A stretch of DNA of 64,000 nucleotides, from the NCBI RefSeq assembly GCF_020084865.1, contig NZ_CP071953.1, forward strand, positions 248,001 to 312,000, given 5' to 3'. Origin of the DNA: Candidatus Kaistella beijingensis. GTDB lineage: Bacteria; Bacteroidota; Bacteroidia; Flavobacteriales; Weeksellaceae. A model generated the notes under the pieces. That model searched no databases. It was not told the DNA's origin and saw nothing but the letters and a program-made list of their open reading frames with translations. The position numbers and the translations under genes were made by a program. This document shows positions 1-64,000 of the stretch, piece by piece. Positions within the stretch are counted from its first letter, which is position 1; each line of letters starts with the position of its first letter.

Positions 1-983
1 GGTGTAATCAGAATAGGTATAATCTCCTTTTCAAAATAACTTTCTTTATTGTCGGCATAAATTTTTATAGGGAATGATTTTTGTTTTTTATCGGCTGTTT
101 CTTTTTCGGGCAAATCTTGTATCAAGTTTTTTATAAGGTCATTATGTTTTGCAATGTTTTTGATGGGTACGCCAATTACATTATCTTTCTGTAAACCTGC
201 TATTTTTAATGCGATGTCATTCATAAATAAAATAGTGTGTTTCTCATCCAAACCAATAACCGGCTCACTCATATTGTTAATAAGGGTTTCGATACGTGTT
301 TTTGCCATCATCAACCTTTCAATGCTACTATTACTGTATTCTTCCAGCTTTTTCGCCATAGTATTGAATGATTTAGCTAAATCACCGTATTCATTATGTT
401 CTTCAAAATGTACTCTTCTGGAGTAGTTTTTTGCAGCAATCTCTTTGATGCTTTCCGTTAGTTCCCGGATAGGATTAGCAATGTTTGAAGGCAGATTTAT
501 CAGAAGGGTGAACGCTATTATAAAACAAAATGTCCCTGTAACAGCAATCCATAAAATAGCCTTATCAGCCGTTTTTTCTGCTACCTCGTTTTTTCGCTGT
601 ATTGCCTGCATATTCAGTAGCATTACATCGGTAATGTCTTTCTGTATCATCCGGAGCAAGGAACTATCATCCGGAGAATTTACTATGAGTGCAAAATCCT
701 GTTTAATCTTGTCCGTAATTTCCTGTTCTCCAACTTCTGTGATGGTCCTCGTTTGTTTTTCCAGGCTTTGCCTGAATTTCTTTTGTTGTTCAGGGTTATG
801 AATATCACTGTTCAGTGCATTGAGCATCTGGCGACAATAATCTACAGTATTGTAATTATCTGCCAGTATATTCTTAGCATCATTAGATAGCTTATTTATG
901 TGGGTTGCACTTAATACAGTAAGAAATGCTATCATTGCAAACAGGAGTCCGACACCTAATGTTAGCTTCGTTTTTATTTTCAT
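1..983 (-). CDS. Sensor histidine kinase, N-terminal part (cut by window edge)
   Basis: The start codon is at 983 and the reading frame runs open to base 1, so the kinase domains lie outside the window. What is visible is a membrane segment near residues 7-27, a helical periplasmic sensor region, a second membrane segment near 143-163, a HAMP linker and the start of a PAS domain. It begins 13 bases after the truncated kdpD and is on the same strand. I infer that it supplies the transmitter half that this KdpD lacks and signals to the sigma-54 regulator at 8771-10117. The partner assignment is inference from position. Confidence 0.8.
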   Translation of the reverse strand, partial: MKIKTKLTLGVGLLFAMIAFLTVLSATHINKLSNDAKNILADNYNTVDYCRQMLNALNSDIHNPEQQKKFRQSLEKQTRTITEVGEQEITDKIKQDFALIVNSPDDSSLLRMIQKDITDVMLLNMQAIQRKNEVAEKTADKAILWIAVTGTFCFIIAFTLLINLPSNIANPIRELTESIKEIAAKNYSRRVHFEEHNEYGDLAKSFNTMAKKLEEYSNSSIERLMMAKTRIETLINNMSEPVIGLDEKHTILFMNDIALKIAGLQKDNVIGVPIKNIAKHNDLIKNLIQDLPEKETADKKQKSFPIKIYADNKESYFEKEIIPILIT

Positions 984-996
984 CGCTTCAATTCTT

Positions 997-2121
997 TTAA
1001 CTTAATATCACAAGGTCAATATTATTTTCTGACAACTTTTTCAGAAGACCATTAAAAACATTACCTGCCAAAATAATATGCAACAGGCTTAGATGTGGTT
1101 TCCCTATGCAAATGGTTGTTATCTTCCGTTGTTCACATTGTTCTATTATGGCTCTGGAAACATTATCATTTTCAATTTTAATGATTTCCGCACCCAATTC
1201 TGTTGCTAATTTAAAGTTATTTATAAGATGTCTTTGTTTGTCAAGGGCTATTTTATCAGGGCTTTCACGGAGTGTTTGTACATAAAGTACAGACCATTTG
1301 CTGTTGTAATAATTGGCAAGCCTCGCTGTTTTTCGTATTACGTTTTTAGCTGTTTTTTCGTTTGAGCTGATACAGGCTAAAAACTTTTCCCGTTTAGCTG
1401 TACTGGTCAAGGTAACTTCGCTTTCAACTTTACGTTCTACCTGAGAGGCCACTTCTTTTAGTGCTAACTCTCTTAGCTGAAGTATATGTTCACTTTTGAA
1501 AAAATTATTGAGTGCCGTTTCTATCTTTGCGGGTTCATATATCTTCCCCTCCTTAAGACGTGTAATTAATTCATCTGCTGTTAAGTCAATATTTACTACT
1601 TCGTCTGCTTCGGCTATCACACTATCGGGAATACGTTCTTTTACCTCAATTCCTGTGATGGCTCTCACTTCTTCATTAAGACTTTCTATATGTTGTATAT
1701 TAACAGCACTGATTACGTTTATACCTGCATCTAAAATGTCTAATACATCCTGCCAGCGTTTTTCATTTTTGCTGCCTTCGATATTGCTATGTGCCAGTTC
1801 ATCTACTATTACTACTTCGGGGCGTAAATTGATAACTGCCTGAACATCTAATTCTTCTAATTCCTTGCCCTTATAAAACAGCTTTCTGCGTGGGATAACA
1901 GGTAGCCCCTCTAACAAATCGTGTGTTTCTTTTCTATTGTGCGTTTCAATGTAGCCCACCTTTATGTCGATACCATTTCGCAAGAGCGAATGTGCTTCCT
2001 GTAGCATACGAAAGGTTTTGCCTACACCGGCACTCATACCGATGTAGACTTTAAATTTCCCTCTCCTTGACTTTTTTATCAGGTCAAGAAATTGTTGTAC
2101 TGTTTGGTCTTTTTCTGTCAT
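997..2121 (-). CDS. kdpD: KdpD sensor domain protein without kinase module
   Basis: This 374-residue protein contains only the N-terminal part of KdpD. The KdpD ATP-binding domain has a Walker A motif (GMSAGVGKT, residues 28-36) and a Walker B-like VIVDELAH, and it is followed by a universal-stress-protein-like domain from about residue 230. Full KdpD of E. coli is about 890 residues and adds four membrane helices and a histidine kinase, both absent here. The gene overlaps the porin stop by one base and is followed by a separate membrane histidine kinase, so the sensor is split over two genes. It probably senses potassium or turgor status for the kdp operon. Confidence 0.9.
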   Translation of the reverse strand: MTEKDQTVQQFLDLIKKSRRGKFKVYIGMSAGVGKTFRMLQEAHSLLRNGIDIKVGYIETHNRKETHDLLEGLPVIPRRKLFYKGKELEELDVQAVINLRPEVVIVDELAHSNIEGSKNEKRWQDVLDILDAGINVISAVNIQHIESLNEEVRAITGIEVKERIPDSVIAEADEVVNIDLTADELITRLKEGKIYEPAKIETALNNFFKSEHILQLRELALKEVASQVERKVESEVTLTSTAKREKFLACISSNEKTAKNVIRKTARLANYYNSKWSVLYVQTLRESPDKIALDKQRHLINNFKLATELGAEIIKIENDNVSRAIIEQCEQRKITTICIGKPHLSLLHIILAGNVFNGLLKKLSENNIDLVILS

Positions 2122-3197
2122 TAAAAAGCAATGGCTAATGATGTTGTGATGAAAAAATTGTTATTGCCCAGCTTTTCATTTCCTATAAAAATCTTGTCCT
2201 TGCTGGTAAGTCCTCGTCCTTCTATACGCCATCGTATATTTTTACGTATCAGGTAATCGTAATTTATGGAATATCCCCAGGTTTTAAATCCGTTTGGTGT
2301 ACCTATACCAATTATTGCACCGTTTTCGTCGTTATAATACTCTGCTCTTATTGCCAAATTATGTTTTTCGGCGGGGCTATATTTTACAATCACAACCGGT
2401 GCGTACCATGTATTATAATGGTTGCTTCCTTTGTTTTTCTGCTCTGCTCCAATATCAAACCCTGCTGTTAAAGCAAATTTTTCTGTGATTTGAAAGATGC
2501 CGTAAAGGTTGTGAAAATACCGCATTTGCCTTGTGCTATCGACTTTATCATTTCCAATAAAGGAGCTGCTGTTGAGGGTGATTTTTGAATTGGGTTTGTA
2601 GGTTAGCTGATGACCGAATGCAGGGGTGTTATTACCATCTATACGTTGAATGCGCTGCCATCCGTTTAGTAACAATCCGCTTACAAACCATTTGCCGTTA
2701 TCGGTTGTATATGAAATTTTTGCGCCTGTCTCAAAATAGGGCGAATTTTCTGCATATATCCCTCTGGTCAATGTCCAGTTGTCTATACCTACGGCACTTT
2801 CAAAACCAATATGAGATGAAAAAACGCCTGCGTCAATCCATAAATCCTTATTCTTTGAAATTTTTATACCTGCGTTCGCCTCGTATATATTTTTCAATAC
2901 GCTCGGTTCTGCTGCGTAGTTTGCATTCATATAGGTACCTGTAGCCAAAGCGAGATTTGCCCTCACATTATCCGTATTATAGGATGCCTTTACAAAGCCT
3001 AAATTCAGGTTAAACTCATTGTGTCTATTGTGTGAATACATAAATGCAGGTCGATTATGATTGTCAGGATTGCCAAAATCATAAGCATAGTATGTTTCTA
3101 AATAACCACTAAAAGTAAAGGGTGACTTGGTGGTATCTGTTTGTGCAAAGCTATTTATGCTTAACAAAATCAGCGATGCAGTTATTAGGTTCTTCAT
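2121..3197 (-). CDS. Outer-membrane beta-barrel porin in kdp operon
   Basis: The 358-residue product starts with a signal peptide (residues 1-18, ending SFAQ) and then shows alternating beta-strand patterns rich in aromatic and glycine residues, ending in ITTSLAIAF as barrels typically do. It resembles the Bacteroidota putative porin (OmpL-like, bbp2) family. It sits between kdpC and kdpD with only a few bases of spacing, so it is probably co-transcribed. I infer that it lets potassium cross the outer membrane to feed the Kdp pump; that substrate is not shown by sequence. Confidence 0.75.
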   Translation of the reverse strand: MKNLITASLILLSINSFAQTDTTKSPFTFSGYLETYYAYDFGNPDNHNRPAFMYSHNRHNEFNLNLGFVKASYNTDNVRANLALATGTYMNANYAAEPSVLKNIYEANAGIKISKNKDLWIDAGVFSSHIGFESAVGIDNWTLTRGIYAENSPYFETGAKISYTTDNGKWFVSGLLLNGWQRIQRIDGNNTPAFGHQLTYKPNSKITLNSSSFIGNDKVDSTRQMRYFHNLYGIFQITEKFALTAGFDIGAEQKNKGSNHYNTWYAPVVIVKYSPAEKHNLAIRAEYYNDENGAIIGIGTPNGFKTWGYSINYDYLIRKNIRWRIEGRGLTSKDKIFIGNEKLGNNNFFITTSLAIAF

Positions 3198-3202
3198 CTT
3201 AT

Positions 3203-3763
3203 TTATTTTAAATTATCTAATGCTATATTTAATTCGAGTACATTTATTTTTTCAGGTCCGAAGAGGCCGAACAAAGGTTTTTCTGTTTTCGCAAGGATGA
3301 GTTGCAGAAGATTTCCTTCGGCAATTCCACGAATTTTAGCAATACGTTTTACCTGTACTTTTGCCGCCTGTACGGAAATATTCGGGTCAAGACCGCTACC
3401 ACTTGCCGTTACCAAATCCACGGGGATTTCAGACTTGGCAATACCGGGATTGTGCACTAAAAATGTATCTATCCTTGCCTGAACCTGTTGGAGATATTCC
3501 TTATTGGAAGCTGCTTTGTTGCTGCCTCCGGAACCTGCGGCATTATAATCCACTGCAGAAGGACGTGACCAGAAATATTTATCTTCCGTAAAAGACTGCC
3601 CAACATTGGCATAGTATGTTTTACCATTGTGTGTGATAATTTTTCCCTTTCCCTTATTTGGAGCGAACTGTGCCATACCCCAAACGATAAGCGGATAGGC
3701 TATACAGAGTAATAGGATGCTTAAAACTGTTAGCTTGATAGCCGGTAAAATATGTTTTTTCAT
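3203..3763 (-). CDS. kdpC: K+-transporting ATPase subunit KdpC
   Basis: The 186-residue protein has one N-terminal membrane helix (about residues 10-31) and a periplasmic domain with the KdpC hallmarks SRPSAVDYN, SGGSN and SASGSGLDPNIS-like blocks. KdpC is the small subunit of the KdpFABC pump and stabilises the KdpA-KdpB complex and high-affinity K+ binding. It follows kdpB by 13 bases. Length is normal for the family. Confidence 0.95.
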   Translation of the reverse strand: MKKHILPAIKLTVLSILLLCIAYPLIVWGMAQFAPNKGKGKIITHNGKTYYANVGQSFTEDKYFWSRPSAVDYNAAGSGGSNKAASNKEYLQQVQARIDTFLVHNPGIAKSEIPVDLVTASGSGLDPNISVQAAKVQVKRIAKIRGIAEGNLLQLILAKTEKPLFGLFGPEKINVLELNIALDNLK

Positions 3764-3776
3764 TTTGATTAATGTT

Positions 3777-5789
3777 TTAAATAAATACTGAAACCAACAG
3801 GTCGATAAGTTTTATGCCTACAAACGGAACAATAATGCCGCCCAAACCGTAGATGAATAAATTTCTGCGAAGCAGGGCACTGGCGCCGATAGGTTTGTAG
3901 GCTACTCCTTTTAATGCTAATGGTATTAACATCGGGATGACGATGGCATTGAATATAATTGCCGATAGAATGGCACTTTCGGGTGAGTGCAAATTCATAA
4001 TGTTTAATCCCTGTAAAGCAGGAATGGAAGCAATAAACAGTGCCGGAACAATGGCAAAATACTTCGCTACGTCATTGGCAATACTGAATGTGGTTAATGT
4101 TCCCCTTGTCATTAACAATTGTTTGCCTATTTCCACTACTTCAATCAGTTTGGTGGGGTCATTATCCAAATCCACCATATTGCCTGCTTCTTTAGCTGCC
4201 TGAGTACCGCTATTCATAGCTACGCCTACGTCTGCCTGCGCTAAAGCGGGCGCATCGTTGGTTCCATCGCCCATCATAGCGACCAATCTGCCTTGCGATT
4301 GCTCATTGCGGATATAGTTCATTTTATCTTCCGGTTTTGCTTCGGCAATAAAATCATCTACACCTGCTTTTTCCGCGATGTATTTTGCCGTCAATGGATT
4401 ATCGCCGGTAACCATTACGGTTTTGATACCCATTTTTCGCAGCCGCTCAAAACGCTCCTGTATCCCGGGTTTAATAATGTCCTGCAACTCAATTACTCCC
4501 AATACTTTTTCATTTTCTGCAACAACGAGTGGTGTTCCACCATTGCTTGAAATGGATTTTACCTGTTCGGCTGTTTCTGATGGAAAAAGATTTCCCGCCT
4601 TTTCCACCAAATTCCGTATGGCATCCGAAGCTCCTTTTCTGATTTTTACATTCTCATAATCAATTCCGGAACTTCTTGTTTCTGCCGTAAATTTTATGAA
4701 ACGAGGATTTTGTATCTGATAGCTTAATGGATTAACACCTGCCAATTCTATGATAGATTTACCTTCGGGGGTTTCATCTGCCATAGAGCTTAACACTACT
4801 GATTTTGTAAAGTGCTTTTCATCTACACCGTTTACAGGATAGAATTTTGTTGCTTTTCTGTTACCAATGGTAATAGTTCCTGTTTTGTCCAATAAAAGTA
4901 CATCAACATCACCTGCGGTTTCAACCGCTTTACCACTTTTGGTAATGACGTTTGCCCGCAAAGCTCTGTCCATTCCCGCAATACCGATGGCTGATAATAA
5001 TCCGCCAATAGTGGTAGGAATTAAACAGACAAAAAGCGATATAAATGCAGCAATGGTAATCGGGGTTTGTGCATAATCTGCAAATGGTTTAAGTGTAACC
5101 ACTACGATAATAAATACGAGTGTAAAACCTGCCAACAAAATAGTCAAAGCAATTTCATTTGGTGTTTTCTGACGGCTTGCCCCTTCCACCAAAGCAATCA
5201 TTTTGTCTAAAAAGCTTTCGCCTGCTTCGGTAGTTACCCTGACTTTGATTTTGTCTGATAGTACTTTTGTACCACCTGTAACGCTACTTTTATCGCCTCC
5301 TGCTTCTCGGATTACAGGGGCACTCTCACCCGTAATGGCGCTTTCATCTATGGTTGCCAAACCCTCTATAATTTCACCGTCAGAGGGGATGATATCTCCT
5401 GCTTCACAAACAAAGACATCCCCTTTTTTAAGCTGTGATGAAGAGACGGTCTGTCCATTTTCTAATTTGGCTGGCGTTTCTTCTCTTGTTTTACGTAAGC
5501 TATCGGCTTGTGCTTTTCCTCTGGCTTCGGCAATGGCTTCGGCAAAGTTGGCAAACAATAGCGTTGCAAATAATATAATCGTAACGATAAGGTTATAGGC
5601 AAAACTGCCTTGACTTTGTTCTCCCAATGCTATCCATACACATACGCCTGCCATAACCAATGTACCTATCCACACCATAAACATTACCGGATTGCGGAAC
5701 ATTTTTGCAGGGTGCAGCTTGAAGAATGATTGCTTCAACGCTTCATTCACCAATGCAGGTTCAAATAATTTATTTATGTTATTATTCAT
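3777..5789 (-). CDS. kdpB: K+-transporting ATPase subunit KdpB (P-type ATPase)
   Basis: The 670-residue product is a complete P1A-type ATPase. The phosphorylation motif DKTGTIT is present, together with [10 protein letters not shown] and the hinge [16 protein letters not shown], and a TGES actuator loop (AITGESAPV). KdpB couples ATP hydrolysis to K+ uptake by KdpA. Spacing to kdpA (20 bases) and kdpC (13 bases) supports one transcript. No key residue is missing, so it should be active. Confidence 0.97.
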
Positions 5790-5809
5790 TTCTATTGAAT
5801 TGATAAAGA

Positions 5810-7498
5810 TTAATAAAGTGAAAAGTATTCGGCAATCGGACCTAAAGCCAACGCAGGGAAGAATGCCAATGCCGCAATGATGGCAATAACTGCAAACACC
5901 ATTAAACCAAATGTAGATGTGTCGGTTTTGAGCGTTCCTGAGCTTTCAGGTATAAATTTCTTTTCTGCAAGCAACCCTGCAATAGCAACAGGACCAATTA
6001 TCGGAAGAAATCTACCCAACAGCAATACTATCCCCGTGGATATATTCCAGAATACGGTGTTATCTCCCAATCCTTCAAAACCGCTTCCGTTGTTGGCTGC
6101 CGAAGAAGTATATTCGTACAGCATCTCACTGAAACCGTGGAAGCCCGGATTGGCTAATGTTGCTGATGTATATTGTGGTAATGCGGCTGCTAAAGCTGTT
6201 CCGACCAAAATAAGGAAAGGATGTGCCAAAGCAATTATCATTGCTATTTTCATCTCTCTTGCTTCAATTTTCTTACCCATAAATTCGGGTGTTCTGCCCA
6301 CCATCAATCCGCTGATGAATACCGCCAAAATGATGAAGATTAGGAAATTGAGTATTCCCGCTCCAACTCCTCCATAAAAGGCATTAATCATCATTGCCAG
6401 TAATTCGTTCATACCGGATAATGGCATTGAGCTATCGTGCATCGAATTGATACTACCTGTAGAAATAACAGTTGTTACGATGCTCCAGAAGCCGGACGCT
6501 GCTGCACCCAAGCGGATTTCCTTTCCTTCCATTGCTCCCAAAGAATTGTCAATTCCCATCTGTGTTATGGCAGGGTTCCCGTTCATTTCCATATTGATAT
6601 TTGGAATTGCCAACAAAAGAAATCCTACAGTCATTACTCCAAACATCATCCAGGCAAACTTTTTCCTGCGTATAAAAAAGCCAAATGCAAATACCATTGC
6701 CATAGGAATGATAAATTGACCAAACATTTCAACCATATTGGTTAGGTAGGTAGGGTTCTCTAATGGGTGAGCACCATTAGCACCGAAAAAACCACCTCCA
6801 TTTGTACCAACGTGTTTGATAGGTACGAAAGCAGCAACCGGTCCACGGCTTACTTCAATAGTATCACCCTGTAAGTTGGTTAGGGTATCTTTTCCTTCAA
6901 AGGTCATTGGCATACCTTCAAAAACGAAAATAGCAGCCAGTATCAATGATATAGGTAATAGAATGCGGGTACAGGATTTTAAAAAATAATTGTAAAAATT
7001 ACCTAATTGGGTGGTTGACTTTTCTCTAAATGCTTTGAATAATACAACCGCTGCTGCCATACCTACGCCCGCAGTTACAAATTGAAGAAACATCAACCAT
7101 ATCTGCCCTAAATAACTGATGCCTGTTTCACCTGAATAGTGTTGCAGGTTACAGTTTACCAAAAATGAAATGGTGGTATTGAACGCTAAATCTGCTGATT
7201 GATTGGGGTTCCCATCCGGGTTTAGGGGCAGGCTCTCCATATTCATCAGTATTCCCATACTCATCAGAAACCAGAGCAGGTTAATGGTGAGCAATGCTAC
7301 CAAATGCTGTTTCCAATTCATTTCATTATCAGGATTTATGCCTGATACTTTATAGAACAATCGCTCTATGGGATTAAATACAGGGTCAAGAAAAGTTCTT
7401 TCACCTGCATATACTTTTGCGATGTATTTGCCAAGGGGAATTGCCAGTAACAGCGTTACCCCGAACATCGCTATAATTCCTAAAATTTCTGTGTTCAT
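5810..7498 (-). CDS. kdpA: K+-transporting ATPase subunit KdpA
   Basis: The 562-residue membrane protein has about ten hydrophobic segments and the selectivity-filter-like loops of KdpA, for example [17 protein letters not shown] and [20 protein letters not shown]. KdpA is the K+-binding, channel-like subunit of the KdpFABC pump in the inner membrane. It is followed by kdpB after 20 bases. Length is typical of the family. Confidence 0.97.
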
Positions 7499-7503
7499 AT
7501 CTT

Positions 7504-7617
7504 TTAATTAAATAATAGTTTAATAAGCCATCCGAAAAGCATCACAAATCCGAAAACAACAAGAAATACAATGATAACTCTCCATATTTCTCGGATATCA
7601 CTTCTAAAGTTTTTCAT
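7504..7617 (-). CDS. 37-residue single-pass membrane peptide in kdp operon
   Basis: A 37-codon frame starting at 7617 encodes a basic N-terminus followed by one strongly hydrophobic helix (about residues 14-34). It ends 5 bases before the kdpA start. I do not recognise the family. Its place directly before kdpA, in addition to a clear KdpF, suggests an accessory membrane peptide of the pump. A longer frame starting at 7737 exists, but its N-terminal part overlaps the kdpF end and does not look coding. Confidence 0.6.
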   Translation of the reverse strand: MKNFRSDIREIWRVIIVFLVVFGFVMLFGWLIKLLFN

Positions 7618-7758
7618 ATTGTTTCTAATTAGAAAAGGATGTTTATTTTTATATATAGGAGGTATATAAAAGATATGAGCACAAGTATCCAGAAGATGAT
7701 TGTAAACAGCTCTTTTATTTTTTTCCTCATTTCTCAATTTTTTGAATGGATGCTGTTT

Positions 7759-7836
7759 TTAAAATTTTTCTGGTTTAATCAGCACATAGCACATATAGAA
7801 AAATACTGCAATGGCGATGATGAATAATGCTATCAT
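7759..7836 (-). CDS. kdpF: KdpF, 25-residue pump subunit
   Basis: This short frame was found by eye. Translation from the ATG at 7836 gives a 25-residue hydrophobic peptide ending YVLIKPEKF, which matches the C-terminal KPEKF/RPEKF signature of KdpF. KdpF is a single-helix subunit that stabilises KdpFABC. Its ATG overlaps the stop codon of the upstream 129-residue gene (ATGA), which suggests translational coupling. Automatic annotation usually misses it because of its length. Confidence 0.85.
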   Translation of the reverse strand: MIALFIIAIAVFFYMCYVLIKPEKF

Positions 7837-8222
7837 ATTTTTATTTTTTGAATTATGATGTTGTTTTGCGTTAGATAGACAACCTGAAAAGGTTTTGGAA
7901 TTTCAGTGTATAGTTGCTGCCACTGGTTTGGAGAACACCGTCTGCGTATGCCTTCAAATGAGCGTACAAATAGATTTTCAATAATATACCTGATGTAGTC
8001 GTTACCTCTCTGATATATCCATCCGATATATCGTATATGTCTGGTAATTTTGGTAAATTCTCCTTTTTCGAGCAAGCATCTAATCAGGTTTACGACTGCC
8101 TGAAGAATACCAGCGAAGTTTTTATGAGCAGACAGTTCCCTTATTTCATTGCTGATTTCTTTATGATGTTCAGCTAAATAAACAGCCGCACGGTCTTCAT
8201 TGATTTTCTGTTTAGATTTCAT
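7833..8222 (-). CDS. Uncharacterised 129-aa kdp-associated protein
   Basis: A soluble, mainly helical, basic protein of 129 residues with no signal peptide. It shares a pattern around its centre (YIRYIIENLFVRSFE) with the shorter protein at 8313-8609 (YTRTIISNTFILPLSQ), so the two look like paralogues. Both flank a tiny membrane peptide, and this one overlaps kdpF by ATGA. Function is unknown. Position suggests a role in regulation or assembly of the Kdp system. Confidence 0.65.
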   Translation of the reverse strand: MKSKQKINEDRAAVYLAEHHKEISNEIRELSAHKNFAGILQAVVNLIRCLLEKGEFTKITRHIRYIGWIYQRGNDYIRYIIENLFVRSFEGIRRRCSPNQWQQLYTEIPKPFQVVYLTQNNIIIQKIKI

Positions 8223-8299
8223 ATCTTTTCAAATAATCTTATTAATAAAAAAAAGAATGCGAAAAGTGCTACACCTGCGATTATTAATAGTATTGCCAT
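8219..8299 (-). CDS. 26-residue KdpF-like membrane peptide
   Basis: From the ATG at 8299 the frame encodes 26 residues that are almost entirely hydrophobic, followed by a charged end (IRLFEKI). Its stop overlaps the start of the 129-residue gene by ATGA, the same arrangement that kdpF has with that gene. It may be a second KdpF-like subunit or a duplicated microprotein. There is no homology evidence beyond general shape. Confidence 0.5.
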   Translation of the reverse strand: MAILLIIAGVALFAFFFLLIRLFEKI

Positions 8300-8312
8300 T
8301 TTTATATATTTA

Positions 8313-8609
8313 TTAAATTCCTGATGAATAGATTTGTCTGCAATACTCTTGTTTGAGCTGTTTGGGAAACAAGATGAGATACTCTTTGCCCCAACTGTAA
8401 TTCATTTCGAGCAGTTGAGATAAGGGAAGAATAAATGTATTGGAAATGATTGTACGTGTGTAGCTGCTGCCTTTCTGAAATAATTGCTCGGCTTTGCCAA
8501 ACAGGCTCACAACTTTTTTCTTTTGCCCCTTAAAGATGGCATCAAGGGCTTCAACCTCTAATTGTTGAATTTTCTCAAATTCGCTTTTTTGTTCGTGTTC
8601 CATTGTCAT
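8313..8609 (-). CDS. Uncharacterised 98-aa protein, first gene of kdp operon
   Basis: A helical protein of 98 residues that appears to be a short paralogue of the 129-residue protein two genes downstream. Two start codons, 8609 and 8603, are possible. A sigma-54-like promoter lies about 27 bases upstream of the first, so this is likely the first gene of the kdp transcript. Function is unknown. Confidence 0.6.
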   Translation of the reverse strand: MTMEHEQKSEFEKIQQLEVEALDAIFKGQKKKVVSLFGKAEQLFQKGSSYTRTIISNTFILPLSQLLEMNYSWGKEYLILFPKQLKQEYCRQIYSSGI

Positions 8610-8635
8610 AAGAATATTTATTTACATTCTTCTTA

Positions 8636-8652
8636 TGCCAATTCCTGTTCCA
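8636..8652 (-). promoter_or_regulatory. Candidate sigma-54 promoter of the kdp operon
   Basis: On the minus strand the sequence reads TGGAACAGGAATTGGCA, close to the -24/-12 consensus TGGCAC-N5-TTGCA with the correct GG to G(G/C) spacing of ten bases. It lies just before the first kdp-operon gene, and the adjacent regulator is a sigma-54 activator. The -12 box has GG instead of GC, so the call is tentative. Confidence 0.4.
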
Positions 8653-8720
8653 TTAAAATTAGATTGTTTATAACTATTTGATTTTAAATAATTTAACGAG
8701 CGTATACAAAAGTAAGGCAA

Positions 8721-8746
8721 CAAAAAACCCTTTCGTTTTGAAAGGG
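8721..8746 (-). terminator. Rho-independent terminator of the response regulator gene
   Basis: On the minus strand a perfect 7-bp stem (CCCTTTC / GAAAGGG, loop of five bases) is followed by a run of six T. It sits 25 bases after the stop codon of the sigma-54 regulator and separates it from the kdp operon. One arm (TCGTTTTGAAAGGGT on the plus strand) is repeated directly at 8757-8771. Confidence 0.8.
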
Positions 8747-8770
8747 TAAAGACTATCGTTTTGAAAGGGT

Positions 8771-10117
8771 TTATTTTATATGGTACTCGTCAATCTTCCT
8801 GTATAAAGTAGTTAAGGCAATATTGAGCAGTTTTGATGTTTCTGTTTTATTGCCATTAGTGTAGTTCAACACTTTTTGAATATGAACTTTTTCTACGCTT
8901 GCAAGTTCAAAGGCAGATAGTGTTTTTTCACGGTTATCTAAAGTGCCAAGACGTTGTAATTCCAATGGCAGACTATCTTCTTCTAATTCTGTAGTACCTG
9001 TAAGTATTACGCTACGCTCAATTACGTTTTTGAGTTCTCTGATATTGCCTTTCCACGAATGTTGTTTCAGTGCTTCGAGATAGTTTTTTGAAATCTTATT
9101 GATTTTTTTGTTCGTCTTATTTGTAAATGTGCGAAGAAAGAATATCGCCAGTTCTTCTATATCAATAACCCGTTCTCTGAGTGGGGGTAGTGAAATCTGA
9201 AAGACGGCAATCCGGTAAAACAAATCTTCACGGAAGTGTCCTTCCTCTACTTCTTGTTGTAAATTTCTATTAGTAGCAGCAATAATACGGACGTTCACCT
9301 TGGTTGGTTTACTATCACCTACTTTTAGAAATTCTCCTGTTTCTAAAACCCGTAACAGCTTTGCCTGTAAATCTAAAGGCATTTCACCAATTTCATCTAA
9401 GAAAACCGTCCCGTGGTTTGCTTCCTCAAAAATTCCTTTACTGTCTTTTACTGCTCCTGTAAATGCTCCGGCTTTATGTCCAAACAATTCATTTTCTAAC
9501 AAGTCTTTGCTAAAAGCAGAGCAGTTTACTGCTACAAAATTCTGTTTGCTCCTGTTGCTCGCATTGTGAATTGCTTGTGCAAATACCTCTTTTCCCGTTC
9601 CGGTTTCTCCAGTCAATAAAACGGTCGTTTCACTACCTGCCACTTTTTTTGCTGCGTCAATAGAAGCATTAAGTATTTTGGATTTTCCAATGATGTTATC
9701 AAATGAATATTTATTGGCTAACTGTCTCTCTAATTGTAATACCCTTTTTGCTAAAGATACTTTTTCGGTTGCCTTGTAGAGCAAGGGTATAATTTTGTTA
9801 TTGTCATCACCTTTGGTAATGTAATCAAATGCTCCGTTCTTTATTGCCTGAACGCCATCGGGAATATTACCATAAGCAGTGAGCAAAATTATTTCTGTTA
9901 CAGGATATTTGTCTTTAATATCTTTGGTCGCTTCAACGCCACTTCCATCCGGTAATTTTACATCGCATATCACGACATCGACATCAGCTATTTCCAGTTT
10001 TTTTAAGCCGGTTTTTATATCACCAGCCTCCACCACGTCAAAACCCTCCAAACTTATAATTTTGGAAAGTAAGGTTCTGATTTTTTCTTCGTCGTCTATG
10101 ATTAAAACTTTGCTCAC
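8771..10117 (-). CDS. Sigma-54-dependent response regulator (NtrC family)
   Basis: The 448-residue protein has three domains: a receiver with phospho-acceptor D52 (ICDVKLPDGSG), an AAA+ domain with Walker A GETGTGKE and the sigma-54 contact loop GAFTGA, and a Fis-type helix-turn-helix at the C-terminus (GNKTETSKLLNI). It is transcribed toward the kdp operon but is separated from it by a terminator. The partner kinase is probably the split KdpD/histidine kinase pair at 1-2121. In E. coli the kdp regulator KdpE is OmpR-type, so a sigma-54 activator here is a different wiring. The regulatory link is inferred from position. Confidence 0.9.
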   Translation of the reverse strand: MSKVLIIDDEEKIRTLLSKIISLEGFDVVEAGDIKTGLKKLEIADVDVVICDVKLPDGSGVEATKDIKDKYPVTEIILLTAYGNIPDGVQAIKNGAFDYITKGDDNNKIIPLLYKATEKVSLAKRVLQLERQLANKYSFDNIIGKSKILNASIDAAKKVAGSETTVLLTGETGTGKEVFAQAIHNASNRSKQNFVAVNCSAFSKDLLENELFGHKAGAFTGAVKDSKGIFEEANHGTVFLDEIGEMPLDLQAKLLRVLETGEFLKVGDSKPTKVNVRIIAATNRNLQQEVEEGHFREDLFYRIAVFQISLPPLRERVIDIEELAIFFLRTFTNKTNKKINKISKNYLEALKQHSWKGNIRELKNVIERSVILTGTTELEEDSLPLELQRLGTLDNREKTLSAFELASVEKVHIQKVLNYTNGNKTETSKLLNIALTTLYRKIDEYHIK

Positions 10118-10177
10118 GGTATGAAATTTATAGGGTAAATTTAGTAATTAAAATATTGGGTAATGCTTATGGTTTCT

Positions 10178-11395
10178 TCAATTTATATACTTATCCACGG
10201 CTTTATCTAATTCCTCGCTAATCACTTTGGCGTAAATCTGCGTAATGCCGATATCTGAATGGTCTAACAGCTTTGAAACATATTCAATGCGCATACCGTT
10301 GTTAAGAGCATTTGTAGCGAATGTATGACGGCTTAAATGGAATGATAACGAAAAAGGCAATTCCATATCCTTACCTATTCTTCTTAACTTCTGACCGCAT
10401 AGAATGTTTTTTGCATTGATGATATGTGCCTGATAATCGGTATCGGTATCAAATCTTTCTACATCTTCCAATATCGGGAAAACAAAATCACTTGATTGTG
10501 ATATAGCTGTTTTGTACTGGTTCAGAATATCTATTGCCGTCTGGCCGATTTTAAAACTGTGGGTTCTTCCTGTTTTGCGAATGGTTTTTGTAATGCGTTG
10601 CTCTTTTTCATTATAGTTTTCCCATTTCAAGCTCACTACATCACTAAAACGTAAGCCACCTGCATACACCGAAAAAATGAACATATCTCTAAAGACTTCG
10701 TCTTTTCCTGTGTATTCGATTTTAAAATTGCGTAACTTTTCTACTTGTTCTTTGCTCAAAAATAATCGTTTGCCTTTATCACGTTTTACACGAACTTTTG
10801 AAAACGGATAAATGTTTTCTTCAATTACATCTTCCCTTTGAGCATCACGAAACATTACGGATAAAATCAATAAAGAATAGTGTACCGTAGTTGCTCCATT
10901 TTTCAAATTGTTAGACATATAATTGATATAGTCTTTCAGCATCGTAACAGTAATATCATCGAAATAAATATCCCTGTGTCCAATGAATTTTTCAAACTTG
11001 GCTACATACTGTTTGTAATTTTTATAGGTGGCAACTGATACCGTTCCTTTGATACGCTCGCAACGATTGTAAGCATATTCAAAGAAGTTTGCCATATCCT
11101 TACCTTTTATTGCTTCTTTGAGTTTTCGGGCTGATACGGATTTTCTTTTGCGTTCGTGGTCTGCAACTGTTCCTTCGGCATCGGCAATTTTCTGGGCAAG
11201 AAAGGCGTTCATTCTCGCACTATTGGTGTGGTTCTTCTTTATCTTCTGTTTGTCATCGTCCCATTCGTTGTGCTTCAGCTTTACGCCTGTGGCAACAAAT
11301 TTGGCTTTTCTATCTTTTATAAGTCTTATGTATAAAGGGCTATGACCTGTTTTGTCTTCTTGGTTTGTCCGAAGCACTAATTTTATCGAAGCCAT
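10178..11395 (-). CDS. Tyrosine recombinase (mobile-island type integrase)
   Basis: This 405-residue integrase has an N-terminal arm-binding domain, a SAM-like core-binding domain and a complete catalytic domain: Arg in GGLRFSD, His-x-x-Arg in HLSRHTF, and the nucleophile Tyr in GITQIYAKV. Its organisation is that of Bacteroidota conjugative-transposon and island integrases; I do not see the extra helix that marks integron IntI. It is transcribed away from the cassette array that starts 230 bases upstream of its start, which mimics an integron layout. It more probably belongs to an island that carries the kdp genes. Confidence 0.9.
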   Translation of the reverse strand: MASIKLVLRTNQEDKTGHSPLYIRLIKDRKAKFVATGVKLKHNEWDDDKQKIKKNHTNSARMNAFLAQKIADAEGTVADHERKRKSVSARKLKEAIKGKDMANFFEYAYNRCERIKGTVSVATYKNYKQYVAKFEKFIGHRDIYFDDITVTMLKDYINYMSNNLKNGATTVHYSLLILSVMFRDAQREDVIEENIYPFSKVRVKRDKGKRLFLSKEQVEKLRNFKIEYTGKDEVFRDMFIFSVYAGGLRFSDVVSLKWENYNEKEQRITKTIRKTGRTHSFKIGQTAIDILNQYKTAISQSSDFVFPILEDVERFDTDTDYQAHIINAKNILCGQKLRRIGKDMELPFSLSFHLSRHTFATNALNNGMRIEYVSKLLDHSDIGITQIYAKVISEELDKAVDKYIN

Positions 11396-11624
11396 AAGAA
11401 AAAGTATTATATTTGTTGTACTAAAAAAACAATCGAGTGCAAAACGATGAAACCCTTTATAAATCAGCTATTTCAAAGCGGTGCAACCTGATACAAAGGT
11501 ACAACATTTGGTACAACAAACCTAACATTTCGTTGCGTTTTTTTGCATTATTTCGCTCTTTATAATTTTATAACTTATTGATAATTATGTATTTAAATGC
11601 AAAAAGCTACATACGATTTAATAC
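11396..11624. other. Non-coding junction between integrase and cassette array
   Basis: No gene is visible here. The region holds the integrase promoter and probably the attachment junction of its island. No sequence starting GTTATTAAAA, which would mark the beginning of the cassette that ends at 11634, is present. That cassette therefore seems to have lost its left part. Confidence 0.5.
11494..11520 (-). promoter_or_regulatory. Bacteroidota-type promoter of the integrase gene
   Basis: Minus strand shows a -33 TTTG (11517-11520) and a -7 box TACCTTTG (11494-11501), separated by 15 bases, about 100 bases before the integrase start. The spacer is slightly short for the class. The direct repeat GGTACAACA (twice, 3 bases apart) overlaps the promoter and could be an integrase arm-binding or operator site. 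Confidence 0.5.
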
Positions 11625-11823
11625 TTTTAATAACACTGTATTTGCAAAAGGCGGGGTTGAATATATAATAGAAAAACCCGATGCATTTAGTCGCAACTTG
11701 CTTTTCATATTGTATTTTTTTGTAATTTAACAATCTGAAAAAGCAATTTGATTCGTTCGGTCGAAATTGAACTTGCAGTTAAATTTAGCCCGCCCTTCGC
11801 AAATACTTTTTCCGTTAGCAGAA
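11625..11823 (+). repeat. attC-like site 1 (long class, 199 bp)
   Basis: Left core TTTTAATAAC and right core GTTAGCAGAA enclose an imperfect palindrome (GTATTTGC..GGCGGGG against CCCGCC..GCAAATAC) with an inner hairpin GCTTTTCATATTG / CAATCTGAAAAAGC. It is almost identical to sites 6 and 7. Confidence 0.85.
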
Positions 11824-11840
11824 ATTATAAAAATAAAAGC

Positions 11841-14636
11841 ATGAAAAAACAACAACTGGTTCTATTTATATTTTTGATTATTGTAATAAAATCACAATCA
11901 CCAATTAATTCGAATATAAAAGAAACAAATTTTTTCCCTGGTTCTGAACCTAGTGGATTATTACAAATTAATGACAATATAATATTTGCCGCTAATACAG
12001 GCAGTGGTATCGAACCGCATAAATATAATTTGCAAACGAATTCGGCAAATATGATACAGAATATTAATAATAATTCTGGTAATAGTATGATCAAGAATGA
12101 ATTTTATAAAATAAACAATAGTATATTTTATTTTGCTACAGACAATTCTAATCTTCAGTTATGGACAACAGATTTAGGTACAAATACAACTTCAAAAGTA
12201 AAAGACTTAAATATCTACTATTCTAATTCAAATAACATTATAGCTAAAATTCTAAATAATAAACTATATTTTGTTTTTCAGCAAAAACTTTATGTAAGTG
12301 ATGGAACAGCAAACGGAACAATTCAAATTACCAATGCAGCTAATGTTGGAAATTATTTGTACGAAAATAATGGATATATATTTTTCTTTGGTAATAGCGC
12401 TAATTACGGTAGAGAAATATGGAAAACAGATGGTTCCATCGCTGGCACAACTGTCGTAAAAGATATTAATTCTGGTATAAACTCTTCAATCGTTTATGGT
12501 TATGAAAAAATGTATAACTTTAATAATAAAATTGTATTTATAGCCAGAGATAGTAATTATAATTTAGGATTGTGGAGTACCGACGGGAATGAAATAAACA
12601 CTATAAATTTTTATACTCTGACTAACAATTCTACTTTTTATGATTTTGATTTTCAAAATTATAATAAACTTCTTTTTACCGTTAATGGAGATTTGTGGAA
12701 AACGGACGGAACTTTTATTGGTACCAATCTTATTTACAATAGTATTCCTACCATTAATAAACTCTCATACTATAAAAACAAAATTTACATTGATACAAAT
12801 ACTAATTTATTTTATGTAAATCAATTAGACCAAGTAAATCCTCTAACAGATTCTAACAATACAGTATTTCAAACAATTTCCTCTAGTAATAATGGTAACT
12901 ATTTAGCTTTAAAGGAATATAATAACAATTCTTCGCCAATCTATTTTTATGATAATAGTAATATATTAAAAACAAATATAAAATCTGCAAATGATAGTAA
13001 ATTCATTGAATATCAAAATCGATTAATTTTTTCAGGTTATATTGATTCTTATATTGATTTTTATACTACATATAAAAATACCGAATTATTTTCTTATGAT
13101 CCCTTGAATAATATTTCAAACATTGAAAAAGATTTAATTTATAATAGTTATGGAACACCTCGTTATCATACCGAAGTAAATGGAGAGGTTTATTTTCTAT
13201 CTAAAGATGGCTACTATTATCAAGTATATAAAATAGACACTAATGACAACTTGGTAAAATTAAGTAACAATTTGGAAGAGACTTTTCCAGACAATATATT
13301 AAAATATAAACCTGTGACTGTTTCGGGTAATTTTATTTATTTTCACAACAGTAAAATATACAGAACAAATACAGCAACCAGTTCAACGGATCAAATCTTA
13401 CCTCCTGCAAATGAAAAAATATATGGAATATACCCACCAAACAATAACAAAGTCATTATAAAAACATATAATAGTTCTGATAAATATATGAGAATTTGGA
13501 GTTTGGAAAATAATTCAACAAATTTTTCTTTATTAATAGAAAAATATGTCAATAATATGCCGTCTTCCCTATTAAACGTTGATAATGACTTTGTAAAGAC
13601 AGACAACGGAATTTATTTTAAAATGATAAATAATTCTACAACAGAAATTTGGAAATCTGACGGTACGTTGAGTAATACGATAAAAATAACAGAAGTTGGT
13701 AGCATATACGCATTAAAATGTTTCTTAGGTATTCTTAATAATAAAGTGTTTTTTGCAAATAATCTATATACAAACTTGCAAAATTCAGAGCTATATTATA
13801 TTGATGATAGTAGTAACCAAAAATTTTTGATTCAAAACAATTATCGATTTATTGACGGAAATTCATTTGTTGCAAATAATAAATTATATTTTTTCACTTC
13901 TAGTAGTAACGGTTATTACACTGAAATGCATAAAACAGATGGGACTACACAGGGGAGCCAATTAATTACTACAAGTTATTTCACTGGTGAGAATTCTATA
14001 ACTAAATGTGGAAATCAAAATTATTTTCTTGCTAATTATGGAGGAAATCAAACAACGGGAATTTATAGGACTGATGGTACAACAAATGGAACGTTTTTGG
14101 TTGTTGATGGTTATCAAACTGGAGTTATCGGACAAAACTTCACTTTTTTAAATTGTCTAAATAATGAAATCTATGCAGTAGATTCTATGCAAAGAATTTT
14201 CAAAACTAATGGAAGTGCTGGAAACTATCAACAACTGAGTTTTACAATAAATAATCAACCTTTACAACAACCTGCCTATACGTGGATTAAAAGTTTATAT
14301 ACAAATAATTCAAAAATTTATTTTAGTGTCGATCAATATAACAATCACGGTGAAGAACTTTTTGTTTCTGATTCAATTAACACATTAGACGTTGGTAATG
14401 ATAATATTGTAAGTAATAAGATATTAATCTATCCGAACCCTGCAACTAATGAGTTTAATGTTATACTAAATAACGGCGAAAAAATAAAAAAAATAATCAT
14501 ATATGATGCAAATGGTAGAATTATCTCTACACATAATAATACAATAATAAATGTTAAAAATTTATCAGCTGGAATATATTTTCTAAATATTTTTACTAAT
14601 TTCAAAAACTATAGTAGTAAACTAATTAAAAAATAA
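11841..14636 (+). CDS. Secreted ELWxxDGT-repeat protein with T9SS sorting domain
   Basis: From the ATG at 11841 the product has 931 residues. It has a signal peptide (about residues 1-20), then many beta-propeller-like repeats with the pattern E(I/L)WKTDGTxxGT (for example REIWKTDGSIAGT and MHKTDGTTQGS), and a C-terminal type IX secretion sorting domain (YPNPATNEFNV ... SAGIYFL). It should be exported across the outer membrane by T9SS and attached to the surface or released. A longer frame from 11748 would start inside the repeat site and is rejected. This is a very large single-gene cassette. Confidence 0.85.
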   Translation: MKKQQLVLFIFLIIVIKSQSPINSNIKETNFFPGSEPSGLLQINDNIIFAANTGSGIEPHKYNLQTNSANMIQNINNNSGNSMIKNEFYKINNSIFYFATDNSNLQLWTTDLGTNTTSKVKDLNIYYSNSNNIIAKILNNKLYFVFQQKLYVSDGTANGTIQITNAANVGNYLYENNGYIFFFGNSANYGREIWKTDGSIAGTTVVKDINSGINSSIVYGYEKMYNFNNKIVFIARDSNYNLGLWSTDGNEINTINFYTLTNNSTFYDFDFQNYNKLLFTVNGDLWKTDGTFIGTNLIYNSIPTINKLSYYKNKIYIDTNTNLFYVNQLDQVNPLTDSNNTVFQTISSSNNGNYLALKEYNNNSSPIYFYDNSNILKTNIKSANDSKFIEYQNRLIFSGYIDSYIDFYTTYKNTELFSYDPLNNISNIEKDLIYNSYGTPRYHTEVNGEVYFLSKDGYYYQVYKIDTNDNLVKLSNNLEETFPDNILKYKPVTVSGNFIYFHNSKIYRTNTATSSTDQILPPANEKIYGIYPPNNNKVIIKTYNSSDKYMRIWSLENNSTNFSLLIEKYVNNMPSSLLNVDNDFVKTDNGIYFKMINNSTTEIWKSDGTLSNTIKITEVGSIYALKCFLGILNNKVFFANNLYTNLQNSELYYIDDSSNQKFLIQNNYRFIDGNSFVANNKLYFFTSSSNGYYTEMHKTDGTTQGSQLITTSYFTGENSITKCGNQNYFLANYGGNQTTGIYRTDGTTNGTFLVVDGYQTGVIGQNFTFLNCLNNEIYAVDSMQRIFKTNGSAGNYQQLSFTINNQPLQQPAYTWIKSLYTNNSKIYFSVDQYNNHGEELFVSDSINTLDVGNDNIVSNKILIYPNPATNEFNVILNNGEKIKKIIIYDANGRIISTHNNTIINVKNLSAGIYFLNIFTNFKNYSSKLIKK

Positions 14637-14657
14637 TCTTTTGCAATTAAATATAAC

Positions 14658-14796
14658 TTCTGCTAACAAGGCATTGCCAAAAGCGAGGCTGAAGTACATT
14701 TTTAATAGTTTAAGTAATTAATTAAAAATATGGTATTTATATTGAAGATCGGTGCAAAAAAAACCCGCCTTCGGCAATACCCCACCGTTAGCAGAA
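14658..14796 (+). repeat. attC-like site 2 (short class, 139 bp)
   Basis: Left core TTCTGCTAAC is the exact reverse complement of the start of its own cassette (GTTAGCAGAA at 11814). Arms read GGCATTGCCAAAAGCGAGGC and CCCGCCTTCGGCAATAC. The right core is GTTAGCAGAA. It lacks the GCTTTTC/GAAAAAGC inner hairpin of the long class. Confidence 0.85.
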
Positions 14797-14820
14797 ATTT
14801 TATCCAAAGACCTGTCATAA

Positions 14821-15363
14821 ATGGAATTAAACTATAGTTTAGATGAAAATGATTTCTTAGAATATCAACTTTATACCGCCTCAAAAAGTAAAAATATAAG
14901 AAATCAGCGAAGACGAAATTTAATAATAATGATTGTAATCTTTTTAGCTTTTTTCATTTCAATTTATAATTCCACTAAAAGCTTTCCGATTATTCCTTTG
15001 CTTATTTACATTGCCTTGATAATAGCTTATAAAATTTATGAAACATATCGATACAAAAATCACTACAAAAAATTCATAAATGAAAACTACAAAGAAAGAT
15101 TTGGACTAATGTGCAAACTAAATTTTGCCGAAAACCAAATTATTGAGGAAAGCAAACTAGGAGAATCCAAAATAAATTTCGAAAGTTTGACTGAAATTAA
15201 TGAAACTAAAAATTATTATTTCCTAAAATTGCTAACTTCACAAAGTCTAATAATTCCTAAAAAAGTAATTCAAAACATTCAACAATTTAATTCCATGCTA
15301 AACGAAATCAAATCAAAATATAACCTGAAAGAAAATATAGATTTAGACTGGAAGTGGAAATAA
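14821..15363 (+). CDS. YcxB-like membrane protein
   Basis: The 180-residue protein has two adjacent membrane helices (about residues 37-54 and 58-75). They are followed by a soluble C-terminal domain with the YcxB-like pattern (FESLTEINETKNYYFL .. IPKKVI). It is the only gene of its cassette. Function of this family is unknown; some members occur with toxins or in membrane stress contexts. The start at 14821 is the first ATG after the right core of site 2. Confidence 0.7.
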   Translation: MELNYSLDENDFLEYQLYTASKSKNIRNQRRRNLIIMIVIFLAFFISIYNSTKSFPIIPLLIYIALIIAYKIYETYRYKNHYKKFINENYKERFGLMCKLNFAENQIIEESKLGESKINFESLTEINETKNYYFLKLLTSQSLIIPKKVIQNIQQFNSMLNEIKSKYNLKENIDLDWKWK

Positions 15364-15368
15364 AAAAC

Positions 15369-15568
15369 TTCTGCTAACATAGTATTTGCAAAAGGCGGGG
15401 TTGAATATTTAATAGAACTATTAGTTGCATTTAGTCGCGCCTGCTTTTTCGTTCCACAATTTTTTTGTAGTTTAGTTCCACGAAAAAAGCATTCGCTTTG
15501 GTTAGTCGAAATTGAACTTTTCGTCCAATTTAGCCCGCCCTTCGCAAATACTTTTTCCGTTATCTGTA
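15369..15568 (+). repeat. attC-like site 3 (long class, 200 bp)
   Basis: Left core TTCTGCTAAC matches the cassette start GTTAGCAGAA at 14787. Right core is GTTATCTGTA. The inner hairpin is GCTTTTTCGTTCCAC.. / ..GTTCCACGAAAAAAGC with TGTAGTTTAG in its loop. Confidence 0.85.
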
Positions 15569-15590
15569 ACCATAAAAACAAATACTATAT

Positions 15591-16229
15591 ATGAAATGCC
15601 CACATTGTAACATTGAAGTAAATGAAAATTTTTCTAATAATTTTATTGGAAATGACAAGGATGGAAGATACAATTTATTATGGATGAATTGTCCCAATGT
15701 AAAATGTGAAAAATTCATAATCAAACTACAAAAAAGAGATAATCTTAATAAAGTAATTGAAGAATATTTGGTTAGACCTATAACAGCGAGTAGGCCGCCC
15801 GTTCCAGTTGAAGTTGACAAAAACTTTTCTGATGACTATAATGAAGCATGTTTAGTTGTTAATTTCAGTCCTAAAGCAAGTGCTGCTTTGAGTAGAAGGT
15901 GTTTACAAAATATTTTAAGAGAGAAGGCGGGAGTGAAAAAAGGAGATTTAGCTAACGAAATCCAAGAAGTCATTGACGATGGCAAACTTCCAACTTATCT
16001 TATTGAAAGTATAGATGCTATACGAAATATAGGGAATTTTGCTGCTCATCCTAACAAAAGTAAAATAACCGGAGAAATTGTTCCGGTTGAAATTGGCGAA
16101 GCAGAATGGTTGCTTGATGTAATTGAGTCCTTATTTGATTTTTATTTTGTTCAACCAAAAATTCTTCAGGAGAAAAGAAACGAATTAAATAAAAAACTAG
16201 CTGATTTAGGCAAACCAAAAATGAAATAA
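15591..16229 (+). CDS. DUF4145 domain protein
   Basis: The 212-residue protein has an N-terminal zinc-ribbon-like CPHC ... CPNVKC and a DUF4145 domain (SAALSRRCLQNILREKAG .. IRNIGNFAAHP). DUF4145 proteins are often found in or next to restriction and defence genes, sometimes with an endonuclease partner. Here it is the sole gene of a cassette. A relative broken by a stop codon is in the cassette at 56437-57111. Confidence 0.75.
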   Translation: MKCPHCNIEVNENFSNNFIGNDKDGRYNLLWMNCPNVKCEKFIIKLQKRDNLNKVIEEYLVRPITASRPPVPVEVDKNFSDDYNEACLVVNFSPKASAALSRRCLQNILREKAGVKKGDLANEIQEVIDDGKLPTYLIESIDAIRNIGNFAAHPNKSKITGEIVPVEIGEAEWLLDVIESLFDFYFVQPKILQEKRNELNKKLADLGKPKMK

Positions 16230-16284
16230 TATGGCTACAGATAACATATTCTATGTCAAAAAACAAGTACTATTTTGAATTTTT

Positions 16285-17289
16285 TCATGCCGCAAATTGT
16301 TGTGTTTTCACGTAGGGAGTCCCACGCTCGATGACCGCAAAAATCCGGTTGACGAGTTTGAATTTAACGTTGTTTAGCGCCAACATTTTCGGTTTTCCTT
16401 CCGCTTGTTTTCGCTCGTAGTAGAGCTTCAGCTCGTGGTCGTACTTTATTGCCGTCAGTGAAAGCAGGTGCAGTATCGACTTCATCTTTTTGTCGGCAAA
16501 AGGGCTCACCCTGCTTTTCCCCCGGATGCTGGTTCCCGATGTTCTCCCGAATGGCGCTATTCCGCAGTAGCACGCATATTTTCTCGCATTCCTGAACCGC
16601 AGAAATCCCTTCGTGGTGAGCAGCAGATAAAGCGTTCCGATTTCTCCGACTCCCGGTATGCTGCGCAACAGCTCCTGTTTAGCGTTAAGGTCTTCATCGC
16701 TCCTGACGAGTTTGCTTATTGCCAGTTCCAGGGTTTTCAGCTGGGATTTCAGGAACGTTACCGTCTTTCTGTTGGCGGATTTCACGCTCCTGTAGACTTC
16801 CTTTCCCAAGAATTCCTCGCCCTCCGAAGTGCGCTCGAAACTTTTTATCGCGGCGATGAGCTTTTCGCGTTCCGCATTCATTAGGTTAAGTTGCTGGTAG
16901 ATGATTTCGGGAACTTCCGAGAGTTGGATCTTGTCCTCGTTGCGCATCGCGTATTTGGCGATCTCCTGCGCATCTATCGTGTCGCTCTTGCCTCTGGAAA
17001 GCCCTCTGGAACGCTTGATCTCGATTGCGGGGACTTCCGCATAGTTCCAACCGTTCCCGCACAGGAACACCGCCAGAATAGTGGAGTAGATTCCGGTATG
17101 CTCGAAGACCACGAGTGTGTCCTCCATCATCAGTCCTTCCTTTGAAAACGCTGCAAATAGCGTCTGCAGAGACTTTTTCTCATTGGCGACGCTTCCTCTC
17201 TTTACCGTGTCTCTTTCCGAAATCAGGAGGCAGTAGTCCAAGGTGTTTTTGGAGACGTCGAAACCCAGGTAGTTTTTGTAATTTTTCAT
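16285..17289 (-). CDS. IS110-family transposase (copy 1, intact)
   Basis: The 334-residue recombinase has an N-terminal RuvC-like DEDD domain (FDVSKNTLD, FEHTGIY, SDTIDAQ) and a C-terminal Tnp domain (SIPGVGEIG, CGIAPFGRTSGTS, serine-containing catalytic region). It belongs to the family that uses a bridge RNA to pair donor and target DNA. It differs from copy 2 by a few residues and keeps the normal C-terminus (VKTQQFAA). Confidence 0.93.
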   Translation of the reverse strand: MKNYKNYLGFDVSKNTLDYCLLISERDTVKRGSVANEKKSLQTLFAAFSKEGLMMEDTLVVFEHTGIYSTILAVFLCGNGWNYAEVPAIEIKRSRGLSRGKSDTIDAQEIAKYAMRNEDKIQLSEVPEIIYQQLNLMNAEREKLIAAIKSFERTSEGEEFLGKEVYRSVKSANRKTVTFLKSQLKTLELAISKLVRSDEDLNAKQELLRSIPGVGEIGTLYLLLTTKGFLRFRNARKYACYCGIAPFGRTSGTSIRGKSRVSPFADKKMKSILHLLSLTAIKYDHELKLYYERKQAEGKPKMLALNNVKFKLVNRIFAVIERGTPYVKTQQFAA

Positions 17290-17299
17290 ATCTTTATTT

Positions 17300-17456
17300 T
17301 TTGAAAGGTGGTTGAATGGTTTTAAAATCTTTAGTAGTTCTTGTCTAATATTCTATTTGAAACATCAGTTCAACCTTTATGCAAAACAGAGTACTGATAT
17401 GTTAGTTAAATCTGATTTAATTTACAGGGTTTTTTAGGTCACTCTGTTTTGCTTTC
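17300..17456 (-). ncRNA. Bridge RNA of IS110 copy 1
   Basis: Reading the minus strand, stem GCAAAACAGAG / CTCTGTTTTGC (17442-17452 and 17381-17391) encloses a loop with AAAACCC (17427-17433) and CTAACAT (17399-17405). These two segments match the two strands of the insertion target CTAACAT^GGGTTTT. A second stem, AAAGGTTGAA / TTCAACC..CTTT (17369-17378 and about 17303-17316), encloses ATAGAATAT (17348-17356) and TAAAGAT (17327-17333), which match the two element ends as joined in the circle. This is the layout of a target loop followed by a donor loop, as in IS621-type bridge RNAs. Confidence 0.8.
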
Positions 17457-17735
17457 TAAAGGTATTTATTTTATGGATGCAAAGTAAAGATGGGTTTTGC
17501 AAGATGCGGGGTTGAAGGAAATCTCAGAGAAATTCTAGAAAATACCCGCAAAAACTTTTCCATTTTTTAGTTTTTTCGTAATTTTAAAAAATGGAAAAAG
17601 TTTTTGCTAGCGTTCGGTCATCTCTTGAAATTTCGGTTGCAGTAGTCCGCACCTCGCAAAGCCCTTTCCCGTTGTACGACATTTTAGAAAGATTCCGCTT
17701 TAAAACAAAAATTTTGCATTGATTTAACTTTTTAC

Positions 17736-17761
17736 TATATTTGTATCCAAATGAATACAAA
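17736..17761 (+). promoter_or_regulatory. Promoter and operator of the HigBA-like pair
   Basis: A -7 box TATATTTG (17736-17743) overlaps an inverted repeat TTTGTAT-N8-ATACAAA (17740-17761) that ends right at the toxin start codon. This suggests autorepression by the toxin-antitoxin complex. Confidence 0.6.
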
Positions 17762-18061
17762 ATGTACTTTATTGAGAAAACAAATGAGTTTGACAAGTGG
17801 TTCCGAAAATTAAAAGATATCCGAGCAAAGGCTAAAATCTTGTTCCGAATCCAGAAATTACAAAACGAAGAACATTTTGGAGATTGCAAACCTGTTGGAA
17901 ATGGAATCAGCGAATTGCGAATAAATTTTGCAAAGGGCTACAGAATCTATTTCAAAGAGACAGATGGAAAAATTATTATCTTGTTAATTGGCGGCGACAA
18001 ATCAAGCCAACAAAAAGATATAGAAAAAGCGAAAGAAATTTGGGAAAAAATAAAAGAATAA
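17762..18061 (+). CDS. HigB/RelE-like toxin
   Basis: The 99-residue basic protein matches the phage-derived Gp49-like/HigB toxin family (FDKWFRKLKDIRAKAKI .. ELRINFAKGYRIYF .. LLIGGDKSSQQKDIEKA). Members are ribosome-dependent mRNA nucleases. It precedes its antitoxin by 3 bases, the reversed order typical of this family. The start at 17762 follows the operator; an upstream TTG at 17741 would put the operator inside the gene. Toxin-antitoxin pairs are typical stabilising cargo of large cassette arrays. Confidence 0.88.
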   Translation: MYFIEKTNEFDKWFRKLKDIRAKAKILFRIQKLQNEEHFGDCKPVGNGISELRINFAKGYRIYFKETDGKIIILLIGGDKSSQQKDIEKAKEIWEKIKE

Positions 18062-18064
18062 AGA

Positions 18065-18349
18065 ATGGATATTTCAAAATTTGACATTGCAGATTATTTG
18101 GACAGCAACGAAATGATTGCTGAATATCTTAATGTTGTCCTTGAAGAAGGCGATGATTCTGAAATTGTTGTAGCAATTGGTAATATTGCAAAAGCAATCG
18201 GAATGACAAAAATTGCAGAAGAAACTGGAATGAGCAGACCGAGTTTGTACAAAGCACTATCTGAAGGTGCAAAACCACAGTTTTCAACAATTATGAAAGT
18301 TTTGAAAGCAGTTGGCGGACAAATAAGAGTTAATCCTATAACTGCATAA
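18065..18349 (+). CDS. HigA-like antitoxin (addiction module antidote)
   Basis: The 94-residue protein has the helix-turn-helix of the putative addiction-module antidote family (IGMTKIAEETGMSRPSLYKAL) and an acidic N-terminus (LEEGDDSEIV) likely to contact the toxin. It neutralises the toxin encoded just upstream and probably binds the palindrome at 17740-17761. It ends 8 bases before the next attC-like core. Confidence 0.88.
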   Translation: MDISKFDIADYLDSNEMIAEYLNVVLEEGDDSEIVVAIGNIAKAIGMTKIAEETGMSRPSLYKALSEGAKPQFSTIMKVLKAVGGQIRVNPITA

Positions 18350-18356
18350 AAAAAAC

Positions 18357-18559
18357 GTCGTACAACATGGGTTTGGCAAAAGCGGGGCGGAGAGTTATCA
18401 TTTAGAAGATTTCAGCACTTTTAGCCGCAAAAAACCATTTCGTTTTTTTATTTTTTGTAATTTTGAAAAAACGAAAATGGTTTTTGCTCGGTTCGGGTTT
18501 GGTTGGAATTTCCGGCTTTCTTATCCCCGCCTTCGCCAAGCCCTTTCCCGTTATCTGCA
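18357..18559 (+). repeat. attC-like site 5 (long class, 203 bp)
   Basis: Left core GTCGTACAAC is the exact complement of the cassette start GTTGTACGAC at 17671. Right core is GTTATCTGCA. Inner hairpin is CATTTCGTTTTTT / AAAAAACGAAAATG with a perfect -7-like box TAATTTTG in the loop. Bases after the left core (ATGGGTTTGGC) are also a near match to the IS110 target. Confidence 0.85.
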
Positions 18560-18570
18560 ATTATCACAAA

Positions 18571-19059
18571 ATGCCGTCAACAAAAGATTTGATAGAAATA
18601 TATAGATGCAAATATTTAGTAAATGCTGAATATTTAAAAAATGTTTTAAATGAGAATAAAATTATTGCTGAAGTTGACGCCGAAAACAATTCAGTTCTAA
18701 TAAATGAGTCTGATTTTGATAGCGCAAAAATTATTATCCAAAACGAAAAGCTCGACGAAAGCGAAACCATTGATCAAGAAAATTTTATGGAAGGAGTTGA
18801 AGAATGGAGTAATAACAGATTAAATCCTGGTCACTATTTAGGTGGAAATCTTCCCTATTATTATAGAACAAAATCAAATCATATGACTTTTGCAATTTTG
18901 TTTTTTATTAGCTTAGTTTTTCAAATCGGAATTCTGTTTTTTACAAACATAACGTTATGGAATATAATTTTTGCAATAATAACGCTGATTATAACAATCA
19001 ATTTTATGATTTCTGGATTTAATTATCGCGATGAATTTAAACTGAAAAAGAAAAAATAA
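18571..19059 (+). CDS. DUF2007-like protein with two C-terminal membrane helices
   Basis: From ATG 18571 the product is 162 residues. Residues 1-55 resemble the DUF2007 putative signal-transducing domain (YLVNAEYLKNVLNENKIIAEV .. INESDFDSAKIII). Two hydrophobic helices follow (about residues 107-125 and 129-147). The frame extends upstream to 18463, but that part lies inside the repeat site and is rejected. Role unknown. Confidence 0.65.
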   Translation: MPSTKDLIEIYRCKYLVNAEYLKNVLNENKIIAEVDAENNSVLINESDFDSAKIIIQNEKLDESETIDQENFMEGVEEWSNNRLNPGHYLGGNLPYYYRTKSNHMTFAILFFISLVFQIGILFFTNITLWNIIFAIITLIITINFMISGFNYRDEFKLKKKK

Positions 19060-19060
19060 C

Positions 19061-19259
19061 TGCAGATAACATAGTATTTGCAAAAGGCGGGGTTGAATAT
19101 ATAATAGAAAAACCTGATGCATTTAGTCGCAATTTGCTTTTCATATTGTATTTTTTTGTAATTTAACAATCTGAAAAAGCAATTTGCTTCGTTCCGTCGA
19201 AATTGAACTTTCCGTCCAATTTAGCCCGCCCTTCGCAAATACTTTTTCCGTTAGCTGTA
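19061..19259 (+). repeat. attC-like site 6 (long class, 199 bp)
   Basis: Left core TGCAGATAAC complements the cassette start GTTATCTGCA at 18550. Right core GTTAGCTGTA. The sequence is nearly identical to sites 1 and 7. Confidence 0.87.
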
Positions 19260-19282
19260 ATTTTATAAATTTGGGGCGTAAA

Positions 19283-19918
19283 ATGAAATCGGCATATTTT
19301 TTCTTCTTTATTTTTAATGTGCTTAATGCTCAAATTACAGAAAAAAAGCATTTTGATATTAAATTATTTAATGAATTATCTAAGACATCTTTAGATTCAT
19401 TACGAATTGAATACAAAAAAAATGATTCATTGGTTATCATGATGAAGTATAAAAATGATATTCCAAGAATAAACATTGTTAAAGGAAATTATGCTATCTT
19501 TTATGAGTTCTACCCATATCTGTATTTAAAAGCAAAAAGACAAGGAATATTTGGAAAAGCACACCTTTCAGAATTTCCAATTGGAAATGATGTTGAATAT
19601 TCAGAAAACGGTTCTATTACAAGAAAAATTGATTGGAACAATGTTCCTTTTGATGATGGAATTCCTGGACCTAAATTAAATATATTGAATATTGATAAAC
19701 TAATGAAACAAAATTATAGAGTTGATGTTTTTAATGATAATCTTTGGGATATTAGATTAAGACAAAATGAAAAAACAAAAATGATATTCTACGAAATTGA
19801 CATTATTGATGGAGAAAAACATTATTTTGAATATAAAATTAATGGAGATTCCGGTTTTTTAATTAGTAAAAAAAGAAAACGAATAAAAATTCCAAAAGGA
19901 CTTCAAAGAGGGAAATAA
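19283..19918 (+). CDS. Secreted protein of unknown function (211 aa)
   Basis: The product begins with a short signal peptide (MKSAYFFFFIFNVLNAQ) and continues as a 190-residue soluble domain with no motif I recognise. The frame is open upstream to 19184, but those codons are inside the repeat site. It is the single gene of its cassette and is AT-rich like the neighbouring cassettes. Confidence 0.6.
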   Translation: MKSAYFFFFIFNVLNAQITEKKHFDIKLFNELSKTSLDSLRIEYKKNDSLVIMMKYKNDIPRINIVKGNYAIFYEFYPYLYLKAKRQGIFGKAHLSEFPIGNDVEYSENGSITRKIDWNNVPFDDGIPGPKLNILNIDKLMKQNYRVDVFNDNLWDIRLRQNEKTKMIFYEIDIIDGEKHYFEYKINGDSGFLISKKRKRIKIPKGLQRGK

Positions 19919-19922
19919 AAAC

Positions 19923-20120
19923 TACAGCTAACATAGTATTTGCAAAAGGCGGGGTTGAAACCACGTAGAAAGGTTTGTTGCATTTAGTCGCAACTTGCTT
20001 TTCATATTGTATTTTTTTGTAATTTAACAATCTGAAAAAGCAATTTGCTTCGTTCGGTCGAAATTGAACTTTCAGTTAAATTTAGCCCGCCCTTCGCAAA
20101 TACTTTTTCCGTTAGCTGCA
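19923..20120 (+). repeat. attC-like site 7 (long class, 198 bp)
   Basis: Left core TACAGCTAAC complements the cassette start GTTAGCTGTA at 19250. Right core GTTAGCTGCA. Inner hairpin GCTTTTCATATTG / CAATCTGAAAAAGC with TGTAATTTAA in the loop. Confidence 0.87.
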
Positions 20121-20142
20121 AGTTTATCAAAACGTTACGCCA

Positions 20143-20730
20143 ATGAAAAACTACTATTTTTTACTTTGCTCAATTTTACTTTTCTCGTGTAGACAAGAAA
20201 AAAGCAACAATCAAATTCCTGACGCGTTGAATGATAATAAAGTTTCCGTTAGCGGAAGTTTTAGATCTTATGATGATGAAAATTTAGTTGATAAATTATA
20301 TGCTGAACTAATTAAAAACGACCAAGAATTACAAAAATTTGACAGTGAAATTCTAAATAATTTGAATAAATCACACGAAGTAAGAAAAGAATTATTTTCT
20401 TATGACGACAAATCTAAAAATTATTATTCTTCAGTTGTATCCAATACAAAATCAATCACGGATTCTTTGCTTAAAAAGAAATTAATTGAACTACTAAAAA
20501 ATAGTGAATCGAAATATTATATGAGAGTTTCAAATCTCAAAAAAATGAGTGGAATCATTGAAAAAAATAATGCTTCAATTTCTGACAATTATACTTTTTT
20601 CAAAACTGCCTTAACAATTCCTATTATTGAAAAATTTCAAAAGGAAAACTTACCAAATGCAAAACCTTTAGAAAGTTTTATTGCGGAACAGATTGAAATT
20701 AAGAATAAAATTGAGTCCAATAACAAATAA
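20143..20730 (+). CDS. Putative lipoprotein of unknown function (195 aa)
   Basis: A lipoprotein signal peptide is visible (LLCSILLFSC, lipidated Cys at about residue 16). The rest is charged and helical with likely coiled-coil stretches (KNDQELQKFDSEILNNLNK). No family recognised. It is the sole gene of its cassette. Confidence 0.6.
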   Translation: MKNYYFLLCSILLFSCRQEKSNNQIPDALNDNKVSVSGSFRSYDDENLVDKLYAELIKNDQELQKFDSEILNNLNKSHEVRKELFSYDDKSKNYYSSVVSNTKSITDSLLKKKLIELLKNSESKYYMRVSNLKKMSGIIEKNNASISDNYTFFKTALTIPIIEKFQKENLPNAKPLESFIAEQIEIKNKIESNNK

Positions 20731-20737
20731 AAAAACC

Positions 20738-20937
20738 TGCAGATAACATAGTATTTGCAAAAGGCGGGGGAAAGTGCAAAATTGAAAAGTGGAAAAAATA
20801 ATCCGCTCATGCTTTTCAATTCTGCATTTTTTGTGTAAGTTAGCAGTATTGAAAAAGCATTCGCTACGTTTGGTCTTCCTTGAACTTTTTGTTCTTCGAA
20901 AGCCCGCACTTCGCCAATACTTTTTCCGTTAGCGGTC
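20738..20937 (+). repeat. attC-like site 8 (long class, 200 bp)
   Basis: Left core TGCAGATAAC pairs with the cassette start GTTAGCTGCA (20111) with one mismatch. Right core GTTAGCGGTC. Inner hairpin is GCTTTTCAAT.. / ..ATTGAAAAAGC with TGTAAGTTAG in the loop. Confidence 0.85.
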
Positions 20938-20985
20938 AGCATAGAACGACAATACATCAAACAAAAGCCATTAAAATATGACATA

Positions 20986-21381
20986 ATGAAAACGGCATTA
21001 ATTACACTACTTCTTTTAGTAGCTTCAAACTTTTCGTTTGCACAAACGACATCAGAAGTCCCTACACAAATTATTTCTACGGACACTGCCGTTACATATA
21101 GACTGTTTTCAACACGAAATATGTACACATTTATCAAACTAGATACAAGAAATGGTAAAATGTGGCAAGTTCAATGGAGTAATAAAGGAAAAGAATATAG
21201 ATTTGAGAGTACACTATCAGACATCTCTCAGGTAAATAAGGACGAAGAGAAAAATGGTAGATTTTTTCTTTATCCAACAACTAACATATACACTTTCATT
21301 TTGCTTGACCAAGTAGACGGAAGAACTTGGCAAGTTCAATGGGGTAAGGAAGATGAAAGATTAGTAATCCGTATATATTGA
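20986..21381 (+). CDS. Secreted 131-aa protein with duplicated WQVQW motif
   Basis: A signal peptide (residues 1-20, ending SFAQ) is followed by two copies of one unit: RLFSTRNMYTFIKLDTRNG-KMWQVQW and RFFLYPTTNIYTFILLDQVDG-RTWQVQW. The duplication suggests a small beta-rich repeat domain. Function unknown. It is the first of two genes in its cassette, and the next gene starts within 10 bases of its stop. Confidence 0.65.
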   Translation: MKTALITLLLLVASNFSFAQTTSEVPTQIISTDTAVTYRLFSTRNMYTFIKLDTRNGKMWQVQWSNKGKEYRFESTLSDISQVNKDEEKNGRFFLYPTTNIYTFILLDQVDGRTWQVQWGKEDERLVIRIY

Positions 21382-21390
21382 GTGAATATT

Positions 21391-22386
21391 ATGAGTTTTT
21401 GTGTTGACGACTTTAAAAATGAACTAATTTGCTATTATAAAGATGAGCGTTATTCTGTTCGTGACAACGGAGCAGTTTTACGTCATCCACTTAATGAAAA
21501 ACGTCAACGACCAACCGACAACAATTGGACTTTTGGCAAACTAAACATCAGGACAGGATATTTAGAAATTGCTTCGGTTCGCATTCACAGAATAGTTGCA
21601 ACTGCATTTCTCGGAGAAGCACCAACAAAAGAATACGTTGTTGACCACATTGACACAAACAAGCAAAATAACCGACCAGACAATCTTCGATGGGTAACAA
21701 GATTAGAAAACATATTGCTTAACCCAATCACCGCAAAGCGTATCGAAATTATTTGCGGGAGTGTTGAAACTTTTCTTGCTGACCCTTCAAAATTTCGTGA
21801 CAAATTTCAAGACCCAAACTATGACTGGATGTGTACAGTTAGTATCCAAGAAGCACAAGCGAGCAAAGAAAGATTATTAGCTTGGGCAAAAAGTGATAAA
21901 CCATTACAAGGTGGAACTTTAGGTGAATGGATTTACAATAGAAGTTTATCAAATCAATTTACTGCCAATGTTGCAGAAGAATTAGAATTTATAAATTCAC
22001 TAACCCCAAACGCTGTTCAAATAGCCCGAAATTGGAAAACACCAAGCGAATTTCCTTGCTGTCCAAAGACAATCACTCATAACTCAATTGCTGACTATAC
22101 TTCAAACCTAAAAGTAGGGAATATATTTTCCCAAAACCAATATACGAGTTCTATTATTGAGCGATTTGCAATTTCCAAAGACGAAAAAACACTGTGGATT
22201 ATGTGCAAAAGTGGTGACGAAAATCCGATTAAACCTTATTCATTGGCAGAGATAACCTATCAAAATGATGTTTTCGTTCATAATAGCCTTGGAACATTTT
22301 TTGAAAAGAACGGAGCAGAAAAACAATTTACACTTGCACAAGGACTTGAATGGTCAGGTGGCGACACAATTGATGATTATTGTTAA
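21391..22386 (+). CDS. HNH endonuclease family protein
   Basis: The 331-residue product contains an HNH motif near residues 85-110 (VVDHIDTNKQNNRPDNLRWV), typical of free-standing homing-type or phage HNH nucleases. The C-terminal 200 residues are not recognised. The ATG at 21391 is preferred; a GTG at 21382 is in frame and directly abuts the upstream stop. It shares the cassette with the secreted 131-residue protein. It may be a mobile nuclease or a defence nuclease. Confidence 0.7.
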   Translation: MSFCVDDFKNELICYYKDERYSVRDNGAVLRHPLNEKRQRPTDNNWTFGKLNIRTGYLEIASVRIHRIVATAFLGEAPTKEYVVDHIDTNKQNNRPDNLRWVTRLENILLNPITAKRIEIICGSVETFLADPSKFRDKFQDPNYDWMCTVSIQEAQASKERLLAWAKSDKPLQGGTLGEWIYNRSLSNQFTANVAEELEFINSLTPNAVQIARNWKTPSEFPCCPKTITHNSIADYTSNLKVGNIFSQNQYTSSIIERFAISKDEKTLWIMCKSGDENPIKPYSLAEITYQNDVFVHNSLGTFFEKNGAEKQFTLAQGLEWSGGDTIDDYC

Positions 22387-22426
22387 AAATGAGTATGAAT
22401 AAAAAATGCCGAACCGCTAACATATT

Positions 22427-23464
22427 CTATGTCAAAAAACAAGTACTATTTTGAATTTTTTCATGCCGCAAATTGTTGTGTTTCACGTAGGAAGTCCCAC
22501 GCCCTATGACCGCAAAAATCCGGTTGACGAGTTTGAATTTAACGTTGTTTAGCGCCAACATTTTCGGTTTTCCTTCCGCCTGTTTTCGCTCGTAGTAGAG
22601 CTTCAGCTCGTGGTCGTACTTTATTGCCGTCAGTGAAAGCAGGTGCAGTATCGACTTCATCTTTTTGTCGGCAAAAGGGCTCACCCTGCTTTTCCCCCGG
22701 ATGCTGGTTCCCGATGTTCTCCCGAATGGCGCTATTCCGCAGTAGCACGCATATTTTCTCGCATTCCTGAACCGCAGAAATCCCTTCGTGGTGAGCAGCA
22801 GATAAAGCGTTCCGATTTCTCCGACTCCCGGTATGCTGCGCAACAGCTCCTGTTTAGCGTTAAGGTCTTCATCGCTCCTGACGAGTTTGCTTATTGCCAG
22901 TTGCAGGGTTTTCAGCTGGGATTTCAGGAACGTTACCGTCTTTCTGTTGGCGGATTTCACGCTCCTGTAGACTTCCTTTCCCAAGAATTCCTCGCCCTCC
23001 GAAGTGCGCTCGAAACTTTTTATCGCGGCGATGAGCTTTTCGCGTTCCGCATTCATGAGGTTAAGTTGCTGGTAGATGATTTCGGGAACTTCCGAGAGTT
23101 GGATCTTGTCCTCGTTGCGCATCGCGTATTTGGCGATCCCCTGCGCATCTATCGTGTCGCTCTTGCCTCTGGAAAGACCTCTGGAACGCTTGATCTCGAT
23201 TGCGGGGACTTCCGCATAGTTCCAACCGTTCCCGCACAGGAACACCGCCAGAATAGTGGAGTAGATTCCGGTATGCTCGAAGACCACGAGTGTGTCCTCC
23301 ATCATCAGTCCTTCCTTTGAAAACGCTGCAAATATCGTCTGCAGAGACTTTTTCTCATTGGCGACGCTTCCTCTCTTTACCGTGTCTCTTTCCGGAATCA
23401 GGAGGCAGTAGTCCAAGGTGTTTTTGGAGACATCGAAACCCAGGTAGTTTTTGTAATTTTTCAT
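22427..23464 (-). CDS. IS110-family transposase (copy 2, altered C-terminus)
   Basis: The sequence is that of copy 1 until residue 325, where a one-base deletion shifts the frame. The last nine residues (TQQFAA region) are replaced by about twenty unrelated ones, giving 345 residues. DEDD and serine regions are intact, with an E-to-G change beside the last catalytic Asp (DAQG instead of DAQE). It may still be active because the change affects only the tail. Confidence 0.88.
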   Translation of the reverse strand: MKNYKNYLGFDVSKNTLDYCLLIPERDTVKRGSVANEKKSLQTIFAAFSKEGLMMEDTLVVFEHTGIYSTILAVFLCGNGWNYAEVPAIEIKRSRGLSRGKSDTIDAQGIAKYAMRNEDKIQLSEVPEIIYQQLNLMNAEREKLIAAIKSFERTSEGEEFLGKEVYRSVKSANRKTVTFLKSQLKTLQLAISKLVRSDEDLNAKQELLRSIPGVGEIGTLYLLLTTKGFLRFRNARKYACYCGIAPFGRTSGTSIRGKSRVSPFADKKMKSILHLLSLTAIKYDHELKLYYERKQAEGKPKMLALNNVKFKLVNRIFAVIGRGTSYVKHNNLRHEKIQNSTCFLT

Positions 23465-23474
23465 ATCTTTATTT

Positions 23475-23631
23475 TTTGAAAGGTGGTTGAATGGTTTTAA
23501 AATCTTTAGTAGTTCTTGTCTAATATTCTATTTGAAACATCAGTTCAACCTTTATGCAAAACAGAGTACTGATATGTTAGTTAAATCTGACTTAATTTAC
23601 AGGGTTTTTTAGGTCACTCTGTTTTGCTTTC
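23475..23631 (-). ncRNA. Bridge RNA of IS110 copy 2
   Basis: It has the same two-loop structure as copy 1, with one base change outside the guides. Target guides are at 23602-23608 and 23574-23580, donor guides at 23523-23531 and 23502-23508. Both copies are therefore programmed for the same attC-like target. Confidence 0.78.
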
Positions 23632-23809
23632 TAAAGGTATTTATTTTATGGATGCAAAGTAAAGATGGGTTTTGCAAAATGGCGGGTTAAGTGCTACTAT
23701 GACAGTTTAGCGCTAGGTTCAAGTTCAGTTTTTCAAATGAACATTTGTGCTGATAATCCGCCACTTCGCAAAGCCCCTTACCGTTAGCAGAAATTCCTAA
23801 ACAGAACAT

Positions 23810-25021
23810 ATGAAAAAAAAACAATTCTTACTTTTATTAATAATAACAATAGTATTTAGTTGTAGATCAGAAGATAATAGTGATTTAAATGAAAATCCGA
23901 CAGAAACATCAACAGATTTAAAATTTAATTTATCTTACAAACAATCGCTAGGTAATATTGAAATTAGACAAATAATAAAAACAAAGGATAATCAATATAT
24001 TGCAATAGTATTTGCAGATGATTATCGCATTATTAAATTTGATGCAAATTTTAATGTTGTTTGGGATAAAATATATGGTGGAAGTAAAAAAGATTATGCA
24101 GAAAGTATACTTGAAGATTCGCAAGGTAATTTTTTGGTTATAGGGGAATCTGAATCAACTGATGGGAATATTGAACAGAATTATGGAAGTTTTGATATTT
24201 TTTTGATTAAAATTGACAGAAACGGAAATCTTATTTGGAACAAAAATTATGGTGGAAGTGGTTACGAAGGTGTAAGTCAAGACAATACAATTATTGAAAC
24301 AACAAATGGCAATTTTATTTTTGTTGGTTATACAGCATCAACTAATTTCGATATTTCAAATAATAATGGAGGTTATGATGTATGGGTTTCAAAAATTGAC
24401 AATAATGGAAATTTAATTAAACAAAAAACATACGGAGGGAACAATGATGATTTAGGTAGAAAAATTTCTAAACTTAATAATACGTTTATTTTAACATTAA
24501 AAAGTAATTCTACTAACAATGATTTTTCTCAAATTGGTAATTGGGTTGTAAATATTGATGATGAATTAAATATTATTTGGAAAAAAAATACAAATGGAAT
24601 TAATTCGGGATGCATCAATATTTATAATGATGAAATATTGGTAGTAAACTCTACTTTTACAAACTACGAATTACATAAACTAGACTCAAGTGGAAATATT
24701 ATAAAAAGTTCTGTGATTAATTTCTCTAGTCAAAAACAGCCATTTGCAAACCAAATAACTAAATCTAGTGACGGCGGATTTTTAATTATTGGCGATTTAG
24801 GAGGTGGTAATGAACAAGATGCATTAATATTTAAGATAAATAAAAATTTTGAAAAAATAACAGATAATATAATTACTGGAAATAGTTACGATAAATCAAG
24901 ATCTATATTTCCCATTCAAACAAATAAATTTCTTTATTTTATAAATTCTTCATCAACAAATTTACAAATTCCACTTTCTGGAAAAATGTCATCAATAGTA
25001 ACTGAAATTAATGAGCAATAA
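23810..25021 (+). CDS. Lipoprotein with beta-propeller-like repeats
   Basis: The 403-residue product has a lipoprotein signal (IVFSC, Cys about residue 18). It carries repeated blocks of about 50-60 residues with the pattern xYGGSxxDxA..I..T.DGNFxxxGxT..K.DxNGNLIW. Such repeats build beta-propellers in Bacteroidota surface proteins. It is the only gene of its cassette. The ligand is unknown. Confidence 0.7.
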   Translation: MKKKQFLLLLIITIVFSCRSEDNSDLNENPTETSTDLKFNLSYKQSLGNIEIRQIIKTKDNQYIAIVFADDYRIIKFDANFNVVWDKIYGGSKKDYAESILEDSQGNFLVIGESESTDGNIEQNYGSFDIFLIKIDRNGNLIWNKNYGGSGYEGVSQDNTIIETTNGNFIFVGYTASTNFDISNNNGGYDVWVSKIDNNGNLIKQKTYGGNNDDLGRKISKLNNTFILTLKSNSTNNDFSQIGNWVVNIDDELNIIWKKNTNGINSGCINIYNDEILVVNSTFTNYELHKLDSSGNIIKSSVINFSSQKQPFANQITKSSDGGFLIIGDLGGGNEQDALIFKINKNFEKITDNIITGNSYDKSRSIFPIQTNKFLYFINSSSTNLQIPLSGKMSSIVTEINEQ

Positions 25022-25028
25022 AAAGAAC

Positions 25029-25226
25029 TTCTGCTAACATTGTATTGGCAAAATGCGGGCTTGAATTTTGCATTGAATTTGTAAAATTTACTTTCGCTGC
25101 TGCTTTTCATATTGTTTTTTTATGTAATTTAGTCAATCTGAAAAAGCATCGGCTTCGTTTGTGAATTCTTGAACTTCCAGTTCTTCGAATTCCCCGCACT
25201 TCGCCAATACTTTTTACGTTACCGGG
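25029..25226 (+). repeat. attC-like site 10 (long class, 198 bp)
   Basis: Left core TTCTGCTAAC complements the cassette start GTTAGCAGAA (23783). Right core GTTACCGGG. The interior is almost identical to site 12, 3.7 kb downstream. The loop carries TGTAATTTAG. Confidence 0.87.
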
Positions 25227-25255
25227 CAGTTTAATACGACACTCAAACATACAAT

Positions 25256-26644
25256 ATGAACATAGAAAATGTTAGACAATTCATCAAAGAGAAAGCGGAA
25301 CAGTTCGGTGCCAAGACAGACAACGAATTTAATAAGCCTTATGTTGAGCGTAACAACACGGGACAAGAGGCTTTAAAAGACAACGGAGCTTACTTTGGTT
25401 TTATTCATCCAGAAGAAGAAGCTTCGGGACCATTCCACGACTTTTCACTAACTATATTTCCAAACGACCAAGACCAACCTTGGTTAGTTTGTTTGGGTAT
25501 TGGTTCCAGTGGTTTTAAAAATGACTATGAACTAGCCACCTATCCAGGCCTAAGACGACTATTTTCTAAACTTATTAATGAAAAGGGATTTTGTAAATCG
25601 GACTTTTCTGACATAGAAACAAGTTTGCCAAAGTCCATCACTGGCAGCCTAGATTTACAACACATAAAAAACACAATAAAGACTTACACAAAAGTTTTAC
25701 CAGCTTGCCAAATTATTGATGACCCGGAAAGTGAAGAAGGCAAGAAAACAATTGCTGCATTTGTAGCAGGTTATGCAAAACTTAGGGACTGGCCTTCAAA
25801 CAAAGACCACCGCAAAGCTATTTCAGAAGCTTTGGAACCTTTCTTGAAGACAGAGACAATTGATGAAGCAGAAGAAATTAAAAATCTTTTGAACGAAAGA
25901 AAATATATCGTACTTCAAGGGCCTCCAGGTACTGGAAAAACAAGAACAGCAAAAGAAGTTGCAGAAAAAATTAAAGCCAAAACATTTTTTACCCAGTTTC
26001 ACGCAGAGACAAGTTTTTCAGATTTTATTTTTGGTATTCGCCCAGACTTAAACAATAAAGAACTTAGCTACAAAGAAAACTTGGGGAGTTTTACCGAGGC
26101 TTTGAAGTATGCGAAAGACCACGAGAATGAAAAAGTCCTTTTGATAATTGACGAAATAAACAGAGCAAATCTTTCGAATGTTTTAGGCCCTATTTTCTAT
26201 TTGTTTGAACACAAGATGGATAAATCGAATGTTGAAATTGAAATTTCTCCTGGTTTCAAGATTAACAAACTCCCAGATAATTTTTGTGTAATCGCAACTA
26301 TGAATACAGCTGACAGAAGCTTGGCGGTAGTGGACTTTGCATTGCGTAGACGATTTGCTTGGTATACATTAAAACCAAAGGCAATTAAATCGAACCAATT
26401 TTTCAAAGAGGATTTTGCAAGAATTCAAGAGATATTTGATTGGTATGCCTCAAGCAATGAATTATCGCTGCAACCTGGACAAGGCTATTTTATTGCAGAC
26501 AGCGAAGAAGAAATGACAAATCGTATCAAGTACGAAATATTCCCATTGATAAAAGAATATTTACAAGAAGGGTTGATTAGAAATGCCAAAGAAGAATTCA
26601 ATAATTATTTCGCTATTCGAATAAACAAATCACTTTTTGAATGA
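25256..26644 (+). CDS. mcrB: McrB-like AAA+ restriction subunit
   Basis: The 462-residue protein has an N-terminal DNA-recognition-type region (residues 1-190, not recognised) and a McrB-family AAA+ domain: Walker A GPPGTGKT near 222-229, Walker B LLIIDEINRAN, and the signature MNTADRS followed by ALRRRF. McrB uses nucleotide hydrolysis to translocate DNA for the nuclease McrC, usually against modified DNA (type IV restriction). Its stop overlaps the mcrC start by four bases. With mcrC it fills one cassette of 2.9 kb. Confidence 0.88.
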   Translation: MNIENVRQFIKEKAEQFGAKTDNEFNKPYVERNNTGQEALKDNGAYFGFIHPEEEASGPFHDFSLTIFPNDQDQPWLVCLGIGSSGFKNDYELATYPGLRRLFSKLINEKGFCKSDFSDIETSLPKSITGSLDLQHIKNTIKTYTKVLPACQIIDDPESEEGKKTIAAFVAGYAKLRDWPSNKDHRKAISEALEPFLKTETIDEAEEIKNLLNERKYIVLQGPPGTGKTRTAKEVAEKIKAKTFFTQFHAETSFSDFIFGIRPDLNNKELSYKENLGSFTEALKYAKDHENEKVLLIIDEINRANLSNVLGPIFYLFEHKMDKSNVEIEISPGFKINKLPDNFCVIATMNTADRSLAVVDFALRRRFAWYTLKPKAIKSNQFFKEDFARIQEIFDWYASSNELSLQPGQGYFIADSEEEMTNRIKYEIFPLIKEYLQEGLIRNAKEEFNNYFAIRINKSLFE

Positions 26645-28014
26645 GCAAGCCATTAGATGTTTTTTGCGAAGTGCCTTGCTTAACTGAACAATCAAGACAG
26701 TTAAGTGGAATTGCTTTGCAAAAAAAATGGTTTAAATCGGCTGACAAAAGAATTATAGGCCAGTACCTTCAAAAGTTTATAGACTACAACTCATCGCAAT
26801 TCAAGTTCATAGGCGTTCAGCCATTAATTATTGGCTCTGACCAAAATACCTCATTGACATTCCGTTCTTCCAGCTTCATTGGCACTATTCCTCTAAGAGC
26901 ATCTGACACAGGAAAGCAAATAGGTGATTTTGTTGTAATGCCAAGGTTTACTGGTCGTGACCGTTTTGAAGATTACATTGAAATTCTGAATTTACTTGGA
27001 ACAGAAATTAGCCCGGAAGTTATTGACAGCTTTCCTCTTGCTTCTGGTAAAAACTTCCGACCACCGTTATATTTAGAAGCAGTTAAATTCATTGCTTCTC
27101 TTGAAGCATTACTATCAAGACCTTGGCGTAAGTTTGATAACATTGAAAAAATATCTAGCCAACCTTCTGGACAAATCAATTGGACCAAATACATCAACAA
27201 CGAATACAAAATTGAAAATCGTTTAAAGTTTCCAACTCGGAAAAATATTTTAAGTGAGCTTCATAGCGAATATGCCGAAATAAGATATGTATTTGACATT
27301 TGTAAGAATGAATTACTTTCTTCTAATACGCCACAAAGAATAAAAAATACAATCCGTGTAAAGCTTAGTTTCATTGAAGAAAAATTATATCACCATAAAC
27401 CTAAAGCGACAAATAATATTGTTGGCAAGTCATCCGACAGCCCAACAGTAAAAGCTTGTAAAGAACAAGCTAATAAAATCCTTAACTTTAATTTGGTTGA
27501 CAGCACAGCATGGAGAGTAGACTTCTCAGATGTTTTTGAAAAATTCGTTCAACACATTTTTAAAGCAGTTGCTAGAGAGACCGGAGGAAAATTATTTGCG
27601 AATTTCAAGTTCCACTCACGAACTTCTAAGCATTATTCGTGGGAACTAAAACACATTGAACCAGACGCTATATATCAAAAGGAAAACCTCTTAGTATTCA
27701 TAGATGCTAAATACAAATCAAACCTTTATAACAAGTTCGACAATAGCGAAACTCTGAAAGACGACCACAGACACGATTTACACCAAATTATGGCTTATAC
27801 TTCTTTCAGTAAGACAGACTTTAAATATGGATTTCTTTGTTATCCATCAGACCAGTTAGAATTGAAATCTATAAAATATAAGAACGGAATTAACGAAGTA
27901 GCAAACACAGTTTTAGTGATGGGTATTCCATTAAAAAAAGACAGTATCAATGAAGCAAAACGACTACTAACAAATGAACTTAATGAGCTTGAAAGAAGAA
28001 CAACGACCCGGTAA
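26641..28014 (+). CDS. mcrC: McrC-like PD-(D/E)XK nuclease subunit
   Basis: The 457-residue product matches the McrC family: an N-terminal part for McrB contact and a C-terminal PD-(D/E)XK nuclease (EPDAIYQ .. LLVFIDAKYKSN, about residues 339-360). It cuts DNA as part of McrBC. The stop codon TAA (28012-28014) lies inside the left core of the next attC-like site, so gene and site share bases. Confidence 0.87.
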   Translation: MSKPLDVFCEVPCLTEQSRQLSGIALQKKWFKSADKRIIGQYLQKFIDYNSSQFKFIGVQPLIIGSDQNTSLTFRSSSFIGTIPLRASDTGKQIGDFVVMPRFTGRDRFEDYIEILNLLGTEISPEVIDSFPLASGKNFRPPLYLEAVKFIASLEALLSRPWRKFDNIEKISSQPSGQINWTKYINNEYKIENRLKFPTRKNILSELHSEYAEIRYVFDICKNELLSSNTPQRIKNTIRVKLSFIEEKLYHHKPKATNNIVGKSSDSPTVKACKEQANKILNFNLVDSTAWRVDFSDVFEKFVQHIFKAVARETGGKLFANFKFHSRTSKHYSWELKHIEPDAIYQKENLLVFIDAKYKSNLYNKFDNSETLKDDHRHDLHQIMAYTSFSKTDFKYGFLCYPSDQLELKSIKYKNGINEVANTVLVMGIPLKKDSINEAKRLLTNELNELERRTTTR

Positions 28015-28143
28015 CACGGGTTTGGCAAAAGTGGCGGTTCAGTGCTCCGCAGACACATTTGTGGTTAATCAAAGTTTGGTTCTCCGCATCAACATTTGCG
28101 GTGAAAATCGCCACCTTCGCCAAGCCCGAAACCGTTAGCTGTA
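28007..28143 (+). repeat. attC-like site 11 (short class, 137 bp)
   Basis: Left core CCCGGTAAC complements the cassette start GTTACCGGG (25218) and contains the mcrC stop codon. Right core GTTAGCTGTA. Arms read GGGTTTGGCAAAAGTGGCGG and CGCCACCTTCGCCAAGCCC. Confidence 0.85.
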
Positions 28144-28161
28144 ATTTTTTACCAACCGCAA

Positions 28162-28713
28162 ATGGATAAAATGCAATATATTTCAGATTCCGAAAAAGTG
28201 TTCTTAAGTCTTTTAAAAAAATCCACTAAAACTAAGGAGGAAATTGAGCAAATGAGAATGGCAGGAGAAATTTTTTCTAATGAGTTACGAGAAGAAACTA
28301 GATATTTACTGAACGAAATAAAAGAAAATGGACTTGAAATAGATTCTATATGGGATTTAGTAAATACACAGCAAAGCTATCCTGAAGCTATTGAACCTTT
28401 GCGAAAACACTTATCTGGAAACTACCATATAAGAAACAAAGAAGGCATCATTCGGGCTTTAGGTGTCAAAGAATCTGGAATGAAAGAAATAATTGCTCTT
28501 CTTAATGAATATGGCAAATTCGACGATGAAAATTATAATTTTTCAGTAGCACTTTCAATTCATAACATCATGAAGTTTTACACAGTCTCAGAGTTAAGAA
28601 AATTTAATGAAGACAATGACGAAATATTACATGAATTAATGACTGCAAAAAAAATTGCTTTATTGAAATTTCAAAAGTTAATTGAAGAATTAATACTAAA
28701 AAACTTCAGCTAA
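28162..28713 (+). CDS. Hypothetical helical protein (183 aa)
   Basis: A soluble, charged, mostly helical protein without signal peptide. I do not recognise a family. Its middle part (YHIRNKEGIIRALGVKESG) suggests HEAT-like helical repeats. It follows the mcrBC cassette but is a separate cassette. The stop codon TAA overlaps the left core of site 12. Confidence 0.6.
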   Translation: MDKMQYISDSEKVFLSLLKKSTKTKEEIEQMRMAGEIFSNELREETRYLLNEIKENGLEIDSIWDLVNTQQSYPEAIEPLRKHLSGNYHIRNKEGIIRALGVKESGMKEIIALLNEYGKFDDENYNFSVALSIHNIMKFYTVSELRKFNEDNDEILHELMTAKKIALLKFQKLIEELILKNFS

Positions 28714-28903
28714 CATTGTATTGGCAAAATGCGGGCTTGAATTTTGCATTGAATTTGTAAAATTTACTTTCGCTGCTGCTTTTCATATTGTTTTTTTATG
28801 TAATTTAGTCAATCTGAAAAAGCATCGGCTTCGTTTGTGAATTCTTGAACTTCCAGTTTTTCGAATTCCCCGCACTTCGCCAATACTTTTTCCGTTATGG
28901 GCA
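28707..28903 (+). repeat. attC-like site 12 (long class, 197 bp)
   Basis: Left core CAGCTAAC complements GTTAGCTG of the cassette start (28134). Right core GTTATGGGCA. Interior is near-identical to site 10. TGTAATTTAG in the loop. Confidence 0.86.
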
Positions 28904-29080
28904 AGTTTAGACAAGCCAGTTATAACATGCAAAACAAAACTTATGAAAAAATTTTATTTAAATTTGATTGACAATTTATACGATCAATAAAAAACATAAT
29001 AGTGGAGACCAGACACTACTTAAAAAAAAACGGGGCGAAACCGAAAAGCCATACGAGTAGGAAAATTAAAATTATAAGCT

Positions 29081-29353
29081 ATGCCTAAGTATGTAATTGA
29101 ACGTGAAATTCCTGGTGCAGGTAAGTTAACTGCAGAACAATTAAAAAGTATTTCACAAACTTCTTGCGGAGTATTAAGTAATATGGGACCTCAAATTCAA
29201 TGGGTTCAGAGCTATGTAACAGGCGACAAAATTTATTGCGTTTACATAGCACCAAATGAAGAGACGGTTCGTGAACATGCACAGCAAGGAGGGTTCCCTG
29301 CAAATTCTGTTAGTGAGGTTGTGACAATTATTGACCCGACAACCGCAGAATAA
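29081..29353 (+). CDS. DUF4242 domain protein
   Basis: The 90-residue protein begins MPKYVIEREIPGAGKL and matches DUF4242 (nickel-binding SCO4226-like ferredoxin fold): QKSCG-like SQTSCGVL, GPQIQW, and YCVYIAPNEE. Family members are small cytoplasmic dimers, some binding nickel. It is the sole gene of its cassette, with a 178-base leader (28904-29080) in which I see no other gene. Confidence 0.75.
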   Translation: MPKYVIEREIPGAGKLTAEQLKSISQTSCGVLSNMGPQIQWVQSYVTGDKIYCVYIAPNEETVREHAQQGGFPANSVSEVVTIIDPTTAE

Positions 29354-29406
29354 CGTTATTGCGACAATTTAGTCAACTATGTATTGGACGGAACAAGCAA
29401 AAAAAC

Positions 29407-29465
29407 TGCCCAATAACTAAGCTTTCGTCTTGTCCGCAGGACAGAACATGAAAGCCCGTTGAACC
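29407..29465 (+). repeat. Canonical-size attC-like site 13 (59 bp)
   Basis: Left core TGCCCAATAAC nearly complements the cassette start GTTATGGGCA (28894). Right core is GTTGAAC. Between them are stems GCTTTC / GAAAGC and TTGTCC / GGACA, the size and layout of a classical short attC. It is unlike all other sites in the window in sequence. Confidence 0.65.
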
Positions 29466-29725
29466 CTTCGACAGGCTCAGGGTAAACTATAACTCCGGTG
29501 GCTTTTCAGCAGTATGATGGCCCCTTATGGAGTTGTCGTTTTTAGAATTTTGATACACAATGCAGTTTTTTTCGGAAGGACTAGTTTTTTTTGTGTTGAG
29601 TAGCCTTTGGAAGTGGTTTCTGCGGGGTTTATTGGCTGTAGGACACAGCTTCCCTTACCCGCGAAGGATATTCCGTAGAGAAAGGTTGGGTGAGATTACA
29701 TTCGTACTTTGCCTTTCCATTTTCC
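29458..29725. other. Left part of remnant cassette, no gene seen
   Basis: No coding frame of its own is convincing here. The sequence probably includes a terminal part of the decayed transposon described next. Confidence 0.4.
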
Positions 29726-30280
29726 CTATTTATTAGTGCCTCCACCGGGAACAAAGCAGTGCAGGTGCAGATGAAGGCTCAGTCCGCAACCGTAGATCAG
29801 GCCGATGAGCAGGTTGTCTTTCAGGAGTTCAGCACTTTGAAGCATTCGCCAGATTTCTTCACGGCTTAAAATAGTGGGAAGTTTTTTTACTTTTGGAATC
29901 GCGGGAAGATGAAGGTAGCTGTAAGGCAAGCCTTCGGTTTTCAGCAAAAACCGCAGTCAGTAAACGGTATGTTTAAAGTACGACTGAGAAGGGGTTTTTG
30001 ATCGCTTTTGAAGTTCAAAAAGGTAATCTTTGATCTCTTCCGGGTTTAATTCGGTAGGGACTTTACCGAAATGAAGCGCTAAGGCTGCAACGTGACGGGA
30101 ATAATTGTCGAAGGTACGCTTGCTTCTGCCCAGGATGGAAATATTTCTTTCGAAGCGTTGCAGAAGTTCGGCAAAACCGTTAACTTCGCTTGAGGCACGA
30201 TTCAGGAATTTGTTCGTCCTTTCGACTTCGCTCAAGGCAGGTCTTAAATCCTCCGGAGATTTTTTTTCTAGCCATTTCAT
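29726..30280 (-). pseudogene. Remnant of integrase plus IS91-type transposase
   Basis: Read on the minus strand, 30280-29957 encodes the N-terminal SAM-like half of a tyrosine recombinase. After a frameshift near 29950 the same protein continues (LPAIPKVKKLPTILSREEIWRML) up to YGCGL. It then jumps to HLHLHCFVPGGG, a signature of IS91-type transposases. An internal deletion has fused two neighbouring genes of an IS91-like element. Catalytic residues are lost in both. The remnant fills its cassette. Confidence 0.7.
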
Positions 30281-30348
30281 AAGTTTTTAAAAGGTTAATA
30301 AAAACAAAGTTACTAAAACGGCGAATGAGAAAAGCTACCGGAGGTTTA

Positions 30349-30541
30349 GTTCAACATGGGTTTTGCAAGATGCAGGGTTGAAAGAAATCTCAGAAATATT
30401 CTAGATAATACCCGCAAAAAACTTTTCCATTTTTTTTGTAAATTTGAAAAAATGAAAATGGTTTTTGCTAGAGATTGGTTCTCCTCTCCACTTTCGGTTG
30501 CAGTAGACCGCACCTCGCAAAGCCCTTTCCCGTTATACAAT
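30349..30541 (+). repeat. attC-like site 14 (long class, 193 bp)
   Basis: Left core GTTCAAC complements GTTGAAC at 29458. It continues ATGGGTTTTGC, the intact form of the IS110 target. Right core GTTATACAAT. Loop contains TAAATTTG, a perfect -7-like box. Very similar to site 4. Confidence 0.86.
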
Positions 30542-30577
30542 ATTCTATAACAGACACATAAGAAAAATGAAAAAAAT

Positions 30578-31078
30578 ATGTTGACAAAAAAACTCTTTCA
30601 AATTATTCTATTCGTATCAATATTTCCTTTGATTATATTTGGACAGAATAGTACGACAAAATCAACAAGTTTAAACCAATCTGGTGCATTAGAACTAGCG
30701 AAACAAGTGAATCTAGAAGCCATTAAACTCGAAAAAAATGTATCAATTGCAGTTTTAGACGCATCAGGTACAGTTATTCTTTTACTTAAAGGCGACAATG
30801 TTGGACCTCACAACACCGAAGCTTCAAGACGAAAAGCATTTACTGCACTTTCAACAAAGACAGCAACTTTAGAATTAATCAAAAAAGCAGACGCTAATCC
30901 AGACTCTAAAAATTTAAATACAATTCCTGAATTACTTTTATTGCGTGGGGGTGTACCTATTTGGAAAAACGGAGAGTTAGTTGGGAGCCTTGGCGTATCG
31001 GGTGGCGGTGGCGGAGAAAACGACCATCTCATTGCCCTAACTGCAATACAAAATCTTAACTTTACAATAAACAAATAA
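30578..31078 (+). CDS. Exported GlcG/HbpS-family heme-binding protein
   Basis: The 166-residue protein has a signal peptide (about residues 1-23) and a GlcG/HbpS domain (ALELAKQVNLEAIK .. SIAVLDASG .. ASRRKAFTA .. GGVPIW .. GSLGVSGGGGGENDHLIA). Family members bind heme or corrinoids or act as small accessory subunits. It shares a cassette with the hydroxyisourate hydrolase gene 15 bases downstream, so the two are probably co-expressed. Confidence 0.82.
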   Translation: MLTKKLFQIILFVSIFPLIIFGQNSTTKSTSLNQSGALELAKQVNLEAIKLEKNVSIAVLDASGTVILLLKGDNVGPHNTEASRRKAFTALSTKTATLELIKKADANPDSKNLNTIPELLLLRGGVPIWKNGELVGSLGVSGGGGGENDHLIALTAIQNLNFTINK

Positions 31079-31093
31079 CTTAAAAAACGGAAA

Positions 31094-31504
31094 ATGAAAA
31101 AAGCAACATTATTACTTCTAGCTTTTATGACTGTGGTACAATTTAGTTTCGCACAAGAGACAAGGTATCAATTATCAAGTCATATTCTTGACATTACAGC
31201 AGGCAAGCCAGCGACAGGTGTGAAAATCACATTATCAAAAAAAGATAAAAATGACAACTGGATAAAAATTGATGAAAAAAAGACTGATGAGAACGGAAGA
31301 ATAAAAGACTTTCTTAAACAAGACGGAACAAATAACGTTGGGATTTATAAATTAACTTTCCATACAAGTCCATACTTTAATACCATTGGACAAAAATCAT
31401 TCTATCCATTCATCGAAGTAGTTTTTGAACTTGTTGACAACGAACATTACCACGTACCTATAACTTTATCGCCTTTTGGTTACTCGACATACAGGGGGAA
31501 CTGA
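31094..31504 (+). CDS. Exported 5-hydroxyisourate hydrolase (transthyretin-like)
   Basis: The 136-residue product has a signal peptide (residues 1-20, SFAQ) and a transthyretin-like fold: LSSHILDITAGKPA (catalytic His), DENGRI, and the C-terminal STYRGN. The canonical C-terminal tetrapeptide is YRGS; here the last residue is Asn. The enzyme hydrolyses 5-hydroxyisourate, the product of uric acid oxidation, here probably in the periplasm. Catalysis should be tested because of the altered tail. Confidence 0.83.
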   Translation: MKKATLLLLAFMTVVQFSFAQETRYQLSSHILDITAGKPATGVKITLSKKDKNDNWIKIDEKKTDENGRIKDFLKQDGTNNVGIYKLTFHTSPYFNTIGQKSFYPFIEVVFELVDNEHYHVPITLSPFGYSTYRGN

Positions 31505-31513
31505 ATAAAGAAC

Positions 31514-31651
31514 ATCGTATAACAGCCGTTTTGCAAAAACGGGGGTTTCGTGCTTCTATGACAGTAAAGTGCTAAATTCAAGTTTTGTACTTCTAATGAA
31601 GTTTAGTGCTTAAAAACCCCGCCTTCGCAAAGCGGCAAACCGTTATCTGCA
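31514..31651 (+). repeat. attC-like site 15 (short class, 138 bp)
   Basis: Left core ATCGTATAAC pairs with the cassette start GTTATACAAT (30532) with one mismatch. Right core GTTATCTGCA. Arms CCGTTTTGCAAAAACGGGGG and CCCCGCCTTCGCAAAGCGG. Confidence 0.84.
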
Positions 31652-31681
31652 ACCAGATTTGACCAATATTACGTAAATAAA

Positions 31682-31713
31682 TTTGGTTTAAATACCAAAA
31701 CTTGGTATATTTG
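31682..31713 (+). promoter_or_regulatory. Promoter and operator of parDE
   Basis: A -33 TTTG (31682-31685) and -7 TATATTTG (31706-31713) flank and overlap a palindrome ATACCAA-N3-TTGGTAT (31692-31708). The geometry suggests autorepression by ParD. Confidence 0.65.
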
Positions 31714-31738
31714 ATTTTGAATATTAAATCAAATTGTT

Positions 31739-31987
31739 ATGGCAAAAAATACTTCGATTTTATTGGGCGATTATTTCGACAATTTTATCAATTCACAAAT
31801 TAAAAATGGAAAATATTCTTCAGCAAGTGAAGTTGTAAGAGCCGCTTTAAGAATGTTTGAACACGAGGAAACTAAAAAATCTGAATTAATTAAAGAACTT
31901 AAAAAAGGTGAAAAATCGGGATTTGCGGCTAGTTTTAATAGAGAAACTTTCAAACAAAACTTACATCAAAAATATTCTGCAGAATAA
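31739..31987 (+). CDS. ParD-type antitoxin
   Basis: The 82-residue protein has the ribbon-helix-helix of ParD (TSILLGDYFDNFINSQIKNGKYSSASEVVRAAL, residues 5-37) and a C-terminal toxin-binding tail. It overlaps the ParE start by one base (TAATG). It is expected to bind the palindrome at 31692-31708 and to neutralise ParE. Confidence 0.9.
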   Translation: MAKNTSILLGDYFDNFINSQIKNGKYSSASEVVRAALRMFEHEETKKSELIKELKKGEKSGFAASFNRETFKQNLHQKYSAE

Positions 31988-32286
31988 TGAATTACAAAAT
32001 CAGTAAACAAGCAGAAATTGATTTAGAAAATGTTTGGCTTTATACTTTTGAAGAATGGTCGATTGAACAAGCTGACTATTATTTTGAATTGATTATGGAT
32101 GAAATCGAATATATTTCTAAAAATCCAAAATCGGGAAAAGATTATAACGAAATTAGGAAAGGATATTTTCGTTCTCGAGTAAAATCTCATTTTATATTTT
32201 ACAGAATTAACTTTAAGGAAGAATGTATAGAAATTATCAGAATACTTCATCAACAAATGGATGTCGAATCTCACATAAATGATTAA
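31987..32286 (+). CDS. ParE-type toxin
   Basis: The 99-residue toxin belongs to the RelE/ParE superfamily: ISKQAEIDLENVWLYTFEEWS, GKDYNEIRKGYFRSRVKSHFIFYRI and IIRILHQQMD. ParE toxins poison DNA gyrase. It is the second gene of the parDE cassette and should stabilise this part of the array. Confidence 0.9.
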   Translation: MNYKISKQAEIDLENVWLYTFEEWSIEQADYYFELIMDEIEYISKNPKSGKDYNEIRKGYFRSRVKSHFIFYRINFKEECIEIIRILHQQMDVESHIND

Positions 32287-32303
32287 ATAACCGCAATTCT
32301 GGC

Positions 32304-32500
32304 TGCAGAGAACATAGTATTGGCGAAGTGCGGGGTGAAGTTTTAGTTGGAAATTTTGTAATATTTTGCCGCCGCTGCTTTTCTATTCCACAAAAAAGAG
32401 TAATTTAGTGTAAGAAAAAAGCATCGGCTACGTTTGGTCGAAATTGAACTTTTCGTTCCATTTAGCCCGCACTTCGCCAATACTTTTTCCGTTAGCTGCC
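32304..32500 (+). repeat. attC-like site 16 (long class, 197 bp)
   Basis: Left core TGCAGAGAAC pairs with GTTATCTGCA (31642) with one mismatch. Right core GTTAGCTGCC. Loop box is AGTAATTTAG. Confidence 0.85.
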
Positions 32501-32574
32501 ATTTTATAAAATGTATCGTCCTAAAATAGGTTGACCAAAAATTAAGCACTTTTACTGAACAATGGACTTAACAA

Positions 32575-32942
32575 ATGGACAGCCCTGCCGAAAAAGAAAC
32601 GGTAAAAAAAACATCTTTTGAATTTAAAATTTTCGTTATTTCCCAGATTAACAATGGTTTAATTTCCACTAACTTTGCCTCCAGAAAATACAACATTTCA
32701 AGAAACACAATCGATTATTGGCGAAAAAACTATCCAATTACACCTCAAAATCCAAAGCAATGAGCCTGCAAGACGAAAACAAAAAACTCAAAGAAAAACT
32801 TCAAGAACTCCAGTGGATCAAAGACTTTCAACAAGACGTAATCATTGAATTTGAACGAGTTACAGGTAAGGAACTCTCAAAGGAATTATTACCCAAACAT
32901 TTATCAAACGAGATACAAAAAAAGAAGAAAAAATTAAAATAA
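32575..32942 (+). pseudogene. IS3 orfA, frameshifted
   Basis: The N-terminal part (32575-32763) has the helix-turn-helix of IS3 OrfA (STNFASRKYNISRNTIDYWRK). The rest, with the leucine-zipper-like KKLKEKLQELQWIKDFQQDVI, is in another frame (up to 32942), joined near 32745-32760. A single-base change probably broke the gene. Confidence 0.75.
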
Positions 32943-32947
32943 GGCTT

Positions 32948-33793
32948 TTGTATCAAGTGTTTGGGATTTCCAAGCAAACCTATTACAAGCGTCAAAAAAC
33001 GTTTGAAGAGAAGCAAAAACTCAATCAAGAAGTAATTGAAATTGTAGAAAACGCCCGTAAAAAACAACGAAAAATGGGCACGCGAAAACTCATGGATAAA
33101 ATCAAGACAGAACTCTTGGAAAATAAGATTAAAATAGGGCGTGATGCTTTATTCACGCTACTTCGAAACCATGGAATGCTCATCAAAAAGAACAAATGCT
33201 GTCACATCACAACAGATTCCAAACATTTTTACTACACTTCACCAAATCTCTTGAAAGAAACGGAACTTAAACACGCTGAACAGGCCGTAGTTTGCGACAT
33301 TACCTACATCAAAACGGATGAAGGACATGCCTATCTTTCGCTGGTAACAGACCCTTATTCCAAGAAAATAATGGGTTACGCTCTGTAAGACAATATGAAG
33401 GTAGAAATGGTGAAAAAAGCCCTTAAAATGGCGCATAACAACAGACAATTTAATACTGAGAATATCATTCATCATTCCGACAGAGGATTGCAATATTGTT
33501 GCCCAGATTATACTGATTTTGCAAGGAAATTAGGCTACAAAATGAGCACCACACAAAAGTATGATCCTTACGAAAATGCAGTCGCTGAAAGGATTAATGG
33601 CATTTTGAAATATGAATTTGGTTTTATTAATGTTCTTCTTGATTTAAAAACTGCTCAAAAAATGATTAAAGAAGCTGTAGAAATCTACAACAACGAAAGA
33701 TTACATTGGAGCCTCAACCTAAAAACACCGCAACAAGCTCATAATGAATTTGATACACAAATATACAAATCATATCGTAAAAAATCAGCATGA
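32948..33793 (+). pseudogene. IS3 orfB transposase, interrupted by a stop codon
   Basis: The DDE transposase is complete in one frame (CDITYI, HHSDRGLQY, NAVAERING) except for a TAA at 33386-33388 after GYAL. A new ATG follows at 33395. Both catalytic halves are therefore present but not joined, so the element is probably inactive on its own. Confidence 0.8.
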
Positions 33794-33961
33794 TGTTGTT
33801 GGTGAAAAAAATGGAAGAAATTGTGGGAAAATCTGTTGGCAAAAACCTTGGATATTTTTCCATAATTTATTCCGAAACTAATATCGAAAATTCCTATTTT
33901 TAAATCGTGAAAAAAAACAAAATATTAACCCAAAAAAAGTCAACCTATTTCAGGACATGAC

Positions 33962-34828
33962 ATGAGACTCTATATACTTATATTTTTAACATTAACGCAT
34001 TTATTATCCTTTGGACAAATAAAGCCAAATATTAAAACTGATTTCAACACAATTTTTATTTGTGTTGACAGTATTACTTACAAAAGTTTATTTCAAAACA
34101 AGTTTCTAAAAGACACATTATTATTCTGTAAAGAAAGTCATCAAGAGACAAATAACAATTCATATACAGGCAAATACTTTATTGGAGAATCTTCTACAAT
34201 AGAATTTTTCCAACCCAAAAAATCTGACAAATTTGGAGACAATTTTGGCGATTGGGGAATTGAATTTAAAACTCGTAAAATCGGCATTCTAGACGACATA
34301 ATTGGAAAATCAAAATTGCTTAAATATCCAATTGATACTTCTACAACCACATTTTTAGACAGTTTAACTATTATTCCTTGGTATAAAACTTTAAGTTTCA
34401 AAAATTCTAAAAATGAATTATCAATTTTAGAATATCAAAATGAATACTTAAAGTATTTAGGTTTCACCGGTGAGCAAATAGACAAGTCAATGACGTATAA
34501 AGAGTATAATAGTATTTTATCAAATGGAAAAAAATATCCAAGACAGTTTTCAATGGTAACCTATATTAAACTTTATGCAGACAAAAAACTTATTGATGAT
34601 TTACAAAAGTTTGGTACAATAAATAATTGTAAAAGAACAAAAAATAAAATTGCTAATAGTGAAACAACAATCGAATTTGTCGAAGTACAAAAGTTGCCAA
34701 AATTTCAAATAAAGGAAATAACAATTTCACTTTTAACAGAACAGAATAATCGTATTTTAAAAATTAGCGATAATCTTTACATAAAAATAAAGGGTAAACA
34801 AGCTAAACTTATTTTTAAGGACAACTAA
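33962..34828 (+). CDS. Secreted protein of unknown function (288 aa)
   Basis: A signal peptide (about residues 1-18, HLLSFGQ) is followed by a soluble domain with no motif known to me. The start lies 6 bases after the IS3 end, so the original leader of this cassette was displaced by the insertion. It is the only non-IS gene of its cassette. Confidence 0.6.
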   Translation: MRLYILIFLTLTHLLSFGQIKPNIKTDFNTIFICVDSITYKSLFQNKFLKDTLLFCKESHQETNNNSYTGKYFIGESSTIEFFQPKKSDKFGDNFGDWGIEFKTRKIGILDDIIGKSKLLKYPIDTSTTTFLDSLTIIPWYKTLSFKNSKNELSILEYQNEYLKYLGFTGEQIDKSMTYKEYNSILSNGKKYPRQFSMVTYIKLYADKKLIDDLQKFGTINNCKRTKNKIANSETTIEFVEVQKLPKFQIKEITISLLTEQNNRILKISDNLYIKIKGKQAKLIFKDN

Positions 34829-34837
34829 TAAAAAAAC

Positions 34838-35036
34838 TTCTGCCAAAATTGTATTGGCGAAAACGGGGTGAATATATTCTTTGAGAACTGATTTAGCAGT
34901 ATCCGCAAAAAAATTTTTTCTTTAACTTTTTTTATTAAATTAGCAAAAGGAAAAAATTTTTGCTAAGGTTCGGTTTTCCTTTGAAAATGTGTGGAAAGTA
35001 GCCCGTTCCTAGCTAATACTTTTCCCGTTGGATGAT
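34838..35036 (+). repeat. attC-like site 17 (long class, degenerate left core)
   Basis: The expected left core GGCAGCTAAC is mutated (TTCTGCCAAAATTG). Arms and inner hairpin remain (GTATTGGCGAAAACGGGG; CCCGTTCCTAGCTAATAC). Right core GTTGGATGAT. It may no longer recombine. Confidence 0.75.
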
Positions 35037-35078
35037 ATTTTGCAGACACCCTAAGAAACCAAATAGTTACAACAACAT

Positions 35079-36020
35079 ATGAAAAGAACTTGCTTTCTTC
35101 TGACAATTATTACTTTTTGTCTAACAAATTTGGCATTTGGACAAAGCGCTTTATCGCAAGGAGACCATTTTGCCGACATTAACGGAATAAAGATTCACTA
35201 TTATGTTAGTGGCAAAGGTCCAATTTGTCTTGTACCTTCACCAGGTTGGGGACCATCAATTAATTATCTAAAAAACTCCCTAACACCATTTGAAAAATAT
35301 TTTACAATTGTTTATTACGACACACGAAGTAGTGGCCAGTCGACTGGTCCAAACGATTCAACAAAATATTCAAGCCGAGATTTTATGAATGATATGGACA
35401 GTTTAAGAACTTACCTAAAACAACCCAAAGTTTGGGTGATGGGACATTCTATGGGCGGATTTCAAGTACTTAATTATGGCATACATCATAATAAAAACCT
35501 AAATGGAATAATTGCTTTAGCACCACTTGCTGGAAGGGACAGTATATATGAAAGAGAGTTTACAAAAATGGTAATGAAACGTAAAGGGCAACCGTATTTC
35601 GAAGCAGGATCAAATATCTTTTTTGGAAAGGACACTACAAAAAATAAAAACTCGGAAATGATGCCCTATATTTTTCCTTTTTATTTTCACGATGTAAATA
35701 AGATTTCAGAATTTGAGAAATTGGGTGATCCACAAATAAGTGACAAAGCCGGAGAATATACGGATGCCTCTTTTTTTGGCTCAGAATATTTATTTCCACT
35801 GCTCACCAAGATTAAAGTCCCTACGTTAATTGTAGTTGGTGATGACGATTTTATTTGCGACAAAGTATCCCAAGCAGACAGAATTGTAAAAAATATTCCT
35901 AATGCAACAGAAATCGTAATAAATGATGCCGGACATTTTAGTTGGGTAGAGCAACCAATACAATTTTTTGCAGACACAGAAAAATGGTTAAAAAAACTAA
36001 AGCTGAAAGTTCAAAAATAA
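35079..36020 (+). CDS. Exported alpha/beta hydrolase
   Basis: The 313-residue enzyme has a signal peptide (residues 1-21, LAFGQ) and an alpha/beta hydrolase fold: oxyanion region SPGWGPS, nucleophile elbow GHSMGGF (Ser about 124), acid in VVGDDDF and His in DAGHFSW. It resembles proline iminopeptidase-like hydrolases. The substrate cannot be read from sequence. Single gene of its cassette. Confidence 0.82.
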   Translation: MKRTCFLLTIITFCLTNLAFGQSALSQGDHFADINGIKIHYYVSGKGPICLVPSPGWGPSINYLKNSLTPFEKYFTIVYYDTRSSGQSTGPNDSTKYSSRDFMNDMDSLRTYLKQPKVWVMGHSMGGFQVLNYGIHHNKNLNGIIALAPLAGRDSIYEREFTKMVMKRKGQPYFEAGSNIFFGKDTTKNKNSEMMPYIFPFYFHDVNKISEFEKLGDPQISDKAGEYTDASFFGSEYLFPLLTKIKVPTLIVVGDDDFICDKVSQADRIVKNIPNATEIVINDAGHFSWVEQPIQFFADTEKWLKKLKLKVQK

Positions 36021-36024
36021 AACA

Positions 36025-36160
36025 GTAGCCAACAAAGGTTTGCTAAAAGCAGGGATGAAGTTCGTTGTTTGATCTTTTGTGCAAGTTTCAACAAAGGTAA
36101 TTGTATTGATTTTTTGTGCTAAAAATGTCCGCCTTCGGCAAGCCCGAAATCGTTAACCGT
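36025..36160 (+). repeat. attC-like site 18 (short class, 136 bp)
   Basis: Left core AGTAGCCAAC pairs only partly with the cassette start GTTGGATGAT. Right core GTTAACCGT. Arms GGTTTGCTAAAAGCAGGG and TCCGCCTTCGGCAAGCCC. Confidence 0.78.
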
Positions 36161-36204
36161 CACCTTAGCAAAACAATCAAAACAATAATTTAATAAAAAA
36201 AAAT

Positions 36205-37218
36205 ATGCAAGCAATAGGATTTAAAACAAGTTTACCAATTTCACAAGCAGACAGTTTTATACAATTTGAAAAAGAAACACCAGGGCCAAAAGGATATGAA
36301 TTGTTGGTGAAAATACAAGCTGTATCAATAAACCCTGTGGACTATAAGATACGCCAGAATAGTCTGAAAGATAAAATCTCAGACAATCCCAAAATTATAG
36401 GTTGGGACGCTGTTGGAGTTGTTGAAGCGGTTGGAGAAAACGCCACTTTGTTTAAAAAGGGTGACAACGTTTTTTATGCAGGAGATATAACAAAGGACGG
36501 TAGTTATCAAGAATTTCAATTAGTTGATGAAAGAATTGTAGGGTTCTCTCCTAATAATATCCATATCGAGGCATCTGCTGCTATGCCGCTTACTTCATTG
36601 ACAGCTTTTGAAATATTATTTGACAGAATGCAATTAAGTGCAGAAAAAGACAATGGGAAATCAATTTTAATTATCGGCGGTGCTGGCGGCGTTGGCTCGG
36701 TAGCTACGCAGATTGCTAAAAATATTTTAGGTTTAAAAGTAATTGCCACTGCATCAAGAGAAAACTCAATAGAATGGTGTAAAAAAATGGGTGCTGATTT
36801 TGTAGTAAATCATAAAAACTTACTACAAGAGATGAAAAGCATCGGCTATGAAACTGTTGATTTTATTGTGGACTTTGTGGACCTAAATCAATATTGGGAA
36901 ACAATGGTGCAATTAATAAAACCACAAGGGAAAATTGGTTCGATTAGCGACCCGACTGAACCTGTTAATTTACGTCAATTAAAAAGTAAAAGTGTAAGTT
37001 TTCATTGGGAGTTAATGTTTACCCGTTCTATGTTTCAAACTGATGATATGGTACAGCAACATCACATCCTAAATCAAATTTCAAAGTGGTTAGATGATGG
37101 GATATTACAATCTACCTTAACGACCACATTGCAAGGTTTTTCGGTTGAAAACTTCAAAAATGCACATACTCAATTAGAGAGTGGCACCACAATTGGAAAA
37201 TTAGTAATTAAGTATTAA
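36205..37218 (+). CDS. Zinc-binding-type alcohol dehydrogenase family protein (quinone oxidoreductase-like)
   Basis: The 337-residue medium-chain dehydrogenase has an N-terminal GroES-like domain (AVSINPVDYKIRQ, GWDAVGVVEAVGENA) and a Rossmann domain (IIGGAGGVGSVATQIAK). Zinc ligands are not evident, so it is probably an NADPH-dependent quinone or enone reductase. Single gene of its cassette. Confidence 0.85.
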   Translation: MQAIGFKTSLPISQADSFIQFEKETPGPKGYELLVKIQAVSINPVDYKIRQNSLKDKISDNPKIIGWDAVGVVEAVGENATLFKKGDNVFYAGDITKDGSYQEFQLVDERIVGFSPNNIHIEASAAMPLTSLTAFEILFDRMQLSAEKDNGKSILIIGGAGGVGSVATQIAKNILGLKVIATASRENSIEWCKKMGADFVVNHKNLLQEMKSIGYETVDFIVDFVDLNQYWETMVQLIKPQGKIGSISDPTEPVNLRQLKSKSVSFHWELMFTRSMFQTDDMVQQHHILNQISKWLDDGILQSTLTTTLQGFSVENFKNAHTQLESGTTIGKLVIKY

Positions 37219-37246
37219 AAGCATATAGGACTAATAAAGAAAGGCG

Positions 37247-37385
37247 AACGGCTAACATCGCATTGGCAATAGTGGGGCTGACAGTTGTAAATTCAACATT
37301 TGGTATTCTATCGGGCATTTGTGCAAATGTAGTGCTGACGTTTTTCAAATGCACCACCATCGCCAATATGTATACCGTTAGCGGT
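37247..37385 (+). repeat. attC-like site 19 (short class, 139 bp)
   Basis: Left core AACGGCTAAC pairs with GTTAACCGT (36152) with one mismatch. Right core GTTAGCGGT. Arms CGCATTGGCAATAGTGGGGC and CACCATCGCCAATATG. Confidence 0.8.
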
Positions 37386-37433
37386 CATTTTAAAGCTACA
37401 CTCTACAACTATCAGTTACAAAATATAGCTGAC

Positions 37434-37769
37434 CTATCTTTTATTTATAATATTCTCTAAACCCCATTTTTCTATTTCCAAAAACACGGGAGCCATACTC
37501 TTACCGAGGTCTGTCAAAGAATATTCAACTCTGGGTGGAATCTCTTTGAAGTGTTTTCTGGATATTAAATTGTCTTGTTCTAATTCCTTCAACTGTTCGG
37601 TTAAAACCTTTCTTGAGATGGTAGGAATTCTTGCCACTATTTCACCAAACCTTCTTGTTTCTGACCTTAGACAGTACATTATAATAGGTTTCCATTTACC
37701 CCCAATAAGTAGAAGCGTTGCTGCTACGGGACAATTAATTTCACTTGTTTGCTTCGCGTTAGTTACCAT
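37434..37769 (-). CDS. HxlR-family transcriptional regulator
   Basis: The 111-residue winged-helix protein has the HxlR pattern: conserved Cys in EINCPVAATLLLIGGKWK, the recognition region ISRKVLTEQLKELEQDNLI and VEYSLTDLGKSM. It is divergent from the NmrA-like oxidoreductase at 37880, with two GTTAC palindromes between them, so it probably controls that gene and itself in response to redox or electrophile signals. It is one of the few minus-strand cassette genes. Confidence 0.88.
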   Translation of the reverse strand: MVTNAKQTSEINCPVAATLLLIGGKWKPIIMYCLRSETRRFGEIVARIPTISRKVLTEQLKELEQDNLISRKHFKEIPPRVEYSLTDLGKSMAPVFLEIEKWGLENIINKR

Positions 37770-37790
37770 ATCGTTACTACTAATTTTAAT

Positions 37791-37846
37791 GTTACCTTTG
37801 GGTAACTTATTACATTTATAAACTATTATTAGTTACTTTGTGTAAC
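37791..37846. promoter_or_regulatory. Paired palindromes between hxlR and nmrA-like genes
   Basis: GTTACCTTTGGGTAAC (37791-37806) and GTTACTTTGTGTAAC (37832-37846) share the core GTTAC-N5/6-GTAAC and lie between two divergent genes. They are likely operators of the HxlR regulator. Confidence 0.6.
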
Positions 37847-37879
37847 AAATGTAATTAATAAATTAAAAAAAACAAAAAA

Positions 37880-38758
37880 ATGATTTTAGTAACAGGAGCA
37901 ACAGGGCATTTTGGAAATGCAACCATTAATTTTCTTTTAGAAAAAGGAGTTGAAGCCAAACGAATTTCAGCATTAGTTAGAAATGAACAGTCCGTTGATG
38001 AATTTAAAAAGAAAGGTGTAAAAACATTAATTGGAGATTACAACAATTACAATTCGCTTGCAACTGCTTTTGTAGGAGTAGAAAAACTACTTTTAGTATC
38101 AGGCAGCGACCTTATGAATCGTACCGCTCAACACCTAAACGTAATTAATGCAGCTAAAGAAGCAGGTGTAAAACACATGATCTACACCAGTTTTCAGAGA
38201 AGAAATGAAAGCGAAAATTCTCCATTAGGGATAGTAGCTCAATCGCATATTCAAACTGAAAAATCGTTGAAGGAAAGCGGTATTGATTACACCATTTTGA
38301 AAAACAATCTTTATATGGACTTTTTACCTGGCTTTATTGGTGAAAAAGTTGCAGAAACAGGTGTAATTTTCGTGCCAGCTGAAAATGGCAAAGTAAGTGC
38401 TGTATTACGATCTGAAATGGCTGAAGCAACTGCAAATATTTTAGTGACTGATAGTCATATTGGTAAAGAATACGACTTTACAAATACAACGGCAGTTACT
38501 TACCATGATATTGCAAAGACCGTTTCAGAAGCCCTTGAAAAACCGATTAACTACATTTCGCCTTCGGTAGAAGAATATGGCAAAACATTAGCTAGCCAAG
38601 GTGTGCCCGCAGAGGTAATTGGCATATTTTCAAGCTTTGCAGTTGCACAGGCACAAGGTGAGTTGGATAAAGAAAGTACAGATCTAGAGAAATTACTGGG
38701 AAGAAGACCAACTACCGTACAAGAATTTTTAGGCAAATTATACACTGCTAATCTATAA
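37880..38758 (+). CDS. NmrA-like NAD(P)H-binding oxidoreductase (QorB type)
   Basis: The 292-residue protein has an N-terminal Rossmann motif (VTGATGHFGNA, residues 4-14) and matches NmrA-like NAD(P)H:quinone oxidoreductase 2 proteins. In many bacteria an HxlR-type regulator is encoded divergently from such a gene, as here. It probably reduces quinones or senses NADPH. The cassette holds both genes, so it carries its own regulation. Confidence 0.85.
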   Translation: MILVTGATGHFGNATINFLLEKGVEAKRISALVRNEQSVDEFKKKGVKTLIGDYNNYNSLATAFVGVEKLLLVSGSDLMNRTAQHLNVINAAKEAGVKHMIYTSFQRRNESENSPLGIVAQSHIQTEKSLKESGIDYTILKNNLYMDFLPGFIGEKVAETGVIFVPAENGKVSAVLRSEMAEATANILVTDSHIGKEYDFTNTTAVTYHDIAKTVSEALEKPINYISPSVEEYGKTLASQGVPAEVIGIFSSFAVAQAQGELDKESTDLEKLLGRRPTTVQEFLGKLYTANL

Positions 38759-38782
38759 CAGAAATTATCAAACAATGCAACG

Positions 38783-38919
38783 AACCACTAACATCGGTTT
38801 GGTAAAAGCAGGGCTGACTGAAATGCATCAACAGTTGTACTTCTATCAGCTTTTCTGCTGTATTTGGTCTGACGGTTTTCAAAGCACTACCTTCGCAAAT
38901 ACTTTTAACGTTGTGCGTC
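38783..38919 (+). repeat. attC-like site 20 (short class, 137 bp)
   Basis: Left core ACCACTAAC pairs with GTTAGCGGT (37377) with one mismatch. Right core GTTGTGCGTC. Arms ATCGGTTTGGTAAAAGCAGGGC and CTACCTTCGCAAATAC. Confidence 0.8.
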
Positions 38920-38941
38920 ATACTAAATGACACGTAAAAAC

Positions 38942-38972
38942 AAAAATGCTGTCCACGGAGAACAGCATTTTT
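38942..38972. terminator. Bidirectional rho-independent terminator
   Basis: Hairpin AAAAATGCTGT / ACAGCATTTTT with a 9-base loop and A/T tracts on both sides. It lies after the end of the minus-strand fragment at 38991. Confidence 0.75.
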
Positions 38973-38990
38973 AATTTCAAAACCGCAATT

Positions 38991-39110
38991 TTAAGATTTT
39001 ACTTCCGTTTTGTCTTGCCAATTAAAATGACCTACTCTTTTGGTAACTAACCATTGATTATTGACACGAATGTACTCATCATCAGAGATTGCGCCAACAG
39101 TGGTTTTTGT
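38991..39110 (-). pseudogene. C-terminal fragment of an NTF2/SnoaL-like protein
   Basis: The minus strand encodes GAISDDEYIRVNNQWLVTKR, typical of the end of nuclear-transport-factor-2-like (SnoaL) proteins, then a stop at 38991. The N-terminal part is missing. The upstream open frame continues but reads through unrelated sequence. Confidence 0.6.
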
Positions 39111-39157
39111 TCTTTTGTCATTTTCATTACCAATTAAAGTTATCAATAAATTGTAAA

Positions 39158-39509
39158 ATGAAAAACAAAGAAAAAATTTTTCCAGAAGTTGCAACTTGCT
39201 CTGTTGATTACGCTTTTAGACGCATTGGAGGCAAGTATAAAGGCAAATTTTATGGTATTTAAACGACCATACTATTTTGCGTTATGGAGAATTAACCAGG
39301 ACATTACCGACATCACGATCAAAATGCTGACACAAACTTTAAGAGAGTTGGAAACCGACAATTTGATTAACCGAAAAGTTTATGACGAAGTTCCCTCGAA
39401 AGTAGAATACACACTAACAGAAGTAGGACAGGAACTTATTCCTTTCATTAGTTATCTTAAAGATTGGGGCGACAAACAAATTGAAGAGGGACAGAAAATA
39501 ACGAAATAA
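39158..39509 (+). pseudogene. HxlR-family regulator, frameshifted
   Basis: The frame from ATG 39158 gives CSVDYAFRRIGGKYKGK, an HxlR N-terminus, and then shifts. The family resemblance resumes in another frame (DITIKMLTQTLRELETDNLI .. VEYTLTEVGQELIPFI) up to 39509. About 15 codons around 39240-39290 are scrambled. The gene is broken; its likely neighbour target, the SnoaL-like gene, is also decayed. Confidence 0.75.
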
Positions 39510-39514
39510 GTGCG

Positions 39515-39562
39515 GACGCACAACATCGGATTTGCGTAATGGCGGGTCAAGTGCTAAAATCC
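39515..39562 (+). repeat. Truncated attC-like site 21 (left arm only)
   Basis: Left core GACGCACAAC exactly complements the cassette start GTTGTGCGTC (38910). The left arm (GGATTTGCGTAATGGCGGGTC) follows, but no right arm or right core is present. The array is broken here, and ordinary genes follow. Confidence 0.75.
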
Positions 39563-39590
39563 AACTTCGCACCTCTCACCTTTAATCACT

Positions 39591-39636
39591 TTTTGACAAA
39601 TGTCAAAAGATTAATAAACCTGCGGTCGTAATTTTG
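39591..39636 (+). promoter_or_regulatory. Palindrome and -7 box upstream of oleate hydratase
   Basis: TTTTGACA-AA-TGTCAAAA (39591-39608) is a perfect palindrome, and a -7 box TAATTTTG lies at 39629-39636, 30 bases before the start codon. A TetR- or Crp/Fnr-type regulator could bind it; the Crp/Fnr gene at 43732 is one candidate. Confidence 0.5.
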
Positions 39637-39665
39637 AGTCATCATTAATCAACAAAAAATTAATT

Positions 39666-41573
39666 ATGAACACAACCGAAAATCACAGAAAAGTAAATCA
39701 TCAACCCGATGCAAGCCAAACGCGCCTGCAAAATGTTCCCACCAACACAATGCCTTTTCCGGATCAGATTGGGAATTACCAAAGAAATATCGGACTTCCG
39801 GATGGCAAATTTAAAGACAGCAAAGTTTATATTGTAGGTAGCGGAATCGCCGGACTTTCTTCGGCCTATTATTTCATTCGCGACGGGCAAATTCCTGCCG
39901 GAAATATTACTTTTTTAGAGCAGTTGAACATTGAAGGAGGTTCTTTGGACGGCTCGGGAAATGCTGAAACCGGATACATTATTCGCGGCGGCCGTGAAAT
40001 GGATTTTACCTACGAAAATTTCTGGGATATGTTTCAGGATATTCCCGCTTTGGAACTTCCCAAGCCTTATTCCGTGCTCGATGAATACCGAATTGTAAAC
40101 GACAACGACCGCAACCATTCCAAAGCAAGGCTTATTCACAACAAAGGCGAAGTAAAAGATTTCAGCAAATTCGGGCTCAGCAAAAAAGATCAGTTGGCGG
40201 TGATGAAACTTTTGCTCGCGAAAAAAGAAAATTTGGACGATTTAACGATTGAAGATTGGTTTTCCGAAACCTTTTTGGAAAGTAATTTCTGGTGGTTTTG
40301 GCGCACCATGTTTGCTTTTGAAAACTGGCAAAGTTTACTGGAACTGAAACTCTATTTTCACCGTTTCCTTCACGCGATTGATGGTTTGAACGACCTTTCG
40401 TCGCTGGTTTTCCCAAAATACAACCAGTATGACACATTCGTAGTGCCGTTACGGAAACATTTACAAGAACTCGGCGTAAAAATTCAATTTGAAACCGTGG
40501 TAAAAGACCTGGATATCGAAATCACGGGCGATAAAAAAATCGTCAGAAACATCATCACCGAACAGAACGGTTCTGAAGTGAACATTGCATTACGCGAAAA
40601 TGATTTTGTGATCGTCACTACTGGATCGATGACGGAAGATACACGCTACGGCGACAATGTTACGGCGCCATTGGTAGATTTTACCAAAGAAAATTCCGGC
40701 AAATCAAAAGGATGGACTGTTTGGAATAATCTGGCAAAAAAATCTAAAGTGTTTGGCAAACCTGAAAAATTCAATTCGGATGTTTCCAAATCGGCGTGGA
40801 TGTCGGCAACGCTCACCTGCAAACCGTCTGCTTTTGTAGAAAAACTGAAAGAGTATTCGGTGAACGACCCGTATTCCGGCAAAACCGTTACAGGCGGTAT
40901 TATTTCGATTACCGACAGCAATTGGGTGATGAGTTTTACCTGCAACAGACAGCCCCATTTCCCGAATCAGCCGGATGATGTTTTGGTCATCTGGGTGTAT
41001 GCTTTGCTGATGGACGAAAAGGGAAATTACGTTCAGAAAACAATGCCGGAATGCACCGGTAACGAGATTTTGGCAGAGTTGGCCTATCATTTAGGTATTG
41101 AAAATCAACTGGACAATATCATACAGAATACGATTGTGAAAACCTCTTATATGCCGTATATCACCTCGATGTTTTTACCGCGTGCCAAAGGTGACCGTCC
41201 ACAGGTTGTACCCGATGGTTGCGTGAATCTCGGACTGGTCGGACAGTTTGTGGAAACCAATAACGACGTGGTTTTTACAATGGAAAGTTCGGTGAGAACA
41301 GCGAGAATTGCGGTTTATGAACTTCTGGACAGCAACAAACAGGTCCCTGACATCAATCCGTTGCAATACGACATCCGTCATTTGTTAAAAGCCGCCAATA
41401 CTTTGAACGACGGCAAAGGTTTTCCGGGCAGCGGAATTCTGAACAAAGTTTTGAAGAATACCTATTTCGAGCATATTCTTCCTGAAATTTCTCACGACGA
41501 ACACGATGGTTTTTTCGCGCAGCAGTGGGACAAACTGAAAGGTCTCTTTGAGCATAAGCAAGAAGGGGAGTAA
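39666..41573 (+). CDS. ohyA: Oleate hydratase (MCRA family)
   Basis: The 635-residue FAD enzyme has the nucleotide-binding motif [17 protein letters not shown] (about residues 58-74) and the family blocks [32 protein letters not shown] and [15 protein letters not shown]. It adds water to the cis-9 double bond of oleic acid to give 10-hydroxystearate, often as a fatty-acid detoxification step. A hydroxyacyl-CoA dehydrogenase follows 64 bases downstream. The GC content is higher than that of the cassettes, which suggests normal chromosome. Confidence 0.93.
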
Positions 41574-41637
41574 TTATTTAACCTGAAAAACCTGAGAGGT
41601 CTTGAATACCTGTAAGGTTTTCTAAAATTTAAAAAAA

Positions 41638-42537
41638 ATGACAACAATAAAAAAAATCACCGTAGCCGGAAGCGGCGTTTTGGGTTCGCAGATTGCTTTT
41701 CAATCCGCACTGCACGGCTATGACGTGACCATTTACGACATCAACGGCGAAGCAATTGAAAAATCCAAAAAACTGATTGATACTTTTCTGCCCCGATACA
41801 AATCGGACCTTCAGATTTCATCTGAAAAACTGGAAGAAGCCTATCAGAAACTCCAGTTTTCCATCAGCCTTCAGGAAGCGGTTTCCGAAGCGGATCTTCT
41901 GATTGAAGCCATACCTGAAAGTATCGGTATTAAAAAGGAATTTTACAGAAATTTATCCAAAATCGCCCCCGAAAAAACAATTTTTGCCACCAATACTTCC
42001 ACACTTTTGCCGAGTTTATTGATGGATGAAACCGGAAGGCCGGAAAAATTTCTCGCTTTGCATTTCGCCAACGAAATCTGGAAACACAACACGGCGGAAA
42101 TTATGGGTACCGAAAAGACCAATCCCGAAGTATTTGAAACACTCGTGGAATTTGCAAAATCTATCGGAATGATTGCGCTGCCACTGAAAAAAGAACAGCC
42201 GGGCTATATTCTTAACACGCTTTTGGTGCCGCTGTTGAGTTCGGGAATTCTGCTGTATGCCAAAGGCGTTGCCGACATTGAAACTATCGACAAAACCTGG
42301 ATGCTCGGAACCGGTTCGCCAATAGGACCGTTCGGTATTTTGGATGTAGTGGGTTTGGGAACGGTGTACCACATTTTTAAAACCGAGGCGGAGCGCACCG
42401 GAAATGAGGAAAAAATGAAGTTTGTCAACGTGCTGAAAAATCAGTTTATAGATGCCGGAAAACTCGGCGTTTCAAGCGGCGAAGGTTTTTATAAATATCC
42501 CAACCCAACTTTTCAGGGTAAAGATTTTTTGAAATAG
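41638..42537 (+). CDS. 3-hydroxyacyl-CoA dehydrogenase family protein
   Basis: The 299-residue protein has an N-terminal NAD-binding fold (VAGSGVLGSQIAFQSALHG) and the C-terminal helical domain (LGTGSPIGPFGILDVVGLGT) of 3-hydroxyacyl-CoA dehydrogenases. Its position after ohyA suggests a link to hydroxy fatty acid turnover. A strong terminator follows. Confidence 0.85.
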   Translation: MTTIKKITVAGSGVLGSQIAFQSALHGYDVTIYDINGEAIEKSKKLIDTFLPRYKSDLQISSEKLEEAYQKLQFSISLQEAVSEADLLIEAIPESIGIKKEFYRNLSKIAPEKTIFATNTSTLLPSLLMDETGRPEKFLALHFANEIWKHNTAEIMGTEKTNPEVFETLVEFAKSIGMIALPLKKEQPGYILNTLLVPLLSSGILLYAKGVADIETIDKTWMLGTGSPIGPFGILDVVGLGTVYHIFKTEAERTGNEEKMKFVNVLKNQFIDAGKLGVSSGEGFYKYPNPTFQGKDFLK

Positions 42538-42562
42538 AAAGTTTTCATTTGTAAAGGAAGGG

Positions 42563-42589
42563 CGTCCGGAAATTTCCGGGCGTTTTTTT
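42563..42589 (+). terminator. Rho-independent terminator
   Basis: Stem CGTCCGGAAA / TTTCCGGGCG followed by seven T, 25 bases after the dehydrogenase stop. Confidence 0.85.
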
Positions 42590-42651
42590 GATTAATGTCA
42601 AAGCCAACTTTCAAAGAAAGCCCGAACTTTGCGATAACTAACAACTGGACA

Positions 42652-43650
42652 ATGAAAAAGACCTTTTTACTGCTGCTGATCTTCCTTTCGGGGTTTTTGT
42701 ACTCGCAGGCATATTCGCCGGATATTTTGGGAAACGGTTTTGAGCAGAAAACATTGAATTTTCCAACTGATTACGAAGGAAAAGTTACCGCAACAGTCAT
42801 CCGCAAAAAAGCGGAAAGTCCCACCCATAAAGCTGTGTTGTATATTCACGGGTTTAACGATTATTTCTTTCAGGCGGAAATGGCTGAAAAATTCAATGAA
42901 AAAGGGTTTGACTTTTATGCTTTGGATTTACGAAAATATGGGCGTTCATATTTGCCCCATCAAACTTGTAATAATGTCAGAAACCTGGACGAATACAATG
43001 CCGAAATCGATGAGGCTTTAAAAATCATTGCTTTTGAAAATCATCACAAAATTCTGCTGGCAGGGCATTCAACCGGCGGCTTGATTACGACTCGGTATAT
43101 GAAATATCACAGTGAAAATCCGAACATTGCCGGACTTTGGGTTAACAGTCCGTTTTATGATTTCAATATGGGGTTTCTGGCGCAAAAAATTGGGGTTCCC
43201 ATCATCAGTGGTTTGGGAAAACATTATCCTGACACGAAAGTTGGCGGTGGATTTTCCACTTTCTACGGCGAAAGTCTGCATAAAGATTTTAAAGGTGAAT
43301 GGAATTATGATTTAAAACTGAAACCCAATGCCAACGGGAAAGTAAATTTTGGATTTATCCGTGCCATTCATCGCGGACAGAAAGACATCCGCAACGCAGA
43401 ACTCAAGGTTCCGGTATTGGTGATGCATTCTGAAAAATCGGGCTATCCAAAAGTCTGGAATGAGGAAGTGACTTCTACCGATATCATCCTGAACGTTAAG
43501 GATATTCATAAAAATGCTGAAAATTTTAGGGGGAATCTCACGATAATTCCCGTTAAAGGCGGCATTCACGATTTGGTGCTTTCCAAAAAACCGGTGCGAG
43601 AAAAAGTATATGACGAACTTTTCAGTTGGCTACAGAAGATTAATTTTTAA
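42652..43650 (+). CDS. Exported alpha/beta hydrolase (S33-like)
   Basis: From ATG 42652 the 332-residue product starts with a signal peptide (MKKTFLLLLIFLSGFLYSQ). It shows an alpha/beta hydrolase fold: YIHGFNDYF, LDLRKYGRS and nucleophile elbow GHSTGG, with a late His in GGIHDLVLS. It resembles lysophospholipase/monoacylglycerol-lipase-like enzymes. An in-frame ATG at 42595 would hide the signal peptide and is rejected. Confidence 0.8.
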   Translation: MKKTFLLLLIFLSGFLYSQAYSPDILGNGFEQKTLNFPTDYEGKVTATVIRKKAESPTHKAVLYIHGFNDYFFQAEMAEKFNEKGFDFYALDLRKYGRSYLPHQTCNNVRNLDEYNAEIDEALKIIAFENHHKILLAGHSTGGLITTRYMKYHSENPNIAGLWVNSPFYDFNMGFLAQKIGVPIISGLGKHYPDTKVGGGFSTFYGESLHKDFKGEWNYDLKLKPNANGKVNFGFIRAIHRGQKDIRNAELKVPVLVMHSEKSGYPKVWNEEVTSTDIILNVKDIHKNAENFRGNLTIIPVKGGIHDLVLSKKPVREKVYDELFSWLQKINF

Positions 43651-43680
43651 TAGTTTATTTTTAATGTTTAGTTAGTGAAT

Positions 43681-43707
43681 AATGCCTCAATTCTGGGGCA
43701 TTATTTT
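43681..43707 (+). terminator. Rho-independent terminator
   Basis: Stem AATGCCTCA / TGGGGCATT with a 4-base loop and a T-rich tail, 31 bases after the hydrolase stop. Confidence 0.75.
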
Positions 43708-43715
43708 TATTTTTG
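43708..43715 (+). promoter_or_regulatory. -7 box of the Crp/Fnr gene
   Basis: TATTTTTG matches TAnnTTTG and lies 16 bases before the start codon at 43732, giving a very short leader. Confidence 0.5.
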
Positions 43716-43731
43716 TACAAATTGAATCCTG

Positions 43732-44292
43732 ATGACTTTTCCCGAAATCCTTGCCACATATATTACGATCGATGATGATATCCGCAGTTTTCTGAACACG
43801 CAAACCGAAAATATTTCTGTGAAAAAGGGAACCATCATCAGCGATCAAAACACGCTAAACCGCAAGGTGTATTTTGTAGAAAAAGGGCTTCTGCGCTCGT
43901 TTTATTTTGAAAAAGGAAAAGATATCACCACCAATTTTTACCCCGAAAACAGCATCCTCGCCAATATAGACACCATTTTTGAGAAAATTCCGGCGCGGCA
44001 TTCCATTGAAACTTTGGAAGACAGTGAGATTGTCTTTTTCCGTTACTCGAAAATGGAAGAACTCTGCGAAACTTCGCTCACCATAGCCAATTTCAGCCGC
44101 CGTGTTTTGGGGCTTCTGATGTCGAATATGGAAAGGCGCATCAATTCCTTGCAGTATATGACGGCAAAGGAAAAATATATTCAGCTTTTAGAAGAAAATT
44201 CTGATATACTTTTGCGTGCGCCGCTTGGGATGATAGCTTCTTATCTTGGCATTTCTCAGGAAACACTTAGCAGGATAAGAAGTGAGGTTTAG
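43732..44292 (+). CDS. Crp/Fnr-family transcriptional regulator
   Basis: The 186-residue protein has a cyclic-nucleotide-binding-like beta-roll (residues 20-110) and a C-terminal Crp-type helix-turn-helix (PLGMIASYLGISQETLSRIRSEV). No FeS cysteine cluster is seen. The last codons are copied in a chimeric small frame at 46888-47007. Target genes are unknown. Confidence 0.85.
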   Translation: MTFPEILATYITIDDDIRSFLNTQTENISVKKGTIISDQNTLNRKVYFVEKGLLRSFYFEKGKDITTNFYPENSILANIDTIFEKIPARHSIETLEDSEIVFFRYSKMEELCETSLTIANFSRRVLGLLMSNMERRINSLQYMTAKEKYIQLLEENSDILLRAPLGMIASYLGISQETLSRIRSEV

Positions 44293-44587
44293 AAAATTTA
44301 TCAAATTACAGACAGAGATGCTATTTGAGTGGCGGTGCGAAAAAAAATTCAATAGTTTGTAAAAATTTTATTCTTGCGTCTGAAGAACGCTAAGTGACTA
44401 AAAAAATGTATATTTACAACACAGACCATGAATTAATGGCGTCTTTACGGCTGTTGGCTGCGATGCGTGCTTTGTAGTTAAGTGCTTTTCCGAACAGATT
44501 TGCAACCTTTATAGCCTTGAAACGGTTAATTTTATTAGATAAATATTTCAAACTCAACACGGAGCAATAAATTTAAGACTGGAATAT
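44293..44587. other. Intergenic region without clear gene
   Basis: A 23-codon frame (44406 onward, MYIYNTDHELMAS..) is present, but nothing supports its expression. No repeat or hairpin stands out. Confidence 0.4.
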
Positions 44588-45088
44588 ATGAGTAGGGGAT
44601 TTGTGAAAGAGGGTGATCAGGAGGAAATTCCGCTGATTCTGCCGCGTGCCGATTTACCGCCCGGTACGGTAAACTTCGTTACCGAGTTCGGATACGCTCA
44701 GTTGCTCGCCGAACGTGATAAAATGATTCACGAGCGCGACTATACCTTGATTTCGGACGAGAATGAAAATCGCATTGCCGTCAATTTAATCAATGCGAAA
44801 CTGCAACTGTTACTCGATCGAATTTCGTCTGCGAAAATTGTTAACCTTGCCAAACAACCAAAAAATATAGTGAAGTTCGGTGCTGAAGTGTACTTTAAAG
44901 TTGACTCAGATCCCAAAATCCAGCATTATCAGATCGTGGGCGTCGATGAGGCAAATGTTGCAGAAGGAAAAATAGCGTTTACCTCTCCGATTGCGAAAAT
45001 CTTTATGGACAGAAAGGTAGGCGATCGCGTGACATTGAAATTGGGAAAATCGGAAAAGCAGTTTGAAATTGTGTCGATAAAATACTGA
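44588..45088 (+). CDS. GreA/GreB-family transcription elongation factor
   Basis: The 166-residue protein has the N-terminal coiled-coil region (residues 30-95) and C-terminal FKBP-like domain of Gre factors (GAEVYFKVDSDPKIQHYQIVG .. ISFTSPIAK-like block .. VGDRVTLKLG). It rescues stalled RNA polymerase by stimulating RNA cleavage. The N-terminal pattern (PPGTVNFVTEFGYAQL) is nearer to GreB. Confidence 0.85.
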   Translation: MSRGFVKEGDQEEIPLILPRADLPPGTVNFVTEFGYAQLLAERDKMIHERDYTLISDENENRIAVNLINAKLQLLLDRISSAKIVNLAKQPKNIVKFGAEVYFKVDSDPKIQHYQIVGVDEANVAEGKIAFTSPIAKIFMDRKVGDRVTLKLGKSEKQFEIVSIKY

Positions 45089-45131
45089 TGGATTTATAAA
45101 ATTTAATTAAAAACGTCTAAAACCCACGAGC

Positions 45132-45160
45132 AAAAAAAAGAGACCTTTCTGGAAGTCTCT
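45132..45160 (-). terminator. Terminator of ohr
   Basis: Stem AGAGAC / GTCTCT (45139-45144, 45155-45160) with seven A on the plus strand, giving a T tract for minus-strand transcripts. Confidence 0.7.
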
Positions 45161-45180
45161 TCAATCTATGTATGGAAACA

Positions 45181-45603
45181 CTAATTATTGGTCACCGATA
45201 ATTTCACTTCGATATTATTTCTCGTGGCATTAGAATAAGGGCAAATCTGATGCGCTTTTTCTGTAAGTTCCTGCGCTTGTTCCAGGGAAACACCCGGGAT
45301 ATTTACATCGAGTTCCACGGCAAGCCCGAATCCGCCGTTTTCAATTTGGCCTATGCTTACTTTGGCTGTTACGGTGGTCTCACCGGTTTCGGTTTTTGTA
45401 AGCATAATGACTCTGTTCAGGGCGCTGTCAAAACATGCGGAATAACCTGCCGCAAAAAGCATTTCTGGGTTGGCGAAATCATCATTCGCGCCGCCCAGTG
45501 CTTTGGGCATTCGTACTGCTAAATCTATAACACCATTGTCGCTTTTTACCTGGCCGTTTCTGCCACCCTTTGCGGTGACACTGGTAGTGTACATTGGTTT
45601 CAT
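45181..45603 (-). CDS. ohr: Organic hydroperoxide resistance protein (Ohr/OsmC)
   Basis: The 140-residue protein matches Ohr: active-site Cys in GYSACFDSAL, Arg in the early strand (GGRNGQV), and second Cys in CPYSNATRNNI. It reduces organic peroxides with a thiol mechanism. It follows ohrR by 3 bases on the same strand and is the last gene of the operon. Confidence 0.93.
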   Translation of the reverse strand: MKPMYTTSVTAKGGRNGQVKSDNGVIDLAVRMPKALGGANDDFANPEMLFAAGYSACFDSALNRVIMLTKTETGETTVTAKVSIGQIENGGFGLAVELDVNIPGVSLEQAQELTEKAHQICPYSNATRNNIEVKLSVTNN

Positions 45604-45606
45604 AAG

Positions 45607-46044
45607 TTACTTTTTTAAATTATTGATTAAATGGGTTAAGGTCTCTTTAAAATTTTCGAGATCTTCAATTTTAATATTGATTTGCGAAAGAAGTTTTTGC
45701 GGAATGCAGCACGCCTGTTGTCTCAAATCTTTACCCTGTTCGGTGAGGAACAGCAGCACCATTCTTTCATCGCTCTTATTTCTGATTCTGTTGATTAAGC
45801 CTTTGCTTTCCAGTCTTTTAAGCACAGGAGTCAAAGTGCCGCTATCCAGAAAAAGTTTTTCGCCGATAGCAGATACTGTCAGGCCTTCCTGTTCCCAAAG
45901 GACCATCATCACAAGGTATTGTGGGTAGGTTAAATCCAGTTCCTGCAGAATAGGCCTGTACAGTCCCGTAATTTCCTTGGAAAGAACGTAGAGCGGAAAG
46001 CAGATTTGTTGATCAAGTTTTAAAGATTCCGAATTTTCCATCAT
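45607..46044 (-). CDS. ohrR: MarR-family peroxide sensor (OhrR-like)
   Basis: The 145-residue winged-helix regulator has the peroxide-sensing Cys near the N-terminus (LDQQICFPLYVLSK, Cys about 15). It also has MarR recognition and wing motifs (DSGTLTPVLKRLESKGLI, RNKSDERMVLLFLTEQG). It probably represses this operon via the palindrome at 46782-46796 and releases it on oxidation of Cys15. Confidence 0.9.
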   Translation of the reverse strand: MMENSESLKLDQQICFPLYVLSKEITGLYRPILQELDLTYPQYLVMMVLWEQEGLTVSAIGEKLFLDSGTLTPVLKRLESKGLINRIRNKSDERMVLLFLTEQGKDLRQQACCIPQKLLSQINIKIEDLENFKETLTHLINNLKK

Positions 46045-46059
46045 TTGCAGGAAAGAACT

Positions 46060-46692
46060 TTATTTAAAAATAACAAATTCCTCCATTGGAATTCTTACTT
46101 TTTTCATACTGGAAAGCCAGTCTCTTTCTTCGTCGCGGTAGCCAAGATAAAGCAAACTTACACTTTTTAAGCCCATTTCGCGCAGACCTAAAATTTCATC
46201 CACCACTTCATTGCTGAAACCTTCGGCAGGCGTGCTGTCGATTTTCAATTCAGCAGCTTGTGCCATTGCCAATGCAAGAGCAATATAGGTTTGGCGAGCT
46301 GTATGTGCAAAATGCTGATCTGGAGTTTGCGCTCCGTAAATTTGTTTCAACTGATCGGTATAGCTCCCGAATCTGCCTCTTGGCAATTCTCTCACATCTG
46401 TATGATAGTCATAAACTTTGTCAATTTTTTCCTCGGAATAGCTGTCCCAGGCTGCGAAAACTAAGACATGAGAACAATCCCTCATTACTTCCGGATTTAG
46501 AGCACCGGCGACCATTTTTTCCTTTAGTTCCTGGTTCTCCACAGATATAATTCTGAAGGGTTGAAGTCCGGATGAAGTTGGAGCCAGCCTGGCCGCTTCT
46601 AAAATGCGGTCTAAATCTTCCTTTGCAACTTTTTTGGTTGGGTCATACGCCTTTACTGCGTGTCTCCATTGTAGATTTTCTAATAATGACAT
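46060..46692 (-). CDS. Nitroreductase-family NAD(P)H oxidoreductase
   Basis: The 210-residue FMN-type nitroreductase shows the family motifs RHAVKAYDPTKKV (FMN phosphate contacts), EAARLAPTSSGLQPF and a C-terminal LGYRDEERDWLS. It is the first gene of a three-gene operon with ohrR and ohr, so it may help detoxify quinones or nitro compounds under peroxide stress. Confidence 0.88.
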   Translation of the reverse strand: MSLLENLQWRHAVKAYDPTKKVAKEDLDRILEAARLAPTSSGLQPFRIISVENQELKEKMVAGALNPEVMRDCSHVLVFAAWDSYSEEKIDKVYDYHTDVRELPRGRFGSYTDQLKQIYGAQTPDQHFAHTARQTYIALALAMAQAAELKIDSTPAEGFSNEVVDEILGLREMGLKSVSLLYLGYRDEERDWLSSMKKVRIPMEEFVIFK

Positions 46693-46755
46693 TGATAATG
46701 TATTTTAAATTAGTGAAATATTATTTTAAACTTTCGCAGTCTAAAAATTCTTTTG

Positions 46756-46796
46756 CAAATGTACCACCAATTTAAATTGCGCACAATACAATTGTG
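46756..46796 (-). promoter_or_regulatory. Promoter with OhrR-like operator
   Basis: Minus strand has a -7 box TACATTTG (46756-46763), and a TTG about 20 bases upstream lies inside a perfect palindrome CACAAT-ACA-ATTGTG (46782-46796). The palindrome resembles known OhrR operators (ACAATT/AATTGT). Confidence 0.65.
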
Positions 46797-46887
46797 AAAA
46801 ACTTAAATTAGATAAAATCTATCAGGTAATGACATTGCTGAATAGTTCTTAACAATTTATATATATATTTGTGAGGTCACAAAATAA

Positions 46888-47007
46888 ATGACCGTCAATC
46901 AAAACCAGTTTCGCAATTGGTTCTGGTTTGGGATACTGGTCAGCTCACTCGCTATTTCGTTTGAAATTTTGAGTAGGATTAGAAGTGAGGTTTATAATTA
47001 TAATTAA
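46888..47007 (+). other. Small chimeric frame ending in copied Crp/Fnr tail
   Basis: A 39-codon frame encodes a hydrophobic stretch (NWFWFGILVSSLAI) and then ILSRIRSEV, the same end as the Crp/Fnr protein at 43732-44292, with near-identical DNA (GGATTAGAAGTGAGGTTTA). Its stop overlaps the next start (TAATG). It is probably a recombination scar rather than a gene. Confidence 0.4.
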
Positions 47008-47516
47008 TGATATCAGAAATAAAATTCAGAAAGGCAACGCAGGAAGACGCCGATAAAATCTGGAAAATTCTCCAGCAGGCCATCGAAAGACGCAGGCTGG
47101 ACGGCTCCCTACAGTGGCAAAACGGATATCCAAATACGGAAACCGTAAATTCAGATATCGAAAAGCAAATCGGCTATGTTCTTGTGGAAAATGATAATGT
47201 TGTCGCCTACAGTGCCGTGATTTTGAACGATGAACCAGCTTATGAAAATATTGAGGGTAAATGGCTTTCGGACGGTGATTTCAATGTGGTGCACCGCGTA
47301 GCAGTCTCAGATGAGGTTGCCGGAAAAGGTTACGCCACGGAGATATTCCGAAGGATTGAACATCTCTCTCGCCAAAACGGAATTTTCAGTGTAAAAGTGG
47401 ACACGAATTTTGATAACGCAGCCATGCTTCACCTACTCAAAAAACTAGGCTATACTTATTGCGGCAAGGTTTACCTGGCAGGCGGTGAAAGAAAAGCTTT
47501 CGAGAAACTTCTTTAA
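47007..47516 (+). CDS. GNAT-family N-acetyltransferase
   Basis: The 169-residue protein has the GNAT fold with acetyl-CoA loop VAGKGYATEIFRRI (Q/RxxGxG/A type) and the C-terminal KLGYTYCGKV. The substrate is unknown. It is followed 20 bases later by the Na+/H+ antiporter. Confidence 0.87.
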   Translation: MISEIKFRKATQEDADKIWKILQQAIERRRLDGSLQWQNGYPNTETVNSDIEKQIGYVLVENDNVVAYSAVILNDEPAYENIEGKWLSDGDFNVVHRVAVSDEVAGKGYATEIFRRIEHLSRQNGIFSVKVDTNFDNAAMLHLLKKLGYTYCGKVYLAGGERKAFEKLL

Positions 47517-47536
47517 TCATAAAATCTAAAAATTAA

Positions 47537-49111
47537 ATGCTTGAGAATCTCACATTTTACCTGATTCTGGTGATCATCACCGTTTTGCTGGTGATGCTTG
47601 CCAAAAAAATAAAAGTTGCATATCCGGTTTTGCTGGTCCTGGCAGGCCTGGGCATCAGTTTTATTCCCGGCACGCCTAAAATTCATATAGAACCTGAACT
47701 GATATTTTTTATATTCCTGCCGCCACTTTTATATGAAGCTGCCTGGGCGACTTCGTGGAAAGAATTGTGGCGCTGGCGCAGGATTGTGTTCAGTTTTGCT
47801 TTCGTGGTGGTATTTATTACCTCTTTGGTTGTAGCTTTTGTCGCCAATCAGTTTATTCCTGGATTTTCGCTGGCGCTGGGTTTTCTTTTGGGTGGAATAG
47901 TTTCGCCGCCGGATGCCGTAAGTGCTGGAGCGATTTTGAAATTTGTAAAAATTCCGAAACGGTATTCTTCGATTCTTGAAGGTGAAAGTTTGCTGAACGA
48001 TGCTTCATCATTGATTATTTTCCGCTTTGCAATGATTGCCGTTGCGACAGGACAATTCATCTGGCATGAAGCTGCCCTTAGTTTCCTGTGGATGTGTATC
48101 GGTGGTGCAGGAATCGGTATCCTTATAGGGATTTTCTTTATGAAGATGCACCGCCTGTTGCCAACGGACGCCAATATCGATATCGTCCTCACACTCGTGG
48201 CGCCGTTCCTCATGTATCTTGTGGCGGAAGAGTTGCACGCTTCCGGTGTTTTGGCTGTAGTTAGTGGTGGTTTGTTGCTTTCCAACAGAAGTCATTCGTT
48301 TCTGGCTACCTCATCGCGTTTAGGGACGCTAAATGTCTGGAGCAGTTTGGTTTTTGTGCTGAATGGTATTGTTTTTATGATGATTGGGCTCGACCTTCCA
48401 CAGATTGTTTCAGGGCTTGAAACAGACTTGTCCACAGCATTCGGTTATGGCGTTTTGATTACAGTTATTCTGATGATAACAAGAATCGTTGCGGCTTATG
48501 GCGCCGTATTCACTACCATGATTATGCGTAATTTCATCACTGTTGCCGACCGAGAAAATCCAGGCTGGAAAGGACCTGCTTTAATCGGTTGGACAGGAAT
48601 GCGCGGCGTAGTTTCACTGGCTGCAGCACTTTCAATTCCGCTGACTTTACAGGATGGAACACCCTTTCCGCACAGGAACTTGATTTTATTTATCACTTTC
48701 GTGGTCATCCTGCTCACTTTGGTGGTTCAGGGTTTGACGCTGCCTTTTCTCATCAAAAAATTTAAAATTCAGGATCCTGATTTTACCCGCTCTGAAAAGG
48801 AAATCGATTATGAAATCCGGAACGAACTTGCAAAAATAGGAGTGAAGAGAATCCGGGATACCCATTTTGAAAAACTTGAAAAATTCCCGGCGTTACAGGA
48901 TCAGTTGCAAGCCTGGGAAAACCGTGTGAACAGTTCGGAAGTTATTCTGAATTTTCCGGAATACCGTGAAATTTACCTGGATATCATCAACCAGCAGCGC
49001 GAATGGCTGATCTCCAAAAACCGTGAGGAAATTCTGCTGGATGAAGAAATTATACGCAAACATTTAAAAATGCTCGATTTACAGGAGGAAAAACTGGGAA
49101 TGCATTTTTAA
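47537..49111 (+). CDS. Na+/H+ antiporter, CPA1 family
   Basis: The 524-residue protein has about 12 membrane helices in its first 400 residues, the CPA1 motifs PPDAVSAGAIL and EGESLLNDASSLIIF (ion-binding Asp pair), and a 110-residue cytoplasmic tail. It exchanges Na+ or K+ for protons across the inner membrane. Length is typical of NhaP-like/NhaK exchangers. Confidence 0.9.
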   Translation: MLENLTFYLILVIITVLLVMLAKKIKVAYPVLLVLAGLGISFIPGTPKIHIEPELIFFIFLPPLLYEAAWATSWKELWRWRRIVFSFAFVVVFITSLVVAFVANQFIPGFSLALGFLLGGIVSPPDAVSAGAILKFVKIPKRYSSILEGESLLNDASSLIIFRFAMIAVATGQFIWHEAALSFLWMCIGGAGIGILIGIFFMKMHRLLPTDANIDIVLTLVAPFLMYLVAEELHASGVLAVVSGGLLLSNRSHSFLATSSRLGTLNVWSSLVFVLNGIVFMMIGLDLPQIVSGLETDLSTAFGYGVLITVILMITRIVAAYGAVFTTMIMRNFITVADRENPGWKGPALIGWTGMRGVVSLAAALSIPLTLQDGTPFPHRNLILFITFVVILLTLVVQGLTLPFLIKKFKIQDPDFTRSEKEIDYEIRNELAKIGVKRIRDTHFEKLEKFPALQDQLQAWENRVNSSEVILNFPEYREIYLDIINQQREWLISKNREEILLDEEIIRKHLKMLDLQEEKLGMHF

Positions 49112-49161
49112 AACAATGCACTTTGTTGACGAGGAGAGTTATTCTTTTGTGCTAAAGGGTA

Positions 49162-49571
49162 TTACACATGAATTTTCTTAAAGGTGGTTTTGTTCAATCG
49201 ATTATTAGGAATGTCACTAAAAATATCCGCAATACTCATCCATTTATAATCTTTGATTTCATGTAAGTTTGGCTTTGGTTTTTCATCAGAATATCCTTTA
49301 AAAATGTGATCAAACCCGTGTTCAATTAAATTGTTTTCCACTTTTTCTTTATAAATGAAAGAATAAACGCATTTCAAATTACAATCTATTCCCATTTCCA
49401 GTTGCAGTCTTTTCTTTGCACTCTCCAAAACCTTTTCCTTCATTGTGGATGCGAACATCAGGTATTTGTCCATAATCTTGCTCCGTCATGTTCTTAAACA
49501 ACCAACTTTGCCATTTCTCCGATAGGTTGATCTTATTTATTGACAAGAAAAACCTTGTTTGCTTCAATCAT
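49162..49571 (-). pseudogene. idi: Isopentenyl-diphosphate isomerase (idi), decayed
   Basis: Read from ATG 49571 the minus strand gives MIEANKVFLVNK, a stop, DQPIGEMAKL and LWTNT.CSHPQ, all in the order of Idi. In another frame it then gives SAKKRLQLEMGIDCNLKCVYSFIYK .. DHIFKGYSDEKP .. DYKWMSIADI to the end at 49162. At least two stops, one frameshift and a deletion of about 30 residues are visible. Only the last 103 codons form an open frame. Confidence 0.8.
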
Positions 49572-49577
49572 ATTTTT

Positions 49578-50189
49578 TTACGGTTTTGCATATCTTAATC
49601 GGTTAATCAATTGTGTGGTGTGATAGCCATCTAGCGAAGATCCCACTACAGTTCCGGCCTTTTCTATATCAAGCACACCATCTTCTTGCAACACATCATC
49701 TGGAAAATACACATCTAAGATTTCGCCTATAATTAACAGCGTGTCATTGCTTTTTATCGGTAATAGCTCTTTTAGTTCCAAACCAATTTGTATAGACGAC
49801 TCTTCAACGAAAGGTGCAATAAAATTATTCTTATAAATTGAAGTAAGACCAGTTTCGTCAAATTCACATTGGTGGCGAGCGTAGCGTGCGGATGTTTGAT
49901 GTGCTTTCTTAAAAATATTTTGATTAACGTGATTAATACTGTAATAATTCGTTTCCAGAATATTTTCTAGCGTATGTCTTTCTACCGAATTAGGGCGAGA
50001 TATAAATCCCATTAATGGCGGATTTGCACCAATATGACAAACCGAGTTAAAAATTGTCAAATTGGTTTGCCCTGCATTGCTTTTTGTTCCAATCAAATTA
50101 AGGCTTTTAAATCCACTTAATGAATTGACAAAAGCAGTTCTTATTAATTTTTCCATTTGAGCTATTTGCCCATTAGTATAATGCATCAT
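49578..50189 (-). CDS. Flavin reductase family protein
   Basis: The 203-residue protein matches the flavin-reductase-like FMN-binding domain (NLIGTKSNAGQTNLTIFNSV .. PLMGFISRP .. NYYSINHVN). It may supply reduced flavin or bind FMN. It is followed on the same strand by the decayed idi and preceded by the photolyase gene with a 15-base gap. Confidence 0.82.
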   Translation of the reverse strand: MMHYTNGQIAQMEKLIRTAFVNSLSGFKSLNLIGTKSNAGQTNLTIFNSVCHIGANPPLMGFISRPNSVERHTLENILETNYYSINHVNQNIFKKAHQTSARYARHQCEFDETGLTSIYKNNFIAPFVEESSIQIGLELKELLPIKSNDTLLIIGEILDVYFPDDVLQEDGVLDIEKAGTVVGSSLDGYHTTQLINRLRYAKP

Positions 50190-50204
50190 AATTATAATCT
50201 ATTT

Positions 50205-51500
50205 TCATTTTACTGCTTCAGCATAAATTTTTAAAGCTCTATCTCTGGCAAAACTATGTTCTACTATCGGTTTTGGATATTTTTCAGTTCCAAATTCGGG
50301 TAACCATTTTTTGATGTATTCAAAATTTTTGTCGAATTTTTCAGTTTGCAATGCTGGATTAAAAACCCTGAAATAAGGTGCAGCATCGCAACCACTACCT
50401 GCTGCCCATTGCCAGTTTCCGTTGTTGGCAGACAAATCGTAATCATTCAACTTTTCAGCGAAATACGCTTCGCCCCAACGCCAATCTATCAGCAAATGTT
50501 TGCACAAAAAACTGGCAACAATCATTCGAACCCGATTGTGCATATAACCCGTTTCGTTCAGTTGTCTCATTCCGGCATCTACAATCGGATAACCTGTTTT
50601 TCCATTACACCACAACTTAAATTCCTGCTCGTCATTTCGCCATTGTATAAAATCGTATTTCGTCTTAAAAGAATGACTGACCACCTTTGGAAAATGATAC
50701 AAAATCTGCATAAAAAACTCCCGCCAAATCAATTCGCCTAACCAAGTTTGATTGTGTTGCAAAGCAAAATCCACACATTTACGAATACTGATGGTTCCAA
50801 ATCTTAACGCAACCCCCAATTGAGTTGTTTTTTGAAGTGCCGGAAAATCTCTGTATTTATCATATTCATCAATGATTTTTGCTTCTAATTTTGGCGTGTC
50901 AAAATGAAAGTCTGTTTTCTTAAATCCAATATCTTTTAAAGAATGAATTTCGGTAAAATCTTGCTTCAAAAAGTGATTAAAATCTGCGTTATGAATGTGA
51001 TAATCTTTTTCGGTTAAAATTTCTTTCCATTTTTTAGCATAAGGCGTATAAACCGTATAAGGCGTTCCGTCATTTTTTACAATGTCGTTTTTATCAAAAA
51101 TCACCTGGTCTTTAAATGCTTTAAAAGGAATGAGTTGGCTTTGGAAAAAATTATAAATTTCGGTATCTCTTTCGATGGCTTGTGGTTCATAATCCCGATT
51201 GCAAAACACCGCTTGAATGTCATATTCTTGCGAAAGTTGTTGAAAAATTTCTAAAGGTTTTCCATAAAAAGAACTCAGTTTTGAATGATAATTTTTTAAT
51301 GCTAAATTGATAGCTGAAAGTGCCTGATGAATATAATCTACTCGTCTATCGCTTTTATTTTCTAACGCATCTAAAATAGCTGTATCAAAAATAAAAATTG
51401 GCAATACCGGAAATCCCGAAGCCATAGCCTGACACAATCCTGCATTATCTTCCAATCGCAGATCCCTACGAAACCAGAATATGGAAATTTTAGTTTTCAT
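50205..51500 (-). CDS. phrB: Deoxyribodipyrimidine photo-lyase
   Basis: The 431-residue protein is a class I DNA photolyase/cryptochrome: N-terminal antenna domain (FWFRRDLRLEDNAGL) and C-terminal FAD domain (GELIWREFFMQIL, DAGMRQLNETGYMHNRVRM, GNWQWAAGSGCDA, PYFRVFNP). It repairs cyclobutane pyrimidine dimers with light. Length is slightly shorter than E. coli PhrB (472). The start overlaps the end of the lipocalin remnant. Confidence 0.92.
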   Translation of the reverse strand: MKTKISIFWFRRDLRLEDNAGLCQAMASGFPVLPIFIFDTAILDALENKSDRRVDYIHQALSAINLALKNYHSKLSSFYGKPLEIFQQLSQEYDIQAVFCNRDYEPQAIERDTEIYNFFQSQLIPFKAFKDQVIFDKNDIVKNDGTPYTVYTPYAKKWKEILTEKDYHIHNADFNHFLKQDFTEIHSLKDIGFKKTDFHFDTPKLEAKIIDEYDKYRDFPALQKTTQLGVALRFGTISIRKCVDFALQHNQTWLGELIWREFFMQILYHFPKVVSHSFKTKYDFIQWRNDEQEFKLWCNGKTGYPIVDAGMRQLNETGYMHNRVRMIVASFLCKHLLIDWRWGEAYFAEKLNDYDLSANNGNWQWAAGSGCDAAPYFRVFNPALQTEKFDKNFEYIKKWLPEFGTEKYPKPIVEHSFARDRALKIYAEAVK

Positions 51501-51990
51501 TCAAATATGGATTATCGTTTTTATCGTGTTTTACCCAAATCAATTTGGATGTATCGTAGCCAATTTGTTCAGCTGTTTTCAAGTATTTTGCTTTTTTATC
51601 TTCGGGAATGGTTTTTGTGCGGGATAAAATCCATAGATAATTCAAATCCTTTACGGCAATCAAAGCATATTGATAGTTTTCGTCTAAAGCCACTACATTG
51701 TAGCCTGAATAAAAAGGTCCGAAAAAGCTCACTTTCAATGCAGCTACATTTTTATGTCCTCTAAATTTTGCCAATCCATCGGCTTTACGCCATTTCTTTT
51801 TCACGAAATTGTAACCACTGTTCAAGACCATTACATTCCTTTTTTATCTAATTTATACTGTGCCGAAGTATTGTCTAAATCCTTTTCAAAACGAAAATCA
51901 AATCGTGCAATTTCGTACCAAGTACCTACATAGCGATTGACATCAAAATTCTCGACTGGTTTTGCATGTAAATCGTCAGCAAAAAGTGTA
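51490..51990 (-). pseudogene. blc: Lipocalin (Blc-like), frameshifted and 5'-truncated
   Basis: The minus strand encodes NRYVGTWYEIARFDFRFEKDLDNTSAQYKLDKKG (about 51940-51845) and, after a one-base loss near 51840, continues as the open frame VMVLNSGYNFVKKKWRKADG to 51490. The signal peptide and lipobox are missing, and the 5' end runs into the transposon remnant at 52 kb. Blc lipoproteins store or carry lipids in the outer membrane. Confidence 0.78.
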
Positions 51991-52106
51991 CTGATTTAGT
52001 TCAGAACTAAGATAGTGTTTTCATAATAAACAGAACAAAAAAATAATCAAATTGATTTATTATCACAAACAAGAAAACAGTTACCCCTGAAAATTATTTA
52101 AAAGAC

Positions 52107-52515
52107 ATGCGCAGAAAAACCAGAAGGATTTTCACGGCGGAACAAAAGATCCTCATTGTGATGGAAGCCCTTCGGGCAGAAAATTCCATTGCCGAACTCT
52201 GCCGCAAGCACGCTATTCAGGAATCAACCTTCTACAAATGGAACAAAGAATTCATTGAAGCTGTTAAAAAACAACTCTCGGGAGATACTGTTCGCCAAGC
52301 AACCTCCGAAGAAGTCTCTCAGCTTCGGGAAGAGAATCGCAAGCTTAAAGAAACGGTTGCCGACCTTGTCATCCGCTACGACATCGAAAAAAAAGTTTGG
52401 AAATTCTGGAATAACCGAAAAATACAGAAAGTATATGAGGTTGTTACCTGAAGAAAAACTGGAAATCATCAAAACGGTTATTACCAAACTCCAAAAGATG
52501 TATTTAACAGCTTAA
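52107..52515 (+). mobile_element. IS3-family orfA remnant
   Basis: The frame 52107-52451 encodes an IS3 OrfA (FTAEQKILIVMEALRAENSIAELCRKHAIQ helix-turn-helix, then a zipper region). Related sequence continues in the next frame (EKLEIIKTVITKLQ) up to 52515. No orfB follows. The element is a fragment; its insertion probably removed the start of the lipocalin gene. Confidence 0.75.
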
Positions 52516-53096
52516 TTTTAAATCAATTACAATGAAAAACATAGCTGTTGTCGCTGGAAATAAAATGTGGGTAACTTTCTGCCCAAAAAAGGCTAAAAAA
52601 GTTATTAATATTTTATTACTTAATACAAAAAATTAAATACTTGTACCTAAACAAAAAGTTGCACTAGCAATTTGAGACCACCTTACTAAAAAAATTCATT
52701 AAGATTATTTTCAGACGAATGAAATTAATAATTTTAAATTGTCAAAATTTTAAAATTTATGATTGAAACATAAGAAGATATTTATTCATTTTTAAAATAT
52801 CCACTTCCTATTTCTTTTGGTTTGGCGTTTATTGGGATAATCGTACTATTATTATCAAATATTTTAGAGAGCATTAAGAAAAATTCTAAAAAAATAAGAT
52901 TATTAGGCGGATTTTTAGTTGGTCGGAGGAAATATTTTATGATGAACAAATTCTAATGGGGGAGAGCATTAGAAATTGGCTGATTTTCGATGATTAACGT
53001 TATTTAACATCTTTTGTATTTTTAGTTTAATAATGAAGACTTATTTTTGTTAGAAAGAGTTGAAGAACACTCTTAATAACATTAAAATTTTAAATT
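52516..53096. other. Degenerate region without intact gene
   Basis: A plus-strand stretch around 52795-52960 encodes a membrane-protein-like fragment (YPLPISFGLAFIGIIVLLLSN) without start, and it ends at a stop. It is probably a remnant. A -7-like TATTTTTG at 53042-53049 may drive the next gene. Confidence 0.45.
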
Positions 53097-53390
53097 ATGG
53101 AAAAGTTTGCAATATTAGCAAGAGTAGAAGCAAAACCGGGTAAAGAAAATGAAGTATTGGAATTCCTAAAGTCTGCCTTGCCGCTTGCGGAAGGTGAGCC
53201 AGGAACCGTAAGATGGTATGCTTTACAAATTGGCCCTTCTACTTTTGGTATATTCGATACGTTCGGAACTACAGATGCAAGAGATGCTCACTTGAATGGT
53301 GAGATTGCAAAGGCTTTAATGGCCAATGCTTCTGAATTACTTGCTAAAGAACCTGTACTTGAAATGGTAGATCTACTAGCAGTAAAGTAA
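53097..53390 (+). CDS. Antibiotic biosynthesis monooxygenase (ABM) domain protein
   Basis: The 97-residue protein has the ABM ferredoxin-like fold (FAILARVEAKPGKENEVLEFL .. EPGTVRWYALQ .. FDTFGTTDARDAHL). Members are small cofactor-free monooxygenases or quinol-modifying enzymes. It stands alone with a strong terminator after it. Confidence 0.85.
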   Translation: MEKFAILARVEAKPGKENEVLEFLKSALPLAEGEPGTVRWYALQIGPSTFGIFDTFGTTDARDAHLNGEIAKALMANASELLAKEPVLEMVDLLAVK

Positions 53391-53418
53391 GCAATGAACA
53401 CCAATTTTTAATACAGTT

Positions 53419-53455
53419 AAATGGAGCCAGGTATTTCCCCGGCTCCATTTTTTTT
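53419..53455 (+). terminator. Rho-independent terminator
   Basis: Stem AAATGGAGCC / GGCTCCATTT with a T8 tail, 29 bases after the ABM stop. Confidence 0.88.
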
Positions 53456-53542
53456 ATATCATTTTGTGAAAGGTTGAACCTTTGCTATGTATACAAGATT
53501 TATATTGATTTTTCAAATAAAATTTCAATTTAGCATAAAAAG

Positions 53543-53567
53543 AAAGAGACTGAAAACAGTCTCTTTT
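53543..53567. terminator. Bidirectional terminator hairpin
   Basis: Stem AAAGAGACTG / CAGTCTCTTT with a 4-base loop. On the minus strand it follows a fragment of about 20 codons (53578-53641, SPQSAHAVGEAVLEELKKLQ then stop), the end of an otherwise lost gene. Confidence 0.65.
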
Positions 53568-53674
53568 GTATTCTTAATTATTGAAGTTTTTTAAGCTCTT
53601 CTAAAACAGCTTCGCCAACTGCATGAGCAGATTGAGGAGACCTACCTCACAACTTTTTTGTGACCTACATCACA

Positions 53675-54238
53675 TTACACCGAAAGCCGACTCAAGGTTT
53701 CTCTGGAAACACCTAAATATGAAGCGATTAATGTTTTGGGCAATCGTTGTAAAAGTGTGGGATATTGAGAAATAAATTGTTCGTAGCGTTCTTTGGCATT
53801 GCTATTCAGCAGAGACAAAATTCTTCTTTGGAGCGCGATGTAACCATTATTAGACTTTTTCCTGAAAAAATGTTCTATTTTATGCATATCTGCACAGAGT
53901 TTTTCTCGGTTATAGAGAGACAAAGTAAGTACTTCGGTAGATTCTAATGCATCAATGGAAAAAGTAGCTTCCGTTTGATTAAAATATGCTTGATAATCGG
54001 TAATCCACCAATCTTCCATTGCAAATTGCATAATATGTTCTTTGCCTTCTTGATTCAGGTAAGATGCTTTTAATAAACCATTCATCACAAAATAATCATT
54101 TTGTACGGTATCTCCTTCTAGAATTAAAATCTGATGCTTTTTAAATTTTTTCAAGGTAAAATGAGACAGGATGTACTCGAACTCCTGGTCAGTTAATGGC
54201 GTAATTTTCTCAATTTGACGTCTTAAAATCTCACTCAT
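53675..54238 (-). CDS. Crp/Fnr-family transcriptional regulator
   Basis: The 187-residue protein has a cNMP-binding-like domain (LEGDTVQNDYFVMNGLLKASY) and a C-terminal helix-turn-helix (PKTLIASYLGVSRETLSRL). It is the second regulator of this type in the block and clearly differs from the one at 43732. Targets unknown. Confidence 0.85.
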   Translation of the reverse strand: MSEILRRQIEKITPLTDQEFEYILSHFTLKKFKKHQILILEGDTVQNDYFVMNGLLKASYLNQEGKEHIMQFAMEDWWITDYQAYFNQTEATFSIDALESTEVLTLSLYNREKLCADMHKIEHFFRKKSNNGYIALQRRILSLLNSNAKERYEQFISQYPTLLQRLPKTLIASYLGVSRETLSRLSV

Positions 54239-54362
54239 ATTTTTATCATTCTAAATGCAAACAAAAATAATGGTTGACTCCAAATGTAAACTATTGAAAC
54301 CAAAACATCCATCGCTCGTAATGGATTTTTTAAATAGGGTAGATGGAATTCTTATGGATTGA

Positions 54363-54473
54363 TGGAGAAAACAAAAGCTATAGAAAAATATCTTGGTCGA
54401 ACCTATTTTTGTGTTTGTGGATTGTACAAATCAATTGATAAAAGAAATCCGAAAAAGCAGTACAGCTAACATT
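54363..54473 (+). other. Short frame ending in the left core of site 22
   Basis: A 36-codon frame from ATG 54363 ends with TAA at 54468-54470 inside the core TACAGCTAAC. It may be the end of a truncated cassette gene. No family recognised. Confidence 0.3.
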
Positions 54474-54598
54474 GTATTGCTAAAATGCGTGGCTGAACGG
54501 CTTCGATTGGAGATTTATACAAGGTTTGACCAACGTTCTTCAATTGAAATTTAGCGCTAAAATCCCCGCTTTCGGCAATACCCAAAACGTTCGATTCA
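54461..54598 (+). repeat. attC-like site 22 (short class, 138 bp)
   Basis: Left core TACAGCTAAC; its partner cassette start is missing, so that cassette is truncated. Right core GTTCGATTCA. Arms TTGTATTGCTAAAATGCGTGGC and CCCCGCTTTCGGCAATAC. Confidence 0.8.
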
Positions 54599-54645
54599 AT
54601 AATTTTCCGACATTTCGAATATTTTTATAATTGAAAAATCGTACA

Positions 54646-54659
54646 TATATTTGTACAAA
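54646..54659 (+). promoter_or_regulatory. Promoter of the YefM/YoeB-like pair
   Basis: A -7 box TATATTTG (54646-54653) overlaps the palindrome TTTGTACAAA (54650-54659), 15 bases before the antitoxin start. Confidence 0.55.
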
Positions 54660-54674
54660 TAAAAATACAAAAAT

Positions 54675-54929
54675 ATGTTAATCGCAAGTGTTTCTGATTT
54701 TAGAAAAGATATAAAATCATATTTAGACCGAGTTGCAAAAAATTTTGAAACTCTTATCATTAATCGTGGAAAAGACTCTGGAATTGTGGTGATGTCTCTT
54801 GAAGAATACAATTCTTTAATGGCGACAAATCACGAATTATCGTCAAGAACTAATGAAATGCGTCTTGATTCTGCTATTCAAAAATTGAAAAATGGAAAAT
54901 CCTTTTCAAAGGAATTAATTGTAGAATAA
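54675..54929 (+). CDS. YefM/Phd-family antitoxin
   Basis: The 84-residue protein shows the Phd/YefM pattern: SVSDFRKDIKSYLDRVAKNFETLIINRGKDSGIVVMSLEEYNSL (residues 5-48), followed by an acidic/helical tail for toxin binding. It precedes its toxin by one base. It should autoregulate through the palindrome at 54650-54659. Confidence 0.9.
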   Translation: MLIASVSDFRKDIKSYLDRVAKNFETLIINRGKDSGIVVMSLEEYNSLMATNHELSSRTNEMRLDSAIQKLKNGKSFSKELIVE

Positions 54930-54930
54930 G

Positions 54931-55188
54931 ATGAAATATATTTTCGTTGATGAATCTTGGGAAGATTATCTTTATTGGCAAAAAACCGATAAGAAAAAAT
55001 TGAAACGAATAAATGATTTATTGAAAGATATTTCTCGAAGTCCATTTGATGGAATTGGGAAACCTGAGGCTTTAAAACATAAATATTCTGGGTTTTGGTC
55101 GAGAAGAATTGATGATGAACATAGATTGATATATAAATATCAAGAAGGAGAAATTTTAATTGCAAAATGTAGATTTCATTACGACTAA
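54931..55188 (+). CDS. YoeB/Txe-family toxin
   Basis: The 85-residue toxin matches YoeB: ESWEDYLYWQKTDKKKLKRIN, the catalytic region GKPEALKHKYSGFWSRRI and DDEHRLIY, and the C-terminal CRFHYD with its catalytic His. YoeB cuts mRNA at the ribosome. It is the third toxin-antitoxin pair in the cassettes. Confidence 0.92.
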   Translation: MKYIFVDESWEDYLYWQKTDKKKLKRINDLLKDISRSPFDGIGKPEALKHKYSGFWSRRIDDEHRLIYKYQEGEILIAKCRFHYD

Positions 55189-55202
55189 AAAACAAAGTAT
55201 TA

Positions 55203-55401
55203 CTGAAGCTAAAATAGTATTGCTAAAATGCGGGATTGAAGTGTGAATTGAAAAGCAGAATATTTAACCGCATATGCTTTTCAATTCCATAAAAAAGTGT
55301 AATTTAGTTTCATTGAAAAAGCAATTTTGCTTCGTTCGGTCGAAATTGACTTTTTGGTAAATTTAGCCCGCCCTTCGCAAATACTTTTTCCGTTAGCCGT
55401 A
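55203..55401 (+). repeat. attC-like site 23 (long class, 199 bp, degenerate left core)
   Basis: Left core is altered (CTGAAGCTAAAA); expected TGAATCGAAC. Right core GTTAGCCGTAA. Inner hairpin GCTTTTCAATTCC.. / ..CATTGAAAAAGC with TGTAATTTAG in the loop. Confidence 0.78.
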
Positions 55402-55406
55402 ATTTT

Positions 55407-56216
55407 ATGAAAACAGCACTCCAAATTTTACTATTTCTTTTTCCATTGAATTTTTATGCCCAATCTAAAGAACAAAAAGTTGAATTTTTGATTGATGAAT
55501 TAGGCTATTTTAATTCAATCAAAAGTAAAATTTTCGATTATCACATTGAGAATTTGAAAAATTATGGAGATAAAAATGATAATAGGATTAAAACACTTGA
55601 AAATAAAATAAATGACAAAGAAATTCTAAAAAGACTTGTTAATGCCTATTCCAAAACATATTCAGAGAATGAAATTAACGAAATTTATAAATTTTATAAT
55701 TCTGAAACTGGAAAAAAATTCGCTAAAAGCAATAATTTAGTTGAGGAAAATATAAAAGATAATTTCGTAGATGTATTTGAAGAAATAAAACGGCTTCAAG
55801 AAGAAAATCAACAGAAAAAATCTCATCAAGCTTCATATTTAACTAATTTTTTTGAATCAAAATATGAAAAACAAGATGGTTTTTATTTAGTTACTGAAAA
55901 TGAAATAGATCGCGAAGAAAGTAATTTAGAACTTGAAACTAATCCGTTATTTACACTAAAAGATATTGAAGAAATTGAATCAATTTATAACGATCAAGGA
56001 AATTTAGTAATTGATATAAAGTTCAAAAATGAATCTGCAAAAAAATTAAAAGAAATTACTGCAAATAACATTAATAAAGGAATGGCAATAATTGTTGATA
56101 AGAAAATTATTATAATGCCTGTAATTGCTTCTGAAATTCCTGATGGAAAACTACAAATTTCTGGACCTCTCAGTGTAGAGGAAATGAAAAATATTGTAAA
56201 TAAATTGAAAAAATAA
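55407..56216 (+). CDS. Exported DUF2059 plus SecD-like domain protein
   Basis: The 269-residue protein has a signal peptide (residues 1-19), a DUF2059-like helical domain (TYSENEINEIYKFYNSETGKKF, about residues 85-110) and a C-terminal domain like the periplasmic head of SecD (VIDIKFKNESAKKLKEI, GMAIIVDKKIIIMPVIASEI, LQISG). The combination is unusual. The start lies only 6 bases after the right core of site 23. Function unknown. Confidence 0.7.
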   Translation: MKTALQILLFLFPLNFYAQSKEQKVEFLIDELGYFNSIKSKIFDYHIENLKNYGDKNDNRIKTLENKINDKEILKRLVNAYSKTYSENEINEIYKFYNSETGKKFAKSNNLVEENIKDNFVDVFEEIKRLQEENQQKKSHQASYLTNFFESKYEKQDGFYLVTENEIDREESNLELETNPLFTLKDIEEIESIYNDQGNLVIDIKFKNESAKKLKEITANNINKGMAIIVDKKIIIMPVIASEIPDGKLQISGPLSVEEMKNIVNKLKK

Positions 56217-56220
56217 CAAC

Positions 56221-56417
56221 TACTGCTAATATAGTATTGCTAAAATGCGGGGTTAAAGTGTGAATTGAAAAGCAGAATATTTAACCGCTCATGCTTTTCA
56301 ATTCTACATTTTATTGTAATTTAGTTTAATTGAAAAAGCATCGGCTACGTTTGGTCGAATTTGAACTAAAGTTCTTCTTTCTAACGCACTTCGCCAATAC
56401 TTTTTCTGTTACCTGAA
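56221..56417 (+). repeat. attC-like site 24 (long class, 197 bp)
   Basis: Left core TACTGCTAAT is a mutated match to GTTAGCCGTA (55392). Right core GTTACCTGAA. Loop contains TGTAATTTAG. Confidence 0.8.
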
Positions 56418-56436
56418 ATTTTAAAGCAAAATTGAC

Positions 56437-57111
56437 ATGAAAAGTTATTGTAACAAGTGTAATCGACAAACTAACCAAATAATATTACAAGAAGTTAAAA
56501 CTTCTTATGAAGATGACGACCATTTATGGTGGGAAGAAAATAACTATCAGATTATTAAATGTGGAGGATGTGATGAAGTAAGTTATCGAACAGTTTCTAC
56601 AAATGCACAATTGGCATCTTTTGCAGAATTTGGATCACCATATTCTCAAGTATTATATCCAATGAGAGGACCAAATAGCGTTCCAACAAAAAACTTTAAA
56701 AACATACCTCTCAAGATTAAAGAAATTTAGAGAGAGACTATTGATGCTTTTAATAAGAACCAATTAATATTATGCTCAGGAGGTTTAAGAGCTCTTGTAG
56801 AAGCTATTTTTCTAGAAAAGAAAATTTTAGGAATTAATAAAACTGATAAAAAAGGAAAAAAGTATCTATGTGATAATTTGCAGTGCAAAATTGATGCGTT
56901 ACACGAAAATAAATTATTAGTAAAAGAAAATGCAGAAAGTTTACATGAATTAAGATTTCTAGGAAATGAAGCACTTCATGAATTAGAAAAACCATCTATT
57001 GAAGAATTAAAATTAGCAATTGAAATATTAGAATTGACCCTCGAAAACATTTATGAATTACAGCATAAAGCAATGATTTTAAAACAGAAAAAGACCATAA
57101 GAAAAAAATAA
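56437..57111 (+). pseudogene. DUF4145 protein gene interrupted by an amber codon
   Basis: The frame starts at 56437 with a zinc-ribbon (CNKCNRQTN .. KCGGCDEVS), meets TAG at 56728-56730, and continues in the same frame (ETIDAFNKNQLILCSGGLRALVEAIF .. HELRFLGNEALHELEKPS) to 57111. Together it would be a 224-residue DUF4145 protein, a relative of the gene at 15591. Read-through is possible but a nonsense mutation is simpler. Confidence 0.75.
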
Positions 57112-57114
57112 AAC

Positions 57115-57174
57115 GGCAGGTAACACAGATTTTGCAAAATGCGGGATTGAAGGAAATCTCAGCAATATTCTGGA
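57115..57174 (+). repeat. Truncated attC-like site 25 (left arm only)
   Basis: Left core CAGGTAAC complements GTTACCTG of the cassette start (56408). The left arm (GATTTTGCAAAATGCGGG..) resembles sites 4 and 14 and then stops; no right core follows. This is the right end of the array, followed by mnmE. Confidence 0.75.
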
Positions 57175-57350
57175 AGGTCATCAAACCAAATTAAAGATTT
57201 GTAACGCCTAGATGAACTTTTTGCAAATGATGTTCAAGGTAAAATTTTACAAAGCAGCTTAAAATTCATTATTATTTAATGGTCGTTGCTTCAACTGAAT
57301 GTGATGTCCAAGTTATTTGGCAGAATTAAAATGTTTGGGCGCTTTTTGTT

Positions 57351-57358
57351 ACTTTTGT
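57351..57358 (+). promoter_or_regulatory. -7 box of mnmE
   Basis: TACTTTTG lies only 3 bases before the start codon at 57362, so the transcript is probably leaderless or nearly so. Confidence 0.5.
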
Positions 57359-57361
57359 GCC

Positions 57362-58747
57362 ATGAATCAAGATACGATCTGCGCATTGGCGACTGCCAAC
57401 GGAATAGGAGCACTCGGAATCATCCGTCTTTCCGGGCAAGAAGCGGTAAGTATTGCCCAAAAATCTTTCAAAGGTAAAAATCTGGAAAAACAGAAAAGCC
57501 ATACCGTGCATTACGGCTACATGGTGGATGGTGAAGAAATCATCGATGAAATTATGGTTTCGGTTTTTTTGGCTCCAAAAACTTTTACTACAGAAAATGT
57601 GGTGGAAATTTCCTTCCACGGTTCGCCTTTCATTGGGAAAAGAATTCTTGAAGTTTTAATTAAAAACGGAGCAAGAATGGCGAAAGCCGGCGAATTTACC
57701 ATGCGTGCATTCATGAATGGAAGAATTGATCTTTCTCAGGCAGAAGCGATTGCAGATATAATTGCCAGCGAAAATGAAGCGTCCAGAAAAGTGGCGATAA
57801 ATCAGCTGAAAGGTGGAATTACCAATGAAATTTCGATTCTAAGAACCGATTTGCTCAATTTTGTATCGTTAATAGAACTCGAACTGGACTTCGCAGAGGA
57901 AGATGTAGAATTTGCTGACAGAACAGCACTTATTGGACTTTTAAAAAGAATCGAGGAGAAATTAAAATCGCTTATCGAAAGTTTCCAGTACGGGAATGCG
58001 GTGAAAAATGGAGTAGCAGTGGCGATTTTAGGAAAACCCAACGCCGGAAAATCAACGCTGCTAAATGCCCTGCTGAAAGAAGAGCGCGCCATTGTGAGCA
58101 ATATTGCCGGAACTACCCGCGACACGATCGAAGAATTGTTGCACATTAAAGGAAATGCTTTCCGGCTGATTGATACCGCTGGTTTAAGGGAAACTACCGA
58201 TGAAATCGAGAAAATCGGTGTTAAAAAAGCCATTGAAAAAGTGGAGCAGGCGGAAATCCTGATTTACCTCATCGATTCGGCAACCGATGATTTTACCGAA
58301 GATTTATTGATGATTAAGCCGTTGCTTCGTGACGATTTAAAACTCATCATTTGCGCGACCAAAATTGATGAAGTAATACCATCACAACACGAAAAAATGG
58401 AGGCCTTGCTAAGACAGGAAATCGCACAGGAATTTGATTTCATCAAAATATCGGCACTCGAAAACCAAAATCTTCAGGATCTGAAAAACGAGCTTTCCTC
58501 CTATGTTGAGGAGCTTAAAACACAGGAAAACAATGTCGTAATCACCAATCAGCGACACTTTCAGGCCTTGCAAAAATCCTTGGAATCCGTTCAGAAAGTA
58601 GAAGAAGCGGTACACACCAAAATCTCCACCGAACTCTTGGCCTATGAACTTCGTAACGCCCTGGAATACCTCGGTGAAATTTCGGGAGAATTTACAAATG
58701 ATGAGGTTTTGGGGAATATTTTTTCTAAGTTTTGTATCGGAAAGTAA
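57362..58747 (+). CDS. mnmE: tRNA modification GTPase MnmE (TrmE)
   Basis: From ATG 57362 the protein starts MNQDTICALATANGIGALGIIRLSG, the conserved tetrahydrofolate-binding N-terminus. It has a G domain (GKPNAGKSTLLNALL, DTAGLRE) and ends FCIGK with the catalytic Cys. With MnmG it modifies U34 of several tRNAs. A frame extension to 57317 is rejected because it does not fit the family. The 3' end is next to an island integrase. Confidence 0.96.
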   Translation: MNQDTICALATANGIGALGIIRLSGQEAVSIAQKSFKGKNLEKQKSHTVHYGYMVDGEEIIDEIMVSVFLAPKTFTTENVVEISFHGSPFIGKRILEVLIKNGARMAKAGEFTMRAFMNGRIDLSQAEAIADIIASENEASRKVAINQLKGGITNEISILRTDLLNFVSLIELELDFAEEDVEFADRTALIGLLKRIEEKLKSLIESFQYGNAVKNGVAVAILGKPNAGKSTLLNALLKEERAIVSNIAGTTRDTIEELLHIKGNAFRLIDTAGLRETTDEIEKIGVKKAIEKVEQAEILIYLIDSATDDFTEDLLMIKPLLRDDLKLIICATKIDEVIPSQHEKMEALLRQEIAQEFDFIKISALENQNLQDLKNELSSYVEELKTQENNVVITNQRHFQALQKSLESVQKVEEAVHTKISTELLAYELRNALEYLGEISGEFTNDEVLGNIFSKFCIGK

Positions 58748-58931
58748 TTACCTTGCACTTGATTAGTTAACGCCTTCATTTATTGCATTTTATATAAATT
58801 TTCTTTCCTATTTCTGTTGCTTATTTGCACTTTTTTACTTACTTTTGTTTCTGTATTGTTGTTGCTAACAACAAAATTGTTTCTAGCAACAAACCTTGAA
58901 AACAGCCTGACAGAAGCAAAAACCACAAGAT

Positions 58932-60026
58932 ATGAAAGTCACTTTACGAGAACGCAACCAAGGAGGAAAAACCAGTCTGTATCTGGATTATTACCATAAA
59001 GGTAAACGCAAACTGGAATATTTGAAACTCTATCTGAATCCGAATGCCAAAACAAAGGAAGAAAAGGATTTGAATAAAAAAACCTTGCAACTTGCAGAAA
59101 GTGTAAGAGCCAAAAGGCAAATTGAAATCCAGAACGGAGTGTATGGCTTCCAGGATAGTGAGAAACTAAAAGCCAGTGCATTAGATTACATTAAGCAACT
59201 TGCAGACAAAAAGCAAGACAGCAGTGGCAATCACGGGAATTGGATTTCAATGTATAAACATCTTATGAAGTACACCAATGGACATCTTTTGTTTGAAAAC
59301 TTAGATCGTGATTTTGTCGAGGGGTTTAAAGATTATCTTGCTAGTGCAGAAACAAAGTCTGAAGGCGTTAAACTTTCCCAGAATTCTAAATACTCCTACT
59401 TCAATAAATTTAAAGCGGCTTTAAAGCAAGCGGTAAGAGATAGAATATTACAAACCAATCCAGGCGAAGGAGTTGATGGTTTCAAACAGGGAGAACCTCA
59501 GCGAGAATACTTAAGTTTAGAAGAACTTAAAGCAGTCGCTAAAACAGATTGTGAAATTCCAATAATGAAAACCGCTTTTCTGTTTTCCGCACTTACAGGT
59601 TTGCGGTGGTCTGATTGCCAAAAATTGGTATGGTCCGAAATTCAGTTTTCAAATGAATTAGGAAATCATATCAGATTCATTCAGAAGAAAACCAAGGGTG
59701 CAGAAACACTTCCAATATCGGAACAGGCAGTTGGATTGTTGGGCGAACGTGGAGAGCCGGACGAGAGAGTTTTTGTAAACCTACGGTATTCCGCTTGGTA
59801 CAACCTGAAACTCCAACAGTGGATGATGGCTGCAGGCATCCATAGAACCATCACATTCCATTGCGCCCGCCATACTTACGCTACGCTCCAGTTGGCAGCC
59901 GGAACCGACATCTATACCGTTTCAAAACTTCTTGGACACCGGGAATTACGCACTACTCAGATTTACGCCAAGGTGATTGATTCCAAAAAGATAGAAGCCG
60001 CTAACAAAATACAACTTGATTTATGA
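58932..60026 (+). CDS. Tyrosine recombinase (island integrase)
   Basis: The 364-residue integrase has an arm-binding N-terminus, a SAM-like domain and a full catalytic domain: Arg in TGLRWSD, His-x-x-Arg in HCARHTYA, Tyr in TTQIYAKV. It begins 185 bases after mnmE and shares an ATGA overlap with the next gene. It is distinct from the integrase at 10178. It likely mediates integration of the island on its right. A -7-like TACTTTTG lies at about 58845. Confidence 0.9.
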   Translation: MKVTLRERNQGGKTSLYLDYYHKGKRKLEYLKLYLNPNAKTKEEKDLNKKTLQLAESVRAKRQIEIQNGVYGFQDSEKLKASALDYIKQLADKKQDSSGNHGNWISMYKHLMKYTNGHLLFENLDRDFVEGFKDYLASAETKSEGVKLSQNSKYSYFNKFKAALKQAVRDRILQTNPGEGVDGFKQGEPQREYLSLEELKAVAKTDCEIPIMKTAFLFSALTGLRWSDCQKLVWSEIQFSNELGNHIRFIQKKTKGAETLPISEQAVGLLGERGEPDERVFVNLRYSAWYNLKLQQWMMAAGIHRTITFHCARHTYATLQLAAGTDIYTVSKLLGHRELRTTQIYAKVIDSKKIEAANKIQLDL

Positions 60027-61039
60027 GTGCATTTCACCCCAATTTGGATAAGGTTTTATACGGTGAATTACAGCCTTGGCTTCAGGATAATGTCCCTGAC
60101 GAAAGTTACACCCCAAAAATTAGTTCTATTAGACTTCAAGAAAATGCGGTTCAATTGAAATATGAATTGTCATTTCCACGTCCGTTTAATTCGAAAACTA
60201 AATATTATCGGAGGTTAATTGAAAATGCTATTGAAGCAACTGTGCAAAATTCTATTTCTCTGATGAAGGAAGATGAAGACGAGGAAATACTGCTTTGCTA
60301 CACCGATGAATTTTTATACAAAAACTTAAAGACAAAATTATTAGATATATCAGAAATTATTGCTGCAAAGGATTATTCTTTAGCTTATCTGAAGAATAGT
60401 TATGTCCCGCAGCCTTCCGAAAGAAATCATCATACAAATACTTATATCATGCAATTTTTAAGGCTTGCCTATATGCAGATATATCTTGAAATTCAGGAAG
60501 AATTTATACAGCATATAGAAGATATATTTATTCCTGAAGATTTCTATACTCAACTTTTTAGAGAACCTATTCCTGGCGAACTGCCATTGCGAAGAATAAA
60601 ATTTAAAGAAGTTATACCAAATAATAAAAAACAGGTTTCCAATAATAAGCATTCTGCACAATCTGATCGCCCTTCATTTACCTACAAAAAATATAATCAC
60701 GCTCCTCAAAATTTAACAAATCTACATAATAATTTTATCCGAAACGGTTGGATTGATGCAGAAACCTCGCTTGCAGCTTTTAAAAGGATTTTTTCAGGAA
60801 AAGATGTTTTAATGCCTGTTAAATGGACGGGTAATAAATCTGAACTTTACTATTTCGTAAAGACTTTGCATTCAAAAAAAGAACTAGTTGAGTATGTAGG
60901 GCAGCGTATATGGGAAATAACCTGCAATTGTTTTGTTGATAAAGATGGTAAAGAATTTGACCGAAAAAAATTTAAGGATACTAAAGATCCAAAGTTGTCA
61001 GTTGCCAAAATTGATAAATCAATTAAACTACTTGAGTAG
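60023..61039 (+). CDS. Uncharacterised island protein (338 aa)
   Basis: No family is certain. The C-terminal 120 residues (NNFIRNGWIDAETSLAAFKRIFSG .. WTGNKSELYYFVKTLHSKKEL) resemble a domain often found next to Bacteroidota island integrases. It is translationally coupled to the integrase (ATGA) and ends before a strong terminator, so the two form one unit. Confidence 0.65.
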   Translation: MSAFHPNLDKVLYGELQPWLQDNVPDESYTPKISSIRLQENAVQLKYELSFPRPFNSKTKYYRRLIENAIEATVQNSISLMKEDEDEEILLCYTDEFLYKNLKTKLLDISEIIAAKDYSLAYLKNSYVPQPSERNHHTNTYIMQFLRLAYMQIYLEIQEEFIQHIEDIFIPEDFYTQLFREPIPGELPLRRIKFKEVIPNNKKQVSNNKHSAQSDRPSFTYKKYNHAPQNLTNLHNNFIRNGWIDAETSLAAFKRIFSGKDVLMPVKWTGNKSELYYFVKTLHSKKELVEYVGQRIWEITCNCFVDKDGKEFDRKKFKDTKDPKLSVAKIDKSIKLLE

Positions 61040-61083
61040 GTAACACTGCGCACCGCTTTTAGAAAGTTATTTTTCTTTTTTTT

Positions 61084-61115
61084 AGACTTTGTCTGTCATA
61101 GGCAAAGTCTTTTTG
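61084..61115 (+). terminator. Rho-independent terminator
   Basis: Stem AGACTTTG / CAAAGTCT (61084-61091, 61103-61110) followed by a T-rich tail. Confidence 0.8.
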
Positions 61116-61127
61116 TTTTATTATTCA

Positions 61128-61154
61128 CACCGCGCACCGCGCACCGCTCCGCAC
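61128..61154 (+). repeat. Short GC-rich tandem repeat (GCGCACCGC)
   Basis: The unit CCGCGCACCGC occurs in tandem with a related copy at 61045-61054. The stretch is strikingly GC-rich for this region. It may be a binding or origin-like site of the island, but nothing proves it. Confidence 0.4.
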
Positions 61155-61268
61155 AGCCAGTTGCAAACCGCATCTCCCTTTGTTTCAACACTAATTTTGA
61201 CCTCGTTGTTCAACACAGTTAACGATTTCTGGCCGGAAATCAATTGTAAAATTTTTGAATTAAAACTC

Positions 61269-61568
61269 ATGGAAGATATTTTAAAACGCCTCGACGATAT
61301 TCAGAAAATGATAGAATCGCAGGGCTTATACACAAAAGAAGTATTGAACTTCACAGATGCATGCAGATACCTGGAACTTTCCCAGTCGCACCTTTACAAA
61401 CTGACGAGCAATGGAATAATTCCATTCTATAAACCGAACGGAAAGAAAATCTATTTCCGTAGAACGGAGTTGGATGCTTGGTTGCTTCGCAACCGCACCG
61501 ATTCACAGGAGGAAATAGACCGCAAAGCGGCAGATTATTTAATCAGTAAAGGAAGAATAAAGTTATGA
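61269..61568 (+). CDS. Helix-turn-helix (excisionase-type) protein
   Basis: From ATG 61269 the 99-residue protein has an excisionase/MerR-like helix-turn-helix (LNFTDACRYLELSQSHLYKLTSNG .. KIYFRRTELDAWL). Such proteins regulate mobilisation or excision in Bacteroidota islands. The longer frame from 61089 is rejected because it includes the GC-rich repeat. ATGA overlap with the next gene. Confidence 0.82.
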   Translation: MEDILKRLDDIQKMIESQGLYTKEVLNFTDACRYLELSQSHLYKLTSNGIIPFYKPNGKKIYFRRTELDAWLLRNRTDSQEEIDRKAADYLISKGRIKL

Positions 61569-61846
61569 ATGCACACTTAGAACATATAGCATCCCTTTCT
61601 CAGGATGTTAAGGAAATCAAGGAAGCATTACATTTCATAGCGAAATCTTCTTTGATGCAGTTGAAAGACGAATGGATAGATGGACAGATTGTAATGCAGA
61701 CATTGCACATCAGCCAGAGAACCTTGCAGTCTTTGCGTGATAACGGAACTTTGCCTTTCAGCAGGATTAATGGAAAATTCTATTATAAGGTAACGGATAT
61801 TCAGGAGTTGCTGGAAGCCAATTATACCAAATCCAAAATTCGGTGA
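61565..61846 (+). CDS. Helix-turn-helix protein (93 aa)
   Basis: A second small DNA-binding protein of the same type (IVMQTLHISQRTLQSLRDNGTLPFSRINGKFYYKVTDI). Tandem pairs of these precede primase-like genes in many Bacteroidota islands. It is coupled to the upstream gene by ATGA. Confidence 0.82.
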   Translation: MNAHLEHIASLSQDVKEIKEALHFIAKSSLMQLKDEWIDGQIVMQTLHISQRTLQSLRDNGTLPFSRINGKFYYKVTDIQELLEANYTKSKIR

Positions 61847-61847
61847 G

Positions 61848-62768
61848 ATGAAGGTGACAAGAAAAGCAATATTGGATAAAACGCATTACGGGCTGAATGT
61901 CTATTCGTTTATCCTGCGCCAGCACTACCCGGGTGAAACGGTCCTTTCCCTTTCGGGAAGGGACTGCAAACCCGCTAAAAATCCTTTCAATAATCATAAG
62001 GAAACTTTGGTAGTGAGGATTGTTGATGGTTGCGCCCGGCATACTGATTCAGAGAATTGGGAATTTCAGGGTGATGTGTTCGATTTTGCCGAACTGGCTT
62101 TTCAGTTAAGTGGTCAGGAACTGTTGGATAAAATCAATGAAGTGATGCACCTGAAACTGGATGAAGAAAAAAACTTTTACAGAAATAAAATACTGCCACA
62201 AAAAGCTGTAGAACTGATTTCAAAAACAATGGATGCACCATTGGTAAGTTATTTCAAAAATCCTGTTCAGAATACCATTCCGTTTCAGGAAATGTCATTG
62301 GTGCAGATTTACCGCAAGATTAAAAGCGACGCTTTCAAAAGTCAGACTGAAAAACTGCGGACAATTCAGGATAAAAAAGAAGCACGGAAATACAAATCTT
62401 CCAACTTTCATTACGCTACATTTTCGGGAACTTTCAGCAAAAGAAGCGATGCCGAACTCAAAGAACATTCCGGCTTGCTTACGGTGGATTTTGACCATTT
62501 GGAAGATGTATCTGCCCTGAAAGAAAAACTTTTGCTGGACGAATATTTTGAAACGGAAATGATGTTTGTTTCGCCATCTGGCGATGGCTTGAAATGGATA
62601 ATTCCGATTGACCTTTCCCAGGCTTCACAACAGGAATATTTTCAGGCAGTGTTCAATTATGTGAAACACACTTACGGTTTCTCAATTGATGAATCCGGCA
62701 AAGATGTTTCCCGAGCCTGCTTCCTTCCTCACGATGCCGAGGTTTATATTAATCCTAAATACTTATAA
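61848..62768 (+). CDS. VirE N-terminal-like/BT4734-type island protein
   Basis: The 306-residue protein has an N-terminal CHC2-like region (GRDCKPAKNPFNNHKETLVV .. GDVFDFAEL). Its VirE-N/BT4734-like domain follows (FSKRSDAELKEHSGLLTVDFDHLED .. FVSPSGDGLKWIIPID). Such proteins act with primase/helicase-like partners in island replication or mobilisation. It precedes the DUF3987 gene by 6 bases. Confidence 0.75.
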   Translation: MKVTRKAILDKTHYGLNVYSFILRQHYPGETVLSLSGRDCKPAKNPFNNHKETLVVRIVDGCARHTDSENWEFQGDVFDFAELAFQLSGQELLDKINEVMHLKLDEEKNFYRNKILPQKAVELISKTMDAPLVSYFKNPVQNTIPFQEMSLVQIYRKIKSDAFKSQTEKLRTIQDKKEARKYKSSNFHYATFSGTFSKRSDAELKEHSGLLTVDFDHLEDVSALKEKLLLDEYFETEMMFVSPSGDGLKWIIPIDLSQASQQEYFQAVFNYVKHTYGFSIDESGKDVSRACFLPHDAEVYINPKYL

Positions 62769-62774
62769 GACAAG

Positions 62775-64000
62775 ATGAACAAGATATTTAATCCGAAGGA
62801 ATGGCTCACAGAATCCATTCCCGAAAATAAAGTTACAGAGCAGAAATCCACCGAACCAACAACAGTATTGGAGGAAGTGGAAGAAATCATAAGTCGCCTG
62901 GAAGAACAGCGTATAGATATTACACAATCCTATAAAAACTGGATAAACATTGGCTTTGCACTTTCGGGAGAATTTGGCGAAAACGGCAGGGAATTGTTTC
63001 ACCGCGTCAGTGCCTTTCATTCCAAATATGACAGAGTCGAATGTGACGCTCAGTTTTCAAGTTGTTTAAAATCCAAAAAGACAGGCGTTACAATCAAATC
63101 GTTTTTCTATTTGGCGAAAGATGCAGGAATTGATATTTCCTTCAAAAAAACTTCCAAAGATTCAAGCAGTGGTAGTGAGAAAAAAGTCGGCGAAATTAAA
63201 GGTGAATTCACCAATGATGGTGTGCCACCTCCACCAGAGCAACTTCCGAACTTCCCCGCATCCTTATTTCCCCAACTTCCTGAATTCCTCAAAAGAGTGG
63301 TTCAGGTTGCAGTTTCTGCCGAGGAAAAAGATATTTTGTTTTTGGGAAGCATTACGGCAATTAGCGGTTGCCTTCCAAAATTGTTTGGCATTTATGATGG
63401 CAGAAAGGTTTTTCCGAATCTTTTTCTGTTCATTACAGCGCAGGCGTCCGCTGGCAAAGGTCGGCTCATTCATTGCAGACAGTTGGTAAATCCCATTCAC
63501 AAAGAATTACGGGACCGTGCAAGAGAACTGAAACAACGTTACGAAATAGCATTGGCGCAGTATAACGCTGCAAAAGGTAAAGATGAAAACGCTGAAAAAC
63601 CTGCAAAACCACCTGAAAAAATGTTGTTCATTCCTGCCAATAACAGTTCTACGGGAGCGTATCAGTTGTTGGGCGACAGCGATGGCAGAGGAATTATTTT
63701 TGAAACCGAAGGCGACACACTGGCGCAAGCCTTCAAAAGTGATTATGGAAATTACAGCGATGGCTTCAGAAAAGCCTTCCACCACGAAACCATTTCCTAT
63801 TACCGGAGAACCGACCGCGAATATGTGGATATTGAAAATCCCTGCCTTTCCACGGTGCTTTCGGGAACGCCCGCCCAGGTTTCAGCATTAATTCCCAGTG
63901 CGGAAAACGGACTTTTCAGCAGATTTATGTTTTATGCGATGAATGTTCGTCCGATTTGGAAAAATGTATTTGAATCTGCCACCGACAACGGTTTGGAAGC
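62775..64000 (+). CDS. PriCT-2/DUF3987-like island protein (cut by window edge)
   Basis: The ATG at 62775 opens a frame of 408 codons without stop to the window end. Residues 35-115 resemble a primase C-terminal domain (SYKNWINIGFALSGEFGENGRELFHRVS). From about residue 160 it looks like DUF3987 (ILFLGSITAISGCLPKLFGIYDG .. SAGKGRL .. GRGIIFETEGDTLAQAF). It is probably the replicative or helicase-like protein of the island. Confidence 0.78.
   Translation, partial: MNKIFNPKEWLTESIPENKVTEQKSTEPTTVLEEVEEIISRLEEQRIDITQSYKNWINIGFALSGEFGENGRELFHRVSAFHSKYDRVECDAQFSSCLKSKKTGVTIKSFFYLAKDAGIDISFKKTSKDSSSGSEKKVGEIKGEFTNDGVPPPPEQLPNFPASLFPQLPEFLKRVVQVAVSAEEKDILFLGSITAISGCLPKLFGIYDGRKVFPNLFLFITAQASAGKGRLIHCRQLVNPIHKELRDRARELKQRYEIALAQYNAAKGKDENAEKPAKPPEKMLFIPANNSSTGAYQLLGDSDGRGIIFETEGDTLAQAFKSDYGNYSDGFRKAFHHETISYYRRTDREYVDIENPCLSTVLSGTPAQVSALIPSAENGLFSRFMFYAMNVRPIWKNVFESATDNGLE

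Follow-up and report, generated by a model that had tools for sequence, protein, structure and literature searches.

The cassette array and its sites

The stretch of DNA analysed (the window, 64,000 nucleotides from Candidatus Kaistella beijingensis, a Chryseobacterium-group genome of the genus Kaistella) carries families of attC-like repeats between about 11.6 and 57.2 kb. They make up 24 sites, of which 20 are complete and uninterrupted (sites 4 and 9 are split by IS110-family copies, and sites 20 and 24 are left halves only). The complete uninterrupted sites measure 123-189 nt and fall into two size classes, 123-126 and 182-189 nt. The sites, the inserted transposase genes and five of the cassettes are the following:

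11632..11816, +, attC-like site 1 (AAC..GTT), bordering on its left a 26-kb gap that holds no sites
14665..14789, +, site 2, short type
15376..15561, +, site 3
16243..17673, +, site 4, IS110-family copy inserted after AACA(T)
18364..18552, +, site 5
19068..19252, +, site 6
19930..20113, +, site 7
20745..20930, +, site 8
22419..23785, +, site 9, interrupted at the position corresponding to that in site 4 by another IS110-family copy
25036..25220, +, site 10
28013..28136, +, site 11, short type
28712..28896, +, site 12
30353..30534, +, site 13, IS91-like remnant abutting its left end
31521..31644, +, site 14, short type
32311..32493, +, site 15
34845..35029, +, site 16, left core AAA
36031..36154, +, site 17, short type
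37254..37379, +, site 18, short type
38790..38912, +, site 19, short type
39522..39570, +, site 20, left half only, right edge approximate
54468..54591, +, site 21, short type
55211..55394, +, site 22, left core AAA
56228..56410, +, site 23, left core AAT
57122..57170, +, site 24, left half only, right edge approximate; right end of the array, ahead of mnmE (57317)
16285..17289, -, IS110-family transposase within site 4
22427..23464, -, IS110-family transposase within site 9
17672..18550, +, cassette with a toxin-antitoxin pair (Gp49-like protein and HI1420-type antidote protein)
25219..28134, +, cassette encoding a McrB-like AAA protein (25256-26644, match under the family's threshold) and a protein weakly similar to McrC (26641-28014)
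31643..32491, +, cassette with a ParD/ParE pair
35028..36152, +, cassette carrying the gene of an alpha/beta hydrolase (35079-36020)
54590..55392, +, cassette with a Phd/YefM and YoeB pair

The 22 right cores of the window are GTT and 21 of the 24 left cores are AAC, the rest being AAA, AAA and AAT, the sites having been placed with the AAC and GTT letters in mind. The left core of site 13 is not paired with the right core of the preceding site. A preliminary description, made from the letters of the window, had counted 25 sites and read in them the core logic of attC. The repeats are real, with one site fewer, and the AAC/GTT part of that logic holds; its GTTRRRY part does not, as only one of the 22 right cores read off the site list fits it and the full RYYYAAC / GTTRRRY consensus is not reached. 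The bottom strand gave a lower fold energy than the top strand in 15 of the 20 complete sites, and the fold z-scores against 60 mononucleotide shuffles were below -2 in 17 of them (-2.0, -1.2 and 0.1 in the others). Rfam gave a name to a single element.

Site matches on the plus strand of this genome number 40 in the array and 2 elsewhere. Within the window, a covariance model derived from the 20 complete sites marked 23 plus-strand places, namely those 20 sites, which match by construction, half-site 24 and the right-hand remainders of sites 4 and 9; on the minus strand it gave three weak matches, each overlapping a site. A scan for cassette ends that makes no use of the site model found 11 on the plus and 0 on the minus strand of the window, with 0-2 (mean 0.8) on the plus strand of ten dinucleotide shuffles. 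The whole array, which is chromosomal, measures about 112 kb, in such a way that the window holds its distal part: sites extend leftward to 194.8 kb of the contig, and the nearest left neighbour of site 1 is 26 kb off. The proposal of an integron-like cassette array in a Bacteroidota genome is supported by these data. The limits given for it (11625..57174) do enclose the repeats, but the true start lies 67 kb further left, and the segment from 39.6 to 54.4 kb (around 15 kb) has neither sites nor a run of cassettes.

Other recombinase genes of the window were also considered. A SAM_4 tyrosine recombinase piece (29957-30280), rejected as an integrase remnant, belongs to an IS91-like element, whose transposase was recognised by a motif; DNA similar to this element is found in genomes G005, G007, G009 and G015. 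Two Arm-type recombinases (10178-11395 and 58932-60026) were set aside as candidates.

The recombinase P0002 and its relatives

P0002, a tyrosine recombinase of 360 residues, is encoded on the minus strand 55 kb to the left of the window (G000:C1:191482-192561). Next to its gene is an attI-like stretch whose sequence is conserved as far as G|TT and variable beyond. Among 11 same-genus array heads, conservation was 0.93 in the last 17 bases before |TT against 0.63 on the cassette side from +4; the stretch was located by the pattern ATATTTG..GTT, whose letters are fixed by choice, and the twelfth head, L130, was dropped as its stretch showed no motif. No canonical IntI above the TIGR02249 cut-off was found in this genome, the best place for the profile giving two partial matches (104.3 and 86.5 bits) that do not exceed the cut-off of 265. 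Xer-like recombinases are present.

In canonical integrases, an IntI-specific insert reads the extrahelical bases of the folded attC and was regarded as indispensable for such systems. This insert of around 40 residues (I2 region, near patch III) is absent from the P0002 family, in 55 of 55 rows of its clades A and B. The loop at this place has 29 aa in 38 of 38 clade A rows (two pairs of which derive from identical DNA), 29-33 aa in 17 of 17 clade B rows and 71 aa in 8 of 8 IntI rows, and residues 181-247 of the 2a3v chain are unmatched by P0002. The protein has an extra N-terminal part of around 80 residues, and its best solved-structure match is 4a8e, a XerC-like protein. P0002-type proteins end in SPLDxL, much as IntI does, and a quick tree sets them apart from six Xer rows (100 SH-aLRT). 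Inspection by eye of the ORFs neighbouring P0002 revealed no IS91-type transposase; a separate recombinase group (group D) has an adjacent one, recognised by a motif.

The linkage between these enzymes and arrays was analysed across genomes. For clade A, a cassette start within 450 bp of the integrase was detected on its 5' side in 5 of 17 genome-contig loci and 8 of 15 same-genus heads, and never on its 3' side; for clade B-like loci it was on the 3' side in 18 of 51, and never on the 5' side. The strict scan gave no near cassette start in 12 of the 17, 7 of the 15 and 33 of the 51, respectively, many contigs ending within 1.5 kb. Among the matches listed for genomes with a P0002-like gene, 32 of 113 sites are within 25 kb of the gene, 31 of these 32 fitting one of two integron layouts, and 81 are further away or on other contigs.

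In 247 genomes drawn from the class, which we infer to be Bacteroidia, P0002-like proteins (E<=1e-50) were found in 115, array-type sites in 132 (9 candidate sites scored per genome) and a canonical IntI over the TIGR02249 cut-off in 1. Both gene and sites occurred in 85 genomes, the gene without a site match in 30 of the 115 (again with 9 candidate sites scored per genome), sites without a P0002-like match at that threshold in 47 of the 132 and neither in 85 (Fisher p 1.4e-9, kinship ignored). Across the phylum, a canonical IntI is carried by 105 of 395 genomes, 104 of them outside the class. Relatives of P0002 thus appear common in Bacteroidia, and canonical integron recombinases seem rare there. 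One same-genus genome assembled as a single contig (G020) has 18 site matches, and its only recombinase match is Xer-like, so that arrays exist without the enzyme. The integrase, its non-canonical character, the attI-like stretch, the length of around 112 kb and the wide spread in the class go beyond the preliminary description.

Cassette ends and shared cassettes

Cassettes start with TT, and each finishes with an attC-like site of its own. In the window cassettes, one end is complementary to the other at 127 of 176 flanking positions, against 76.6 (s.d. 5.7) on average after permutation, and none of 20,000 permutations was as high; the exceptions are 7 of the 22 cassettes, with at most 5 of 8 positions matching. 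In three genomes, the first 7 flanking positions matched in 207/252, 222/231 and 258/287 cases (permuted means 116, 127 and 130), position 8 was paired in only 1/36, 0/33 and 0/41 cassettes, and pairing resumed at positions 9-12, being near chance from 13 on. The pairing thus consists of AAC plus 7 bases, one unpaired position (A against mostly C) and 4 more. Much the same was found in 33 clade B cassette pairs, taken from 48 hand-picked sites at 13 loci with two further pairs skipped. As read from the sequence, this end complementarity is the mark of DNA that was formerly circular and joined at G|TT.

As a control, 7 cassette pairs from seven plasmid regions with class 1 integrons were analysed, at least one of which is wrong, as two of them share one end. 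Complementarity went past 7 bp in some of them, so the length of the pairing does not by itself set the present cassettes apart. The mismatch fixed at position 8 may be a special feature of the present cassettes, on a weak control, since only 7 class 1 pairs were available and 4 of them match at this position. Because the flanking columns are part of the site model, sites that carry the fixed A may be favoured by it.

The alpha/beta hydrolase cassette (35028..36152) shows 95.9% identity over 1,114 bp to a cassette of a Chitinophagaceae integron, and the homology begins at |TT. Some cassettes are found again, at other places, in other species or genera; for one cassette gene, a DNA search of 375 genomes did not turn up another copy, and 12 other genomes gave short matches only. 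The same gene order in all relatives, which had been named beforehand as an argument against mobility, was not seen in the 17 same-genus stretches compared: these, from other species, had only two DNA matches of at least 300 bp to the 128-kb region, copies of the integrase and of the IS91-like element aside. From the end complementarity and the shared cassettes, both of them sequence evidence, the cassettes would be mobile units, circular when free.

Interpretation and comparison with known systems

The sequences described here very probably belong to a sedentary chromosomal integron, of which they form the distal part and in which P0002 is the recombinase. This enzyme would join attC with attI, and attC with attC, by exchange at G|TT, which would yield cassette circles that could be recaptured within and between species. 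As P0002 has no IntI insert, it must read the sites in another way, and our guess is that three features may replace the insert: the 15-nt end element and its constant mismatch, an inner stem of the GTATTTGC type and the extra N-terminal part of around 80 residues. We give an even chance to a broader proposal, that of an integron lineage belonging to Bacteroidia, whose recombinases never had or lost the I2 insert, read sites through the 15-nt end element (fixed unpaired A) and the N-terminal part, and may use duplex or cruciform sites; they could be missing intermediates or represent an independent origin of integrons.

A true cassette array could also be moved by the Arm-type tyrosine recombinase at 10178-11395, whose gene stops 236 bp short of site 1, or by XerC/XerD, as the cell has Xer-like recombinases. 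This is improbable, because a conserved attI-like G|TT edge and first cassettes adjoin P0002 relatives in many genomes and because the array does not begin at site 1, which has a left neighbour 26 kb away, with sites going on to 194.8 kb. Even less probable is a cluster of canonical attC sites without integrase (CALIN), for which a canonical IntI acts in trans or was lost; such an IntI exceeds the cut-off in 1 of the 247 class genomes and is common elsewhere in the phylum (104 genomes), but the own genome has none over the cut-off, array heads carry a P0002-type gene and right cores seldom fit GTTRRRY. Many copies of imperfect palindromes, mostly intergenic, would also be expected from dispersed repeats, of the REP or MITE kind, that do no more than lie between genes. 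That reading is scarcely credible with 40 sites all on one strand along 110 kb, complementarity greater between the two ends of a cassette than inside a site, and a transferred segment that starts at |TT.

Under the integron reading with P0002, the probable recombinase lacks a protein part that was regarded as indispensable for such systems. A search of the open-access literature gave no description of an insert-less integron system of this kind. Bacteroidota integrons with a canonical IntI have been reported in passages of earlier papers (PMC8618304, PMC9668308, PMC2426708), the passages on IntegronFinder 2.0 name a single complete integron for Bacteroidetes, that of Salinibacter ruber (PMC9024848), and the integron passage of a Chryseobacterium study gives none in its isolate (PMC13063519). 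IntegronFinder, as outlined in one of these papers (PMC9668308), demands an IntI-specific profile, so P0002-type enzymes would go unrecognised. If these enzymes work as proposed, a large mobile-gene pool in Bacteroidia, with cassettes exchanged between orders, has been overlooked. Natural insert-less enzymes heading large cassette arrays would also make the question of Escudero et al. directly testable.

Compared with XerA/XerC-type recombinases, P0002 shares its best structure match (4a8e) and a similar loop length, but its type is linked to attI-like stretches and cassette arrays, has the SPLDxL end and occupies a separate tree position. For the insert-less members of the 'Integron-like' subgroup of simple tyrosine recombinases, the passage describing them gives no cassette arrays (PMC8138268). 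IS91-associated tyrosine recombinases differ in their transposase, none of that type being seen by eye among the ORFs adjacent to P0002. The likeness to Vibrio-type sedentary chromosomal integrons is extensive: the integrase is divergent from a long one-strand array, the attI-like stretch ends at G|TT, cassettes carry a 3' attC-like site, and toxin-antitoxin cassettes, single-cassette transfer and integrase-less clusters are found. In contrast to them, P0002 has no IntI-specific insert and is below the TIGR02249 cut-off, the array cores are seldom GTTRRRY, and a 15-nt end element with a fixed unpaired A and an N-terminal addition of around 80 residues are present. Integrons with the integrase in the direction of the cassettes occur in Treponema and other groups. 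The clade B integrases (mostly from Chitinophagaceae) resemble these Treponema-type integrons in being oriented as their array, and differ from them in being also insert-less, with a loop of 29-33 aa.

Anatomy of the cassette array

Direct repeats with the shape of attC span about 11.6-57.2 kb of the window. The preliminary description had counted 25 of these sites, and the array of such repeats was recovered, but placement by the AAC and GTT bases gave 24, of which 20 are complete and uninterrupted, two are split by IS110-family elements and two are left halves. Two site lengths were found, 182-189 nt and 123-126 nt. For the 20 complete, uninterrupted sites an inner stem of the type GTATTTGC and GCAAATAC was predicted by RNAalifold. 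Of its 11 predicted pairs, 7 show compensatory changes in one or more of the sequences; the covariation term is small (-0.88 kcal/mol), and some pairs are disrupted in up to 7 of the 20 sequences. When the sites were folded as DNA, the bottom strand showed a lower energy than the top strand in 15/20, and z was below -2 in 17/20 relative to mononucleotide shuffles.

A covariance model of the sites, a check proposed at the outset, was run over this 2.82-Mb single-contig genome, of which the window is C1:248001-312000, and over other genomes. It yielded a one-strand array of 40 sites (194.8-304.4 kb), two further same-strand matches outside it and three weak ones on the opposite strand, two of these overlapping array sites, together with matches (E<=1e-4) in 132 of 247 genomes of the class, presumably Bacteroidia. 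Far from the array, this genome has isolated sites of the family at C1:629049-629255 and C1:703776-703990. Near the head of the array lies its probable integrase:

191.48-192.56 kb of the genome, strand opposite to the array sites: P0002, a 360-residue tyrosine recombinase

An attI-like stretch, ..TTGCGTATATTTGATTG/TTAGCAGAA (the slash marks the cassette boundary), adjoins the P0002 gene, and the first cassette, which starts with TTAGCAGAA, ends in a site with the complementary left core TTCTGCTAAC. Located by a pattern that fixes part of its letters, the stretch is conserved up to G/TT and variable beyond in 11 of 12 same-genus heads examined. There are two extra copies of TTGCGT(A/G)T, one at L006:8548, where it falls within the gene's first codons, and one at L006:8582.

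The array is around 112 kb long, measured from the attI-like stretch to its final half-site, and its longest site-free gaps are 26 and 15 kb. Within the 26-kb gap left of site 1 (C1:233.2-259.6 kb, its window part being 1-11600) lie genes for KdpA, a sigma-54 regulator and a tyrosine recombinase of the Arm type. No site was found within 39.6-54.4 kb of the window, where ordinary genes lie; this 15-kb block (39570-54450), flanked by a half-site and a site and carrying an MCRA-family gene, 3-hydroxyacyl-CoA dehydrogenase, photolyase, Na/H exchanger and others, is an insertion or rearrangement within the array. Right of mnmE, 58932-62768 contains a further tyrosine recombinase of the Arm type, accompanied by DUF6617 and BT4734-like genes, and is probably another mobile element.

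The cassette genes include three toxin-antitoxin pairs, a class already announced in the preliminary description, a McrB-like/McrC-like pair, an HNH protein, hydrolases, transthyretin-like and HbpS-like proteins, and unknowns. A DUF805 RNA (RF03081, 80.8 bits) lies at 28997-29067, at a cassette start ahead of a SCO4226-like gene, and cassette 15 (32511-33963) holds a split rve-type transposase (32948-33793) with 25-nt inverted repeats. In several Kaistella genomes, IS91-like elements, encoding a tyrosine recombinase and a transposase with HPHLHCIVPGGG, a motif we take to mark IS91-like transposases, adjoin attC-like left ends:

L126:3237-5304 and L126:6197-8264 (fetched part of genome G007): full IS91-like copies
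Window 29777-30382: IS91-like remnant

Two IS110-family copies (16243-17673; 22419-23785) interrupt two attC-like sites at an identical point, directly after AACA(T); attC of canonical integrons is a target of some IS1111 relatives, according to PMC11187229.

Pairing of cassette ends and cassette sharing

In the circular form of an integron cassette, its start (after G/TT) joins its end (before AAC). As both ends adjoin in the circle, the bases before AAC of one site should pair with those after GTT of the preceding site more than with those of the same site. In the window, an average of 5.8 of 8 positions paired when both ends belonged to one cassette, 3.6 when they belonged to one site and 3.4 in all other combinations, and the same-cassette sum was reached by none of 20,000 permutations. 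Positions 1-7 pair, 8 is unpaired, 9-12 pair and those from 13 on are near chance, both here and in three genomes; in the latter the right base at position 8 was A in 110/110 cassettes, with the left base mostly C, in sites found by a model containing flanking columns that may slightly favour this A. Among cassettes of clade B (P0002-related recombinases, mostly from Chitinophagaceae), some showed the same pattern and some differed slightly in their small internal loop, which lay at positions 7-8; position 7 was paired in only 17 of 33 cassette pairs, and the right base at position 8 was A in all 33. A scan by cassette-end complementarity alone, which presupposes an unpaired position 8 with its A and is therefore no test of that feature, found 62 cassette candidates in 75 loci of P0002 relatives versus 12 after shuffling.

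Cassette sharing was compared with one genome per species. Window 35028-36141 and L090:13085-14198 share 95.9% identity; the latter lies on a 3.09-Mb Chitinophagaceae MAG contig, 4 kb from a clade B integrase. The high identity begins exactly at TT, after G in the window or A in L090, and fades on the right within the attC right arm, which looks damaged in L090. Cassette-bearing stretches are also common to two Kaistella species (99% over 1,073 bp) and to two Chitinophagaceae (L085 and L090; 92.6% over 1,447 bp). Homology of the integrase-attI block stops at most 2 bases from the GTT core in several listed Kaistella genome pairs, and continues some 15 bases past it in one pair (L021/L024).

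The probable integrase and its linkage to the arrays

P0002 has Phage_int_SAM_4 and Phage_integrase domains, and its alignment to chain 2a3v (VchIntIA; entry name IntI4) is interrupted at residues 181-247. According to PMC3053210, K209, Y210 and W219 of VchIntIA touch one of the extrahelical bases, the other being contacted by P232, H240 and H241; if the numbering is equal, the interrupted stretch holds those six contacts. In a joint alignment, this loop measured 29 aa in 38/38 rows of clade A (P0002-related, divergent from the array), 29-33 aa in 17/17 of clade B (integrase oriented like the array), 29-37 aa in six Xer-type rows and 71 aa in 8/8 IntI rows (IntI1 from a plasmid plus seven proteins encoded by genomes in the same phylum). 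Every row of clades A and B retains catalytic R, H and Y (three positions printed). A quick tree, which carries a program warning on long branches and leaves the branching order of IntI and the insert-less groups undecided, placed A and B in one group (support 99), with A nested within B, and IntI in a separate one (support 100).

A cassette start within 450 bp of the integrase was seen in 13 clade A loci (5/17 genome-contig loci and 8/15 same-genus heads), always on the 5' side, and in 18 of 51 clade B-like loci, always on the 3' side; the reversed layout was never found among loci with such a start. The gene of the basal clade A protein (L164, G228:C14) is followed, in its own orientation, by a site, which may record the change from the B layout to that of A.

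P0002-like proteins (E<=1e-50) were detected in 115 of the 247 class genomes, 85 of them also with site matches, and canonical IntI over the TIGR02249 cut-off in one; in a phylum-wide draw, IntI was found in 105/395 genomes, 104 of these outside the class. Site matches occur in each of the 24 same-genus relatives searched, and the clade A gene is absent from several of them, including the single-contig genome G020. One class genome (G041:C1) carries three P0002-like genes, at 2.26, 2.36 and 2.63 Mb, with divergent sites near each.

Comparison with known integrons

No description of this system came up in searches of an open-access library, an earlier account in subscription papers or preprints being possible, and PMC11089894 gave no match to the five taxon names looked for. 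Bacteroidota integrons with canonical IntI have already been reported (PMC8618304, PMC9668308 and PMC2426708). The attI-like, attC-like and cassette-sharing evidence bears out the integron-like array originally proposed: judged by anatomy, it would work like an integron. Its probable integrase is not of the IntI type that defines canonical integrons, and this integron variant with an insert-less enzyme seems to predominate in class Bacteroidia.
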